A DNA stretch of 42,330 nucleotides from Myxococcota bacterium (GTDB lineage Bacteria > Myxococcota_C > UBA6777): assembly GCA_023150835.1 (NCBI GenBank), contig JAKLKB010000084.1, positions 1 through 42,330 of the forward strand. The letters are read 5' to 3'. This document shows positions 1 to 42,330 of the stretch, piece by piece (within the stretch, counting starts at the first letter, position 1; every line of letters begins with the position of its first letter). The notes under the pieces are model-generated. The model was given only the letters and a program-made list of their open reading frames with translations. It made no database searches and was not told the DNA's origin. Both the position numbers and the translations under genes were made by a program.

Positions 1-130
1 CGCTTGAGGCTCTTTCCCTTGTCATCCGTAACAATTGTAAAATCAGTTCGCGTCGAAAACGACCGTCAACATGGCAACACAATACTCCCGATCCTCTTGT
101 TGTTTCCGATGTCATTGCTTAACCTGATGC

Positions 131-210
131 CAATGGGGCAACCATGTGTGGTTGCCTACAAAACACCGTGTGATTTCCAACACGTAGGGGCAACCAGGTG
201 TGGTTGCCCT
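131..210. repeat. Pair of small GGGCAACC/GGTTGCCC hairpins
   Basis: Two neighbouring inverted repeats are visible. The first pairs GGCAACC (137-143) with GGTTGCC (150-156) around a 6-base loop. The second pairs GGGCAACC (188-195) with GGTTGCCC (202-209) around AGGTGT. The second is preceded by GTAG, giving GTAGGGGC, the same opening as the core of the palindromic repeats found later in the window. The ATACGA-type ends of that family are not seen here, so this is a relative or an independent palindrome. No poly-T tract follows, so a classical terminator is not supported. Confidence 0.6.
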
Positions 211-216
211 GACTGA

Positions 217-646
217 GAAGTGTTGCCTCTTGATACCTCTCTCATGGCGTTGGTCTTCTCATGTTTGAGCCTCCAAAACACTTCGTTCTTTCCGATGTTT
301 CGCTCGCTCGTCATTGGCTTGTCATGTAGCGAGACCGTCCTCAGGAAAGTACACTAAACAGACCTTTTCGCCCTAATTTCTCGATCAAGATCGGCACCGA
401 GGCGATCCAGCTTTTGGGGTTCGTTATAAAAAATCTTCTTGACACGCATTATTTCATGGAATACACTCCACATAATTACAGTAATTTGAATCAGTAAAGA
501 TGAGCGCGCAAGTGAAAATCGCTGGAATACATGAAGAGAAACGAGCGAAATGAGCAAAAAAGTCAGATGTCTACAGTTCACTCAAAGCATTTATTAAAAA
601 AATATCTTACAACGATCATACCAATTCACTAGAAGGAACCACAAAA
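217..646. other. Intergenic region, no gene seen
   Basis: No reading frame here has a convincing start, ribosome site and protein-like composition. A short minus-strand frame at 354-581 has only a GTG start and no family resemblance. Base composition shifts towards AT from about 410 onward and stays so through the methyltransferase gene, which fits a horizontally acquired segment. The last 15 bases carry the ribosome site of that gene (AAGGA at 633-637). Confidence 0.5.
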
Positions 647-1726
647 ATGCTTTCCAACACAACAAGCCTGATGAAAGTCTCGGTCGAGCGTGGGACATAC
701 AAGGTATGTGACGCAAAAAAAGTCGCTGGTGGGCAATATCATACAAAAAGGCAGCAATGGCTTAAACAGCATATCGCTGAATTTATTCAACAAGCAAACG
801 CACAACACTACGTGGACCCCTTCGCAGGACACGGTGATCTCTTCCGAACATTGCTTCATTTGATCGGAGAAAAATCGACGATTGGTTACGATCTCGATCC
901 GACGCTTCATTGGCCAATCAATAACAGCCTCATCGAAATACCAAAGCACCCGAATTCAATCCTCGTTACGAATCCTCCATACTTGGCAAAACACAGCGCA
1001 AAACGTAAAGGAGTGGAGCATTCTGTTTGCGATTACTATAACGACAGCGGATTCGACGACCTTTATTTGATCGCGATGTCGAAATGTATAAAAAGCTACG
1101 ACAAATGTGTTTTTATCGTCCCAGAAACATACGTGAACTCGAATACTCAATTCGATGGGATTGTTTCAATAACAATTATACTTGAAAGTATTTTCGACGA
1201 CACGGATACTCCGGTATGCGTCGTCTGTTATGATAAATCTTTTCTGGGAGATGTTCAAATATTTATTGGCGATCATTTGATCGGGAGGATGGCACATTTG
1301 AATTCATTTCGATTGCGGCCAAAGAAAGATGTACCCATTCGGTTCAATGTTCCCGACGGACGTATCGGCCTACGTGCTGTCGATATGTTGGATTCATCCA
1401 AAAAAATCAAATTCATGCCAGCTTCGGAATTAAAATACAACGCAAAAAACATAAAAAACTCAAGTAGATTAATCACCTACATCGATTTAGACGGAGTACA
1501 AATCGAACAGATTCCGAAGATATGCGAGAAGGCGAATGAATTATTGATCAAAATTAGAGAAGCGACATACGATATAATTTTTTCGCCGTTCAAGGGAAAC
1601 GCAAAAGACGGTACGAGAAGAAGGCGGCTTGATTACGATCTGGCGAGAGCTGTACTAGAAAAAGCTTATAAGGAAACGGTACCGATGCCAAACACTCCAG
1701 CACAATTAAGAATGTTGCCGATATGA
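647..1726 (+). CDS. Adenine-type (N6) DNA methyltransferase, probably type II, solitary
   Basis: The 359-residue protein carries the two hallmarks of amino-methyltransferases. A motif I-like segment VDPFAGHGDLFR (about residues 55-66) would bind S-adenosylmethionine, and a catalytic NPPY (residues 109-112) is typical of N6-adenine enzymes. Between them IGYDLDP looks like the motif II acidic strand. The order motif I then NPPY fits a gamma-like arrangement. The rest, including a basic stretch GTRRRRLDYD near the C-terminus, is presumably target recognition; no sequence specificity can be read from it. The start at 647 has a good ribosome site (AAGGA, 9 bases upstream). It ends 6 bases from the convergent lepB stop. 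No restriction endonuclease is visible, although one could lie left of the window. AT-rich composition unlike its neighbours suggests transfer. Confidence 0.8.
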   Translation: MLSNTTSLMKVSVERGTYKVCDAKKVAGGQYHTKRQQWLKQHIAEFIQQANAQHYVDPFAGHGDLFRTLLHLIGEKSTIGYDLDPTLHWPINNSLIEIPKHPNSILVTNPPYLAKHSAKRKGVEHSVCDYYNDSGFDDLYLIAMSKCIKSYDKCVFIVPETYVNSNTQFDGIVSITIILESIFDDTDTPVCVVCYDKSFLGDVQIFIGDHLIGRMAHLNSFRLRPKKDVPIRFNVPDGRIGLRAVDMLDSSKKIKFMPASELKYNAKNIKNSSRLITYIDLDGVQIEQIPKICEKANELLIKIREATYDIIFSPFKGNAKDGTRRRRLDYDLARAVLEKAYKETVPMPNTPAQLRMLPI

Positions 1727-1732
1727 CGGACA

Positions 1733-2731
1733 TCATTGAATGGTTTTGAAGACGCGATCCCAACGAATCCGTTGGACGAAAAGGCCGGGCTTCTCGCCTT
1801 GATCGGAGATCCAGATCAAAAAGGCTTTGCCCTTGATGTAATCCATCGGGACAAGGCCCCAATCGCGGCTGTCTGAGCTGTGATCGCGATTATCGCCCAT
1901 GACAAAGACATGGCCGGGCTTCACCACAGGCCCCCAAGGCCGCCGAGAAAGAGGGCCGTTGTCTTGGGAAGACCAGTTTTGAAATAGGCTTCCGTCTTGT
2001 TCATCCGCAAGTGTTTGATAACTCACACCATAGAGATTTTCTTGAAAGATACGCCCGACTTTCTTGTCCCATCGTTCTTCGTCGACAGGCTCGAAATAGG
2101 TGTGTTGTCCACCTTTGGCGCGAGAGATGGGTTTGTCGTTGATGTAAAGAACGTTTCCACGAACGGCGATGCGATCTCCGGGCAAGCCGACAACGCGCTT
2201 GATAAAGTCTTTTCGTTGGTCGATGATTCCCAAAAAGTTGGTGCGCTTTTCTGCGGGGTACACGAAGACGATCACATCGCCGCGTTGGGGTCCAGCGCCG
2301 ATTTGCAGCTTTTTGTTCACAAAGGGAATCCACAAGCCATAAGACATCTTGTTGACGAAGATATGATCGCCGATGGCGAGGGTGGGAACCATCGAACCAG
2401 AGGGGATCTTAAAGGGTTCGATCAAAAAAGTTCGTAAAAACAAAGCGATGGCGACAGCGATCAGGATCGAATCGGCATATTCTCGAAACACACTTTTTCG
2501 GAAGGGAGCAAGGATGCGTGCGGCGTCCTGTTCGAGCGCTTTGAGGGCTTTGCTGAGTTTTTCGGGTTCAGCGTTTTGTTGCGCGAGCAGCTCAGAAAGT
2601 GCCTTGATGTGTTCGTCGAGTTTGGCGAGATCGGCAGATTCGAACTTTTTGCTGTGTTTTTTGTGAAGCCGCTGGACCTCAAGGAGCAAGGATTGAGCGC
2701 GACGGCGCTCAAGAACAGCAGGAGTGGGCAT
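1733..2731 (-). CDS. lepB: Signal peptidase I
   Basis: This is the leader peptidase that cleaves Sec/Tat signal peptides at the periplasmic face of the inner membrane. After a charged, helical N-terminal stretch of about 80 residues there is one membrane segment (about 87-104). The catalytic box IPSGSMVPTL follows, with the nucleophile Ser113. Box DFIKRVVGLPGD carries the general-base Lys178, and GDNRDHSSDSRDWG is the conserved C-terminal box. At 332 residues it resembles proteobacterial enzymes in length, but the extra cytoplasmic coiled-coil-like N-terminus replaces the usual first membrane helix. The ribosome site is weak (AAGAG just upstream, a better AAGGA 14 bases away). It lies 62 bases downstream of lepA on the same strand, the classic lepA-lepB arrangement, so cotranscription is likely. 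Confidence 0.96.
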   Translation of the reverse strand: MPTPAVLERRRAQSLLLEVQRLHKKHSKKFESADLAKLDEHIKALSELLAQQNAEPEKLSKALKALEQDAARILAPFRKSVFREYADSILIAVAIALFLRTFLIEPFKIPSGSMVPTLAIGDHIFVNKMSYGLWIPFVNKKLQIGAGPQRGDVIVFVYPAEKRTNFLGIIDQRKDFIKRVVGLPGDRIAVRGNVLYINDKPISRAKGGQHTYFEPVDEERWDKKVGRIFQENLYGVSYQTLADEQDGSLFQNWSSQDNGPLSRRPWGPVVKPGHVFVMGDNRDHSSDSRDWGLVPMDYIKGKAFLIWISDQGEKPGLFVQRIRWDRVFKTIQ

Positions 2732-2793
2732 CGCTCTTTTTCGTCCTTTTTTCTTCGCGTGGTGTACAGGATAAACGCAATCACAGGGTAGAT

Positions 2794-4596
2794 TTATTCG
2801 TCATCCAAGCGCAAGACGGCCATGAAGGCGCTTTGTGGGATCTCGACGTTGCCGATCTGTTTCATGCGCTTTTTCCCGGCCTTTTGCTTTTCGAGCAGCT
2901 TGCGCTTTCGAGAGATATCGCCGCCGTAGCATTTGGCGATGACGTTTTTGCGCATCGCTTTTTGAGTGGTTCGTGCGATCACGCGATTTCCGATGGCGGC
3001 TTGGATCGCGACTTCAAAGAGTTGTCGGGGGATCACATCTTTGAGTTTTTGTGTGAGGGCTTGGCCACGATGGAAGGCTTTGTCGCGGTGCGTGATGATC
3101 GAAAGCGCATCGACGTTGTCGCCGTTGAGCAAGATATCCAGCCGCACGAGATTTCCGACGCGGTAGTCGAGGAAGTCGTAATCAAGCGAAGCATAGCCGC
3201 GAGAGACCGACTTGAGGCGATCAAAGAAATCAAACGCCACTTCCGCGAGAGGCAGATGATAACGAACCGCAGAGCGTTGGGTTCCAAGGTATTCGATGCC
3301 TTGTTGAAGGCCGCGTCGTTCTTCGCACAGTTTGATGATGGCCCCGATGTATTCGGTCGGGACGTAGATGGTGGCATTGATGTAAGGTTCTTCGATATGC
3401 TCGATCTCGACGGCATCAGGGAGTTTTGCGGGGTTGTCTACGTAGATCATCTCGCTTGATTTGAGGAAGCAATGGTAGATCACGGAGGGCGAAGTGGTGA
3501 TGAGATCGAGGTCATACTCGCGTTCGAGGCGTTCTTGAATGATCTCCATGTGGAGCAAGCCAAGAAACCCACAGCGAAAGCCAAAGCCGAGAGCTTGGGA
3601 GGTTTCAGGCTCAAAGGAAAAAGAAGCATCGTTGAGGCGGAGTTTTTCGAGGGCTTCGCGCAGATCTTCGTAGTCGGCGGATTCGACAGGGTAGAGGCCG
3701 CTAAAGACCATCGGTTTGACTTCTTTAAATCCGCGCAACGGCTCGATACAAGGGCGCTCCGCAAGCGTGATCGTGTCTCCGATTCGAGCCTCCGAGACAT
3801 TTTTGATACTGGCGGTGACAAAGCCGACCTCGCCGCACGAAAGCTGCGGTAGCCCACCCGGGCGAGGAAGAAACGCACCTAAGGTTTGGACTTCATAGGT
3901 TTTTCCTGTCGAGAAGATCTGGATCTTGTCGCCGACTTTGAGGCTGCCGTCCACCACACGGATCATCGAGGTCACACCGCGATACGAGTCATACCAGCAG
4001 TCAAAGATCAAAGCGCGCAAAGGAGCCTCAGGATCGCCTTTTGGGGGGGGGAGTTTTTCTGCGATCGCTTCAAGGACTTTTTCGATATGTAGCCCGGTTT
4101 TTGCGCTGACAAAGATCGCTTCCGAAGCTTCCAAGCCGATGATATCTTCGACTTCTTTGGCGATGCGCTCGGGTTCGGCGCTTGGCAGGTCGATCTTGTT
4201 GACAACTGTGACAAGTTCGAGATTCGAATCCAGCGCCATATAGACGTTCGAGAGCGTTTGAGCTTCGACGCCTTGGGCAGCATCGACGACCAACAAAGCT
4301 CCTTCGCAAGAGTCCAAGGCACGAGACACTTCGTACATAAAGTCCACATGGCCGGGGGTATCGATCAGGTTGTATTGGTAGACTTTGCCGTCTTTGTGTT
4401 TGTAGTGCAAACGCACCGCAGAAGCCTTGATCGTGATGCCGCGTTCCCGTTCGAGGTCCATATTGTCGAGAAGTTGCTCTGTTCTTTCGCGGTCATCCAC
4501 AGCCCCAACAGCGTCAAGGATACGATCCGCAAGGGTGGACTTGCCGTGATCGATATGAGCGATGATACAAAAATTACGGATATGTTCTTGTGACAT
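2794..4596 (-). CDS. lepA: Elongation factor 4 (LepA), ribosome back-translocase GTPase
   Basis: LepA is a translational GTPase that binds stalled or mistranslocated ribosomes. The 600-residue length matches the family. The G1 loop AHIDHGKS is at residues 13-20, the switch II DTPGH at 79-83 and the G4 NKID at 133-136. The EF-G-like domains follow, ending in the LepA-specific C-terminal domain with the basic [17 protein letters not shown] segment. The ATG at 4596 gives the family-typical N-terminus [19 protein letters not shown]. It precedes lepB on the same strand and is probably the first gene of a lepA-lepB transcript. A run of seven to eight G/C bases at about 4045 is intact in frame. Confidence 0.97.
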
Positions 4597-4780
4597 GATC
4601 TACTTCTTGTGTAAGTCGCCGCACATCGGGCATTTTGGCATCCGAACCTTCGGTTCCAAAACGGTGCCTTGATGTGTTTGGCAGAAAGCATCGAGCGAAA
4701 GAAAACAAGCATCCACGGACGCTTTAGAAGCGTTGCATCCACCAACGCTGTGGACAAACCCAACAGCGTCGCTTATGGCA
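4597..4780. other. Short intergenic region with two inverted repeats
   Basis: This 184-base stretch separates the epimerase gene from lepA on the minus strand. It holds the inverted repeats ACGCTT/AAGCGT (about 4722-4736) and CCGAAGGTTCGG (about 4642-4653). In minus-strand frame there is also an open 38-codon run ending at a TAG at 4602-4600, just 3 bases before the lepA ATG. It contains CPMCG-type cysteines but has only a GTG start without a ribosome site. It is not called as a gene. Confidence 0.4.
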
Positions 4781-5725
4781 TCAACCGAGATATCGTCGGT
4801 AATAGGCGATGGTTTCGGCGAAACCTTCGCGTGGCGAATAGCGTGGCGACCATCCCAAGACTTGGCGGGCTCGGGAGATATCGGGACAACGGCGTTTTGG
4901 ATCGTCTTTGTGCGGCAGCGGCATATAGGTTAACGTGCTTTTGGATTCGGTGAGATCGATGATCAGCTCAGCGAATTCGCGCACCGTCATCTCATGTGGG
5001 TTGCCGATGTTGACGGGATCGTTGTAATCGCTCCAGAGCAAACGAACGATGCCTTCGACTTGATCAGCGACGTAGCAAAAAGAGCGCGTTTGACTACCAT
5101 CGCCAAAGATGGTGATCGGCTCGTTGCGAAGGGCTTGCATAATAAAGTTGGGGACAACACGCCCGTCGTCCGTGCGGTTGCGCGGGCCGTATGTGTTAAA
5201 GATCCGCACCACACGCACAGGGATATCCCATTTTCGGTGGTAGGTGTAGGTGATGGCTTCGGCGAAGCGCTTGGCTTCATCGTAGCAAGCGCGTGTACCG
5301 ATCGAACTGACGTGTCCGACGTAACTTTCGACTTGAGGATGGATCTCAGGGTCACCGTAGACTTCGGAAGTTGAACTCAGAAAGAATCGCGCCCCGCTGT
5401 GACGGGCGACTTCGAGCATATTTTCCGTTCCGTGAGAGCCAACACGCAGCGTTTCGATCGAATAACGCACGTAATCCACGGGACTGGCAGGGCTGGCGAG
5501 GTGCATCACGGCATCCCATCCACCATCGTACAGGTCGGATAAATCAAGCGATACATCGCGTTCGAGAAATTGAAATCTCGGATGTTCGGCGAGATGTTGA
5601 AGATTGATGCGTCTTCCCGTCAACAGGTTATCCAGAACGGTCACTTCGTGGCCGTCTTGCAACAAGCGATCGGTCAAATGTGACCCCAAAAACCCCGAAC
5701 CACCAGAGAGTAAGATCTTGCTCAT
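4781..5725 (-). CDS. NAD-dependent epimerase, UDP-glucuronate decarboxylase type
   Basis: This is a short-chain dehydrogenase/reductase of the extended type. The N-terminal GGSGFLG (residues 8-14) is the NAD-binding glycine motif. SST (117-119) and Y148-x3-K152 form the catalytic set. The surrounding [12 protein letters not shown] is the signature I associate with UDP-glucuronate decarboxylases (UDP-xylose synthases), enzymes supplying UDP-xylose for surface polysaccharides; dTDP-glucose dehydratase-like activity is the main alternative. The protein is 314 residues, the usual length. I chose the ATG at 5725 rather than a frame opening 24 codons earlier, because TAGGA lies about 7 bases upstream and the Rossmann fold begins immediately. 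It is 184 bases upstream of lepA on the same strand; no sugar-pathway neighbour is visible. Confidence 0.88.
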
Positions 5726-6072
5726 AAAAAATCCTAAGAGAGAGAGAAAGAGAGAAAGAAACCTCCGCCTTCTTAGCAGGCCAACACAACGCACCAACAG
5801 AAGAGAGGTTGTTTTTGCGGCGATTTGAGTGGGATGAGTCGAAGGAGGGGTGACACGAAGTCTTTGCCTTGATTCTTTTTGATCGAGGCGTTATGCTCAC
5901 GCCGATCGTGTGTGGGTGTACCATCCCCGCACCAGCGATGTATAAGATGGCACATCCGCTTGTAGGAGAAGCTCTCGCAGGTAGGATGTTTTGGGTTGAC
6001 CCCTGCGATGGCCCGCTAAGTTACTGAGAGGTCGGCCCCTTGTCAACTCTTCTTTTGTTGGAGAACAAATCC
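5726..6072. promoter_or_regulatory. Divergent intergenic region with a possible promoter
   Basis: This region separates the minus-strand epimerase from the plus-strand lipoprotein and should contain promoters for both. The best plus-strand candidate is TTGATT (5869-5874), 17 bases, then TATGCT (5892-5897), each matching the sigma-70 consensus at four of six positions. A second TTGACC at 5996-6001 lacks a convincing partner. A purine-poor CTCT-rich tract (minus strand, about 5735-5765) precedes the epimerase ribosome site. Nothing else is seen. Confidence 0.3.
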
Positions 6073-6723
6073 ATGCGAGGGATGCTTTCCTCTGTTCGGT
6101 TTCTCGGTGCCTTGTGTTTTGTTTTTCTCGTAGGTTGCGGCCCCGCCAATCAAGACGCCAAGAAAAAAGACGAGAAAGAAGATCCGATCAAAGCTGCTTC
6201 TCAAGAACCTACCGTCCCTCAGCCGGGCGAAACCATGCAGCGCTTCGATCTCAACAAAGACAAAAAGCCCGATATGTGGAAGTTTTTCGTTGAAAAGCCT
6301 GATCCACGCGATGGCAGCAAAAAGATCCGAGAGCTTGTCCGTATCGAAGTCGATCTCAACGGCGACAACCGCGTCGATATCCAACGCTTCTACGAAAATG
6401 GTGTCAAAGTTCGAGAACGCTTTGATTTGGATTACGACGGAAAGTTTGATCTCGTCAACCACTACAGCCAAGGCTACCTGATCAAGCAAGAGATCTTCCA
6501 GCGCTCCCAAACCATCCCCGACCTTGTCAAACACTTCGAGATCATCGAAGAAAAAGGCAAAAAGAAGAAAAAAGTTCGCCTTGCCCGCAAAGAACGGGAT
6601 CAAAACCTCGACGGAAAGCCCGACTATTGGGAGTATTGGGAAAACGGGATGCTTGACCGCATTGGCCGAGACACCGACTTTGACGGAAAAGTGGACGTTT
6701 GGGAACGCCCACAAGCCAACTAA
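6073..6723 (+). CDS. Small lipoprotein with Ca-binding-like D-x-N-x-D-G repeats
   Basis: The 216-residue protein begins with a lipoprotein signal (hydrophobic stretch ending LVGC, Cys22), so it should be lipidated and exported. The mature part contains five acidic loops of the type D-x-[N/D]-x-D-[G/K]-x-x-D: DLNKDKKPD, DLNGDNRVD, DLDYDGKFD, DQNLDGKPD and DTDFDGKVD. Each is followed by an aromatic pair such as W-K-F-F or W-E-Y-W. These resemble EF-hand or thrombospondin-3-type calcium loops, so calcium binding is inferred. I chose ATG 6073 because GGAG lies 9 bases upstream; an in-frame TTG at 6040 has no such site. Its TAA stop is the first three bases of a palindromic repeat. The function is unknown; it converges with the giant IPT lipoprotein. 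Confidence 0.8.
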   Translation: MRGMLSSVRFLGALCFVFLVGCGPANQDAKKKDEKEDPIKAASQEPTVPQPGETMQRFDLNKDKKPDMWKFFVEKPDPRDGSKKIRELVRIEVDLNGDNRVDIQRFYENGVKVRERFDLDYDGKFDLVNHYSQGYLIKQEIFQRSQTIPDLVKHFEIIEEKGKKKKKVRLARKERDQNLDGKPDYWEYWENGMLDRIGRDTDFDGKVDVWERPQAN

Positions 6724-6831
6724 TACGAAATCCGCCCATTGTGTGATCGTAAAAATGTAGGGGCAGCCCCCTGTGGCTGCCCGACGACAGGGCGTCTACG
6801 TAGTCGTACACACCATTCGGATATCGTATTA
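6721..6831 (+). repeat. Palindromic repeat A, copy 1 (complete, 111 bp)
   Basis: The element has imperfect terminal inverted repeats: TAATACGAAATCCG at the left and CGGATATCGTATTA at the right. Inside is a GGGGCAGCC/GGCTGCCC hairpin and the sequence CAGGGCGTCTACG. It occupies exactly the space between two convergent genes. Bases 6721-6723 are the TAA stop of the lipoprotein, and 6829-6831, read on the minus strand, are the TAA stop of the IPT protein. TA flanks both ends, consistent with a TA target duplication. There is no poly-T tract, so use as a bidirectional terminator is only a possibility. Orientation is defined here as plus when ATCCGCCC is at the left. Confidence 0.9.
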
Positions 6832-9800
6832 TTTGCAGAAACCAGCCGTACAAGCGACGTTGGAGGGAGCATCAGGGAGGGCGGAACACTGGGATGTTTG
6901 GGTACAAGTGGGTCGGCAAGCGTTGGTGTCGCAAGATTCACCGCTTGCGCAAGGCTTGCTGCAGTCGGGGTTTTGGACGTTCAGTTTAACTTCGGCGCTT
7001 TTTTCGGTGACGTTGCAGGAGGGATCTTTGCAACGCAACACATAAAGCGGGTACTGTCCGGCATATTTAATGTTGGAGAGATTCAGCGTGAAGCTAAAGG
7101 TGCTGGTTTTGGGTGTGGTTCCGGGGATGGGGTTGAGCAGGTTGTTGTTAAAGATCACGATATCGGTCGCGAGTAGATTGGTGCCTGTGATGTTCACCTG
7201 TTGAAAAGCAACGCCGCGATAGACGATGGGTGGGCTGACGCTGGTGGCGGTGGGAGCGGGAGGTGGCTTGATGGTAAAGATCACAGGGTTACTCTCTTCG
7301 CCTGTGGGGTTGGCGATGGTCATGATGTAATCACCCGCTTCAAGGCCGTTAAGGCTCAAGATGCCATCCGCGTACTCGTCGTCGATATACGACTCCCACT
7401 GCCAAGCCGAAGTGACGTCTTTCCCCTTGGGATCGATGATCTTGATGACAGGATCTTTCAAGCAATAATAGCCTGTTCCGATATCACACATCCGCTCGCC
7501 CGAAAAATAGATATCAACAGAAGTCTTGGAACCGAGTACAACGCTGGTGGGGGAGATGTAGTCGACAATTGGCGGAGGAACGGGCTTAACGAAGATCATA
7601 AACAAGTTGCTGGTCGTGGTTCCTTCGCGTGCTTGGAAGTAGTAGTTGCCCGTAGCAAGGCTGTTTGCATCGATCTTGGTCACTTCGATCAACAGAGCAT
7701 TGCTGAATGTGCTGGCGACGACTTGGTTTTGGAACAACATCTCTGTGTTGGTGGTAAAGCCTTTGCCGTTGGCTTTGATCGGGCCGTAGCTTTGGCCGCG
7801 TTGGAAGTTGTTGGGATCGAAGGCATCGATGGTCAACGTGGCGGATGCAGCAAGGATCGAATAGCGTATTTCGTTGGTTTTTTTGGAGTTTTGGTTGTCG
7901 ACCACAAACTTGATCTCGCCGGGTGTTGCGCCTGTAAAGTCCACAGGCAGCTTGGTTTCGATCTGTTTGTCCGAAACGAAGTTGGTGTCAACGGCTGTAC
8001 CATTCCACAAGAGCTTGTGTTTGGAACTGAAGTTTGCACCGTTGATGACGATCTTTGCCTTGTCACCGACCTTTGCATAAGGCGGAGAAACGGAAGAGAC
8101 GTAGGGATGGGGTGGTTCGAGAACGGCGAAGGTGGAGGTAGAACTTTTGGCACCACAAGGATTGACCACAGCGAGCGAGACTTTTCCGGGCGCGATGCCG
8201 TTGAGGTTGAGGCGCACAGAAAGCGTGGAGCAGTTGGTTGACGAAGAATAGCGGGAGCAGGTGGTCGATTGTGGAACCCCGTTCATCTCGACGATGGCTC
8301 CCGGTCGCCAAAGCCCTTCGGAACCCGAGGAATAATCCAACTCGATCTCTGCGATCGTATCGGCAGGAGCGGCGGACGGCGCAATGGAATCGATACTGCG
8401 CGTCGAGGTTTCCGAGTTGGCTTGAACGGCGAATTCTTGGGGAGCGGACTCTGCACCGGGGCCGTTAATTACCTTGACTTGGTAGGAGCCAGCGACAAGG
8501 TTGCTGCCTTTGACGCTGATGCGGAGTTCTTGGGCGGAAACGAAGGTGAGTTTGTTGGTAGTGCTGGTAGTGGTGTAAGACGTGTTGCCGAACATCAACT
8601 CGCTGGTAGCGACAAAGTTGCGCCCATAAACAACGACATCTGTATCGCACTTGGTGTTCCAGCCGTCAGGGGTAAGAGCGGTCACTTGGGGGGCGCGGTA
8701 AGTGACCGTCACGGTGAAGTTGTTGGATTTTTTACCCGTCGAGCTTTGGACATGGGCGTTGTAGTTTCCGGGTGTAAAGTTGTAGTCTTTGGGGTTCAGT
8801 TCTGCGACGAAAAAGAACGGGCTGATGCCCGATATCTTTGTGATCTCTTTGTTGTCGATGAAGAATTTGAGACCCGTACGGAAGCGTTGGCCGTTGACGT
8901 TTACTTTGTTCTCTTCGCCGATGTAGATATTGAACGGGATCACGCGATCGAGGATGGGGGCGGGATCGGTGTCTTCGACGTTGAATTTGAATTTGTTGGA
9001 TTCTTGTCCCGAGGGGTTCTTGACCCAAACATCGTATGCACCCGCCGCAACGTTTGTGAGATCGAGTTCAGGATCCGCTTGCACTTCGTCGCGCCGAGGA
9101 CGCACAGAAGGGATCTCTTTGCCGTTGAAGAAGAGCTTGACACCGACTTCAAAGCCGGTGCCGTGAACGCTGAAAGGCAGCTTGGTTCCAGCCGTTGCAA
9201 AAGGCGGATTGAGCAAGGATATCTGCGGGGGAGGACCGAGGACAAGCACGTCAAAGTTCACCGAGGCCGAACGACGGCCTCCGGGGTTCAGGACATAAAG
9301 CTTGTAGGTGCCTTTGAAGATCCCTTGGAGGTCGAGAGGCGCTTTGATCTGTGTGGAACTGATGTATGTCGTCGCAAGAGGGGTTGTTTCAAAGAGGATC
9401 TGAGAGTCTTGGATAAAGCCTTTGCCAGCGATCTGGATCTCCAGCTTTTGGCCTTCTCCCGCTCGATCGGGCGTGATCGATGTGATCTCTGGAAGAGGGA
9501 TATCGTTGACCTTGAACTGAAGGGCGTTTGAGCGTTTGTTGTTGATGTTGATCACACTCATATCGTAACTGCCCGCCCCAACGCCTCGAAGATCGAGCTT
9601 GATCTTGAGTTCGGTATCCGAGACATAGCGGGTTTCGAGACGACGGTTGCCAAAGTCAAGACGCGCTCCTGCGACAAATCCCGTCCCTTTGAGGACCAGA
9701 TCGACGGCGGACTCGGTGCTGGCTTCGGTGGGAGAAACGCTTGCGAGGGTGGGTTCTTTGTCGAATCCCAAGATCGCCGTGATGGTGAGGGTATCGGGCG

Positions 9801-10524
9801 CAGAAGCAAGACCACGCGCATCCGTGACCACCAAACTCACGATGTACTCGCCTTCTTTGTCAGGCGTCAATTCAGGTTGTGCGGTGTCCGCTTTATCGAG
9901 CTTGGGGTTGCTGCCATCGGGCTGTTTGGTGATCTTCCAAGAAAAAGTCAGGCCCGAAGCCTCTCCGTCAGGATCTTTGCTATTGCGACCATCGAGGACG
10001 GTCTTGAGGCTGGGGGCGGTTTTTTGATCAGGCCCTGCATCGGCGATCGGCGCATCGTTGGGGGCCTCTTTGACTTCGATCGCAAGGGGGGCTGCAAGCT
10101 GTGAGCGCGCTTTTCCGTCGCCGACCTCAAGGTTGACTTTGTACGTTCCAGCGATATCAGGCACAAAGCCTGTGCGGTTTTGTGTTGTGGTATCCAGTTT
10201 GGCTTTGCTTCCTGCGGGAGCTTCGAGTGTCCAGATGTAATCAAGCGCATCGTTGTCATCATCGCGGCTGCGAGAAGCATCAAGAAAGACTTTTTCGCCT
10301 GTTTGTGGGGAGGACGGGTTGAAACTGGCGATGGCTTGGGGCGGTTTGTTGGCAGGGATCGAGCGACAGATCCGACCGATGCAACGAAGCCCTTCTTTGC
10401 AGTCTTCGCCGACCTGACAGGAGTCTCCAAGTCCCCCTTTGGAAGGTTCGGGAGTGCAGGCTGGATAGGTTCCTGCAAACAGCAGGAACAACAAGATATA
10501 CAAAAAGATGCGATGGTGTCTCAT
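6829..10524 (-). CDS. Large exported protein with PKD-like and about ten IPT/TIG domains
   Basis: The 1231-residue protein begins with an export signal ending ...FAGTYPAC, an atypical lipobox, so it is a probable lipoprotein. A short Cys-rich EGF-like segment (about residues 25-55) follows, then two PKD-like domains (about 40-250, with D-A-S-R-S-R-D and I-A-D-A-G-P-D-Q motifs). Next come about ten immunoglobulin-like IPT/TIG repeats, each opening with a P-x-[V/I]-x-x-[V/I]-x-P pattern such as PTLASVSP, PEITSITP and PYVSSVSP. The C-terminus is Cys-rich again. Such proteins usually form extended cell-surface rods for adhesion or polysaccharide contact; this is inference. ATG 10524 is chosen because GGAGG lies 8 bases upstream; a longer frame begins at a TTG inside that ribosome site. 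Its stop lies in repeat A. Confidence 0.85.
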   Translation of the reverse strand: MRHHRIFLYILLFLLFAGTYPACTPEPSKGGLGDSCQVGEDCKEGLRCIGRICRSIPANKPPQAIASFNPSSPQTGEKVFLDASRSRDDDNDALDYIWTLEAPAGSKAKLDTTTQNRTGFVPDIAGTYKVNLEVGDGKARSQLAAPLAIEVKEAPNDAPIADAGPDQKTAPSLKTVLDGRNSKDPDGEASGLTFSWKITKQPDGSNPKLDKADTAQPELTPDKEGEYIVSLVVTDARGLASAPDTLTITAILGFDKEPTLASVSPTEASTESAVDLVLKGTGFVAGARLDFGNRRLETRYVSDTELKIKLDLRGVGAGSYDMSVININNKRSNALQFKVNDIPLPEITSITPDRAGEGQKLEIQIAGKGFIQDSQILFETTPLATTYISSTQIKAPLDLQGIFKGTYKLYVLNPGGRRSASVNFDVLVLGPPPQISLLNPPFATAGTKLPFSVHGTGFEVGVKLFFNGKEIPSVRPRRDEVQADPELDLTNVAAGAYDVWVKNPSGQESNKFKFNVEDTDPAPILDRVIPFNIYIGEENKVNVNGQRFRTGLKFFIDNKEITKISGISPFFFVAELNPKDYNFTPGNYNAHVQSSTGKKSNNFTVTVTYRAPQVTALTPDGWNTKCDTDVVVYGRNFVATSELMFGNTSYTTTSTTNKLTFVSAQELRISVKGSNLVAGSYQVKVINGPGAESAPQEFAVQANSETSTRSIDSIAPSAAPADTIAEIELDYSSGSEGLWRPGAIVEMNGVPQSTTCSRYSSSTNCSTLSVRLNLNGIAPGKVSLAVVNPCGAKSSTSTFAVLEPPHPYVSSVSPPYAKVGDKAKIVINGANFSSKHKLLWNGTAVDTNFVSDKQIETKLPVDFTGATPGEIKFVVDNQNSKKTNEIRYSILAASATLTIDAFDPNNFQRGQSYGPIKANGKGFTTNTEMLFQNQVVASTFSNALLIEVTKIDANSLATGNYYFQAREGTTTSNLFMIFVKPVPPPIVDYISPTSVVLGSKTSVDIYFSGERMCDIGTGYYCLKDPVIKIIDPKGKDVTSAWQWESYIDDEYADGILSLNGLEAGDYIMTIANPTGEESNPVIFTIKPPPAPTATSVSPPIVYRGVAFQQVNITGTNLLATDIVIFNNNLLNPIPGTTPKTSTFSFTLNLSNIKYAGQYPLYVLRCKDPSCNVTEKSAEVKLNVQNPDCSKPCASGESCDTNACRPTCTQTSQCSALPDAPSNVACTAGFCK

Positions 10525-10795
10525 CAAAAAAACCTCCAACGGCGGTGGGCTCTTGCGGCACGCCCTTTTGAGATGAAGGGGCCGAAATCATGGACTTTAA
10601 CGAGTTTGCGTTTGCATTGCAACGGCCACGATCTGTTTCGGGCTGGAGATTTTTTATCGCGGGTTTTAGATCGCATCAACCAGAGCGGCGTAGAAAAGCA
10701 AGTCACGCAGAAACACCCCGCGCCAACACGCGCAGGCGCACGATCTCGATCAGTGCTTTTCTGCGCTTTTTTATTCAACGCAAGGAGGATCTCAG
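10525..10795. other. Divergent upstream region
   Basis: These 271 bases lie between the divergently read IPT lipoprotein and VIT-vWA genes and should hold both promoters. I see no promoter matching consensus well. An inverted repeat AGAAAAGCA (about 10694) and TGCTTTTCT (about 10755) flanks a 50-base segment just before the ribosome site (GGAGG at 10784-10788) of the plus-strand gene. Confidence 0.35.
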
Positions 10796-13105
10796 ATGAA
10801 GCTCCGTCTCGTTTCCCATGTGAGGCGTGTGGCCTGTTGGCTTGGCTTGGCCTTGTTGTGCGGTGTTCCTCAACACGCCTACGCCCAAGGCTTTTTGATC
10901 CCAACCCAACAAGCGATCGCACCGTTGTCCCTTAAATCGCACCGCGTGATGGTCAAGATCCAAGGCCGTGCCGCAAAAACAGACGTCACACAGGTCTTTG
11001 TCAACCACACCGATCAGCTTTTGGAAGCGACCTTTTTGTTCCCACTGCCCAAAGATGCGACCTTTTCCAACTTTGTGCTGTACATCAACGGCAAGCCCAC
11101 CCAAGGAACGGTATTGGTCAAAGAAAAAGCCCACGCGATCTATTCGTCGATTGTTCGGACGATGCAAGATCCCGGATTGATCGATTATTTGGGCGGGAAC
11201 CTTTTTCGCGCACGTGTATTCCCTATCCCCCGACGCGGCGAGCAAAAGATCCGCATCTCCTTTACACAGATCATCCCGTATGAAGGCGGTTTGCACCGTT
11301 TTGTGTACCCGCTCAAAACCCCTCGTCGTGTTTGGCGCACCGATCAGGATTTTACGATGGCCGTCCAATTGCACAGCAGCGCGCCGATCAAAAACATCTA
11401 TTCCCCAACGCACAAAGTCTCCATCCGCCGCAAAACCGATCGTCACGCGATCGTCGGATTCGAAGAAGACAAAGTTGCGCTAGATCGGGACTTTGTGATG
11501 TACTACTCGGTCTCCCCCAAAGATGTCGGGATCGATGTTCTTGTGCATCGAACGGGCGAACAAGACGGCTATTTCTTGTTGATGGCCACCCCGAAGACCA
11601 CGTTTGCCGCCAAAGAACTCAGCGGCAAAAACATCACCTTTGTTCTCGATACATCGGGTTCGATGCGTGGTGAAAAGATGAAATGGGCCAAAGTCGCCTT
11701 GGTGCGCTGCTTGAAAAAGTTAAATCCCAAAGATCACTTTAACGTCGTGCGCTTTTCGACGGATGTCGAAGGCTTGTTTGGTGAGTTGCAGATCGCAAGC
11801 GAAGCCCATATCCAACAAGCCGTCAGCTTTGTAGAAAAAATGGAAGCCGCAGGCGCGACCGCCATCGAAGAAGCGATGGCAAAAGCCTTGGAGCAAAAGC
11901 CCCGTGGAGACGGGATTAGCTTGATCGTCTTCATCACAGACGGCCATCCCACCGTCGGCGAAACCTCCCCTGAGATCTTGGTCAAACAAGCCAACGAGCG
12001 CAACAAATGGAAGTCACGCATCTTCACCTTCGGTATCGGTACCGACATCAACATCAAATTGCTCGATCAGATCGCACAAAGTAGCGGAGCCACGGGCGAT
12101 TATGTTGAACCCAACAAAGAGATCGCCACACGCATCGACACCTTTTATGACAAAGTACGCTACCCTGTGTTGAGCGATATCCAATTAACCACCAGCGGAG
12201 CCGTACGTTTGCGCGAGATCTATCCGCTGCGTTTGCCTGATCTCTTCCGTGGTGGGCAGCTTTTGGTGATGGGCCGTTATCGTGGAACGGGACACGCCGC
12301 GATCAAGCTGGCAGGAAAAGTCAACGGTGCGGCCCGTCAATTCGTGTACGAAGCAGCCTTTGCGAAAGAAAGCAAAGAAAACGATTTCATCTCGCGCTTG
12401 TGGGCGCATCGCAAAGTCGCTTATCTGCTCGATGCGATCCGCATGAAAGGTGAACTTCCCGAACTCAAACAAGAAGTCATCCATCTCGCCAAGCAATTCG
12501 GCATCGTCACTCCCTATACCTCTTATCTCGTCGTCGAAGAAAAAGACCGATGGCGACTCGGTGAGGATGCACAGCCCCAAGCCACGGGTACGCCCTCTCC
12601 CACCACGCCCTCGATCGCAACGCCAAAAACCGCTTGGAATCAACGCTCTCGAAGAGGATGGGGAGGCCGAGGTGCTGCAAGCGACGCAGAGCGCGGACCC
12701 AGCGGAGGAGCCCCCGCCCGCGAACCTGCCGCAGCACCGATGAAAAGCGAATCGCTCGCCAAGACCGATGGGGACGAAGCCGTCCGTGTCAGCCGCCAAC
12801 TGCGAAAGATGAAAGAAAGCAAAGTCGCTCAAAAAGGCGGTAGCGTCCGGCTGATCCAAGGCGTTCGCTTTGTTTGGCAAAGCCATCAATGGGTCGATGC
12901 CCGCTACAAGAGCGAGATGAAGACGCTCAAGATCAAGTATCTCAGCGATCTATACTTCCAAGTCTTGGCCCTCCGACCTGATCTGCGCCGCGCTTTCACC
13001 TTGGGCGCACGCCTTGTAGTGGTCGTCGGTAAAAATCGCGCCCTTGTGATCGGCACCGAAGAAGACGCCTCCACCCCCACACTTCGCAGCTTTTTGCGCA
13101 AGTGA
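10796..13105 (+). CDS. Secreted VIT plus von Willebrand A domain protein
   Basis: The 769-residue protein starts with a signal peptide cleaved near AYA (residue 30). A VIT domain follows (about 38-175), recognised by strands such as ATFLFPLP and the LFRARVFPIPRRGEQKI segment. The vWA domain (about 278-450) has a complete metal-ion-dependent adhesion site: DTSGS (285-289), the threonine of GATAIEEA, and TDGHPT. This is the inter-alpha-trypsin-inhibitor heavy-chain architecture, thought to mediate ligand or surface binding. After residue 590 comes a low-complexity, Gly/Ala/Pro-rich linker and a basic C-terminal domain (about 670-769). No sortase or PEP-CTERM tail is seen. ATG 10796 follows GGAGG by 7 bases. 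Its TGA stop is joined directly to a repeat-A terminus. Confidence 0.9.
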   Translation: MKLRLVSHVRRVACWLGLALLCGVPQHAYAQGFLIPTQQAIAPLSLKSHRVMVKIQGRAAKTDVTQVFVNHTDQLLEATFLFPLPKDATFSNFVLYINGKPTQGTVLVKEKAHAIYSSIVRTMQDPGLIDYLGGNLFRARVFPIPRRGEQKIRISFTQIIPYEGGLHRFVYPLKTPRRVWRTDQDFTMAVQLHSSAPIKNIYSPTHKVSIRRKTDRHAIVGFEEDKVALDRDFVMYYSVSPKDVGIDVLVHRTGEQDGYFLLMATPKTTFAAKELSGKNITFVLDTSGSMRGEKMKWAKVALVRCLKKLNPKDHFNVVRFSTDVEGLFGELQIASEAHIQQAVSFVEKMEAAGATAIEEAMAKALEQKPRGDGISLIVFITDGHPTVGETSPEILVKQANERNKWKSRIFTFGIGTDINIKLLDQIAQSSGATGDYVEPNKEIATRIDTFYDKVRYPVLSDIQLTTSGAVRLREIYPLRLPDLFRGGQLLVMGRYRGTGHAAIKLAGKVNGAARQFVYEAAFAKESKENDFISRLWAHRKVAYLLDAIRMKGELPELKQEVIHLAKQFGIVTPYTSYLVVEEKDRWRLGEDAQPQATGTPSPTTPSIATPKTAWNQRSRRGWGGRGAASDAERGPSGGAPAREPAAAPMKSESLAKTDGDEAVRVSRQLRKMKESKVAQKGGSVRLIQGVRFVWQSHQWVDARYKSEMKTLKIKYLSDLYFQVLALRPDLRRAFTLGARLVVVVGKNRALVIGTEEDASTPTLRSFLRK

Positions 13106-13188
13106 TACGAAATCCGAGAGATGTATACACAAAGGGGAGTATGTAGACGCCCGACTGTTGGGCAGCTACAGGGGGCATTTGATCCAAC
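13103..13188 (-). repeat. Palindromic repeat A, copy 2 (partial)
   Basis: The copy starts TGATACGAAATCCGAG, the first three bases being the stop codon of the VIT-vWA gene. It continues through GTAGACGCCCGACTGTTGGGCAGCTACAGGGGG and stops abruptly at ATTTGATCCAAC where copy 3 begins. The far half and its terminal inverted repeat are missing, so it is truncated, presumably by the adjacent insertion. It is in the minus orientation. Confidence 0.75.
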
Positions 13189-13511
13189 GAATACGATATC
13201 CGAGTGATCTGTGATCGAAGGAGAGCGCGAAGACGCCCGATTGTTGGGCAGTCACAGGGGGCTGCCCCCATAGGCGTTAGGTTAAGCGCTTGTTGGCCCC
13301 CCACCCCAGCCCTCCCCCGTGAACAGGGGAGGGAGCGAAAGTCGGAAGCAGCGGGGATGTTGTTTTTTCGTGACGCACGCTGTATGCACGAGACGCAGAC
13401 GCTACCCAAAACGGCGATCATCCTCGACCCTCCGGTGTTTCCACCTTAACAAGGCGCGTATGGGGGCTGCCCCTATGTTTTGCGATCACACACCCTGCGG
13501 ATTTCGTAGGA
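13189..13511 (-). repeat. Palindromic repeat A, copy 3, enlarged by a nested repeat B
   Basis: The ends are GAATACGATATCCGAG and CTGCGGATTTCGTAGGA, the same termini as the other copies, but the element is 323 bp instead of about 115. The extra material lies between TTAAGCG (about 13282) and CCACCTTAACAAGGCGCG (13441-13458). It includes a CCTCCCC/GGGGAGG hairpin (13311-13332) and a segment from about 13295 to 13403 that is nearly identical to 42127-42236. Apart from this element, the 13106-13566 gap holds no gene. Confidence 0.8.
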
Positions 13512-13566
13512 TACCTTCCCCCCTGCCCCGCTGCTCCTGAGAGGCAACGCAGCAAAAGCTCCTTGC

Positions 13567-13851
13567 TCAGCCCCCCAAAAACATCCCACCACCCGCCATC
13601 AAACCACCCACCAACATCAAGATCCAAGCGATCGAGTCATCCATTCCCCCGATCAGCGGGATCCAATCGGGGATCAAGTCCCACGAACCCAACATCTTGT
13701 ACAACACACCAAGCAGAAGCAACGAGCCACCCGTCATCACAAGAATGCCCTTGACGCCCAGTTTCAAGTTCGTGATGCCCCAATACCACAAGACAGGGAT
13801 GGCGATCATCAACGCAATGATCACAGTAAAACGAAAGAGTTTTTGTAGCAT
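13567..13851 (-). CDS. Small DUF1232 (YkvA-like) membrane protein
   Basis: The 94-residue protein is almost wholly hydrophobic, with about three membrane segments (10-27, 33-51, 74-90). Between the second and third lies DLIPDWIPLIGGMDD (58-72), the signature of the DUF1232/YkvA family. The function of the family is not established. ATG 13851 has GGAG 9 bases upstream. It is followed, in its reading direction, by the large repeat cluster. It is read in the same direction as the DUF4920-like gene, 185 bases upstream. Confidence 0.75.
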   Translation of the reverse strand: MLQKLFRFTVIIALMIAIPVLWYWGITNLKLGVKGILVMTGGSLLLLGVLYKMLGSWDLIPDWIPLIGGMDDSIAWILMLVGGLMAGGGMFLGG

Positions 13852-14036
13852 ACTCTGTTCTCCTTGTTGTCAATGCCCACCTGATTCATCGAATCGACGG
13901 GCATCTTGGATTGATCTTCCGAAACGCGCCGAAACAAGATAACGCGCCTTCATGCAAATGTCGATGCAGCGCAATTGATCAAAATGAAGGTTGACGCGGT
14001 GGGTTTTGGAAGGGGCTTGGGAGGCCCGAGTGGGGG

Positions 14037-14606
14037 TTATTTGGAAGGCTTGACTGTGGGGGTTGGGGCTTTTTGAAGCGTGACAAAGTGAGCGGTAAAA
14101 GCGACGACTTTTTGAGGTTTGTACACTTTGCGGATCGCGCTCTTGTCACCGCTTTCTTCTGCGTAGTGCTTGACGATCTTGGCGGGGAGGATCGCTTCAC
14201 GCGCCGAACCGACGACGGTAGCGAGATACCCTTTGCAGTTGGTGGGGATAAAAAACTTGTAGCCCTTGAAGCGGATACGCATCATGTTTTCGCCTTCTTG
14301 CAACATCATCCAACAACCTTTGCGCTGGCAAACATCGCGGATCTTTGCGGTCACAGCGACAAGACGACCTGCGTATTTTTTGGGATCTTTGTTCAAAACG
14401 GTCAGGCTGACGGTTTCTGTAGAGACTTTCACGGGAGTCCCGTAGGTTCCAGAGCAATCTTGGCGCGGCGACCAAGGATACACGACCTTACCGCCTTGTT
14501 TGGCGACAGGTTTGGTCTTGCCATGATCGTGGCCGTCGTGTGCTTGGGCGTTTGAGAAGCCACCGACAAAAACGAAAAACAAAAACATCATCGTACGCAA
14601 AGACAT
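14037..14606 (-). CDS. Periplasmic DUF4920-like protein with His-rich N-terminus
   Basis: The 189-residue protein has a signal peptide cleaved near AQA (residue 22), followed at once by HDGHDHGK, a His/Asp-rich stretch that could bind metal. The core contains VTAKIRDVCQRKGCWMML (Cys93, Cys98) and FFIPTNCKGY (Cys124), matching the C-x4-5-GCWM signature of DUF4920, an OB-fold-like exported family of unknown role. The three cysteines and the proposed metal tail suggest metal or redox chemistry, which is inference. I chose ATG 14606 over a frame opening 39 codons earlier because AAGGAG lies 9 bases upstream and it gives a clean signal peptide. It lies 207 bases downstream of the RND transporter gene on the same strand. 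Confidence 0.75.
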   Translation of the reverse strand: MSLRTMMFLFFVFVGGFSNAQAHDGHDHGKTKPVAKQGGKVVYPWSPRQDCSGTYGTPVKVSTETVSLTVLNKDPKKYAGRLVAVTAKIRDVCQRKGCWMMLQEGENMMRIRFKGYKFFIPTNCKGYLATVVGSAREAILPAKIVKHYAEESGDKSAIRKVYKPQKVVAFTAHFVTLQKAPTPTVKPSK

Positions 14607-14813
14607 GAAAAGACGCTCCTTTTTGTGTGGATAACACGTTTCCGAAGTGCGGCGGCGGTACATTAGATGCAGAACCCAGATTCCGCAAGTCGATCCAAAC
14701 GCCAAACTCGCCAAACCATCCATCCCATCGGAGGATCGAACTTCAACCCAACACCAGCGAAAATCTAACGATGAAAGAAAGCCGAGGCAGCGCCAACCTC
14801 GAAGCGCGATCGA

Positions 14814-17800
14814 TCAAGAGGCCGAAGAATCGGAGGATTGCACAGGTATCACGATCTCAGGGTGTGGGGCTTTTTTCGTAACCAGCCGAGCGGCGAGTCC
14901 CATCCAATGAAGCCGAAGATCATCAAAGAACGTGTAGAACAGAGGAACCACGAACAACGACAAGATCACAGAGGCCGTCAATCCGCCCATCACCGAGATC
15001 CCAAGCGCAGCGTACGAGATACCGATGGCTGCCGTTTGGCCCATCGCCATCGGGATCAAGCCACAGATCGTTGTGAGCGCGGTCATCAAGATCGGGCGCA
15101 AACGCTGCGTCGAAGCATCAAGGATCGCTTGTAGACGAGGGACCCCTTCGGTCCGCAATTGATTGATGCGATCGATCATCACGATGGCATGGTTCACCAC
15201 GATACCGATCAGCATCACAAGGCCGATACCGCCCATCATATCAAGCGCAGTATCGGTCAAGTAGAGCAGCCAATACACCCCAAGAAACGCCAGCGGGATA
15301 CTCAACACAACGGAAAAAGGCAACAAAAAGGACTCAAACAAGATCCCCATCAACAGAAACACAAACGTGATACTCAAGAGCAATGCAAAGTTCCTCGAAG
15401 CATCGGCCTCTTGGAGATCGCGAAAGTCCATCCCTTTGGCCCAAGTGTACCCCGAAGGCAACGGAAAACGGCTCATGATCGTGTCGAGCTGCGCGTACAT
15501 CTGGGTCATGTTGTCGTTCTCGACGCTGATCTTGAGCTTGAGATAGGTCTTGCGATCCACATGACGGATCACCCGCGGCCCCACCGCATAACGCGAACTG
15601 ATCACCTGATTAAGCGGAACGGCGTTGTTGGTCGCACGCTGAATCAACGGAAGCTGCTGGAGTTTTTGAAAGGTATCGCGATCTTTTTCTTGGACTTGGA
15701 TCCGCACAGGTACATCTCTTCCGCCGATCTGCATATTGCGGAGTCTGCGACCGCTTAATGCGTAATACACGTTCCCACCGACTTGTTGGGCCGCAAACTG
15801 ATAACGAAAAGCCCACGATCGATCGATTTGAAGCTGGATTTCAGGCAGTTGATCGCGATCGATCTCTGCTTCGGCCTGCTTAAAGTCCGGGTAACGCTGG
15901 AGATGCTCTTCGAGCCGAAGGGCCAGATCTTCGAGGGTCTTGGAATCCGCACCGTAAAGATGAAGACTGATCGACGCTTCGGTACTCCCCACCGCTCGCC
16001 ATCCCACCCGCCTCGTGACACCGGGGGCCATCGGTAGCGACTGCCCCACGCTCTCGATCAACGTGCGCCGATTGATCTCTAGCTTGCGTTTGCCCGGTCG
16101 CAAAAACACGATCACTTCGGCATGTTGGCCGCGTCGGTTGAGTTTGGTTCCGACGTGGCTGACGCCCCACTCTTCTTTTTTGTCGTGCAACAATTTCTCT
16201 ACTCGCCGAAGATAGGCATCTTTGGCCGCAAAGGGATAACTTTGCGTGAACGTAAAGCGCAAGCCAAAAGAAGTCCGACCGGGTTGGCCTTGATACGTCT
16301 GTTTGAGCCGATTCATCGGATAAAAGATCGTCAAAAACAGCAAGACGCTCCACAACGCCGCATCGAAGCGGTGCAGCATCACCCATTCCAACACGTCGCG
16401 ATAATACAACGTCACGCGATCAAAAAGCGGCCAAGGCTTCGGAGGATGCTCGCCGAGCGTCTTGTACGCGCCGAGCGGGATCACCACCAAGGCCACCAGC
16501 AAGCTCGCAAGCAACGCAACCGACACAGGAAAACCGAGCTTTCCCATGTAAAAGCGAAACATCTTTGAGCCGCTCATCAAGATCAGCGGCAAAAACACGA
16601 CGATGGTGGTGGATGTCGCAAGCGAGATCGCCAAAGCCACCTCGCTTGCGCCTTCTTCGGCGGCTTGGGCTGGATCTCTCCCTTCCATCCGCAGGCGTGA
16701 GATATTTTCAACCACAACGATCGCGTTATCCACCACCATCCCCACGCTCAACATCAACCCCATCAGGCTCAACATATTGAGGCTTTCGCCAAACATGTAC
16801 ATACACGCAAGCGTCAACAGCAGCGAAAGCGGGATCGCCGTCAACACCAGCAACGTCATCTGCGTGTGTCGCAAAAAGATCCACAAGATGATCATCGCAA
16901 ACAGCGCTCCCCACAAAGCAGACTGCTGAAGCTGCCACAACGCATCTTCGATCATCGTCCCCTGATTCACGAAGATGTGTTGCGCGAACCCTTTCATCTC
17001 TGGCCGCTGAAAGGCCGAATCCAACAGCTTTTGGATGCGATTGCACAGATCAATGGTGTTCGCTTCCGACTCTTTGAACACAGAAAGAAAAACCCCTTCA
17101 CGCCCGTTGATCCGAAATATCTTTGGATCTGGATCTTGGCCGTAAGTGACTTTCGCCACCTCACCCAAGCGAATCCCCGAGGCCATCGGATAATCCCGCA
17201 ACGCTTCCACGCTATTGAGTCGATTGTCACTGCGCAAAAAGAAGCGGCGCTTTCCGTCGTTGATTTGTCCCGAAGGCATCGAAAAGTTGTCTTGACGCAG
17301 TACGTTGGTGATGCTCCAAACGCTCAAACGATGGCTGCGTGCGCGTTCACGATCCAAATCGATGCGGATCTCTGGTTGATCGAGTCCTTGGGTATCGAGG
17401 CGGCTCACCCCGGGAAGCCGCTGGATCTTTAGAAAGATCGACTGATCGAGGATGCGATAACTGTCTGCGTCGATCTTGTCTGCGGATATCCCAAACGACA
17501 GGATCGGCTGATCGTCAGGATTCCATTTCCAGATGAAGTAGCGCTCGACATCTTCGGGCAGTGTCGGCATCAAACGCTCCAAACGATCGCGCACTTGGTT
17601 GTAGATCGTTGTCATCGAAGCGTTGTCGTTGAACTTCATCCAAAAAGAGCCGTGGTCTCCGTTGGCCCACGAGCGCATCCGCCTCAGTCCTTCGAGCGTT
17701 GCAAACATCTCTTCCGCAGGCCGAACGATCTGATCCTCCACTTCTTTCGGGGTTGAGTTCGGGTAGACGATGCGTACATACAAATTGGGGGCTGTATAAC

Positions 17801-17930
17801 CCGAAGGAAAAAGCTGAACAGGAATATGCACATACGCGATCACCCCCAAAAGCACCATCGCGATCATCATCATCACGACCGTCACAGGCCGACGCAAACT
17901 AAAACGCGGCAAAAAAGAACCCGAAGCCAT
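14814..17930 (-). CDS. RND-family inner-membrane transporter (AcrB-like permease)
   Basis: The 1038-residue length and the two-fold repeated layout are those of RND permeases: a first membrane helix after FSLRRPVTVVMM, a large periplasmic loop, a helix bundle, then a second loop and bundle. TM4 reads GMVVDNAIVVVENI (near residue 400) and TM10 reads GIVVNHAIVMIDRI (near 910). AcrB has Asp-Asp and Lys at the matching places; here these are Asp-Asn and Asn. This is a common variant in a separate RND subgroup, so the substrate and exact coupling cannot be assigned. No membrane-fusion adaptor or TolC-type gene is visible next to it. The N-terminus MASGSFLPRFSLRRP fits an RND start. The DUF4920-like gene lies downstream on the same strand. 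Confidence 0.92.
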   Translation of the reverse strand: MASGSFLPRFSLRRPVTVVMMMIAMVLLGVIAYVHIPVQLFPSGYTAPNLYVRIVYPNSTPKEVEDQIVRPAEEMFATLEGLRRMRSWANGDHGSFWMKFNDNASMTTIYNQVRDRLERLMPTLPEDVERYFIWKWNPDDQPILSFGISADKIDADSYRILDQSIFLKIQRLPGVSRLDTQGLDQPEIRIDLDRERARSHRLSVWSITNVLRQDNFSMPSGQINDGKRRFFLRSDNRLNSVEALRDYPMASGIRLGEVAKVTYGQDPDPKIFRINGREGVFLSVFKESEANTIDLCNRIQKLLDSAFQRPEMKGFAQHIFVNQGTMIEDALWQLQQSALWGALFAMIILWIFLRHTQMTLLVLTAIPLSLLLTLACMYMFGESLNMLSLMGLMLSVGMVVDNAIVVVENISRLRMEGRDPAQAAEEGASEVALAISLATSTTIVVFLPLILMSGSKMFRFYMGKLGFPVSVALLASLLVALVVIPLGAYKTLGEHPPKPWPLFDRVTLYYRDVLEWVMLHRFDAALWSVLLFLTIFYPMNRLKQTYQGQPGRTSFGLRFTFTQSYPFAAKDAYLRRVEKLLHDKKEEWGVSHVGTKLNRRGQHAEVIVFLRPGKRKLEINRRTLIESVGQSLPMAPGVTRRVGWRAVGSTEASISLHLYGADSKTLEDLALRLEEHLQRYPDFKQAEAEIDRDQLPEIQLQIDRSWAFRYQFAAQQVGGNVYYALSGRRLRNMQIGGRDVPVRIQVQEKDRDTFQKLQQLPLIQRATNNAVPLNQVISSRYAVGPRVIRHVDRKTYLKLKISVENDNMTQMYAQLDTIMSRFPLPSGYTWAKGMDFRDLQEADASRNFALLLSITFVFLLMGILFESFLLPFSVVLSIPLAFLGVYWLLYLTDTALDMMGGIGLVMLIGIVVNHAIVMIDRINQLRTEGVPRLQAILDASTQRLRPILMTALTTICGLIPMAMGQTAAIGISYAALGISVMGGLTASVILSLFVVPLFYTFFDDLRLHWMGLAARLVTKKAPHPEIVIPVQSSDSSAS

Positions 17931-18380
17931 CGAGGTATCCTTTGCATCAAGACAAACGCTTGTGTTGTGGTGTCGTACGTTGCGAGAAAAGCAACCTCAA
18001 GAAAACGCCCCATACCACCAAGCCGCTAGGTTCGTGCGCTTCGCATACCCCGTCAAGGCACCCCCCCCACGACATTGGATGGTTTTTTATGGGGCTTTGC
18101 CCCAAACCCCACAAGGGAGCTTTGCCCCCTTGACCCCGTATTGGCGGAGCGAATTGTGGTTTTTCAAACAGGCCGCTGCTCCGCTTGAAGCGACGTGAAC
18201 CCGAGGTTTTCGGTCCACAGCACAGCCCTCTTTCTTGATGGTTAGAAGAGAAGGCCAGAAAGAAGAATTCTGAGAAGAGGGAATGTGTTGAAAGGAAGAG
18301 GGTGGAGGGAAGGCGATGGAGAAGAAAAGGAAGCAAGAAGAATGTTGGGGAGTGACACGAGATCGTGAGATCGGGAGATC
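17931..18380. other. Intergenic region between ftsZ and the RND gene
   Basis: This 450-base stretch contains no convincing gene. It holds the hairpin pair listed at 18091-18132 and, near 18140-18185, an imperfect inverted pair GCGGAGC/GCTCCGC. A purine-rich block follows from about 18236 to 18345 (pyrimidine-rich on the minus strand, just downstream of ftsZ). The RND promoter is expected at the left end but no good match was found. Confidence 0.45.
18091..18132. repeat. Double hairpin GGGGC-GCCCC / CAAGGG-CCCTTG
   Basis: Two adjacent hairpins are seen: GGGGC/GCCCC (18091-18103, loop TTT) and CAAGGG/CCCTTG (18112-18132, with an inner GC/GC pair around TTT). Read on the minus strand they lie between the end of ftsZ and the start of the RND gene. 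From memory, very similar GGGGCTTTGCCCC-type double palindromes are scattered in many bacterial genomes, so this is probably a dispersed repeat. Terminator function is possible but there is no clean T-run. Confidence 0.6.
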
Positions 18381-19694
18381 TTAGCTGCGGCGCAAGAAGG
18401 TGGGGATGTCGATGTCGTTGTCGTCGATGCCGGAGAGGTCGAAGAATTCGCGATCTTTGGCAGCGGGAGGCTTGTTTTGTCGAGGCACAGGCGTTTTCAA
18501 CTCACGCTGGGCTTGGACAGTGGGTGCGGGGGTTTGATGACGCGGGACGGGCGTTTGTGCTGGGTGGCGAAACGCGGGCGTGCTTTGTGGTGGCGTCATG
18601 CTTTGCATGGCAAAGCGGCTGCTCGGAGCGTTGGGGATGCCGGGTTGTGCAAAGCCTTGTGGCGAGCGTCGAGAAGCGGTGCTTTGCGGTGCTTCGTAGA
18701 GCAGATCTTCGGAAGGAGCTTGCGGTTCAAAGCCTGTGGCGATGACTGTGATCTTGATCTCGTTGTTCATCTCGGGATCGAACGCTGCACCGAAGATGAT
18801 GTTGGCGTCTTCATCGGCTTCTTCTTCGATCAAGCTTGCGGCTTCTTGAACTTCGGCAAGCGTCATATCCTCGCTACCAGTCACGTTGATCAAGATGCCC
18901 GTAGCGCCTTTGATCGAGATATCTTCGAGCAAGGGGCTTTCAATGGCTTGGCGTGCTGCGTTGATCGCACGATTTTCGCCCGTAGCGCGGCCCGTTCCCA
19001 TCAAAGCCATGCCCATGTTCGACATAATCGCCCGAACATCGGCAAAGTCCACGTTAATGAAGCCTTTCACCGTGATCAGTTCGGAGACACCGCGAACGGC
19101 GTTTAGCAAGACGCTATCGGCCATATAAAAGGCTTGATGGAGTCCTGTGGTTTCACCGACCACCGAAAGCAGCCGCTGGTTGGGGATCACGATCAACGTG
19201 TCGACTTGCTCTTTCATCGCTTCGATGCCGAGTTCGGCTTGGCGGCGGCGGCGTTTGCCTTCAAAATTGAAGGGGCGCGTAACTACGCCAACGGTCAAAG
19301 CTCCGACAGAACGGGCGATGCGAGCCACTTCTGGGGCGGCTCCTGTACCTGTACCGCCACCCATGCCCGCCGTCACGAAGACCATATCGGCCCCTGCAAG
19401 GGCTTCTGCGATACGGGCCTCATCTTCGAGCGCGGAGTTACGGCCCACTTCAGGGTTTCCACCCGCTCCTAGCCCTTTGGTCAAACGGGGCCCAAGCTGA
19501 ATGCGCGATGCGGATTCGCTTTTGATCAACGCCTGCATATCGGTATTTGCGACGAAATATTCAACGCCTCGAAAATCCGACTTGATCATCGTATTGACGG
19601 CATTTCCTCCGCCTCCCCCTACACCGATCACCTTGATAATCGCAGCGCGTGGTTCTTGCTCAGCCATCGTATTTGTCATCGTCTTGTGCATCAT
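18381..19694 (-). CDS. ftsZ: Cell division GTPase FtsZ
   Basis: FtsZ polymerises into the cytokinetic ring. The 437-residue protein has the N-terminal [11 protein letters not shown], the tubulin signature GGGTGTG (112-118), the NTDMQAL strand and the GTPase T7-loop region. A proline/glutamine-rich linker (about 335-410) follows, then the conserved C-terminal peptide [11 protein letters not shown] that binds FtsA/ZipA-type partners. AAGGAGG sits 6 bases before the first of two tandem ATGs (19694 and 19691); the first is used here. Unlike most bacteria, no ftsA, ftsQ or mur genes flank it in this window; neighbours are an RND transporter and queF. No strong promoter was recognised in the 416 bases upstream. 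Confidence 0.97.
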
Positions 19695-20110
19695 CGAAAA
19701 CCTCCTTGCTTCTTCCTTCCATCCGAAACATACCCAAGCAAACCACGCCCATGATCAAGATCGCAATTTTTCGACACGAAGTTCCTTGAACACATTGGCA
19801 AGATTTTGATTTTGATGCACTTTTTGATTCAAGAAACGCACCGTGCGATCGACGCATAATGATCGCGGCGATCATGCCGAACGCAGCGATGGATATCGCC
19901 GCTCTTTGGTTTGTGTGATCGCGCCAAAGAGCAGCCCACAACGAAAGCAAACAAAGTGCTTGTACAAAATCCGCCCACCGTGCGATCGTAAAAATGCAGA
20001 GGAAGCCCCGTGACTGCCCAATCATAGGGCATCTACGTACTCTCCTTTGTGTACCCACTCGGATATCGTATGAGGGGAGATCGTGGGGAATAGAGGCGAG
20101 AGGTGGGAGG
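19695..20110. other. Intergenic region between queF and ftsZ
   Basis: It contains repeat A copy 4 (19961-20073) and otherwise no accepted gene. A minus-strand frame spanning the repeat shows two hydrophobic runs (about 19800-19960 and near 19740) but has no plausible start or ribosome site. It may be chance or a decayed membrane-protein fragment. The ftsZ promoter should lie here. Confidence 0.4.
19961..20073 (+). repeat. Palindromic repeat A, copy 4 (diverged)
   Basis: The left end TGTACAAAATCCGCCCACCGTG and right end CACTCGGATATCGTATGA match the family, as does the GATCGTAAAAATG segment. The central hairpin has decayed: GAGGAAGCCCCGTGACTGCCC in place of GGGGCAGCC...GGCTGCCC. This copy is not at a stop codon; it lies in the gap downstream of queF and upstream of ftsZ, and so would be inside any readthrough transcript. 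Confidence 0.75.
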
Positions 20111-20473
20111 TTATGCGTGGGGCTTGGTGTGGGTGACTTCGACGATGGTTTTGATCCCACCGCGCACATAAAAATCCCCGATGACGGTGATCTTGCGCGG
20201 CGAGACTGCGGCGACGAGATCGTCGAGGATGCGGTTGGTGATCGCTTCGTGAAACGCCCCTTCGTTGCGGTAAGACCAGAGGTACAACTTCAACGACTTG
20301 AGTTCGACACAAAGCTGATCAGGAACGTAATGGATCGAGATCGTCGCAAAGTCGGGCTGCCCTGTTTTGGGGCAAACGCAGGTGAACTCGGGGCACTCAA
20401 AACGGATCGTGTAGTCGCGTTCTGGCTTGGGGTTCGAAAAAGTATCCAAGATCTTGGACGGTTGGGTGGACAT
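20111..20473 (-). CDS. queF: NADPH-dependent 7-cyano-7-deazaguanine reductase
   Basis: QueF reduces preQ0 to preQ1 in queuosine biosynthesis. The 120-residue protein is the short, single-domain form. [14 protein letters not shown] carries the covalent-intermediate cysteine (Cys34) and the proton-relay aspartate (Asp41). [20 protein letters not shown] is the QueF motif with the substrate-binding Glu76. The upstream frame opens earlier, but GAGG lies just before tandem ATGs at 20476 and 20473. I chose the second (spacing 5), which gives the N-terminus [12 protein letters not shown]; the first remains possible. No other queuosine gene is present nearby. It diverges from the MoxR operon. Confidence 0.93.
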
Positions 20474-20578
20474 CATCACCTCGTAACGACAAAATATGCC
20501 GAAGGAACGGAGCATACAACGCTCTCCAAAACAGGCTATTAGCGTATCGCGATACAAAGATCAAGCAAGCGGTTCAAC

Positions 20579-20607
20579 TTGACAGGCCATGAATGCCTGC
20601 TTAAAGA
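20579..20607 (+). promoter_or_regulatory. Candidate sigma-70 promoter for the Bat-type operon
   Basis: A perfect TTGACA (20579-20584) is followed after exactly 17 bases by TAAAGA (20602-20607), which matches three of six -10 positions. The spacer contains an imperfect palindrome AGGCCATGAATGCCT (20584-20598), a possible operator. It lies 48 bases before the MoxR start codon. It is predicted from sequence only. Confidence 0.4.
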
Positions 20608-20655
20608 ATCACGCTGCCAAAGCAAGCACGAAGCGATTACCCAAAGGAAGCAAAG

Positions 20656-21648
20656 ATGACAGAAAGCCGAACCACACGCGATATCCAAGAACAAATCCGA
20701 GAAAAAAGTGAGTTCGTTCAGCGGCTCCGCCAAGCCATCGGCGAAGTGATCGTCGGTCAACAAGACCTCGTCGAACGCTTGCTTGTGGGTCTCCTTGCCA
20801 ACGGGCATGTCCTCGTCGAAGGTGTCCCCGGACTGGCCAAAACCACCGTTGTCAAGGCCCTTGCGGATGCTCTTGATGCCAGCTTTCAGCGGCTCCAGTT
20901 CACTCCCGATATGCTGCCTTCGGATATCCTTGGAACAGAGATCTACGAACAGCAAAAAGGTACTTTTTCGGTTAAAAAAGGACCGATCTTTGCGAACATC
21001 ATCCTCGCAGACGAGATCAACCGCGCTCCCTCCAAAGTCCAATCCGCCCTGCTCGAAGCCATGCAAGAGCGACAAGTGACGATCGGGCACGAAACCTTTG
21101 CTCTCCCCGCTCCATTTCTTGTGATGGCGACACAAAACCCCATCGAACAAGAAGGCACCTATCCCCTCCCTGAGGCCCAAGTCGACCGCTTTATGCTCAA
21201 GCTCAACGTCACCTACCCCTCCAAAGAGGACGAAAAAGCGATCATGCGGCGGATTGCACGCACCACCCCCAAAGCCACCGGATCCGTCGTACGCCCCGAA
21301 GAGATCCTTGCGGCCCGCGAGCTGCTCAAAGAGATCCGCCTCGAAGATCGTCTCGAAGATTACATCGTCGATCTGATCGTGGCGACCCGTTCGCCCCAAG
21401 AATACGGACTCAACCTTGGGCGTTATATCCAGTACGGCGCTTCGCCGCGTGGAACGATCTTTTTGCACCAAGCCGCCCGTGCGATGGCCTTTTTACGCGG
21501 TCGTGACTACGTCATCCCTCAAGATGTCAAATCGATCGCGCCCGATATCTTGCGCCACCGCCTCTTGCTTTCCTACGAAGCCGAAGCCGAAGACATTAAG
21601 GCTGACGATATCATCCGCGAACTTCTCGAACAGATCGAGGTTCCCTGA
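20656..21648 (+). CDS. MoxR-family AAA+ ATPase
   Basis: MoxR ATPases act as chaperone-like machines that work with vWA proteins encoded beside them. The 330-residue protein has Walker A GVPGLAKTT (56-64), Walker B IILADE (115-120) with the following INRAPSKVQSALLEAMQE helix, and sensor 1 ATQNP. The C-terminal part carries the arginine-bearing YGASPRG segment, all typical of the family. ATG 20656 follows AGGA by about 7 bases. Its TGA overlaps the ATG of the DUF58 gene (TGATG), implying translational coupling. It is the first gene of the long plus-strand operon. Confidence 0.94.
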   Translation: MTESRTTRDIQEQIREKSEFVQRLRQAIGEVIVGQQDLVERLLVGLLANGHVLVEGVPGLAKTTVVKALADALDASFQRLQFTPDMLPSDILGTEIYEQQKGTFSVKKGPIFANIILADEINRAPSKVQSALLEAMQERQVTIGHETFALPAPFLVMATQNPIEQEGTYPLPEAQVDRFMLKLNVTYPSKEDEKAIMRRIARTTPKATGSVVRPEEILAARELLKEIRLEDRLEDYIVDLIVATRSPQEYGLNLGRYIQYGASPRGTIFLHQAARAMAFLRGRDYVIPQDVKSIAPDILRHRLLLSYEAEAEDIKADDIIRELLEQIEVP

Positions 21649-22532
21649 TGCTTTCCGAAGAACTCAAACAACAGATCAAACAGATCCACATCTACACCTC
21701 TTACCTCGTCAATGAGGCGATGGCAGGCGAGTATGCGTCGGCTTTTAAAGGGCGTGGGATGGAGTTTGAAGAGGTGCGCGATTATCGCCCGGGCGATGAT
21801 ATCCGCACGATCGATTGGAAAGTGACGGCCCGAACAGGCGCTGCCTACGTCAAAGAACACCGCGAAGAACGCGAACTCACGATCTTTTTGATGGTCGATA
21901 TGTCAGCGTCAGGTCGGTTTGGTTCGGGAAACAAGCTCAAGACCGAAGTGATGGCGGAGTTGGCGGCTGTGATGGCCTATCTTGCGAGCCGAAACAACGA
22001 CCGTGTCGGCATGATGCTGTTCACCACAGAAGTCGAACGCTTTGTTCCCCCCAAAAAAGGCCGCGCCCATATCTGGCGGCTGATCCAAGAGATCCTCACC
22101 TTTCAACCCAAACACCAAGGCACAGATCTAGGCGGCGCACTCGAATATGCAGGACACCTTCTGCGCAAAAAAACGGTGCTGTTCCTCATATCCGACTTTC
22201 TCGACACACGCTACGAACACGCCCTCTCTCTTGCAAGCAAGCGCCACGATATCACCGCGTTGCACGTCAGCGATCCCCGAGAGAGCGAACTGCCCAACAT
22301 CGGGCTACTTGAACTCGAAGACGCAGAAACAGGAGAAGTGATGCTTGTGGATACTGCGGATGCTCGGGTTCGTGCGTATTTTCGGGATCAAGCCAACACA
22401 CAACGCCAACACACCCAAGCGATCTTACGGCGGTTGGGCGTCGACGAAGTCCCTATCGAGACCACGCAATCTTTTGTCTTGCCGTTGATGCGGTACTTAC
22501 GACAACGCGAGCGTCGACGTGCGCGCAGTTAG
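21648..22532 (+). CDS. DUF58 domain protein (vWA-like partner of MoxR)
   Basis: The 294-residue protein has the DUF58 signature EEVRDYRPGDDIRTIDWK (about 41-58). A vWA-like fold follows, beginning VDMSAS (83-88), with later ISDFLD and ALHVSDP strands. The MIDAS-like serine motif is D-M-S-A-S, close to the canonical D-x-S-x-S. No membrane segment is seen, so it is probably cytoplasmic. DUF58 proteins almost always follow moxR; here the start codon overlaps the moxR stop. It ends 62 bases before the next gene. Confidence 0.92.
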   Translation: MLSEELKQQIKQIHIYTSYLVNEAMAGEYASAFKGRGMEFEEVRDYRPGDDIRTIDWKVTARTGAAYVKEHREERELTIFLMVDMSASGRFGSGNKLKTEVMAELAAVMAYLASRNNDRVGMMLFTTEVERFVPPKKGRAHIWRLIQEILTFQPKHQGTDLGGALEYAGHLLRKKTVLFLISDFLDTRYEHALSLASKRHDITALHVSDPRESELPNIGLLELEDAETGEVMLVDTADARVRAYFRDQANTQRQHTQAILRRLGVDEVPIETTQSFVLPLMRYLRQRERRRARS

Positions 22533-22594
22533 TCAGATCGCGCAGATCTTCATTCGGTAGGCGTAACGCAGTTGCAAACGGAGCGAGAATCGCG

Positions 22595-23779
22595 ATGTGG
22601 ATCACCCTGTTTTATTTGCTTTTTGTCTCGCTTTTGGGCGTCTCGTTTGGCGCGATCTTCGCGTGGTGGGCGGGTGGACTTTTTGCGTCTGTGGCGCTGC
22701 TCTTGGCGCTTCCGCTCGAACGGGCCTTGCGGATCTCTTTGCGCATCGGAAGGCTGCCCATCGCTGCGCTGATCCCGATGGTTTGGCTTGGCCTTGTGAT
22801 CGGAACGGGCCTCTACGAAGCCCAAGAGGCCCAAGTGACGGCCCGCCAACGCACAGAAGTTCCCTTGCGCGCCCCCCTCGAAGCCTCGGCTTGGGTCGAT
22901 CGCACCACGCTTCGCGTGGAAAAAGACACCTTGCGTTACACCGTCTCAATACGCCACGCCAAAACACTCAAACCGCGCCTGCCCAAGATCACCGAACATC
23001 CGACCTTTCACGGCCCTTTTTTGATGCCCGCCGAACATCCACCAAAGAGCACACAAACTCCTGAATCTGACGGCACGATCACGCACCGTTGGATCGTTAC
23101 GCTGATGGCTGTTGCAACAGGACCGCTCGATACACCCCGATTCACCGTCCATTACAACCACAACGGCAAACCCCATGAAGTGATCATCCCCTCGATCGCC
23201 ATCGAAGTCACCGAGCTTGAAAAGCCCAACGTTCTGCTCGCGGGTTTACGCCCAGCCAAGCCCCCGACTCTCCCCGAAAAGCCCGACACCCAAGTCTCTT
23301 GGACATGGCTGGGCGGAACGGGCGGTGGATTGCTTGCGCTGTTGCTTTTGGGCCTGTGGTTTCGCCAACGCAGCCTTCGCCCTGAACCGCCCCGCCCACC
23401 GCACGAATGGTTTGCTCAGGCTTTTCAATCCCTCCAAACCCAACAACTTCTCGAACAAGGAAAAGAAAAAGCCTATTACTTCGCACTTTCCGAGCTTTTT
23501 CGTGGATACATCGAGCGCCGTTTCGACTTTCCCGCCCTCGAAAGCACCACCGAAGAGATCGTCTTGTGGGGCAAGGCCAACGATGCCCTTTCCCAAGAAA
23601 CCTACAAAGATATCCGACGCCTTTTGCAATGGATGGATCAGATCAAGTTTGCAGGTGCCACCGCTTCGCCCGAAGAACGCGAAGACATGGATCACCGTAT
23701 GCACAGCGTCATCCGCCGAACTCTCCCAAGCCCCGAAACTACGGCTCCTTCCACCACTCCCTCTCGTGCGGATGCTTAA
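22595..23779 (+). CDS. Membrane protein with BatD-like features
   Basis: The 394-residue protein starts with two or three membrane helices (about 3-70). A periplasmic beta-rich region follows (about 85-215, with EASAWVDRTTLRVEKDTL and an RFTVHYNHNGK segment). Then come another membrane helix (about 232-250, LLALLLLGLWF) and a cytoplasmic helical tail containing YYFALSELFRGYIERRFDFPA. The last segment strongly recalls the C-terminal tails of BatD and related DUF4381-type proteins found in MoxR operons. I could not assign it to a named family with confidence. GGAG lies 11 bases before the ATG. It is separated by 18 bases from the BatA-like gene, so it belongs to the operon. Confidence 0.75.
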   Translation: MWITLFYLLFVSLLGVSFGAIFAWWAGGLFASVALLLALPLERALRISLRIGRLPIAALIPMVWLGLVIGTGLYEAQEAQVTARQRTEVPLRAPLEASAWVDRTTLRVEKDTLRYTVSIRHAKTLKPRLPKITEHPTFHGPFLMPAEHPPKSTQTPESDGTITHRWIVTLMAVATGPLDTPRFTVHYNHNGKPHEVIIPSIAIEVTELEKPNVLLAGLRPAKPPTLPEKPDTQVSWTWLGGTGGGLLALLLLGLWFRQRSLRPEPPRPPHEWFAQAFQSLQTQQLLEQGKEKAYYFALSELFRGYIERRFDFPALESTTEEIVLWGKANDALSQETYKDIRRLLQWMDQIKFAGATASPEEREDMDHRMHSVIRRTLPSPETTAPSTTPSRADA

Positions 23780-23797
23780 CGCGGAGATTTTGTTTTG

Positions 23798-25057
23798 ATG
23801 AACGGCTTTCGATTTGCTTACCCTTGGATCTTTGCACTTCTCCCGATCTGGCTGATGCTGTTGTGGTGGATACATCGCCAACATCGCAAACGTGTAAGCC
23901 TACGCTTTTCTTCTCTGCACGCCCTCCAAGGCGCCCCCGTCGGGCTACGCGCTCGACTGGCTCGCATCCTCCCCACAACGTTGCGTGGAATGGCCCTTCT
24001 ACTCGGCTTGATCGCGTTGGCCCGTCCCCAAAGCGTGGTGCGCAAACAATGGTTTGAATCCACAGGTGTCGATATCGTTCTATCGCTCGATACTTCGGGC
24101 AGTATGAAGATCATCGATATGGATACACGCGGCGGACTCGTCCAAGATCTTCACCGACAACTCACCAACCAAGGTGTCCTCGACTTTGGTACGGCACGCG
24201 CCGATGCGATGGATCGCCTTGATGTGGTCAAAACGGTCGCCCAAGAATTCATCCGAAAACGCAAAGGTGATCGCCTCTCCCTTGTGATCTTTGGAACCGA
24301 AGCCCGCACTCTTTGTCCCCTTACACACGATCTCAGCGCAGCCTCCAGCCTTTTAACGGATATCCAGATCGGCATCGTTGGCGAGATGACCGACCTCCAA
24401 AAAGGCATCGAGTTTGGACTCAAGCGCCTCGTCGGTCTGACGGTTGAAGATGTCCTAGAGATGGCCAAAACCCGCTCAAAAGACTACATCCTCGAACAGA
24501 TCCGCACCCGCAAAGCCTCCTTCCTTTTTGATGCCAAAACCGAAGCCCTACTCCAACAAGCCAAGCTCGACAAAACCGTCCTTGATGCGATGCGCGCCCG
24601 CAAACCCCGCTCTCAGATCCTTATCCTACTCACCGACGGAAAGCACACCGCCAAAGAAGGCTCCGAAGGCCGCGAAGATGTCTTGCGCGCCGCCCGCGAA
24701 GCCGCCCTCTACAAGGTCAAGATCTACACCATCGGTATCGGTAGCAAACAAGCCTACACCTTCTTGCGCATCAAACGCAGCGGACGCGACAACGTCGTCC
24801 GCTTTCCGAGCGACTCCTACGACGAGGACTTGATGCAAGAGATCGCCAAGCTCACAGGCGGACGCTTCTTTGCCGCGCAAGATCGCAACGCACTCCAACA
24901 GGTGTACAACGATATCAACAAGCTCGAACCCAACCGCTTTAAGGTCCATCAATGGGACGAAACCCAAGAACGCTATCTGTGGTTTCTTCTGCCCTTGCTC
25001 GGCCTGCTCGCTCTCGAACTCCTGCTCGGCGCAACGCTGCTGCGACGTATCCCTTAA
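23798..25057 (+). CDS. BatA-type vWA membrane protein with an extra helical module
   Basis: The 419-residue protein has the BatA layout: two N-terminal membrane helices (about 8-24, 60-75), a vWA domain and a C-terminal membrane helix (about 395-414, LWFLLPLLGLLALELLLG). The MIDAS residues are present: DTSGS (98-102), the threonine in GEMTDLQKG and TDGKH (279-283). Two insertions depart from the family. One is a stretch after DTSGSM (about 103-140). The other is a module of about 55 residues (about 212-268, GLTVEDVLEMAKTRSKDYI ... FLFDAKTEALLQQAKLDKTV) inside the vWA fold. The ATG at 23798 is preferred over an in-frame TTG one codon earlier; GGAG is 11 bases upstream. Confidence 0.88.
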   Translation: MNGFRFAYPWIFALLPIWLMLLWWIHRQHRKRVSLRFSSLHALQGAPVGLRARLARILPTTLRGMALLLGLIALARPQSVVRKQWFESTGVDIVLSLDTSGSMKIIDMDTRGGLVQDLHRQLTNQGVLDFGTARADAMDRLDVVKTVAQEFIRKRKGDRLSLVIFGTEARTLCPLTHDLSAASSLLTDIQIGIVGEMTDLQKGIEFGLKRLVGLTVEDVLEMAKTRSKDYILEQIRTRKASFLFDAKTEALLQQAKLDKTVLDAMRARKPRSQILILLTDGKHTAKEGSEGREDVLRAAREAALYKVKIYTIGIGSKQAYTFLRIKRSGRDNVVRFPSDSYDEDLMQEIAKLTGGRFFAAQDRNALQQVYNDINKLEPNRFKVHQWDETQERYLWFLLPLLGLLALELLLGATLLRRIP

Positions 25058-25075
25058 AGCGGAAAGGATGCCCTG

Positions 25076-26257
25076 ATGACGCAACACAAACTCCATCACA
25101 CACCCACAAAACCTCCGACATCGCCCGTCCTTGCGCCCTCTGCAACGTGGGTGATGATCGGTGTTTTGTTTGCCTTGCTTTGTCCGCTCAGTTTGCTGCT
25201 CGACTTCCATACACAGGTCGCCCGTTTTCTGTTGCCAGAGATCCATCTTGCCCGCGCTTGGGTGCTTGCGCTGCTTTGGTTGCTCCCTGCCATCGGCCTG
25301 TTTTTGCAGCAAGCCCGCCGCGCACGTATGCAGCGCCTCTCTCAAATGGCGAGTCCGCTCACTCTCCAAAGTCTGCTTCGCCATTACAGCCCCGGGCGCA
25401 TCCGCTTGAAGGGATGGCTACTTGCGATGGGTTCGGCCTTCTTCCTCATCGCATGGGCAGGCCCACAATGGGGAACCCGCGTCCGACTGATCCAACGCAA
25501 AGGGATCGATGTCGTCGTTGCCATCGACGTTTCCGAAAGTATGCTTGCTCGCGATATCCCCTCTGCCACAGGACAGCGCAAACAGCGCCGTCTCGATCTC
25601 GCCCGTCGCAAGGTCCGCTACCTGATGGATGCCCTCGCGGGCGAACGCATCGGCATCGTCGCCTTTTCTGGAAAACCCGTCACACTTTGCCCGCTCACCA
25701 GCGATTACAACACCTGCGCACTTTGGCTCGACGACTTTGACCCCAGCCTGATCCCCTACAGCGGAACCGCCCTCGCAAGCAGCCTCCAGCACGCCATCCC
25801 CATGTTTGCCACCAGCGGCATGAATTCCCGCGCCCTCTTCTTGATCACCGACGGCGATGATCACGAAAAAAATACCCTACAAGCCGCCAAAGAAGCCAAA
25901 AAGCAAGGCATCCGCATCTACGCCCTTGGCATCGGCTCCACCGAAGAAGTGACACTCGACCCCCGCGACCTTCCCCCACCTCCCGCAGGTCAAGCCCCCG
26001 ATCCGCGCCCGATCGTCACCCGACTCAACGAAAAACTCTTGCAGCAGATCGCCCAAGAAACCACCGGCCTATACCGGCACGCCGAGGCCAGCCAACGCGA
26101 TATCCGCCAACTGTTCGAACACGCCACCCAAACCCTCGAAGCCCGCACACAAAAAAGCCGCCGCCAAGTCTTTCGCGAAGAACGTTTCCCTCTTTTTCTC
26201 GGCTTGGGACTGCTTTTGCTCCTCGTCGACATCAGTCTGCGCGAACGGAGAAGTTAA
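25076..26257 (+). CDS. BatB-type vWA membrane protein
   Basis: The 393-residue protein has membrane helices near 25-45, 62-82 and 118-135. A canonical vWA domain follows with MIDAS residues DVSES (151-155), SGTALASS and TDGDD (258-262), and a final helix (about 370-388, LFLGLGLLLLLVD). The segment ERIGIVAFSGKP is the usual strand 2 region of BatA/BatB. A Pro-rich insertion DPRDLPPPPAGQAPDPRP interrupts the distal half, as often seen in BatB. The N-terminus is longer than usual (about 24 residues before the first helix). AAAGGA lies 7 bases before the ATG. It is 18 bases after the BatA-like gene and 2 bases before the giant TPR lipoprotein. Confidence 0.9.
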   Translation: MTQHKLHHTPTKPPTSPVLAPSATWVMIGVLFALLCPLSLLLDFHTQVARFLLPEIHLARAWVLALLWLLPAIGLFLQQARRARMQRLSQMASPLTLQSLLRHYSPGRIRLKGWLLAMGSAFFLIAWAGPQWGTRVRLIQRKGIDVVVAIDVSESMLARDIPSATGQRKQRRLDLARRKVRYLMDALAGERIGIVAFSGKPVTLCPLTSDYNTCALWLDDFDPSLIPYSGTALASSLQHAIPMFATSGMNSRALFLITDGDDHEKNTLQAAKEAKKQGIRIYALGIGSTEEVTLDPRDLPPPPAGQAPDPRPIVTRLNEKLLQQIAQETTGLYRHAEASQRDIRQLFEHATQTLEARTQKSRRQVFREERFPLFLGLGLLLLLVDISLRERRS

Positions 26258-26259
26258 CC

Positions 26260-29200
26260 ATGCCTTCGATCCAACCCCGCCCCATCGCTCTTTTGACGCG
26301 CACTCTCCGCCTATTTCGCTCTGCACCTCTTTTGACGCGCACTCTCCGCCTGTGCGAAACCACCCTACCGCCCCAACCACCGAACAAACAACGACTTTTC
26401 ACGTACACGCTCCGCCTGTGTGGGTTGCTTTCGGCGTTGTTCTTTCTTCCTGCTTGTGAGCAGTTTCCTTGGACCCAACAAAATCAACAAAACGAGCGTT
26501 TCTTGCGCCATCAAGAAGGGCTTCAATCTTACAAAGAAGGCCGATTTATCGAGGCACAACGCCTCTTTCTCGATCTTCAAAGCAAACAACCCGAAAGCCG
26601 CTTGCTGATGTTCAACCTTGGTGCGGTGTACTTGCAGATCGCCAAGCAAGAGAAAAAAGCCGAAGCACGCCAGCCTTTGCTCGAAAAATCCGAAAAAATG
26701 CTCAAGGCGGCCCTCGATAAAAGCAGCGCAGATATCCGTCAAAAAGCACACTACAACCTCGGCCTGCTCTACACAGAAAAGAAACAATACGAAGAAGCCC
26801 TCTTCCATTTTTCAAGCGCCAACCAACTCGCACGCAAGATCCTCAAACAACCCGATGCAGACGCCGAAAAAAATCAAGAGATCCTATCGATGTTGCTCCG
26901 GCAGCGCAAACGCGAACAACAAAAACTCAGCAGCAGCCGCGTCTTCCGCTATGAAGAAAAAGTCTTCACCTTGCGCGCCAAGCAACCCACCACCGATCCA
27001 CATCTCCACATCGCACTCCAAGGCGTATTCGTCCACGAAACCACCCAAACACGCGTGATCCTTTCGGGCTATCCGACTTCTGAACAACAATGGCAACTGC
27101 GCTTTGTTCCCGTCCATTCGGGCAAATGGCGCTACACCATCCAAACCATCCAACAAAAACGTCCCGATGGTTCGACCACACGCCTCGACACCTCGCTCCA
27201 CGATCAAGGTCTCTTTCAAGTCTTGCCTTCTGCTCGACCCGGCCAACTGATCGTCGCCACCGACAACCCCGCACGTTTCGCATGGAAAAAGCCCGAAGAA
27301 GCCAAAGATCTCACCAAAAAGAAAAAAACCGCCCCCTCCACCAACAACCCCAACCCCTCGGCCTCTCCAAACAGCCCCAAACCACCAACACCGAACAAAG
27401 ACGCCGCTTCGGGCAAAGAGGCGGACAAAAAACAGCCGCAGATCGCCAAAGATGAGCGCATCCTTGTCTGGCGTGGCCTTGCGGTGGAAAACTTGTTCTC
27501 TCCGACACTTCAAGACAAAGACTTTGACGCACACCTGCGACTCTTTGAAGCCCTTCAACTCAACGGCATCTTACTTTCCATCGATATCGACAACCTTTTT
27601 GTCGTCTCCCAAGGACAAGTACGCCCCGAGCAAGCCGCTTGGCAACGTTTGCAAAAGCGCCTTACCGAGATGCAAAAAAATCCCATCCACACATGGGCTT
27701 TTGTCTTCAATCTCCGCACACGTCACGCCCATTCCTCCGCGATCTGGAGCGCGATCTTGTCGCACACCCACGCTCGCCTCGCCCACACCCACGCCATCTG
27801 GTCCTTGCGCGATCTGCCGCCCTCCCTCCAAACGCAAACCCACGCATGGCTCGTCACCCACGATCCCTACGCCCAGCCCATCGCATGGCCGCGCTTTCCC
27901 AAAGAACTCCTCTCCAAACTGATCGCGCTCCATACTCCCAAAGCCCCCACCACTCGGACTTCTCCACAACCCAACCGCACCACCTCCCCCCTCACCCAAC
28001 CTTCCCCACAGCCCAACAGCACCAAAGATCCGAAATCACCGACCCAACCACGCCTTCGCGATGTCCTCCACACCCACGAACAAGGCGAGATGGCGATGAT
28101 GATGCGCCCACAAGTGATGACGCCTTGGCTCGCCGAACTCCCCATCCACGAAAAACTCGATCCCAAGGCATTTTTGCAGACGTGGTGGCGCCGTTATCTC
28201 ACAGGCATCCACATCACCCTGCGCTTTCCTCGCCCCCTTCACAAAAACGAGATCGACACCCTCCACACGTGGCTCCAAAAAGCCGCCACCCAAGAAGAAC
28301 TCCCCCCTCATCCCGATGCCTCCACAGCATCCGCCACTTCCAAGCCTACGGCCCAAGCCTCCACAGCATCCGCCACTTCCAAGCCTACGGCCCAAGCCTC
28401 CACAGCATCCGCCACTTCCAAGCCTACGGCTCAAGCCTCTACAGCATCCGCCGCTTCCAAGCCTACGGCTCAAGCCTCTACAGCATCCGCCACTTCCAAG
28501 CCCGTCTCTCAGCCTGTTTTCGCCAAAGGCGATCTCTCAAGGCCCTTCCTCCATGCACACCTCTTGCGGATGCGATGGGAGCGATTTCTTGCCACCATCG
28601 ACCTCCACGAGTATCTGCGCCCCGACCCGATCTCGGTGCGTGTCCCCGATTATGCGGCTTTGGCGAAGCGCCCTCCCCAGCAGATCAACGCCTCATCGAT
28701 CCCTTGGCGCACCGTCCCGATGTACGGTTATGTCGCCACCAACGGACTGACCACGTTGTATATGCCCCCTCCCCAACGCACCGAAAAACCGCCCAAGATC
28801 CAATGGAAACAATACAAACTCGACCTCGACTTTGTTTGGTACAACGCCCAAACAGGAAAGTTTTTGGAGACCCAAAAACTTCGCCAAGTGACGGGGCTTG
28901 AGATCACCCACCCCAAAGAAGAAGCGCACATCGCCAAAGTGATGATCGCCGATCATCCCGCACACACCGCATACACCGTCCATCTTCCGCACAAACCGCT
29001 GCACCTCGAATCGCCCACCCCGCTGCATCTCCAAGCATGGGAGATCGTGATCACTCCACCCAAGCGACCGGCCTTTCGCGTTCCCTTCTTGCGGACTTCT
29101 CACGGTTGGGAAGCGCGCTTTCGCCCTGATCAACCCGGATTATGGACGTTTCAGATCCATCACCAAAACAAACCACCCCAAGGCGATCTCGGCCTGATCA

Positions 29201-30783
29201 GCCGCTTGAAAGTGATGCCCTCTCCCCTTCCTGCCGCGATCTCTCCGCACCCGAAAGCGCCGCGTTTTCTTGTCGCAGGAGAAGCACCCTTTTTCTTTTA
29301 CGCTCGCCGCGAAGATGCCCTGCTCACCCGCCCCGAAAGCCTCGCCGCCTTCAAGCAGCGCATCCAACAGATCCGTCAAAGCGATCCTGCCCTCACCGTC
29401 GTGATCACACAGCTTCCCTCGTTTGCTTGGTCGCCCGCCTCCACCGACCGCGCTCTCTCTCAAACCGCCCCCTCGCTCTCTCTCAAACCGCGCCATCGAC
29501 CGACCTCTGCGCCGACTTCGACGCCCCCATCGCCCATTCTGGCCTCTTCTCCCGAACTCTTGCGCCAACTCGATCAGATCGAAGCCAAGATCGAGATCTT
29601 GCACAAAGCGGGTCTTCACGTCGCCTTGCAGATCGATCGCCGCAGATGGAGCGCGTGGAACCCACTCGAACGCATCCAACGTGCGATCTACTTGATCGAT
29701 CGCCTGCATCCGATCGCGCCGCTGTTGTGGGTCGCTGATCTTTCTGGCAAAGACGACACGCAAAAACATCGGTGGTTTCCGCAGATGCTTCAAACATGGA
29801 CCATGCTTCGCTTGATCGATCCGCAAGCACTCCAAGCCTACCAAAAAGATCCGAAAAAAGCCCAACCCCCTCCGCTCTTGGCTGCGCCGCCTCTTTCTCT
29901 TGCCTATCTCGGAAAGCCCCAGTCTACCGCTCGCTTAGAACAAGCAGAAAAATCCTTTGCGATGCTGTGGCTAGAAACCCAAGCCTTGGAACGCGAGATC
30001 AGAGACTTCAAACTACTTGAGCGCAAACGCCCGATCGTTCTCTCTTGGGCCGATCTACCGAAAAAAGCAGACGACCTCTCACCTGCCGATCCCAAATCTC
30101 CCAATCCACCGAAGATATCTCTACGATGGGCCGCCTTTCTCTGGCGCTCCCATCTGCTCGGCTTTCACCACACAGGCCCGTCTCTACCCACCCGATGGCC
30201 CGAAAGCACCCCTGCACCCGCCTCTCCAGAACAAGTCCCCCTCGCCCAACGCATCCCGTTGCTCATGCGGGGCTTTTTCCAATCTTTTGATTGGACGCAG
30301 CTTCAACCCGCGATGCACAGCCTACGTCTGCGCGAACATCAAGCCTTTGGCGCAGAAACCCCCGCCCCACGACAAGCCCAACAACCCCACCATGCGGTCG
30401 TTTGGGTGCGTGACAGCGTGCGCGGCAAACTTGAGTTCGAACGCCTCAAGGATCTCTCCAAACACCGCTACACTTGGCTCGATCCGATACGTGGACAACA
30501 GCCCATCCAACCGCAACTTCTACCGCCCGCTCCAAAACGCGGTCAACCCGAGACATTTCAACTTCCCTTTCGCCCTGCTGTCTTGTACCTCTTTCGTCGC
30601 CCGCCCCAAAAAGGCGATAAAAAACAACAGCCTCAACCCCAACCCAGCCCAAAACAAGATCGCGTCTCACAACGCCAGCAGATCCGCAATCGTCTCAAAC
30701 GCCTCCAAGAAGATCGCCGCGATCTCTTGCGTAAGATGCTCCAAAAACAAAAACCAACCTCGCTTTCCGACAAACGCGGTTAG
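26260..30783 (+). CDS. Giant TPR lipoprotein in the BatC position, with two DUF5060-like segments
   Basis: The 1507-residue protein has an N-region with repeated TRTLRL-type units (about 7-50), then a hydrophobic run ending FLPAC (lipobox). TPR-type helices follow (about 75-215, including KAHYNLGLLYTEKKQYEEALFHF), matching BatC. From about 227 comes a beta-sandwich with QLRFVPVHSGKWRYTIQT, resembling DUF5060, then a region near 395-570 (LVWRGLAVENLF) recalling the pseudo-glycosidase part of such proteins. A linker carries five 13-residue repeats (687-751). A second similar set lies near 925-1100 (WEARFRPDQPGLWTFQI). The C-terminus is basic and helical. Function is inferred only: a lipid-anchored periplasmic or outer-membrane component. 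GGAG lies 9 bases before the ATG. The start is certain only if the long N-region is real. Confidence 0.7.
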   Translation: MPSIQPRPIALLTRTLRLFRSAPLLTRTLRLCETTLPPQPPNKQRLFTYTLRLCGLLSALFFLPACEQFPWTQQNQQNERFLRHQEGLQSYKEGRFIEAQRLFLDLQSKQPESRLLMFNLGAVYLQIAKQEKKAEARQPLLEKSEKMLKAALDKSSADIRQKAHYNLGLLYTEKKQYEEALFHFSSANQLARKILKQPDADAEKNQEILSMLLRQRKREQQKLSSSRVFRYEEKVFTLRAKQPTTDPHLHIALQGVFVHETTQTRVILSGYPTSEQQWQLRFVPVHSGKWRYTIQTIQQKRPDGSTTRLDTSLHDQGLFQVLPSARPGQLIVATDNPARFAWKKPEEAKDLTKKKKTAPSTNNPNPSASPNSPKPPTPNKDAASGKEADKKQPQIAKDERILVWRGLAVENLFSPTLQDKDFDAHLRLFEALQLNGILLSIDIDNLFVVSQGQVRPEQAAWQRLQKRLTEMQKNPIHTWAFVFNLRTRHAHSSAIWSAILSHTHARLAHTHAIWSLRDLPPSLQTQTHAWLVTHDPYAQPIAWPRFPKELLSKLIALHTPKAPTTRTSPQPNRTTSPLTQPSPQPNSTKDPKSPTQPRLRDVLHTHEQGEMAMMMRPQVMTPWLAELPIHEKLDPKAFLQTWWRRYLTGIHITLRFPRPLHKNEIDTLHTWLQKAATQEELPPHPDASTASATSKPTAQASTASATSKPTAQASTASATSKPTAQASTASAASKPTAQASTASATSKPVSQPVFAKGDLSRPFLHAHLLRMRWERFLATIDLHEYLRPDPISVRVPDYAALAKRPPQQINASSIPWRTVPMYGYVATNGLTTLYMPPPQRTEKPPKIQWKQYKLDLDFVWYNAQTGKFLETQKLRQVTGLEITHPKEEAHIAKVMIADHPAHTAYTVHLPHKPLHLESPTPLHLQAWEIVITPPKRPAFRVPFLRTSHGWEARFRPDQPGLWTFQIHHQNKPPQGDLGLISRLKVMPSPLPAAISPHPKAPRFLVAGEAPFFFYARREDALLTRPESLAAFKQRIQQIRQSDPALTVVITQLPSFAWSPASTDRALSQTAPSLSLKPRHRPTSAPTSTPPSPILASSPELLRQLDQIEAKIEILHKAGLHVALQIDRRRWSAWNPLERIQRAIYLIDRLHPIAPLLWVADLSGKDDTQKHRWFPQMLQTWTMLRLIDPQALQAYQKDPKKAQPPPLLAAPPLSLAYLGKPQSTARLEQAEKSFAMLWLETQALEREIRDFKLLERKRPIVLSWADLPKKADDLSPADPKSPNPPKISLRWAAFLWRSHLLGFHHTGPSLPTRWPESTPAPASPEQVPLAQRIPLLMRGFFQSFDWTQLQPAMHSLRLREHQAFGAETPAPRQAQQPHHAVVWVRDSVRGKLEFERLKDLSKHRYTWLDPIRGQQPIQPQLLPPAPKRGQPETFQLPFRPAVLYLFRRPPQKGDKKQQPQPQPSPKQDRVSQRQQIRNRLKRLQEDRRDLLRKMLQKQKPTSLSDKRG
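26288..26351 (+). repeat. 25-bp direct repeat, period 39, in the lipoprotein N-region
   Basis: CTCTTTTGACGCGCACTCTC (extending five more bases to CGCCT) occurs at 26288-26312 and again, identical, at 26327-26351. A third degenerate relative (ACGTACACGCTCCGCCTGTGTG) lies near 26401. The repeats encode successive LLTRTLRL-type units ahead of the hydrophobic signal segment. The unit preserves the reading frame. Confidence 0.85.
28318..28512 (+). repeat. Five tandem 39-bp repeats (13-residue units)
   Basis: Five in-frame units encode ASTASATSKPTAQ (three times), ASTASAASKPTAQ and ASTASATSKPVSQ. The first three DNA units are nearly identical, indicating recent expansion. They form a Ser/Thr/Ala/Pro-rich flexible linker between the two halves of the giant lipoprotein. 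Copy number is probably variable among strains. Confidence 0.95.
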
Positions 30784-30828
30784 CCTTCCCATCCAAACGA
30801 AACGCGGTTCGCCTTCCCACCCAAACGA
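30773..30828 (+). repeat. 28-bp tandem duplication at an operon junction
   Basis: The sequence at 30773-30800 is repeated at 30801-30828 with 26 of 28 bases identical. The first copy contains the TAG stop (30781-30783) of the giant lipoprotein; in the second copy the same place reads TTC. The second copy runs straight into the ribosome site (AAGGA) of the BatD-like gene, so the duplication lengthens the junction from about 29 to 57 bases. Confidence 0.9.
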
Positions 30829-30840
30829 AAGGATCACGCG

Positions 30841-33800
30841 ATGTCGCCGCACCAAGCCCCTCTTCGGATCGCCTCTTCTGCGCGTTGCGGCCTGTTTTTG
30901 CTCGCTCTCTGGGCCTTGACGCTGTGTTCTCCCGATGCCCACGCACAAACCGACCGAATCCTGCTACTCTCGCAGAGCCAACATTACCAACCGGGCGAAC
31001 GCATCGCAGTTTATGCTTTCTTTTTTCGGATGCCTGAGCAGTTTTCCTTCTTTCGTGTATGGGAACGCGCCTTACAAAGCAACCAAGACTTCACGCTACG
31101 AAAAACCGAACGCCTCTCGATCGTTCAAGAATACGGACGGGACCCCAACGGCTTCCCCAGCGAGTCTTACAACGTCCTGTACCGCCTTGAGATCGAACCC
31201 AAGCGCCACCAAGGAACCCTTCAATACGGCCCCTTGCGCCTCCAATCTCTCATCAGCAACACTCTGCGCTTCACCCCTCAAAGCGCCACGCCGCGCTCTT
31301 CGATCCAAAGCGAAGCCAGTATCCTCACCCCCACCCGCCAACAAGGAACCCCCCTCCAGATCCGCTATCGCTTCCGTTGCCCCCTTGCGCTGTGCAACTA
31401 CGATCAACTCGACCAAAATGACCTACTCCAACACCTTCGCCAAAAAGCCCGACTCTCCGACATCGAAGGCTTATGGCCCGCCCAAACCAACGTCACCCCC
31501 GAAGTCCTTACGGCCACCTCACACCTTACCCTCCAATACACCTTCACTTTTTACCCCACCCGCAGCGGCTCCCTCCAAGCCCCACGCCTGCGCGTCCCGA
31601 TCCCCACCCTCCAAGCCCTCGACGTTCGGCCCATCCAACACCGCATCACCCAATGGCTCCAATCCACGCACAACATCCCCGCCCCAAACGCCCAACGCTA
31701 CATCCAGATCGAGCGCAACAACCCCAACCGCATCCAACTCCAAACCGAGATCACCCCGCCTCTCTCCTTGGAGATCGCCCCCGTCCTCGGCTGCCCCGGC
31801 CAATGGAAGCTCCACAGCCGTCTCGTCACCCCCGAAAAAAGCAACGCCGTCTATTGGGAGATATCCCTTCGCGGCGATGGCTTCCTTCTACTCGCGCTCC
31901 CTGCGCTGCGCCGCGCCCTTCAAGACACCCTCACCCAACACAAACTCTCCCAAACTCTCGAACTCGCCCACGCCATCTGGCGCGCCCCCCAACAAGATCT
32001 CCACCAACAAATCGAGATCGCTTACTACTTTGCCCTCCCCGCCCAACGCCCTGCACTTCCCGCGATATCCATGTCTTTCCTCAACGCCCAAAACCAACCC
32101 TACACCCAACAAACCCCTGCCATCGACCGCAACGCCCGCGTCACGCCACTCAACGAAACCTTTGCTCCCGCCCCCAACGAACGGCGCATCTATCTTTATT
32201 ACGATCGCGCCCCAACCACCGAACAATCCGAACAAGCAGAGATCTGGGCCTACCAACTTCCCGAAGGCTTTCCACTCCCCACACTTATGTCGCAACGCTG
32301 GTCACTCAAACAGCCCCCACAGATCAAACACGAAAGAAAAGTACGCAACATCACCCGCCGCCATCAAACACGCGGAATGTTCGGCATGATGACACAAGTC
32401 GTCACCCAAGGCGTCCCCATCGATGTCCACACCGCACAAACCGAAGCCATGTTGCGCTCTGATCCTCTAGCGCGTGTTTTTCCCACCGTCTATTGGGGTT
32501 CGCAGCGACTTTCCATCCAAGAAGAAACGGGCAGCGGCCTCACCCTTTCCGCTCAGACTTCCCAAAAACGCTACTTTGTCGGCGAAGATATCGAATACAA
32601 GGCTGATCTGCAATGTCCACCCAACGAATGCACCCCCAAAACACCCGGCTTTTACAAACAAATCTTTCAAAAACATCTCAAGATCCCAAGCTTTGACCGT
32701 TTCAGCGGTTGGCAAAAATTAGACGACTTCACTCGCCGCGATCTGCCCGATGGACGGGCGATCTTTACCTATCGCGTCCGTTTCAAAACCAACCAAAGCG
32801 GCCCACTCTCTCTGCCCTCCGCCTCTCTTCGCCTCCCCGAACAAGTCTTACAATCCCTCCAAGCCGAACACCAAGTCTGTTTCTTTCGTGGAGGACGCGC
32901 CGAAGAACGCCTTGCAAGCGCGATCATGCGCGATCACATGAACCTCAAAGGCGAACAAGAATGTGCCACAGGCACCCAAGAGATCGAAACCACCCCCCTC
33001 CAGATCTCCATCGAAACGCTCCCCGCCGAAGCCCGTGATATCAAACTGGTCGGGATCTTCCGCCTCCAAGCCACCCTCTCTCAACTCAACTTCCCCACCA
33101 AACAAGCCACCGTCACCGACAAACCCTTTTATCTCCTGATCGATATCTCTGGCGATGGCGACCTCAAAACCGCCCAACAGATGATCCAAGATCAACTGGC
33201 TCAGATCACCCGCGACTTGCGAAAAAAAGACGTCACCGCTTACACCGAGATCCCTCCAGACGAGCAAAAACCCGATCGCTTGCGCGTCCAACTCCAACTG
33301 ATCGCCGAACAACCCACCACCCTCCTCCTGCCCTCTCTCTCCCTTCGCTACTACCACCGCGAAGAAGGCGTACTCACCGCCCAAACCCTCCCCCTGTCCG
33401 TTCGCATCGAACCCCGCGATGGTATCGGCGGCGTCGTGACACCTCGCAAAGCCGAGCCATCCCCCACCCCCAAAGAAACCACCTCACTGCTCCAAGAGAC
33501 CGATCTGCGGCCCAATATCGTCCTCTCTCAACAACAAGCCCTTGTCGATCAGTCCTTTTCCCCTTGGGACGGGATGTATCTTTCGCTGCTTGCTGCTTGT
33601 CCCTTGTTGCTGCTGCTGTTTGCGGGGTGGCAACGTCAACTACGCTTGCGCGCAGCCGATCCCACAAAACAGATCCAACAAAAAGCCCTCCAACACGCAC
33701 GCCAAGCCCTCAAACAAGCCCAACAACAGGATGCTTGGGAACGCGCCACCCTGCTCGCTCTCCAAACCTATCTCACAGAACGCCTCAGCCTCCGCCAAAA

Positions 33801-34005
33801 ACACCCCACCAGCGACGAGATCAAGCAGATCCTCACACGCCGATGGCCCGAATACACCCGCCACGATTGCGCCACACATCTCCTCTCCCACCTCCAAACG
33901 CTCGAAGATGCCCTCTACGGCGGAAGCCAGCCCCTCGACGCCAAAACGCGACAACCTTCGATCGAACAAGCCATCAAGGACTTTGACCGCCAATGCCCCC
34001 GATAA
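30841..34005 (+). CDS. Large BatD-like protein
   Basis: BatD proteins are periplasmic beta-rich, membrane-anchored partners of BatA/BatB. This 1054-residue protein has a signal peptide cleaved near DAHAQ (about residue 36). Several beta-sandwich units follow, including YTFTFYPTRSGSLQAPRLRV near 240, FTYRVRFKTNQSGPLSLPSA near 650 and a TLLLPSLSLRYYHREEG unit near 830. These are variants of the BatD repeat motif F-x-[F/I]-x-P-x-x-x-G-x-[L/Y]-x-[L/I]-P. One membrane helix (about 908-930) and a cytoplasmic helical tail with ALLALQTYLTERLS end the protein. It is longer than most BatD proteins (usually about 550-650 by my recollection), through an N-terminal expansion. The ribosome site AGGA lies 7 bases upstream of the ATG. 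Confidence 0.85.
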   Translation: MSPHQAPLRIASSARCGLFLLALWALTLCSPDAHAQTDRILLLSQSQHYQPGERIAVYAFFFRMPEQFSFFRVWERALQSNQDFTLRKTERLSIVQEYGRDPNGFPSESYNVLYRLEIEPKRHQGTLQYGPLRLQSLISNTLRFTPQSATPRSSIQSEASILTPTRQQGTPLQIRYRFRCPLALCNYDQLDQNDLLQHLRQKARLSDIEGLWPAQTNVTPEVLTATSHLTLQYTFTFYPTRSGSLQAPRLRVPIPTLQALDVRPIQHRITQWLQSTHNIPAPNAQRYIQIERNNPNRIQLQTEITPPLSLEIAPVLGCPGQWKLHSRLVTPEKSNAVYWEISLRGDGFLLLALPALRRALQDTLTQHKLSQTLELAHAIWRAPQQDLHQQIEIAYYFALPAQRPALPAISMSFLNAQNQPYTQQTPAIDRNARVTPLNETFAPAPNERRIYLYYDRAPTTEQSEQAEIWAYQLPEGFPLPTLMSQRWSLKQPPQIKHERKVRNITRRHQTRGMFGMMTQVVTQGVPIDVHTAQTEAMLRSDPLARVFPTVYWGSQRLSIQEETGSGLTLSAQTSQKRYFVGEDIEYKADLQCPPNECTPKTPGFYKQIFQKHLKIPSFDRFSGWQKLDDFTRRDLPDGRAIFTYRVRFKTNQSGPLSLPSASLRLPEQVLQSLQAEHQVCFFRGGRAEERLASAIMRDHMNLKGEQECATGTQEIETTPLQISIETLPAEARDIKLVGIFRLQATLSQLNFPTKQATVTDKPFYLLIDISGDGDLKTAQQMIQDQLAQITRDLRKKDVTAYTEIPPDEQKPDRLRVQLQLIAEQPTTLLLPSLSLRYYHREEGVLTAQTLPLSVRIEPRDGIGGVVTPRKAEPSPTPKETTSLLQETDLRPNIVLSQQQALVDQSFSPWDGMYLSLLAACPLLLLLFAGWQRQLRLRAADPTKQIQQKALQHARQALKQAQQQDAWERATLLALQTYLTERLSLRQKHPTSDEIKQILTRRWPEYTRHDCATHLLSHLQTLEDALYGGSQPLDAKTRQPSIEQAIKDFDRQCPR

Positions 34006-34040
34006 TCCGCCCCCACCATCTTTACCCCAAGAGGTCTATC

Positions 34041-34856
34041 ATGCGCCGTACCTCTGCCCTTGGCTTGCTCTCGTGGTTTGCTTTCTTTGTTTGCGCTGCT
34101 TTTTCTTCGGAGGCTTCTTCAAAACCCCGTCCAGCCGATGTCTCTGCATCTGCCGTCTTCATGCAAGCCAACCAGCACTATCACGCCCAACATTACGCAA
34201 AAGCCGTCGAGATCCTCGAAAACTTGCGCACCAAGCGCCATCTCAACCACTTTGCGATCCACTACAACCTCGGCAATGCCTACTTCCGCCTCCGTCGCTA
34301 CGGACACGCGCTCGCCTCCTATCGCCGCGCTCAGCGCCTCCACCCCAACCACGAAGATCTCTTACACAATCTCCAACTCCTCTACCAGCGCACAGGACAA
34401 GCAGACCCCGACAACAATCTCCGCCAACGTGCGCTGTTTTGGTATCGCCTCTTGACGCTGCGCCAGATCTTTTGGCTGACCTTGGCTTGTCTTGCCCTTG
34501 CTTGCTTGCTTTGGGGCGTCTTCTTGCACCGAAACGCCCAAGGGCACAAAGGTATGCGCTGGTGGGCGGCATCCTTCACCTTGATCGCCCTGTTGCTTGG
34601 TGGAAGTCTGACCGCCAAGTTTTACAACGAACAACTCGTCACAACAGGCGTGATCATCGCCCCCAAGATCACCGCACGTTCGGGGTACGGCGAAAACTTC
34701 GAGGCACTGTTCACGCTCCAAGAAGCCGAAGAAGTGACGGTCCGAGAACGCACCGCTGGATGGTTTCGGATCGAAGTCTGGCAAGAAGACACCAAACAAA
34801 AACGCCGATACCTTCGATCAGGTTGGCTGCCCGAACAAACCCTTACCACTCTCTAA
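34041..34856 (+). CDS. BatE-type TPR and SH3-like membrane protein
   Basis: The 271-residue protein has a signal peptide (about 1-25), TPR helices (about 38-115, including FAIHYNLGNAYFRLRRYGHALASYRRAQRL in two motif halves), two membrane helices (about 150-170 and 180-200) and a C-terminal SH3-like domain (about 205-271, with SGYGENFEALFTLQEAEEV and RSGWLP). This is the typical BatE architecture. I chose ATG 34041 because GAGG lies 6 bases upstream and a signal peptide begins there; an upstream in-frame ATG at 33993 would overlap the BatD-like gene and lacks a site. It is followed by repeat A copy 5. Confidence 0.88.
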   Translation: MRRTSALGLLSWFAFFVCAAFSSEASSKPRPADVSASAVFMQANQHYHAQHYAKAVEILENLRTKRHLNHFAIHYNLGNAYFRLRRYGHALASYRRAQRLHPNHEDLLHNLQLLYQRTGQADPDNNLRQRALFWYRLLTLRQIFWLTLACLALACLLWGVFLHRNAQGHKGMRWWAASFTLIALLLGGSLTAKFYNEQLVTTGVIIAPKITARSGYGENFEALFTLQEAEEVTVRERTAGWFRIEVWQEDTKQKRRYLRSGWLPEQTLTTL

Positions 34857-34872
34857 TTCGCAGATGTTCGGC

Positions 34873-34991
34873 TTATACGAGATCCGAGTGATGTATACAC
34901 AAAGGCATCGTACACAGATGCCCTGTAATAGGGCAGCCACAGGGGGCTGCCCCTACGTTTTACGACCAAACCACGGGCGGATTTCGTATCA
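34873..34991 (-). repeat. Palindromic repeat A, copy 5, inside the operon
   Basis: The left end is TTATACGAGATCCGAG and the right end GGGCGGATTTCGTATCA, with an intact central GGGCAGCC/GGCTGCCCC hairpin. It lies 16 bases after the BatE-type stop and ends 27 bases before the chosen start of the thioredoxin gene. It is in the minus orientation. If the operon continues through it, the transcript carries a strong stem here; otherwise it may separate the last gene from the rest. Confidence 0.85.
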
Positions 34992-35018
34992 TCCCCACTC
35001 AAAGCGATGGAATCCACG

Positions 35019-36140
35019 ATGCGTACAATTTTTTTCTTCAGAACAAGTCGGCTCTTACTCGCTTGGTTCGGCCTTTTGGGGGCCTTGTGCTCGCCATCCG
35101 TCCATGCAGGTCTGCCCCATCCGTATTTTTCGCGCTTCCCCAAAGCCGAAAAAGAACTCGAAGCGCTACTCCAACGCGCTCAGATCCAGCCGCTCGAACC
35201 CCAACCTGCCGATCTGTCGCTCAAGCTCCTTGATGCCCGAGAGTCGAGGCTTTACAACGTCGCTCGCCACCGCGGCCAACTGATCGTCCTGTCCCGATGG
35301 GCCACATGGTGTTCGGCTTGCAAAGCAGAACTCCCTTCCAAACTGGCGATGCACAAACAACTCCAAGACACACGCCTCGCACTGATCGGGGTTTCCGAAG
35401 AAGATCGTGAGACCGTCCGTACATACGAACAAAAAGCCGCAGAGCGCTATCCGATCAGCTTGCTTGATTCCTCGGGCATCGTGCAAAAATTTTTCCCAAG
35501 CAGCGGACTCCCCACCACGATCTTGATCGATGCGTGGGGATGGGTGGTGGGGATGCGTGTCGGCGGCCTTGCATGGGACTCCACAGACACCCTCGCCCTG
35601 ATGCGTTATCTGTTGTCGATGCGCCCCGCACAGCCTTTGCGTGATCAAGCCCCCGCCCCCCAAGCCGAATTTACCCGCCGATGGCGCGTTCGCATCGGCC
35701 AAACCTTCGCTGTACCCGTCACCCTTCGCTGGAACGGAGAAGCCGACAAATACGCCCGTATCGCCTTCCGCCTCCCACAAGATCCCGCCTTCTCCAACGA
35801 AGGTCTCGAAACATCGGGCATCACCTCCAACGACCAAGGCAACCAACGCACCTACACGCTCAAACTCAAACTCTTGCGCACAGGGCGCTTTGAACTCAAA
35901 CCCCTCTTGCTCAACTACTGGCTCAAAGATTACGACCAGCACTTCCAAGCCGACCTCGGCAGCCTCACCGCCCAAGCCAGCGCACTCGCCCCACTCCACA
36001 CTGTCCCACCTTGGACCCTCTGGACCAGTTTGGCCGCTGTTCTCGCTTTCTTGCTCTTCCTTGGCTTCGCCATCCAACGCAGCAGTCAACGCGATCAAAA
36101 TGACCACAACGCCACCCCTCCCCCACGAAAAAAGGCATAA
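35019..36140 (+). CDS. TlpA-type thioredoxin fused to a membrane-anchored beta domain
   Basis: The 373-residue protein has a signal peptide (to about residue 30, VHAG) and a thioredoxin-fold domain (about 40-200). The redox motif WCSAC (97-101) is followed by LIGVSEEDRETV and the cis-Pro segment GLPTTILIDAWG. Such TlpA/ResA-like proteins reduce periplasmic disulfides. A second domain (about 208-315) with an LKLLRTGRFELKPLLLNYWL strand pair recalls BatD-type beta sandwiches. A membrane helix (about 325-350) and a short cytoplasmic tail end the protein. ATG 35019 is preferred (TGGA 7 bases upstream); ATG 35007 is possible. Its TAA is the start of repeat A copy 6. It probably belongs functionally to the Bat cluster. 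Confidence 0.82.
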   Translation: MRTIFFFRTSRLLLAWFGLLGALCSPSVHAGLPHPYFSRFPKAEKELEALLQRAQIQPLEPQPADLSLKLLDARESRLYNVARHRGQLIVLSRWATWCSACKAELPSKLAMHKQLQDTRLALIGVSEEDRETVRTYEQKAAERYPISLLDSSGIVQKFFPSSGLPTTILIDAWGWVVGMRVGGLAWDSTDTLALMRYLLSMRPAQPLRDQAPAPQAEFTRRWRVRIGQTFAVPVTLRWNGEADKYARIAFRLPQDPAFSNEGLETSGITSNDQGNQRTYTLKLKLLRTGRFELKPLLLNYWLKDYDQHFQADLGSLTAQASALAPLHTVPPWTLWTSLAAVLAFLLFLGFAIQRSSQRDQNDHNATPPPRKKA

Positions 36141-36243
36141 TACGAGATCCGCCCATAGTGCTACCGTAACGGTGTAGGGGCAGCCCAAGAATCGGGCGTC
36201 TACGCAATATCTTACGATCACACATCGCTCGGATATCGTATAA
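36138..36243 (+). repeat. Palindromic repeat A, copy 6 (first of a tandem pair)
   Basis: It begins TAATACGAGATCCGCCC, the TAA being the stop codon of the thioredoxin-fusion gene, and ends CGGATATCGTA merging into TAATACGA of copy 7. The central hairpin has lost one arm (GGGGCAGCCCAAGAATCGGGCGTC), so it is shorter than copy 7. It is in the plus orientation. Confidence 0.88.
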
Positions 36244-36359
36244 TACGAGATCCGCCCGTTGCGTGATCGTGACGAGGTAGGGGCTGCCCCCCGTGGCTGC
36301 CCGATGGCAGGGCGTCTACGCACGATCCTTCGATCACACATCTTGCGGATATCGTATAA
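36241..36359 (+). repeat. Palindromic repeat A, copy 7 (second of a tandem pair)
   Basis: The ends are TAATACGAGATCCGCCC and TGCGGATATCGTATAA, sharing about three bases with copy 6 in a head-to-tail tandem. The central GGGGCTGCC.../GGCTGCCC hairpin is intact. Bases 36360-36497, between this copy and the universal stress gene, show no recognised feature apart from that gene's ribosome site. Confidence 0.88.
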
Positions 36360-36497
36360 GTCCGCTGTTGAGGCTTCTATTTGATATACATCACGACAAC
36401 AAAGCTCGCTTGTGCTACACCACAAGACCAGAGTGTCGGCTGTTCGTCAAAGCCATCTGCCACCGCGCTCAAAGCGCCAACGTAGGGAGATTTTTGC

Positions 36498-36962
36498 ATG
36501 AAGCTCCAAAAGATCCTCGTCGCAACCGACTTTTCGACTTGTTCCCAAAAAGCCCTTGATTACGCCAAAGATCTGGGCGCAGCTTTTGGAGCCAAGATCT
36601 TTTTGCTCCATGTCATCGACGTTCCCGCAGAGTTATCGACCGAAGCGATGATCCGCGCAGGCCAAGAAGGCCCCTTGATCAGCCTCGAAGACTATCTGCG
36701 CGAAAGCTGCCGACAAAGCCTCGATGACTTCGCAAACCAAGTCACCAGCGCAGGGCTGGACGTCGAAGAGATCGTCGAAGCGGGTCTCCCCTACCGTGTG
36801 ATCCTTCACAAAGCCGAACACCTCGGCATCGACCTGATCGTCATGGGAACCCAAGGCCGCACAGGGCTCAAACACCTCTTCCTTGGTAGCACCGCTGAAC
36901 GTGTCGTTCGCCAAGCAACTTGCCCCGTCCTCACCCTCCGTTCCTCCGATACTTCCGCGTAA
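36498..36962 (+). CDS. Universal stress protein (UspA family)
   Basis: The 154-residue length and the opening KILVATDFSTCSQKALDYA are typical of a single UspA domain. The nucleotide-binding motif G-x2-G-x9-G-[S/T] is intact in GTQGRTGLKHLFLGST, followed by AERVVRQATCPVLTL. It is therefore probably an ATP-binding stress-resistance protein in the cytoplasm. GGGAG lies 8 bases before the ATG. Its stop codon TAA is supplied by the terminus of repeat A copy 8. It is probably a separate unit from the Bat operon, because two repeats and 138 further bases intervene. Confidence 0.94.
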   Translation: MKLQKILVATDFSTCSQKALDYAKDLGAAFGAKIFLLHVIDVPAELSTEAMIRAGQEGPLISLEDYLRESCRQSLDDFANQVTSAGLDVEEIVEAGLPYRVILHKAEHLGIDLIVMGTQGRTGLKHLFLGSTAERVVRQATCPVLTLRSSDTSA

Positions 36963-37078
36963 TACGATATCCGAGTGATCTATGATCGAAGGATAGCGCG
37001 AGGACGCCCTATCCTTGGGCAGCCACAGGGGGCTGCCCCTACGTTTTACGATCACGCTCCCTGCGGATTTCGTGTAAG
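36960..37078 (-). repeat. Palindromic repeat A, copy 8
   Basis: It begins TAATACGATATCCGAG, whose TAA is the stop of the universal stress protein, and ends CTGCGGATTTCGTGTAA. The central GGGCAGCC/GGCTGCCCC hairpin is intact. It is in the minus orientation. The following 100 bases up to 37178 separate it from the convergent giant lipoprotein and show nothing recognised. Confidence 0.9.
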
Positions 37079-37178
37079 TACCTCCCCAAATATCCCCCGA
37101 AATATCTCCAAAAAATCCCCCAACAAGCCGCTGCTGTCGAGCAAAATGTCTTTTTAGACCCGCCCAAAGCAACGGCGT

Positions 37179-40100
37179 TTATGGAAGTGTGACACGAAGG
37201 AAGAGGCGGTCGGTGCCGACACCTGCGCCAAAGTTGCCAAGAACATCAAGACCATAGAGACTATTTCCAAGAGAGGGAGAAAAGGTGTGCCACTCTTGCC
37301 CGTCCGAAGAGGCGACGACCACGCCTGCGCTGTCTGCGGCGAGATAGCGGCCATTTCCGACAGAGACGACAGTATAGAGGGTGTTGGTGGTTGGGCTAGT
37401 GAGGGGAGTCCACGACACACCGCCGTTTCCGCTCCACAAGATCCGACCCAATGAACCCACCGCCACCGCACTTGTCGCGGAGTATTGGGCGACAGCGTAC
37501 AGCGTGTCGGTGTTGGGGTTGGTCGAGCGGCTCCAAACATTGGCGGTGCTATCGGTGGAAAGCACGATGGTTCCGCTCGAACCGACAGCCAAACAACGGG
37601 TCGAAAGACAATGTACGCCGTTGAGCGTGTTGGTCACACCCGAAGTGCGTGTGGACCAAGAGACGCCATTGTTGCTGCTATAATGGATCGTTCCTGAGGC
37701 TCCGACGGTGACAAACCCGCTGGTGCTTTGGGCTGAGACGGCATAGAGGCTCGATGTCGTCGGCGCTGTCACCGAAGACCACGTTGCACCGCTGTCAGTC
37801 GAACGATGGATCAAGCCCGATGTTCCGACGGCGATCAACGTTGCGGGAGTGCCATCGCTTGCATCGATCCCATAAAACGTGCTGCCCGTCGTCGAAGCGT
37901 CCGTCCACGAAACGCCGTTGTCGTTGCTGCGCACAAGATTGCTTGCAAACCCCGCAGCAGCAAAGTTGTTGCTGCCGCTTTGTGTGACGGAGCGCAAGGT
38001 GCCGATCGAAGGCGAAGCGACCGTCCATGTCGCCCCATAATCGGCGGTGCGCAGGCTCAGACCATATTCTCCCACAGCGATATAGTTGGATGTCGCATAG
38101 TTACGAAACACACCGTAGAGCCAAGTGCTTGCGGGCGTGGGATTGGGGACGACCGACCATGTGCTGCCGCTATCTCCCGAACGAAGGATGGTTCCTGATG
38201 TGCCGACCGCAACGGCCCCACCAAAGTCGATCGACACAGCGCGCAACGTGCTGGTGGTGGGTGTGGTGACGTTGGTCCATGAACTTCCCCCATTGCTCGA
38301 ACGGATCACACTCCCGAGAGATCCGACGGCGATCGCGGTGCTGCCGATATCATAGAGATAGACTCCGTACAGCGTGGAGGTCGCTGGACTCGATACAGTC
38401 GCCCACGAAGTCCCCGTTGTCGTCGAGCGGATCACCACGCCTCCCGAACCGACCGCGATCGCCGTCGAGCTTTTAAGCGAGACCGCATAAAGCAGCGAAG
38501 TGGTGGGACTCGATACGGACACCCACGTAGCCCCGTTGTCGGTCGAGCGCAAGATCGTTCCCCCCGATCCCACCGCGATCGCCGTGTAAGTACTCGTCCC
38601 TGTTTCGTACACAGACACACCGTACAGCGTGTTGGCGGTCGGGCTGGTCACGGCGGTCCAAGAGATCCCACCATCCGAGGAGCGCAAGATCGTGCCGCTT
38701 GAACCGACGGCCACCGCGACGTTATCCGCAAGGCTGATCGCATAAAGCGTGTTGGTGGTTGGGGTGGGGACAGTGGTCCATGTCGTGCCGCTATTTACAG
38801 ACCGCATAATCACGCCGTAGCTTCCGGCAGAAAGAGCGATCGATCCGCCGTAGCCGTTGTCGTAAGTGGTACCGTAGAGCGTCACGCTGCGGCTTTTGGA
38901 AACAAATTGGATCGGACCTTCGCCGACAGCGCCTGCGCCCGAACGGATCGCCAAAAGTGCGGTGGGGCTGCGCAACGCGATTGCCGTGTAGCTCCCGCTG
39001 CTTCCAAGCGGGCGCTTGGTAAAACTCACGCCATGATCTTGGCTGAGGTAGTAGTCGCTGCTTCCACTTGCAGCGATCGCCAGCGTCCCACCTCCGGGCG
39101 AAATGGCATGCGCCAACGTCACCGTGTCCGCAAAGGTGATCCGCCCCCAGACACCGCCACTATCGCTGCTACGCACCACCGTTCCGCTGACGCCCACGGC
39201 CACCACATCGCTAAAGCCGGTCCAAGCCACCGCCCGCAAGTGGTTGGTGGTGGGCGAAGTCTGCGAAGTCCACGAAACACCGCTGTCGGTGGAACGTACG
39301 ATGCTACCGTTGTTTCCAACAGCCACCACCGTCCCCGAAGTCTCGGAGCGACTCGATATGCCAAAGAGAGCTTGTCCGCTGGCTTGTGTACTCGTCGTCC
39401 ACGTCGTACCTCCATCTCGCGAGACGACCACCGTGCCGCCATCGCCGACCGCAATAAAGTTGCCTGTGGTGTATGTCACGGCACGCAAGGTCGCGGTGGT
39501 TCCGCTGCTGAATTTGCTAAAGGACGCGCCCTTATCGCGTGACAACAAGATCTCACCGCTGCCACCGACGATCACCAACAAACCAGCGGTCGAAGAAGCC
39601 GCTGCAAGGAGGTTGTTGGCGCTATTGCTCGAAACGGTCGCCCACACACCTCCGCTGTTGACGGTGCGCCAAATATTCCCGTTGTTTCCGAAGGCAACGC
39701 CGATCTGAGGATCGACAAACGCGGCCCCTTGCGTCCCTGTCGGAAACGACAGGCCATTCCAATTGTTGTAAAGGCACGCACCGTTGTTGTCGATCTTTCC
39801 GTCGCAATCGTTGTCATTCCAGTCGCAAGACTCGATTACTGGGCCGACTTGCCCGTTGCAGGTGCCCGACCAGCGCCCTGCCACACAACCTTCGCTACCT
39901 GTGCGACAAGCGCCTGCACATTGGTAATTGGCCCCCACCAAGACGCACCCCGATCCGCCCGTATAACAAGCGCGAGTCTGGCCGACGTTGCACTCTCGAC
40001 ATTCGTCCACTTGTCCGTTGCAATCGTCGTCTGCGTTGTTTGCACAATCCTCCGTTCGCGGTAAGGTCTGACCGATACAGCTTCCCCATGTTCCGCTGCT

Positions 40101-41909
40101 ACAGGTCTGTGTGCCTGCTCGACAGATGCCGATATTCGCGGTCCCCGACGGTCCCGTATAACAAGACCGCGATACGCCTTGATCGACCGTCCCGTCGCAA
40201 TCGTTGTCGATGTTGTCGCAGCTTACTTCGGTGGCTTCGTATGCTGGATTGTTGGCTTTGTACTGGGCCTCGGTGCAATCGCGCCATCCAGCGGCCCCTG
40301 CACAGATCTGACGCGCTCCCGCACAAGCCCCTGTCGTCTTGCTGCACGGTGGCCCAAGGAGACCGTCATCGATCTTGCCGTTGCAATCGTCGTCTTGGCC
40401 GTTGCAGACCTCCGCAACAGGCTTGATCGCACCTTGGCAAACGCCCCATGTTCCGATGCTTACGCAGGTCTGGTCACCTTCTTTGCAAAGCCCGATGCCT
40501 TGGGTGTTTGCGGGGCCATCGTAGCACTTGCGCGTCTGGCCGGGTACGCAAAGGCAGTTGTTGTCGACTTGCCCGTCACAGTCGTCATCTTTTTGGTTGC
40601 AAAGCTCTCGATCAGGCAACACTTCACCCGCACAAGTCCCCCAACGTCCCGCCGTACACGTCTGCGTACCCGCAGCGCAAACACCTTCGCATTGGTACGT
40701 GTTCCCTTGCAGTCGACAGCCCCCTGTCCCCGAATAACACGACCGACGGAGGTTTTCATCGATCTGACCGTCGCAGTTGTTGTCAAGATTGTCGCACTTG
40801 GTCTCCGTCTCTTCGTAGTTCGGGTCGGTTTTTTGATATGCAACAGCGTCACAAGCCGCCCAACCTTGCGCACCTTTGCATTCTTTTTTGCTCCCTGCAC
40901 AGACGCCTTGTTGCTTGTCGCAAGGAGGCGCTTGCATACCGTTGTCGATCTGACCGTCGCAATCGTCGTCTTTGCCGTTGCATTCTTCGGGTATGGGTTT
41001 GATCTCCCCATCACAAGGGCTCCATTTCCCGCCTGTGTCGCAAGTGCGAGAACCTTTCTTACACAGGCCTTTTCCGCCTGTTCCATCAGGCCCTGTGTAA
41101 CATTCTTCTTTCTGCCCCGGGATACAATCGCACTTGTTGTCGACCACTCCATCGCAATCATCGTCTTTTCCGTTGCAATCTTCGCCTGATGGCGGTATCG
41201 CATCGAGGCAAGCTCCCCACGTTCCGTCGGCTTGGCAAGTCATCGTTCCCTTTTTACAGACGCCGATCCCTGCGGTCTTTTCAGGCCCCGTATAACAAGG
41301 CGCGGTCTGGCTCTCTTTGCAAGCACAAGCCGCGATATCATCGATCTTTCCGTTGCAATCGTCGTCGATGCCGTTGCAGGTTTCCTTGGTCGGCAAGCTC
41401 GCACCTTCGCAGTTTTTGTCCCATGTTCCGTCACTTTGGCATCGTTGTACCCCTGCCTTGCAGGGGAGATTGGCGCGTGTCTCGGTCGGCCCGGGATAAC
41501 ACGGCTGCGCTTCGCCTTGTTTACAAGCGCATCCCTCGTCGACAAGGCCGTTGCAGTTGTCGTCGAGCTGGTTGCATTCTTCGGTCTTGGGCAAGGACTC
41601 ACCTTCGCAAGCCCCCCATTTTCCGCTTTGACAGCGCTGTCGCCCGCCCTTGCAAGGTCCGACACCCTCCGTCCCTTCGGGGCCAGTATAGCAACGGCGA
41701 AAGTTTCCGTCTTGGCATTCGGTCGGATTCGTCTCAGGAATTACCTCGCTCGCATCTGGCGTGGAAGGTTTCACGCACTTCCCGTTTTCGCAAAGGCTGT
41801 TTGCACCGACACAATCACCGTCGAATTTGCACTCAGGATCCCCGCAAGCCGCCAACCCCATCACCCACAACAAGACCACCATTCCACACAAACTGATCAA
41901 ACGACGCAT
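37179..41909 (-). CDS. Giant lipoprotein: metal-binding-motif repeats plus Ycf48/BNR-like propellers
   Basis: The 1576-residue protein starts with a lipoprotein signal ending GLAAC and a short Cys-rich head. Residues about 60-705 contain ten Asp/Cys loops, for example CNGIDDDCNGKIDD, CNGKDDDCDGVVD and CDNIDNDCDGTVD. Between them lie CYTGPEGT and C-K-x-G-x-x-x-C units; this is the putative metal-binding (MopR-type) motif common in Myxococcota. From about 710 to the end, some twenty repeats of about 40 residues read like GTILRSTDNGATW, matching Ycf48/BNR beta-propeller blades. Twenty blades would suit about three propellers. A surface calcium-stabilised stalk with a propeller head is inferred. 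ATG 41909 is chosen over a frame 46 codons longer because GGAG lies 9 bases upstream and the signal begins there. Confidence 0.88.
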   Translation of the reverse strand: MRRLISLCGMVVLLWVMGLAACGDPECKFDGDCVGANSLCENGKCVKPSTPDASEVIPETNPTECQDGNFRRCYTGPEGTEGVGPCKGGRQRCQSGKWGACEGESLPKTEECNQLDDNCNGLVDEGCACKQGEAQPCYPGPTETRANLPCKAGVQRCQSDGTWDKNCEGASLPTKETCNGIDDDCNGKIDDIAACACKESQTAPCYTGPEKTAGIGVCKKGTMTCQADGTWGACLDAIPPSGEDCNGKDDDCDGVVDNKCDCIPGQKEECYTGPDGTGGKGLCKKGSRTCDTGGKWSPCDGEIKPIPEECNGKDDDCDGQIDNGMQAPPCDKQQGVCAGSKKECKGAQGWAACDAVAYQKTDPNYEETETKCDNLDNNCDGQIDENLRRSCYSGTGGCRLQGNTYQCEGVCAAGTQTCTAGRWGTCAGEVLPDRELCNQKDDDCDGQVDNNCLCVPGQTRKCYDGPANTQGIGLCKEGDQTCVSIGTWGVCQGAIKPVAEVCNGQDDDCNGKIDDGLLGPPCSKTTGACAGARQICAGAAGWRDCTEAQYKANNPAYEATEVSCDNIDNDCDGTVDQGVSRSCYTGPSGTANIGICRAGTQTCSSGTWGSCIGQTLPRTEDCANNADDDCNGQVDECRECNVGQTRACYTGGSGCVLVGANYQCAGACRTGSEGCVAGRWSGTCNGQVGPVIESCDWNDNDCDGKIDNNGACLYNNWNGLSFPTGTQGAAFVDPQIGVAFGNNGNIWRTVNSGGVWATVSSNSANNLLAAASSTAGLLVIVGGSGEILLSRDKGASFSKFSSGTTATLRAVTYTTGNFIAVGDGGTVVVSRDGGTTWTTSTQASGQALFGISSRSETSGTVVAVGNNGSIVRSTDSGVSWTSQTSPTTNHLRAVAWTGFSDVVAVGVSGTVVRSSDSGGVWGRITFADTVTLAHAISPGGGTLAIAASGSSDYYLSQDHGVSFTKRPLGSSGSYTAIALRSPTALLAIRSGAGAVGEGPIQFVSKSRSVTLYGTTYDNGYGGSIALSAGSYGVIMRSVNSGTTWTTVPTPTTNTLYAISLADNVAVAVGSSGTILRSSDGGISWTAVTSPTANTLYGVSVYETGTSTYTAIAVGSGGTILRSTDNGATWVSVSSPTTSLLYAVSLKSSTAIAVGSGGVVIRSTTTGTSWATVSSPATSTLYGVYLYDIGSTAIAVGSLGSVIRSSNGGSSWTNVTTPTTSTLRAVSIDFGGAVAVGTSGTILRSGDSGSTWSVVPNPTPASTWLYGVFRNYATSNYIAVGEYGLSLRTADYGATWTVASPSIGTLRSVTQSGSNNFAAAGFASNLVRSNDNGVSWTDASTTGSTFYGIDASDGTPATLIAVGTSGLIHRSTDSGATWSSVTAPTTSSLYAVSAQSTSGFVTVGASGTIHYSSNNGVSWSTRTSGVTNTLNGVHCLSTRCLAVGSSGTIVLSTDSTANVWSRSTNPNTDTLYAVAQYSATSAVAVGSLGRILWSGNGGVSWTPLTSPTTNTLYTVVSVGNGRYLAADSAGVVVASSDGQEWHTFSPSLGNSLYGLDVLGNFGAGVGTDRLFLRVTLP

Positions 41910-42050
41910 GAAACCACGCTCCACACAGCGACAAAACCCAACAAATGCCGACGGCACGACCCTTCCTTGGACATGACGAACGCACAAAACTTGATTGTCT
42001 TTCCCCCACAAGGGTTTGTAAATAGGACAAAACCAAGCGACACGCAAAAC

Positions 42051-42330
42051 GGATACGAAATCCGCCCATTGTGTGACCGTAACGGTGTAGGGGCTGCCCC
42101 CATACGCGCCTTGTTAAGCGGAGGAAAGCCCCCCACCCCGCCCTCCCCCGTGAACAGGGGAGGGAGCGAAAGTCGGAAGCATCGGGGATGTTGTTTTTTC
42201 ATGACGCACGCTGTATGCACGAAATGCAGACGCTGCCCGTTCCAACTTCCCCCCGTTGGCCGGGGGGATTGAGGGGGGGAGAAAAAAAAAGGCGATCAAG
42301 ACCGACTCTACGAGGTTTCCACCTTAACAA
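42051..42330 (+). repeat. Palindromic repeat A, copy 9, with nested repeat B (cut by window end)
   Basis: The left half GGATACGAAATCCGCCC...GTAGGGGCTGCCCCCATACG is repeat A in plus orientation. It is followed by CGCCTTGTTAAG, then the repeat-B core with a CTCCCC/GGGGAG hairpin nearly identical to copy 3. A second, G/C-run-rich palindrome follows (CCCCCCGTTGGCCGGGGGG near 42251-42269), and the window ends in CCACCTTAACAA, the inner boundary seen in copy 3. The remaining right half should lie just past the window end. Confidence 0.8.

Follow-up and report, generated by a model that had tools for sequence, protein, structure and literature searches.

Work on Bacteroides first connected the Bat genes with reducing power and aerotolerance (PMC3557215), and the Bat system of Riemerella has an oxidative or heat stress phenotype (PMC11834572). 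The ordinary full Bat operon has eight genes, which encode a MoxR-type ATPase, a DUF58 protein, a membrane protein that we will call G3, BatA, BatB, the TPR protein BatC (about 190-280 amino acids), BatD (about 610 amino acids), and BatE. B. fragilis has two BatD-like genes, and the vWA domain of the BatA homologue BB0173 lies in the periplasm (both PMC5700661). The NorQ/NorD system resembles Bat in that a MoxR ATPase is paired with a vWA protein (PMC13036017), but NorQ-NorD puts metal into nitric oxide reductase, and the vWA domains of BatA and BatB are probably periplasmic (PMC5700661).

Two other families turn out to be relevant. DUF5060 glycosidases (4n0r), like the GH140 enzyme BT_1012, combine an Ig domain, a TIM barrel and a beta-sandwich. 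Non-catalytic relatives of glycosidases are known: Klotho carries two tandem GH1-derived non-catalytic domains on a membrane-anchored protein. Proteins of the TlpA/ResA type have a membrane-tethered periplasmic domain with a thioredoxin fold, a WCxxC motif, and a cis-proline, and they usually serve clients of the CuA or cytochrome c maturation type.

Here we describe a Bat operon from a Myxococcota bacterium (UBA6777) in which these elements appear together. The window is the whole stretch of DNA that we analysed, 42,330 nucleotides of contig JAKLKB010000084.1.

A Bat operon with the standard layout

At positions 20656-36140, the window encodes nine open reading frames, all on the + strand and with the coordinates of the original prediction: MoxR, DUF58, G3, BatA, BatB, a lipoprotein of 1507 amino acids, a BatD of 1054 amino acids, BatE, and a TlpA fusion. 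Strong matches in Pfam or NCBIfam back the assignments of MoxR and DUF58, of both vWA proteins, and of the TPRs and the thioredoxin domain. We compared five genomes from one small uncultured phylum; the four named relatives are uncultured metagenome-assembled genomes. The same nine-gene order is present in all four of them, within reach of their contigs (the contig of G002 starts inside the gene for G3, so MoxR and DUF58 are beyond its reach). The shared order, together with dN/dS of 0.04-0.15 for each of the nine genes, implies that the locus is more than a chance arrangement. The MoxR, DUF58, BatA, BatB, BatD, and BatE types were all assigned correctly from the sequence at the outset.

MoxR (20656..21648, 330 amino acids; PF07726, E = 4e-67, and PF17863) has a syntenic counterpart at 71-99% identity in each of three relatives and lies past the contig end in the fourth. 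It is directly followed by the gene for the DUF58 vWA-like protein (21648..22532, 294 amino acids; PF01882, E = 1e-80), as in Bat operons; a scan for TM helices found none in the DUF58 protein. This pair could also be part of a ternary-type MoxR-vWA conflict or defence system, and MoxR does have a secondary match to bpMoxR (68 bits). However, its match to ordinary AAA_3 MoxR is far stronger (224 bits), PADLOC gave only trivial matches, and the locus is conserved across the phylum with a Bat layout, which makes a defence role extremely improbable. We also rejected a viral origin, as we found no viral relatives of the DUF58 protein.

G3 (22595..23779) has a BatD/DUF4381-type beta-domain, a TM helix, and a helical tail. 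It has no Pfam match itself, and it does match its counterpart in most of the Bat loci from other lineages, with E values as low as 6e-21. Judging from these matches, G3 is the gene that normally stands between DUF58 and BatA in Bat operons. It had been taken for an extra, second BatD-like protein, and we rejected this as an expansion because it is a standard Bat gene.

BatA (23795..25057; PF07584 and PF00092) has the same N-terminal pair of TM helices, MIDAS-containing vWA domain, and C-terminal TM helix as its counterparts, and the MIDAS residues (DxSxS, T, and D) are present in the alignment. When aligned with 8 ordinary BatA proteins, its vWA domain shows two lineage-specific insertions of about 27 and 54 amino acids. 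BatB (25076..26257; PF13519 and NF047506) is the second vWA membrane protein, as expected for a Bat operon, and is 56-97% identical in the relatives. BatE (33993..34856, or starting at 34041) contains TPRs (TPR_2, E = 5e-9), a TM helix, and an SH3-like region; the TPR part is matched, and the SH3_3 match (E = 0.005) falls below that family's cut-off.

We sampled 34 Bat loci in other lineages, and 25 of them carry MoxR, DUF58, G3, BatA, and BatB. In our locus, a TPR protein fills the gap between BatB and BatD. (Wide BatB-BatD gaps in two other genomes hold a TPR gene and, besides it, either a Bax1-I family protein or metabolic genes that are unrelated.) Eight of the nine genes, by their sequence matches, are the ordinary full Bat layout, in types and in order, so by gene content this is a Bat operon rather than a new system. 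The proposal of an undescribed system therefore went too far, and canonical Bat loci, which were said to be much smaller, are so in the sizes of their proteins but not in the number of genes. What is unusual sits inside the proteins and is kept throughout the phylum's five genomes: an enlarged BatC and BatD and the added TlpA fusion. The BatA insertions are a further difference from ordinary Bat operons. The original prediction did not mention the insertions, the DUF5060/glycosidase-like modules of the lipoprotein, or the invariant cysteines of BatD. Each genome also has a second locus with BatA/BatB-like genes; we recognised no giant BatC-type protein among the open reading frames that we could identify there.

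The lipoprotein in the BatC position

The giant lipoprotein (26260..30783) consists of a lipobox, TPRs, two tandem pseudo-glycosidase modules, and a basic tail. The lipobox cysteine (Cys66; codon at 26455..26457) follows a hydrophobic stretch and is invariant in the five genomes. The residue at +2 is E or Q; as there is no Asp at +2, the lipoprotein is probably in the outer membrane, by a rule from E. coli. Residues 67-225 (26458..26934) match TPR families in all five homologues; the match to TPR_BatC_Lepto (NF047507) scores 29.5 bits, below the cut-off of 175 bits. With its lipobox, its TPRs, and its place between BatB and BatD, this is indeed a 1507-residue lipoprotein in the BatC position, as predicted.

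Module 1 (26935..28527) comprises a DUF5060 Ig domain, a TIM-barrel-like region, and the start of a C-domain, with low-complexity linkers. The DUF5060 domain is matched by Pfam at residues 230-295 (E = 5e-13 to 5e-16 across the five genomes). One linker, which is rich in Ser, Thr, Ala, and Pro, is encoded by a 39-bp tandem repeat (28318..28502; 4.7 copies at 97% by TRF). The next stretch (28528..30609) holds the remainder of the C-domain of module 1 (28528-29214) and then module 2, with a DUF5060-like Ig domain, a GH-A type TIM barrel, and a C-terminal beta-sandwich. The alignment of homologues ends with a basic tail (30610..30780) that finishes in GKRG or DKRG. The net charge of the lipoprotein is +76 to +254, a value inflated by lysine-rich linkers; other proteins of the locus are also basic (BatD has a pI of 9-10).

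In profile comparisons with HHalign, both modules match enzymes of the apiosidase (GH140-like) type, module 1 at 98.3% (score 126) and module 2 at 97.5% (score 104); a further comparison gave 98.6% for module 1, to DUF5060 glycosidases, and 97.7% for the stretch with module 2. As controls, the reversed profile scored 16.5, ten column shuffles scored 13.7-32.6, and BatD scored 18. The alignments cover positions 4-523 and 5-507 of the 524 in the template, or nearly the whole enzyme for each module, and the modules match each other at 92%. The structural matches of module 2 are led by GH140 BT_1012 (Z = 12.2) and GH5 enzymes, with a Foldseek match at E = 8e-10. Because AlphaFold modelled module 2 poorly (pLDDT of 48, from five sequences), we use these fold matches as support only, and the Ig, TIM barrel, and beta-sandwich architecture rests mainly on the profile comparison.

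The homology to DUF5060 glycosidases is thus full-length, and it occurs twice in tandem. The lipoprotein differs from these enzymes by its fusion to a TPR lipoprotein, by the lack of a match to the catalytic domain (none to Pfam PF13204 at E up to 1 in the five members), and by the loss of catalytic carboxylates. In 22 of 25 and 24 of 26 DUF5060 glycosidases, Glu is kept at the catalytic positions. In contrast, the acid/base site of module 1, at the end of beta-4, is L, L, L, W, and M in the five genomes, and there is no acid in any of them at its nucleophile position (beta-7). The acid/base site of module 2 is S in four genomes and R in the fifth, and the nucleophile Glu is replaced by an invariant Trp. 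On the sequence evidence, we have shown that this BatC is fused to two tandem apiosidase-like modules without either catalytic carboxylate.

We therefore rejected an active glycosidase with the usual catalytic residues. If those residues had been relocated, the modules could still be active enzymes and the lipoprotein could remodel envelope glycan. Unusual catalytic residues do occur in some GH families, the DUF4038 family varies at one catalytic position (82% Asp and 17% Glu; PMC4032388), and an invariant Asp1160 lies near one catalytic site. Nevertheless, we consider an active enzyme unlikely, given that neither module has an acid at either canonical position in any of the five genomes.

The domains are still under selection: dN/dS is 0.13 for the lipoprotein overall and 0.025 in the last domain, which indicates purifying selection. 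DUF5060 is found once per genome in this phylum, always at the Bat locus, and we did not find a comparable lipoprotein with TPRs and glycosidase modules in about 380 other genomes. Selection on tandem modules that lost their catalytic residues would also fit a protein-binding scaffold in which sugar binding was lost as well, such as a Klotho-like spacer between the TPR/Bat body and another envelope protein. Klotho chains are indeed among the fold matches of module 2. The likeness to Klotho is in how it works only, as the GH family, the domain of life, and the partners are all different, and we claim no common descent. That the modules are strongly basic and descend from glycosidases speaks for binding of a polyanion or glycan having been retained, and we regard a pure scaffold as rather doubtful.

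BatD and the TlpA fusion

BatD (30841..34005) has a signal or TM segment, a long periplasmic part whose last beta-domain is of the BatD type, a TM helix at residues 911-929, and a helical tail. The window's copy matches the BatD Pfam family weakly (genome-scale E = 2.5e-5) and copies in relatives do so more strongly (2e-6 and 1e-10), with PF13584 matched in three of the five members. An iterated profile hits residues 751-1050 at E = 1e-31 to 4e-44, which identifies the protein as a BatD, a type with DUF11-like beta-domains. All seven of its periplasmic cysteines (180, 185, 318, 592, 597, 680, and 708) are invariant in the five genomes, while ordinary BatD proteins (n = 34) have a median of 0. 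No other periplasmic part of the locus is rich in cysteine. A possible internal duplication in BatD was weak (22%) and we do not claim it.

The last gene (35007..36140) encodes a TlpA/ResA-type thioredoxin, a BatD-type beta-domain, and a C-terminal TM helix, so the predicted fusion is real. C102 and C105 of the WCSAC motif and the cis-proline P169 are invariant, as expected for a thioredoxin fold. The AlphaFold model of the homologue from M3003 (pLDDT of 77) matches TlpA with a Foldseek E of 2.5e-11. The beta-domain matches an iterated profile built from G3 and its relatives (E = 1e-13 to 3e-21); direct HHalign comparisons to BatD or G3 did not match (scores of 18-29) because the alignments are shallow. 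Compared to known TlpA/ResA proteins, the fusion has the added beta-domain and TM helix and an active site of WC[SG]AC, and it does not reach equivalog cut-offs (50.4 bits against 230 for NF047696). A helical cytosolic tail is present in two genera and missing in the window's own protein.

BatE and the TlpA gene are separated by 150 bp into which a 121-bp repeat has inserted (34872..34992). This repeat is dispersed between genes, with 62 matches across the genome, and the copy here has a terminator-like hairpin (34931-34952). The repeat is absent from this site in KLAP109. A single transcript of the nine genes is thus putative, as a terminator-like repeat separates BatE from the TlpA gene.

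The prediction depended on the lipoprotein and thioredoxin genes staying beside the Bat genes in relatives, and in all five genomes they adjoin the locus. (In G002, the thioredoxin gene is 6 kb off, past four opposite-strand genes.) This detachment would suit a simpler account, in which the Bat operon is normal, the BatD cysteines form structural disulfides only, and the TlpA fusion serves another client (such as CuA or cytochrome c maturation). Two further results fit that account: the PDB entry that the thioredoxin domain matches best is TlpA in complex with ScoI or CoxB, and among the 34 Bat loci sampled from other lineages we saw no relative of this domain. Against it, the fusion carries a BatD/G3-type beta-domain with a TM helix, stays near the locus in all five genomes, and is accompanied by just one cysteine-rich protein, BatD. 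We find a separate client doubtful, verging on unlikely. Electron donors of the CcdA/DsbD type are encoded in all five genomes.

A possible envelope machine

Our best reading, which infers function from sequence and which we hold tentatively as a serious possibility, is a Bat machine with a non-cutting anchor to glycan or the wall and a redox-gated BatD. The locus is the full-length Bat operon of this phylum, with elaborations on the periplasmic side. MoxR and DUF58 would act in the cytosol; G3, BatD, and the TlpA fusion would span the inner membrane; and their helical tails, where present, could take force or signal from MoxR and DUF58. The BatD-type beta-domains, the vWA domains of BatA and BatB, and TPRs would form a periplasmic body. 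The BatC-like lipoprotein, lipid-anchored and probably in the outer membrane, would dock on this body via its TPRs, while its two strongly basic, non-cutting modules would hold on to a glycan of the envelope (peptidoglycan, LPS, or acidic exopolysaccharide). It would thereby connect the motor in the inner membrane with the wall or the outer membrane. The TlpA domain would keep the BatD cysteines in a working redox state, and if so, assembly or activity would follow the redox conditions of the envelope. The original prediction of a MoxR/vWA envelope machine with a tethered lipoprotein and thiol chemistry thus remains the best inference, apart from its claim of an undescribed system, and the dead glycosidase modules and the seven-cysteine BatD give it a specific anatomy.

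A stricter form of this reading, in which BatC senses or holds glycan of the wall or outer membrane and the TlpA-BatD fusion sets the disulfides of BatD, is possible, and we offer it with more reserve. If true, both the ligand-binding end and the thiol circuit of a Bat system would be defined for the first time, and the question of what Bat acts on would become directly testable. The early link of Bat to aerotolerance and reducing power means that the redox idea could be tested against an old proposal. Bat operons are widespread, with a BatD match in about half of the 290 genomes that we sampled, and they are important for survival under stress. In this phylum, the glycosidase-derived modules of BatC point to envelope glycan as the contact of the periplasmic end, and the thioredoxin beside a cysteine-rich BatD points to thiol-disulfide exchange as its control.

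Gene content of the Bat locus

The window's source is a 7.56 Mb draft genome, of which it is one entire contig. We compared it with four relatives (KLAP109, S139, NP119, and M3003), which are MAGs filed under Myxococcota or Deltaproteobacteria; the resulting phylum sample is five genomes from one family and three genera. More broadly, a sampled search found a BatD match in 151 of 290 genomes, nearly all of them from other families of the domain, and we read the neighbourhoods of 34 BatD loci from this sample.

All nine open reading frames that had been predicted at 20656-36140 (+) are present, with the coordinates claimed. From MoxR to BatD, adjacent genes overlap by 1 bp or are separated by 2-62 bp; BatD and the longest BatE ORF overlap by 13 bp; and 150 bp lie between BatE and the thioredoxin gene. 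By similarity to the window proteins, MoxR, DUF58, the gene at 22595 (G3), BatA, and BatB were all recognised at 25 of the 34 loci, and the usual order after these five elsewhere is a TPR protein, BatD, and BatE. G3 had been considered an extra BatD-like member of the operon, but because it belongs to the set found at those 25 loci, it is instead a standard Bat gene. (Relatives of G3 have weak matches to DUF4381 and BatD, and the Bat locus of B. fragilis likewise has two BatD-like genes (PMC5700661).) The original prediction also proposed an undescribed system, which gene content by itself does not support: the layout is that of other Bat loci, and the core of the locus is virtually certain to be an ordinary Bat operon.

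Some other lineages have an extra BatD/DUF4381-like gene directly upstream of MoxR (L094 4581-5504, L111 14851-15810, and L117 10832-11920, each at a different Bat locus), and two of these three match the C-terminal half of the thioredoxin (TlpA) fusion. In each phylum genome, BatA/BatB-like vWA genes also occur at a second locus (L173-L177), with a DUF4381/BatD-like gene nearby in 4 of 5 genomes; no giant BatC was recognised at these second loci in any of the five. A further vWA protein near the window's Bat locus is a VIT-vWA protein of 769 amino acids (10796-13105 (+)). Upstream of MoxR is a small ORF (20111-20557 (-)), presumably QueF-like, which is better conserved than MoxR (84% versus 71% in M3003). 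At 37179-42047 (-), a 1622-residue protein begins its repeat architecture with MopE-type metal-binding units, after which come beta-propeller repeats of the sortilin/YCF48-like kind.

Glycosidase ancestry of the giant lipoprotein

In the window, BatB and BatD lie 4583 nt apart, versus a median of 770 nt at the 30 loci measured. The lipoprotein encoded there (26260-30783 (+)) is 1507 residues long and contains, from N to C terminus, an invariant lipobox cysteine (C66), a TPR region, and a DUF5060 domain. Pfam identifies DUF5060 in every one of the five homologues (E values between 5e-13 and 5e-16), and the domain occurs once per phylum genome, every time in this gene. We built a profile from residues 227-1452 and aligned it in HHalign with glycosidase-type DUF5060 proteins, 26 in number, taken from other genomes. 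The lipoprotein matched them twice in tandem, both times across almost the full length of the enzyme (template positions 4-523 and 5-507 of 524), with probabilities of 98.3% and 97.5% and scores of 126 and 104; controls scored 16.5 (reversed enzyme profile), 13.7-32.6 (ten column shuffles), and 18.2 (BatD profile). Profile comparison likewise matches module 1 with module 2 (92%). For module 2, even a low-confidence AlphaFold model (pLDDT 48) found glycoside hydrolases at the top of its Foldseek matches (E = 8e-10). In a second look (VIA), the GH140 enzyme BT_1012 ranked first (Z = 12.2; 273 aligned residues spanning several domains, rmsd 12.3), and GH5 enzymes as well as a second GH140 came within 1 of its Z; as modelled, the likeness to GH140/GH5 enzymes is one of fold, not function. 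We are highly confident that the lipoprotein carries two tandem glycosidase-derived modules. Outside the five phylum members, the two-module profile found nothing beyond fragmentary matches in 386 genomes.

In DUF5060 glycosidases, a Glu lies five residues past the beta-4 Trp in 22 of 25 proteins, and the beta-7 Glu is present in 24 of 26. Across the five genomes, the first catalytic position is L/L/L/W/M in module 1 and S/S/S/S/R in module 2; the second lacks a conserved acid in module 1 and is an invariant Trp (W1263) in module 2. Of the framework, the modules retain the beta-4 Trp and the Arg that precedes beta-4. Judging from these sequences, they are very likely catalytically dead by the usual mechanism. 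The window's gene and its KLAP109 counterpart give a dN/dS of 0.13 overall and 0.025 for the last domain, with a peak in low-complexity linkers, so the modules are being maintained rather than decaying. The homologues are strongly basic (net +76 to +254).

The gene also contains a 39-bp tandem repeat (28318-28502), encoding a linker whose length varies between sister species, and 25-bp units that recur within the part coding for the signal peptide (26288-26417). The window protein has about 35 additional N-terminal residues relative to KLAP109.

BatD, BatA, and the TlpA fusion

BatD is 1054 residues long in the window, versus a median of 613 across the 34 loci. The longest BatDs of the 34 (834-966 residues) match BatE too and appear, from their sequences, to be BatD-BatE fusions. 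The C-terminal third of the window's BatD (751-1050) is recognisably BatD-type. Seven cysteines (180, 185, 318, 592, 597, 680, and 708) are invariant in all five genomes, and two CPxxxC pairs are among them; the median in ordinary BatDs is zero (residues 36-449), and cysteines are nearly absent from G3 and from the mature lipoprotein. In BatA, two insertions in the vWA domain (about 27 and 54 residues) are conserved across the five genomes, whereas 8 of 8 ordinary BatAs lack them.

The ninth gene (35007-36140 (+)) encodes a TlpA/ResA-type domain with WC[SG]AC; for the M3003 homologue, the model (pLDDT 77) has TlpA as its best structural match. A profile of G3 and its relatives retrieves the C-terminal half (E = 1e-13 to 3e-21), which implies a BatD-type beta-domain and membrane helix. 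A helical cytosolic tail is present in NP119 and M3003, and the window protein lacks it. This gene adjoins the operon in four genomes; in one relative (G002) it lies 6 kb away.

In the window, the BatE-TlpA gap holds a 121-bp repeat (34872-34992) with a terminator-like hairpin and 62 matches in the genome. This copy is missing at the same site in KLAP109, the sister species, so the repeat is or was mobile. Its family is intergenic, partly palindromic, and about 120 bp long, with ends like ATACGA(A/T)ATCCG; other copies in the window are at 6718-6835, 13104-13507, 19957-20083, 36135-36359, 36961-37073, and 42048-42238.

A working model

MoxR proteins work with vWA partners: in NorQ-NorD, a MoxR-type ATPase twists a linker of the vWA protein (PMC13036017). 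Because the vWA domain of the BatA homologue BB0173 is periplasmic (PMC5700661), BatD-type membrane arms with a helical tail would be the best candidates for connecting to MoxR/DUF58 across the membrane. In this model the TPRs would dock the lipoprotein, and an anionic glycan of the envelope would be held by the dead, basic glycosidase modules; we lean slightly towards glycan holding over a role as a pure protein scaffold. The TlpA domain may act on the BatD cysteines, and we see about an even chance that BatD is a redox client of the fusion. CcdA/DsbD-type membrane reductases, present in all five phylum genomes, could supply the TlpA domain. Apart from the cited steps, we infer this mechanism; as a whole it is our leading working model, held tentatively and at somewhat less than even odds, in which a MoxR-driven Bat complex would be joined to a glycan-holding lipoprotein and to thiol chemistry on BatD.

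Follow-up and report, generated by a model that had tools for sequence, protein, structure and literature searches.

We wondered why several copies of a short repeat in a 42,330-nt stretch of Myxococcota DNA (the window) begin directly behind the stop codons of genes. The original prediction held that these copies belong to a mobile MITE-like family that starts with A, inserts at TA, targets stop codons and rebuilds TAA or TAG stops as it lands, so that 3' ends become a safe niche. We followed up this idea with the window, the draft genome it derives from and the draft genome of a sister species of the same genus. The basis is thus two draft MAGs, with 2.43 of 7.56 Mb (32%) of the window's genome read.

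Results

The repeat abuts stop codons in the window

Three forward-strand ORFs, 10796-13105, 35007-36140 and 36498-36962, end in TGA (13103-13105), TAA (36138-36140) and TAA (36960-36962), respectively, and in each case the repeat starts at the very next base. The proposed coincidence of repeat and stop at 13103, 36138 and 36960 is therefore exact, and excising the repeat together with one flank at 36138 and 36960 leaves GCA-TAA and GCG-TAA as described. The 36138 locus holds two elements, not one, in the arrangement TAA-E-TAA-E-TAA (36141-36240 and 36244-36356). As these tandem copies are only ~78% alike where compared, they probably arose when a second element inserted into the already duplicated TAA. 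The 36960 locus carries a single element (36963-37074) with TAA on each side. The copies and their flanks are as follows.

6724 to 6828, unstranded: element copy, 105 bp, TAA on the left and TTA on the right
13103 to 13105, forward: TGA, stop of ORF 10796-13105 and left flank of the composite copy
13106 to 13508, unstranded: composite copy with a partial left end, a second left end at 13192, another repeat nested within it, and a right end
19963 to 20070, unstranded: element copy with a degenerate left end, TACAAAATCCG, flanked by TTG and TGA
34876 to 34988, unstranded: element copy, 113 bp, flanked by TTA and TCA, soon after the stop of ORF 33993-34856
36138 to 36140, forward: TAA, stop of ORF 35007-36140 and left target copy
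36141 to 36240, unstranded: element copy 1, 100 bp, TACGAGATCCG...CGGATATCGTA
36241 to 36243, forward: TAA common to both tandem copies
36244 to 36356, unstranded: element copy 2, 113 bp, folding at -49/-50.9 kcal/mol
36357 to 36359, forward: TAA, right target copy
36960 to 36962, forward: TAA, stop of ORF 36498-36962 and left target copy
36963 to 37074, unstranded: element copy, 112 bp
37075 to 37077, forward: TAA, right target copy
42054 to 42330, forward: left end of a copy cut off by the contig end and interrupted by the nested repeat also seen in 13106-13508

The copy at 6724-6828 has a gene stop on each side, namely the TAA of ORF 6040-6723 (+) and the TTA (TAA on the other strand) of ORF 6829-10539 (-). 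The composite copy lies between TGA on the left and GGA on the right, the latter possibly a decayed TGA.

Other repeats occur in and around the copies. The nested one has CATACGCGCCTTGTTAAG ends (13268-13460 and 42090-42330 in the window, also at C70:110701 and on C235 and C234) and sits in the GGGGCAGCCCCC hairpin of many MITE copies, a hairpin that is also entered by further foreign ends, ACACTTGGACCAACTCA and AACACTCGGACACAT, often at contig ends. A different family with a GTAGGGGC hairpin (GTGTGATTTCCAACATGTAGGGGCAACC...) is found at ~179-210 of the window and at the ends of C1 and C2, forming arrays at contig ends. The minus strand of the window encodes a 1622-aa ORF (37179-42047) with repeated ~195-bp segments (D2-D4) that reads as a Cys/Asp-rich repeat protein, and elsewhere in the genome a long CRISPR-like array (C237, ~53400-56700) has a repeat that contains CCTTACGGCATCCGAGAGAATGGCAG at a spacing of ~72 bp.

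A genus-restricted MITE family

Element-end matches in the window numbered 19 versus 6.75 by chance (two mismatches allowed), and the 12-mer ATACGADATCCG had 696 exact matches in the 7.56-Mb draft genome versus none for the reversed control pattern. Both ends of the element read TACGAnATCCG in inverted orientation, and the length mode is 112-113 bp. The element is short, has terminal inverted repeats and no coding capacity, duplicates its target site and is missing from corresponding sites in a relative (see below). Among five genomes of the phylum the family is present in only two, both of this genus. A wider contig scan, which may not have included the window's own genome, found it only in the sister MAG, Myxococcota bacterium KLAP109. 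The repeat is thus a new, genus-restricted family of a known kind of element, and the view of it as a mobile MITE-like family holds.

Head-to-tail runs with copies ~87-117 bp apart were also observed (C8 at 25191 and 25307; C42 at 24307, 24394 and 24481; C205 at 10 and 127). The C8 pair has one TNA in common and is 99% identical, which suggests tandem duplication rather than separate insertions.

The element duplicates TNA, not TA

Among 154 exact TACGAnATCCG ends in the first 1.34 Mb, the adjoining outer triplet was TGA in 30, TTA in 29, TCA in 28 and TAA in 27. Within 2.43 Mb we identified 165 two-ended elements. Identical 3-bp flanks were found in 58 of them, and 57 of these 58 are TNA, whereas shuffling of the right flanks yielded only 18.4 ± 3.8 perfect TNA duplications (maximum 33 in 5000 shuffles). 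This excess indicates a target duplication of 3 bp, TNA, with the four bases about equally frequent at N. The remaining 108 elements lack a perfect duplication, which we assume to result from decay or from recombination between copies. The joined targets display a symmetric, weakly palindromic consensus, SGNV-TNA-BNCS.

The four TNA triplets are TAA, TGA and, as their reverse complements, TTA and TCA, so one strand of every target reads as a stop trinucleotide. Insertion into a TAA or TGA stop hence regenerates the stop through the target duplication, as had been envisaged. The flanks show TNA in place of the expected TA duplication, and the leading A ascribed to the element is part of the duplicated target. 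The rebuilding of TAA stops stands and extends to TGA, but the rebuilding of TAG does not: no TAG stop was hit (0/254) versus 31 of 1140 TAA/TGA stops (P 0.002). TAG cannot be TNA, and its absence is predicted by the TNA rule and not by a TA rule.

These observations bear on the assignment to the IS630/Tc1-type MITEs, which duplicate TA. At TAA sites the TA and TNA readings produce the same joined string, and the window's genome does encode an IS630-type DDE_3 gene (C225:19194). Yet with N evenly distributed, three quarters of the TNA flanks have no TA beside the TACGA end, TAG stops are spared, and the sister genome, which harbors the family, has no DDE_3 match. We consider an IS630/Tc1 origin extremely improbable, as it fails on the target duplication.

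Empty sites in the sister species retain an intact stop

For 18 perfect insertions that coincide with a stop, the joined flanks (element and one TNA excised) were searched in the sister genome. Six sites (C12:1794, C17:12270, C38:10464, C235:10095, C235:97949 and C232:10119) align end to end without an element-sized gap and with an uninterrupted stop; alignment lengths are equal in four of them and 238/240 and 227/236 in the other two. At C22:25864 and C72:8946 the sister also has ~113-118 extra bases, i.e. the insertions are common to both genomes. Reciprocally, an element flanked by TGA on both sides in the sister corresponds to a single TGA without element in the window's genome, at a site inside a short tandem repeat.

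One sister contig lacks the window copies at 6721, 13103, 19960 and 34873. The composite copy at 13103 is absent within one continuous match (523 subject and 482 query letters). At 34873 the element is replaced by 14 unrelated bases in the sister, which disqualifies this locus as a clean one-step empty site, and at 36960 the sister carries a truncated relative (TACGATCTCCGAGAG) behind the same stop, shifted by a further 4 bp.

Stops are hit about as often as their spacers predict

To keep gene calls independent of the element, we excised the elements from the contigs before calling (1427 genes, 81% coding). The calls come from our own caller, which erred at the 6721 site. Of the target-weighted TNA sites, 75% lie in coding DNA, but only one of the 57 perfect insertions does. 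Among 53 unique perfect non-coding insertions, 18 lie exactly at a called stop, compared to 10.5% expected (P 4e-6), and a looser set gave 31 of 122 (P 2e-6). Across the DNA read, stop coincidence thus exceeds the intergenic expectation. The bias is graded, with 3.2-fold usage at the stop, 1.6- to 2.1-fold at +1 to +50 and 0.34-fold at distances above 400 bp. Convergent spacers received more insertions than expected (22 versus 8.5). The notion of 3' ends as a safe niche is borne out by these counts.

Does the element home to stops or gene 3' ends, for instance through DNA exposure coupled to termination or a transposase that recognizes stop context? The 3.2-fold usage of stops and the convergent bias would fit. 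However, stops account for 45% of the weighted TNA sites within 0-50 bp of 3' ends, and stops did not differ from positions +1 to +50 downstream (P 0.096 for perfect and 0.58 for loose insertions). When the TNA sites of the same spacer served as the reference for each insertion, the enrichment vanished (17 stop hits versus 15.6 expected). Target models built from non-stop insertions only predicted 13.9-14.8 hits versus the 17 seen (z 1.1-1.5); over three target models the small excess remained non-significant (z 0.75 to 1.5). Without target weighting the spacer-matched expectation was 10.0, so a mild preference for stops may exist. Many insertions lie far away from any stop. Homing is accordingly a poor candidate, and the stronger form of the idea, in which the enzyme truly prefers stops or terminating gene ends and heals them by TNA duplication to gain a harmless genome-wide niche, appears if anything slightly less credible. 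The claim that the family targets stop codons is not supported: stop hits are about as frequent as the TNA sites of the same spacers predict, and stops are often hit because they fit TNA and are located in tolerated 3' or convergent spacers.

Folding of the element

The copies fold strongly (z -2.3 to -5.4). Together with the 3' and convergent bias and the internal GTAG-tagged hairpins, which resemble REPs, likewise found 3' of genes (PMC3733652), this could point to retention at 3' ends as a terminator or mRNA stabilizer acting through the transcript or a cruciform, a REP-like function. Over 113 copies, however, covariation did not exceed column shuffles (paired fraction 0.808 versus 0.805; 14 compensated pairs versus 11.4), and the orientation of the copies relative to the upstream gene showed no clear bias. 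Lacking either signal, we infer that selection against insertions elsewhere is the preferable explanation, and regard a positive terminator role as unlikely.

Relationship to known elements and search for a transposase

In its duplication the element behaves like members of the IS1031 group (IS5 family), which follow a TNA rule. ISLrh, a member of this group, prefers 5'-TNA-3' and creates exclusively 3-bp duplications, as seen for our MITE (PMC12016507). ISLrh encodes its own transposase (857 bp) and has GAACCTGTC... ends (PMC12016507), while the MITE ends in TACGAnATCCG and no partner was found for it in the DNA searched (see below). NuwaII and PIF-Harbinger (PHIS) elements resemble the MITE in behavior, as they duplicate 3 bp and their target is palindromic (C|TNA|G, or TWA for PIF/Harbinger), but they are eukaryotic and their outer target bases are unlike those of the MITE (PMC4482050). 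MITEAba12 (PMC6382973) and Chunjie (PMC10969869) share the size range (~110-235 bp), inverted ends, target duplication and mostly intergenic location; MITEAba12 differs in its 9-bp duplications and known parent IS (PMC6382973), as opposed to TNA and no known parent here.

GTAG REPs occupy the 3' sides of genes and convergent spacers as the MITE does, and their ends often provide a stop, TAG (PMC3733652). The GTAG-tagged palindrome GTAGGGGC... is found within 130 bp of an element end in 237 of 334 occurrences. REPs are palindromes of 20-40 bp that are associated with RAYT transposases (PMC3733652), in contrast to the long inverted ends and TNA duplication of the MITE. RAYT (Y1) gave two matches at about the cut-off in the window's genome, each covering part of the domain, and none in the sister. 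The presence of only these two weak matches speaks against an assignment to REP/BIME.

The partner search covered pairs of ends separated by 400-3500 bp and flanked by the same TNA, unpaired ends with a foreign interior, and the families PF01609, PF13586, PF13340, PF13358 and PF01797; it left out the region around the intact IS630-type gene at C225:19194. No transposase with TACGAnATCCG ends, i.e. no full-length IS sharing the ends of the MITE, was found in the 2.43 of 7.56 Mb examined. Of five DDE_Tnp_1 (PF01609) matches in the genome, none has element ends at its boundaries. PF13586 is represented by a single remnant whose ends differ from those of the MITE, and PF13340 was found in neither genome. 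A PF01609 gene with one TACGAAATCCG nearby (L114) was rejected as a partner, its site having neither a TNA flank nor a matching second end.

The window's genome contains another TNA-duplicating element, an internally deleted IS5-like element (L110:1281-1692, on C238) with GAGGGTGTTTGCGAAAAA ends and a TTA duplication, which directly adjoins a MITE copy.

Discussion

Taken together, we hold it to be highly probable that the repeat is a TNA-duplicating MITE whose coincidence with stops arises from target specificity filtered by selection and not from stop recognition. According to this model, a short non-autonomous DNA transposon with inverted TACGAnATCCG ends would be mobilized by a DDE-type transposase cutting with a 3-bp stagger at TNA within the weak palindrome SGNV-TNA-BNCS, and each insertion would gain TNA on both sides. 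An element landing precisely in a TAA or TGA stop would leave the upstream gene with an intact stop, whereas insertions elsewhere in genes would be lost. The survivors would be spacer insertions, chiefly 3' and convergent, where almost half of the TNA sites within 50 bp are stops. Selection is thus the presumed cause of the bias.

The healing of stops is inherent in TNA duplication and does not amount to a stop-seeking device. Any TNA-duplicating transposon is always bracketed, on one strand, by a pair of stop trinucleotides; it can enter a TAA or TGA stop without harm to the protein, whereas TAG stops are closed to it. In a limited phrase search, no publication stating this rule linking TNA duplication to stop entry turned up. 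The rule predicts that landing of IS1031-type and Harbinger-type elements in other genomes depends on the stop codon, and it implies that apparent stop-seeking can arise from target choice and selection.
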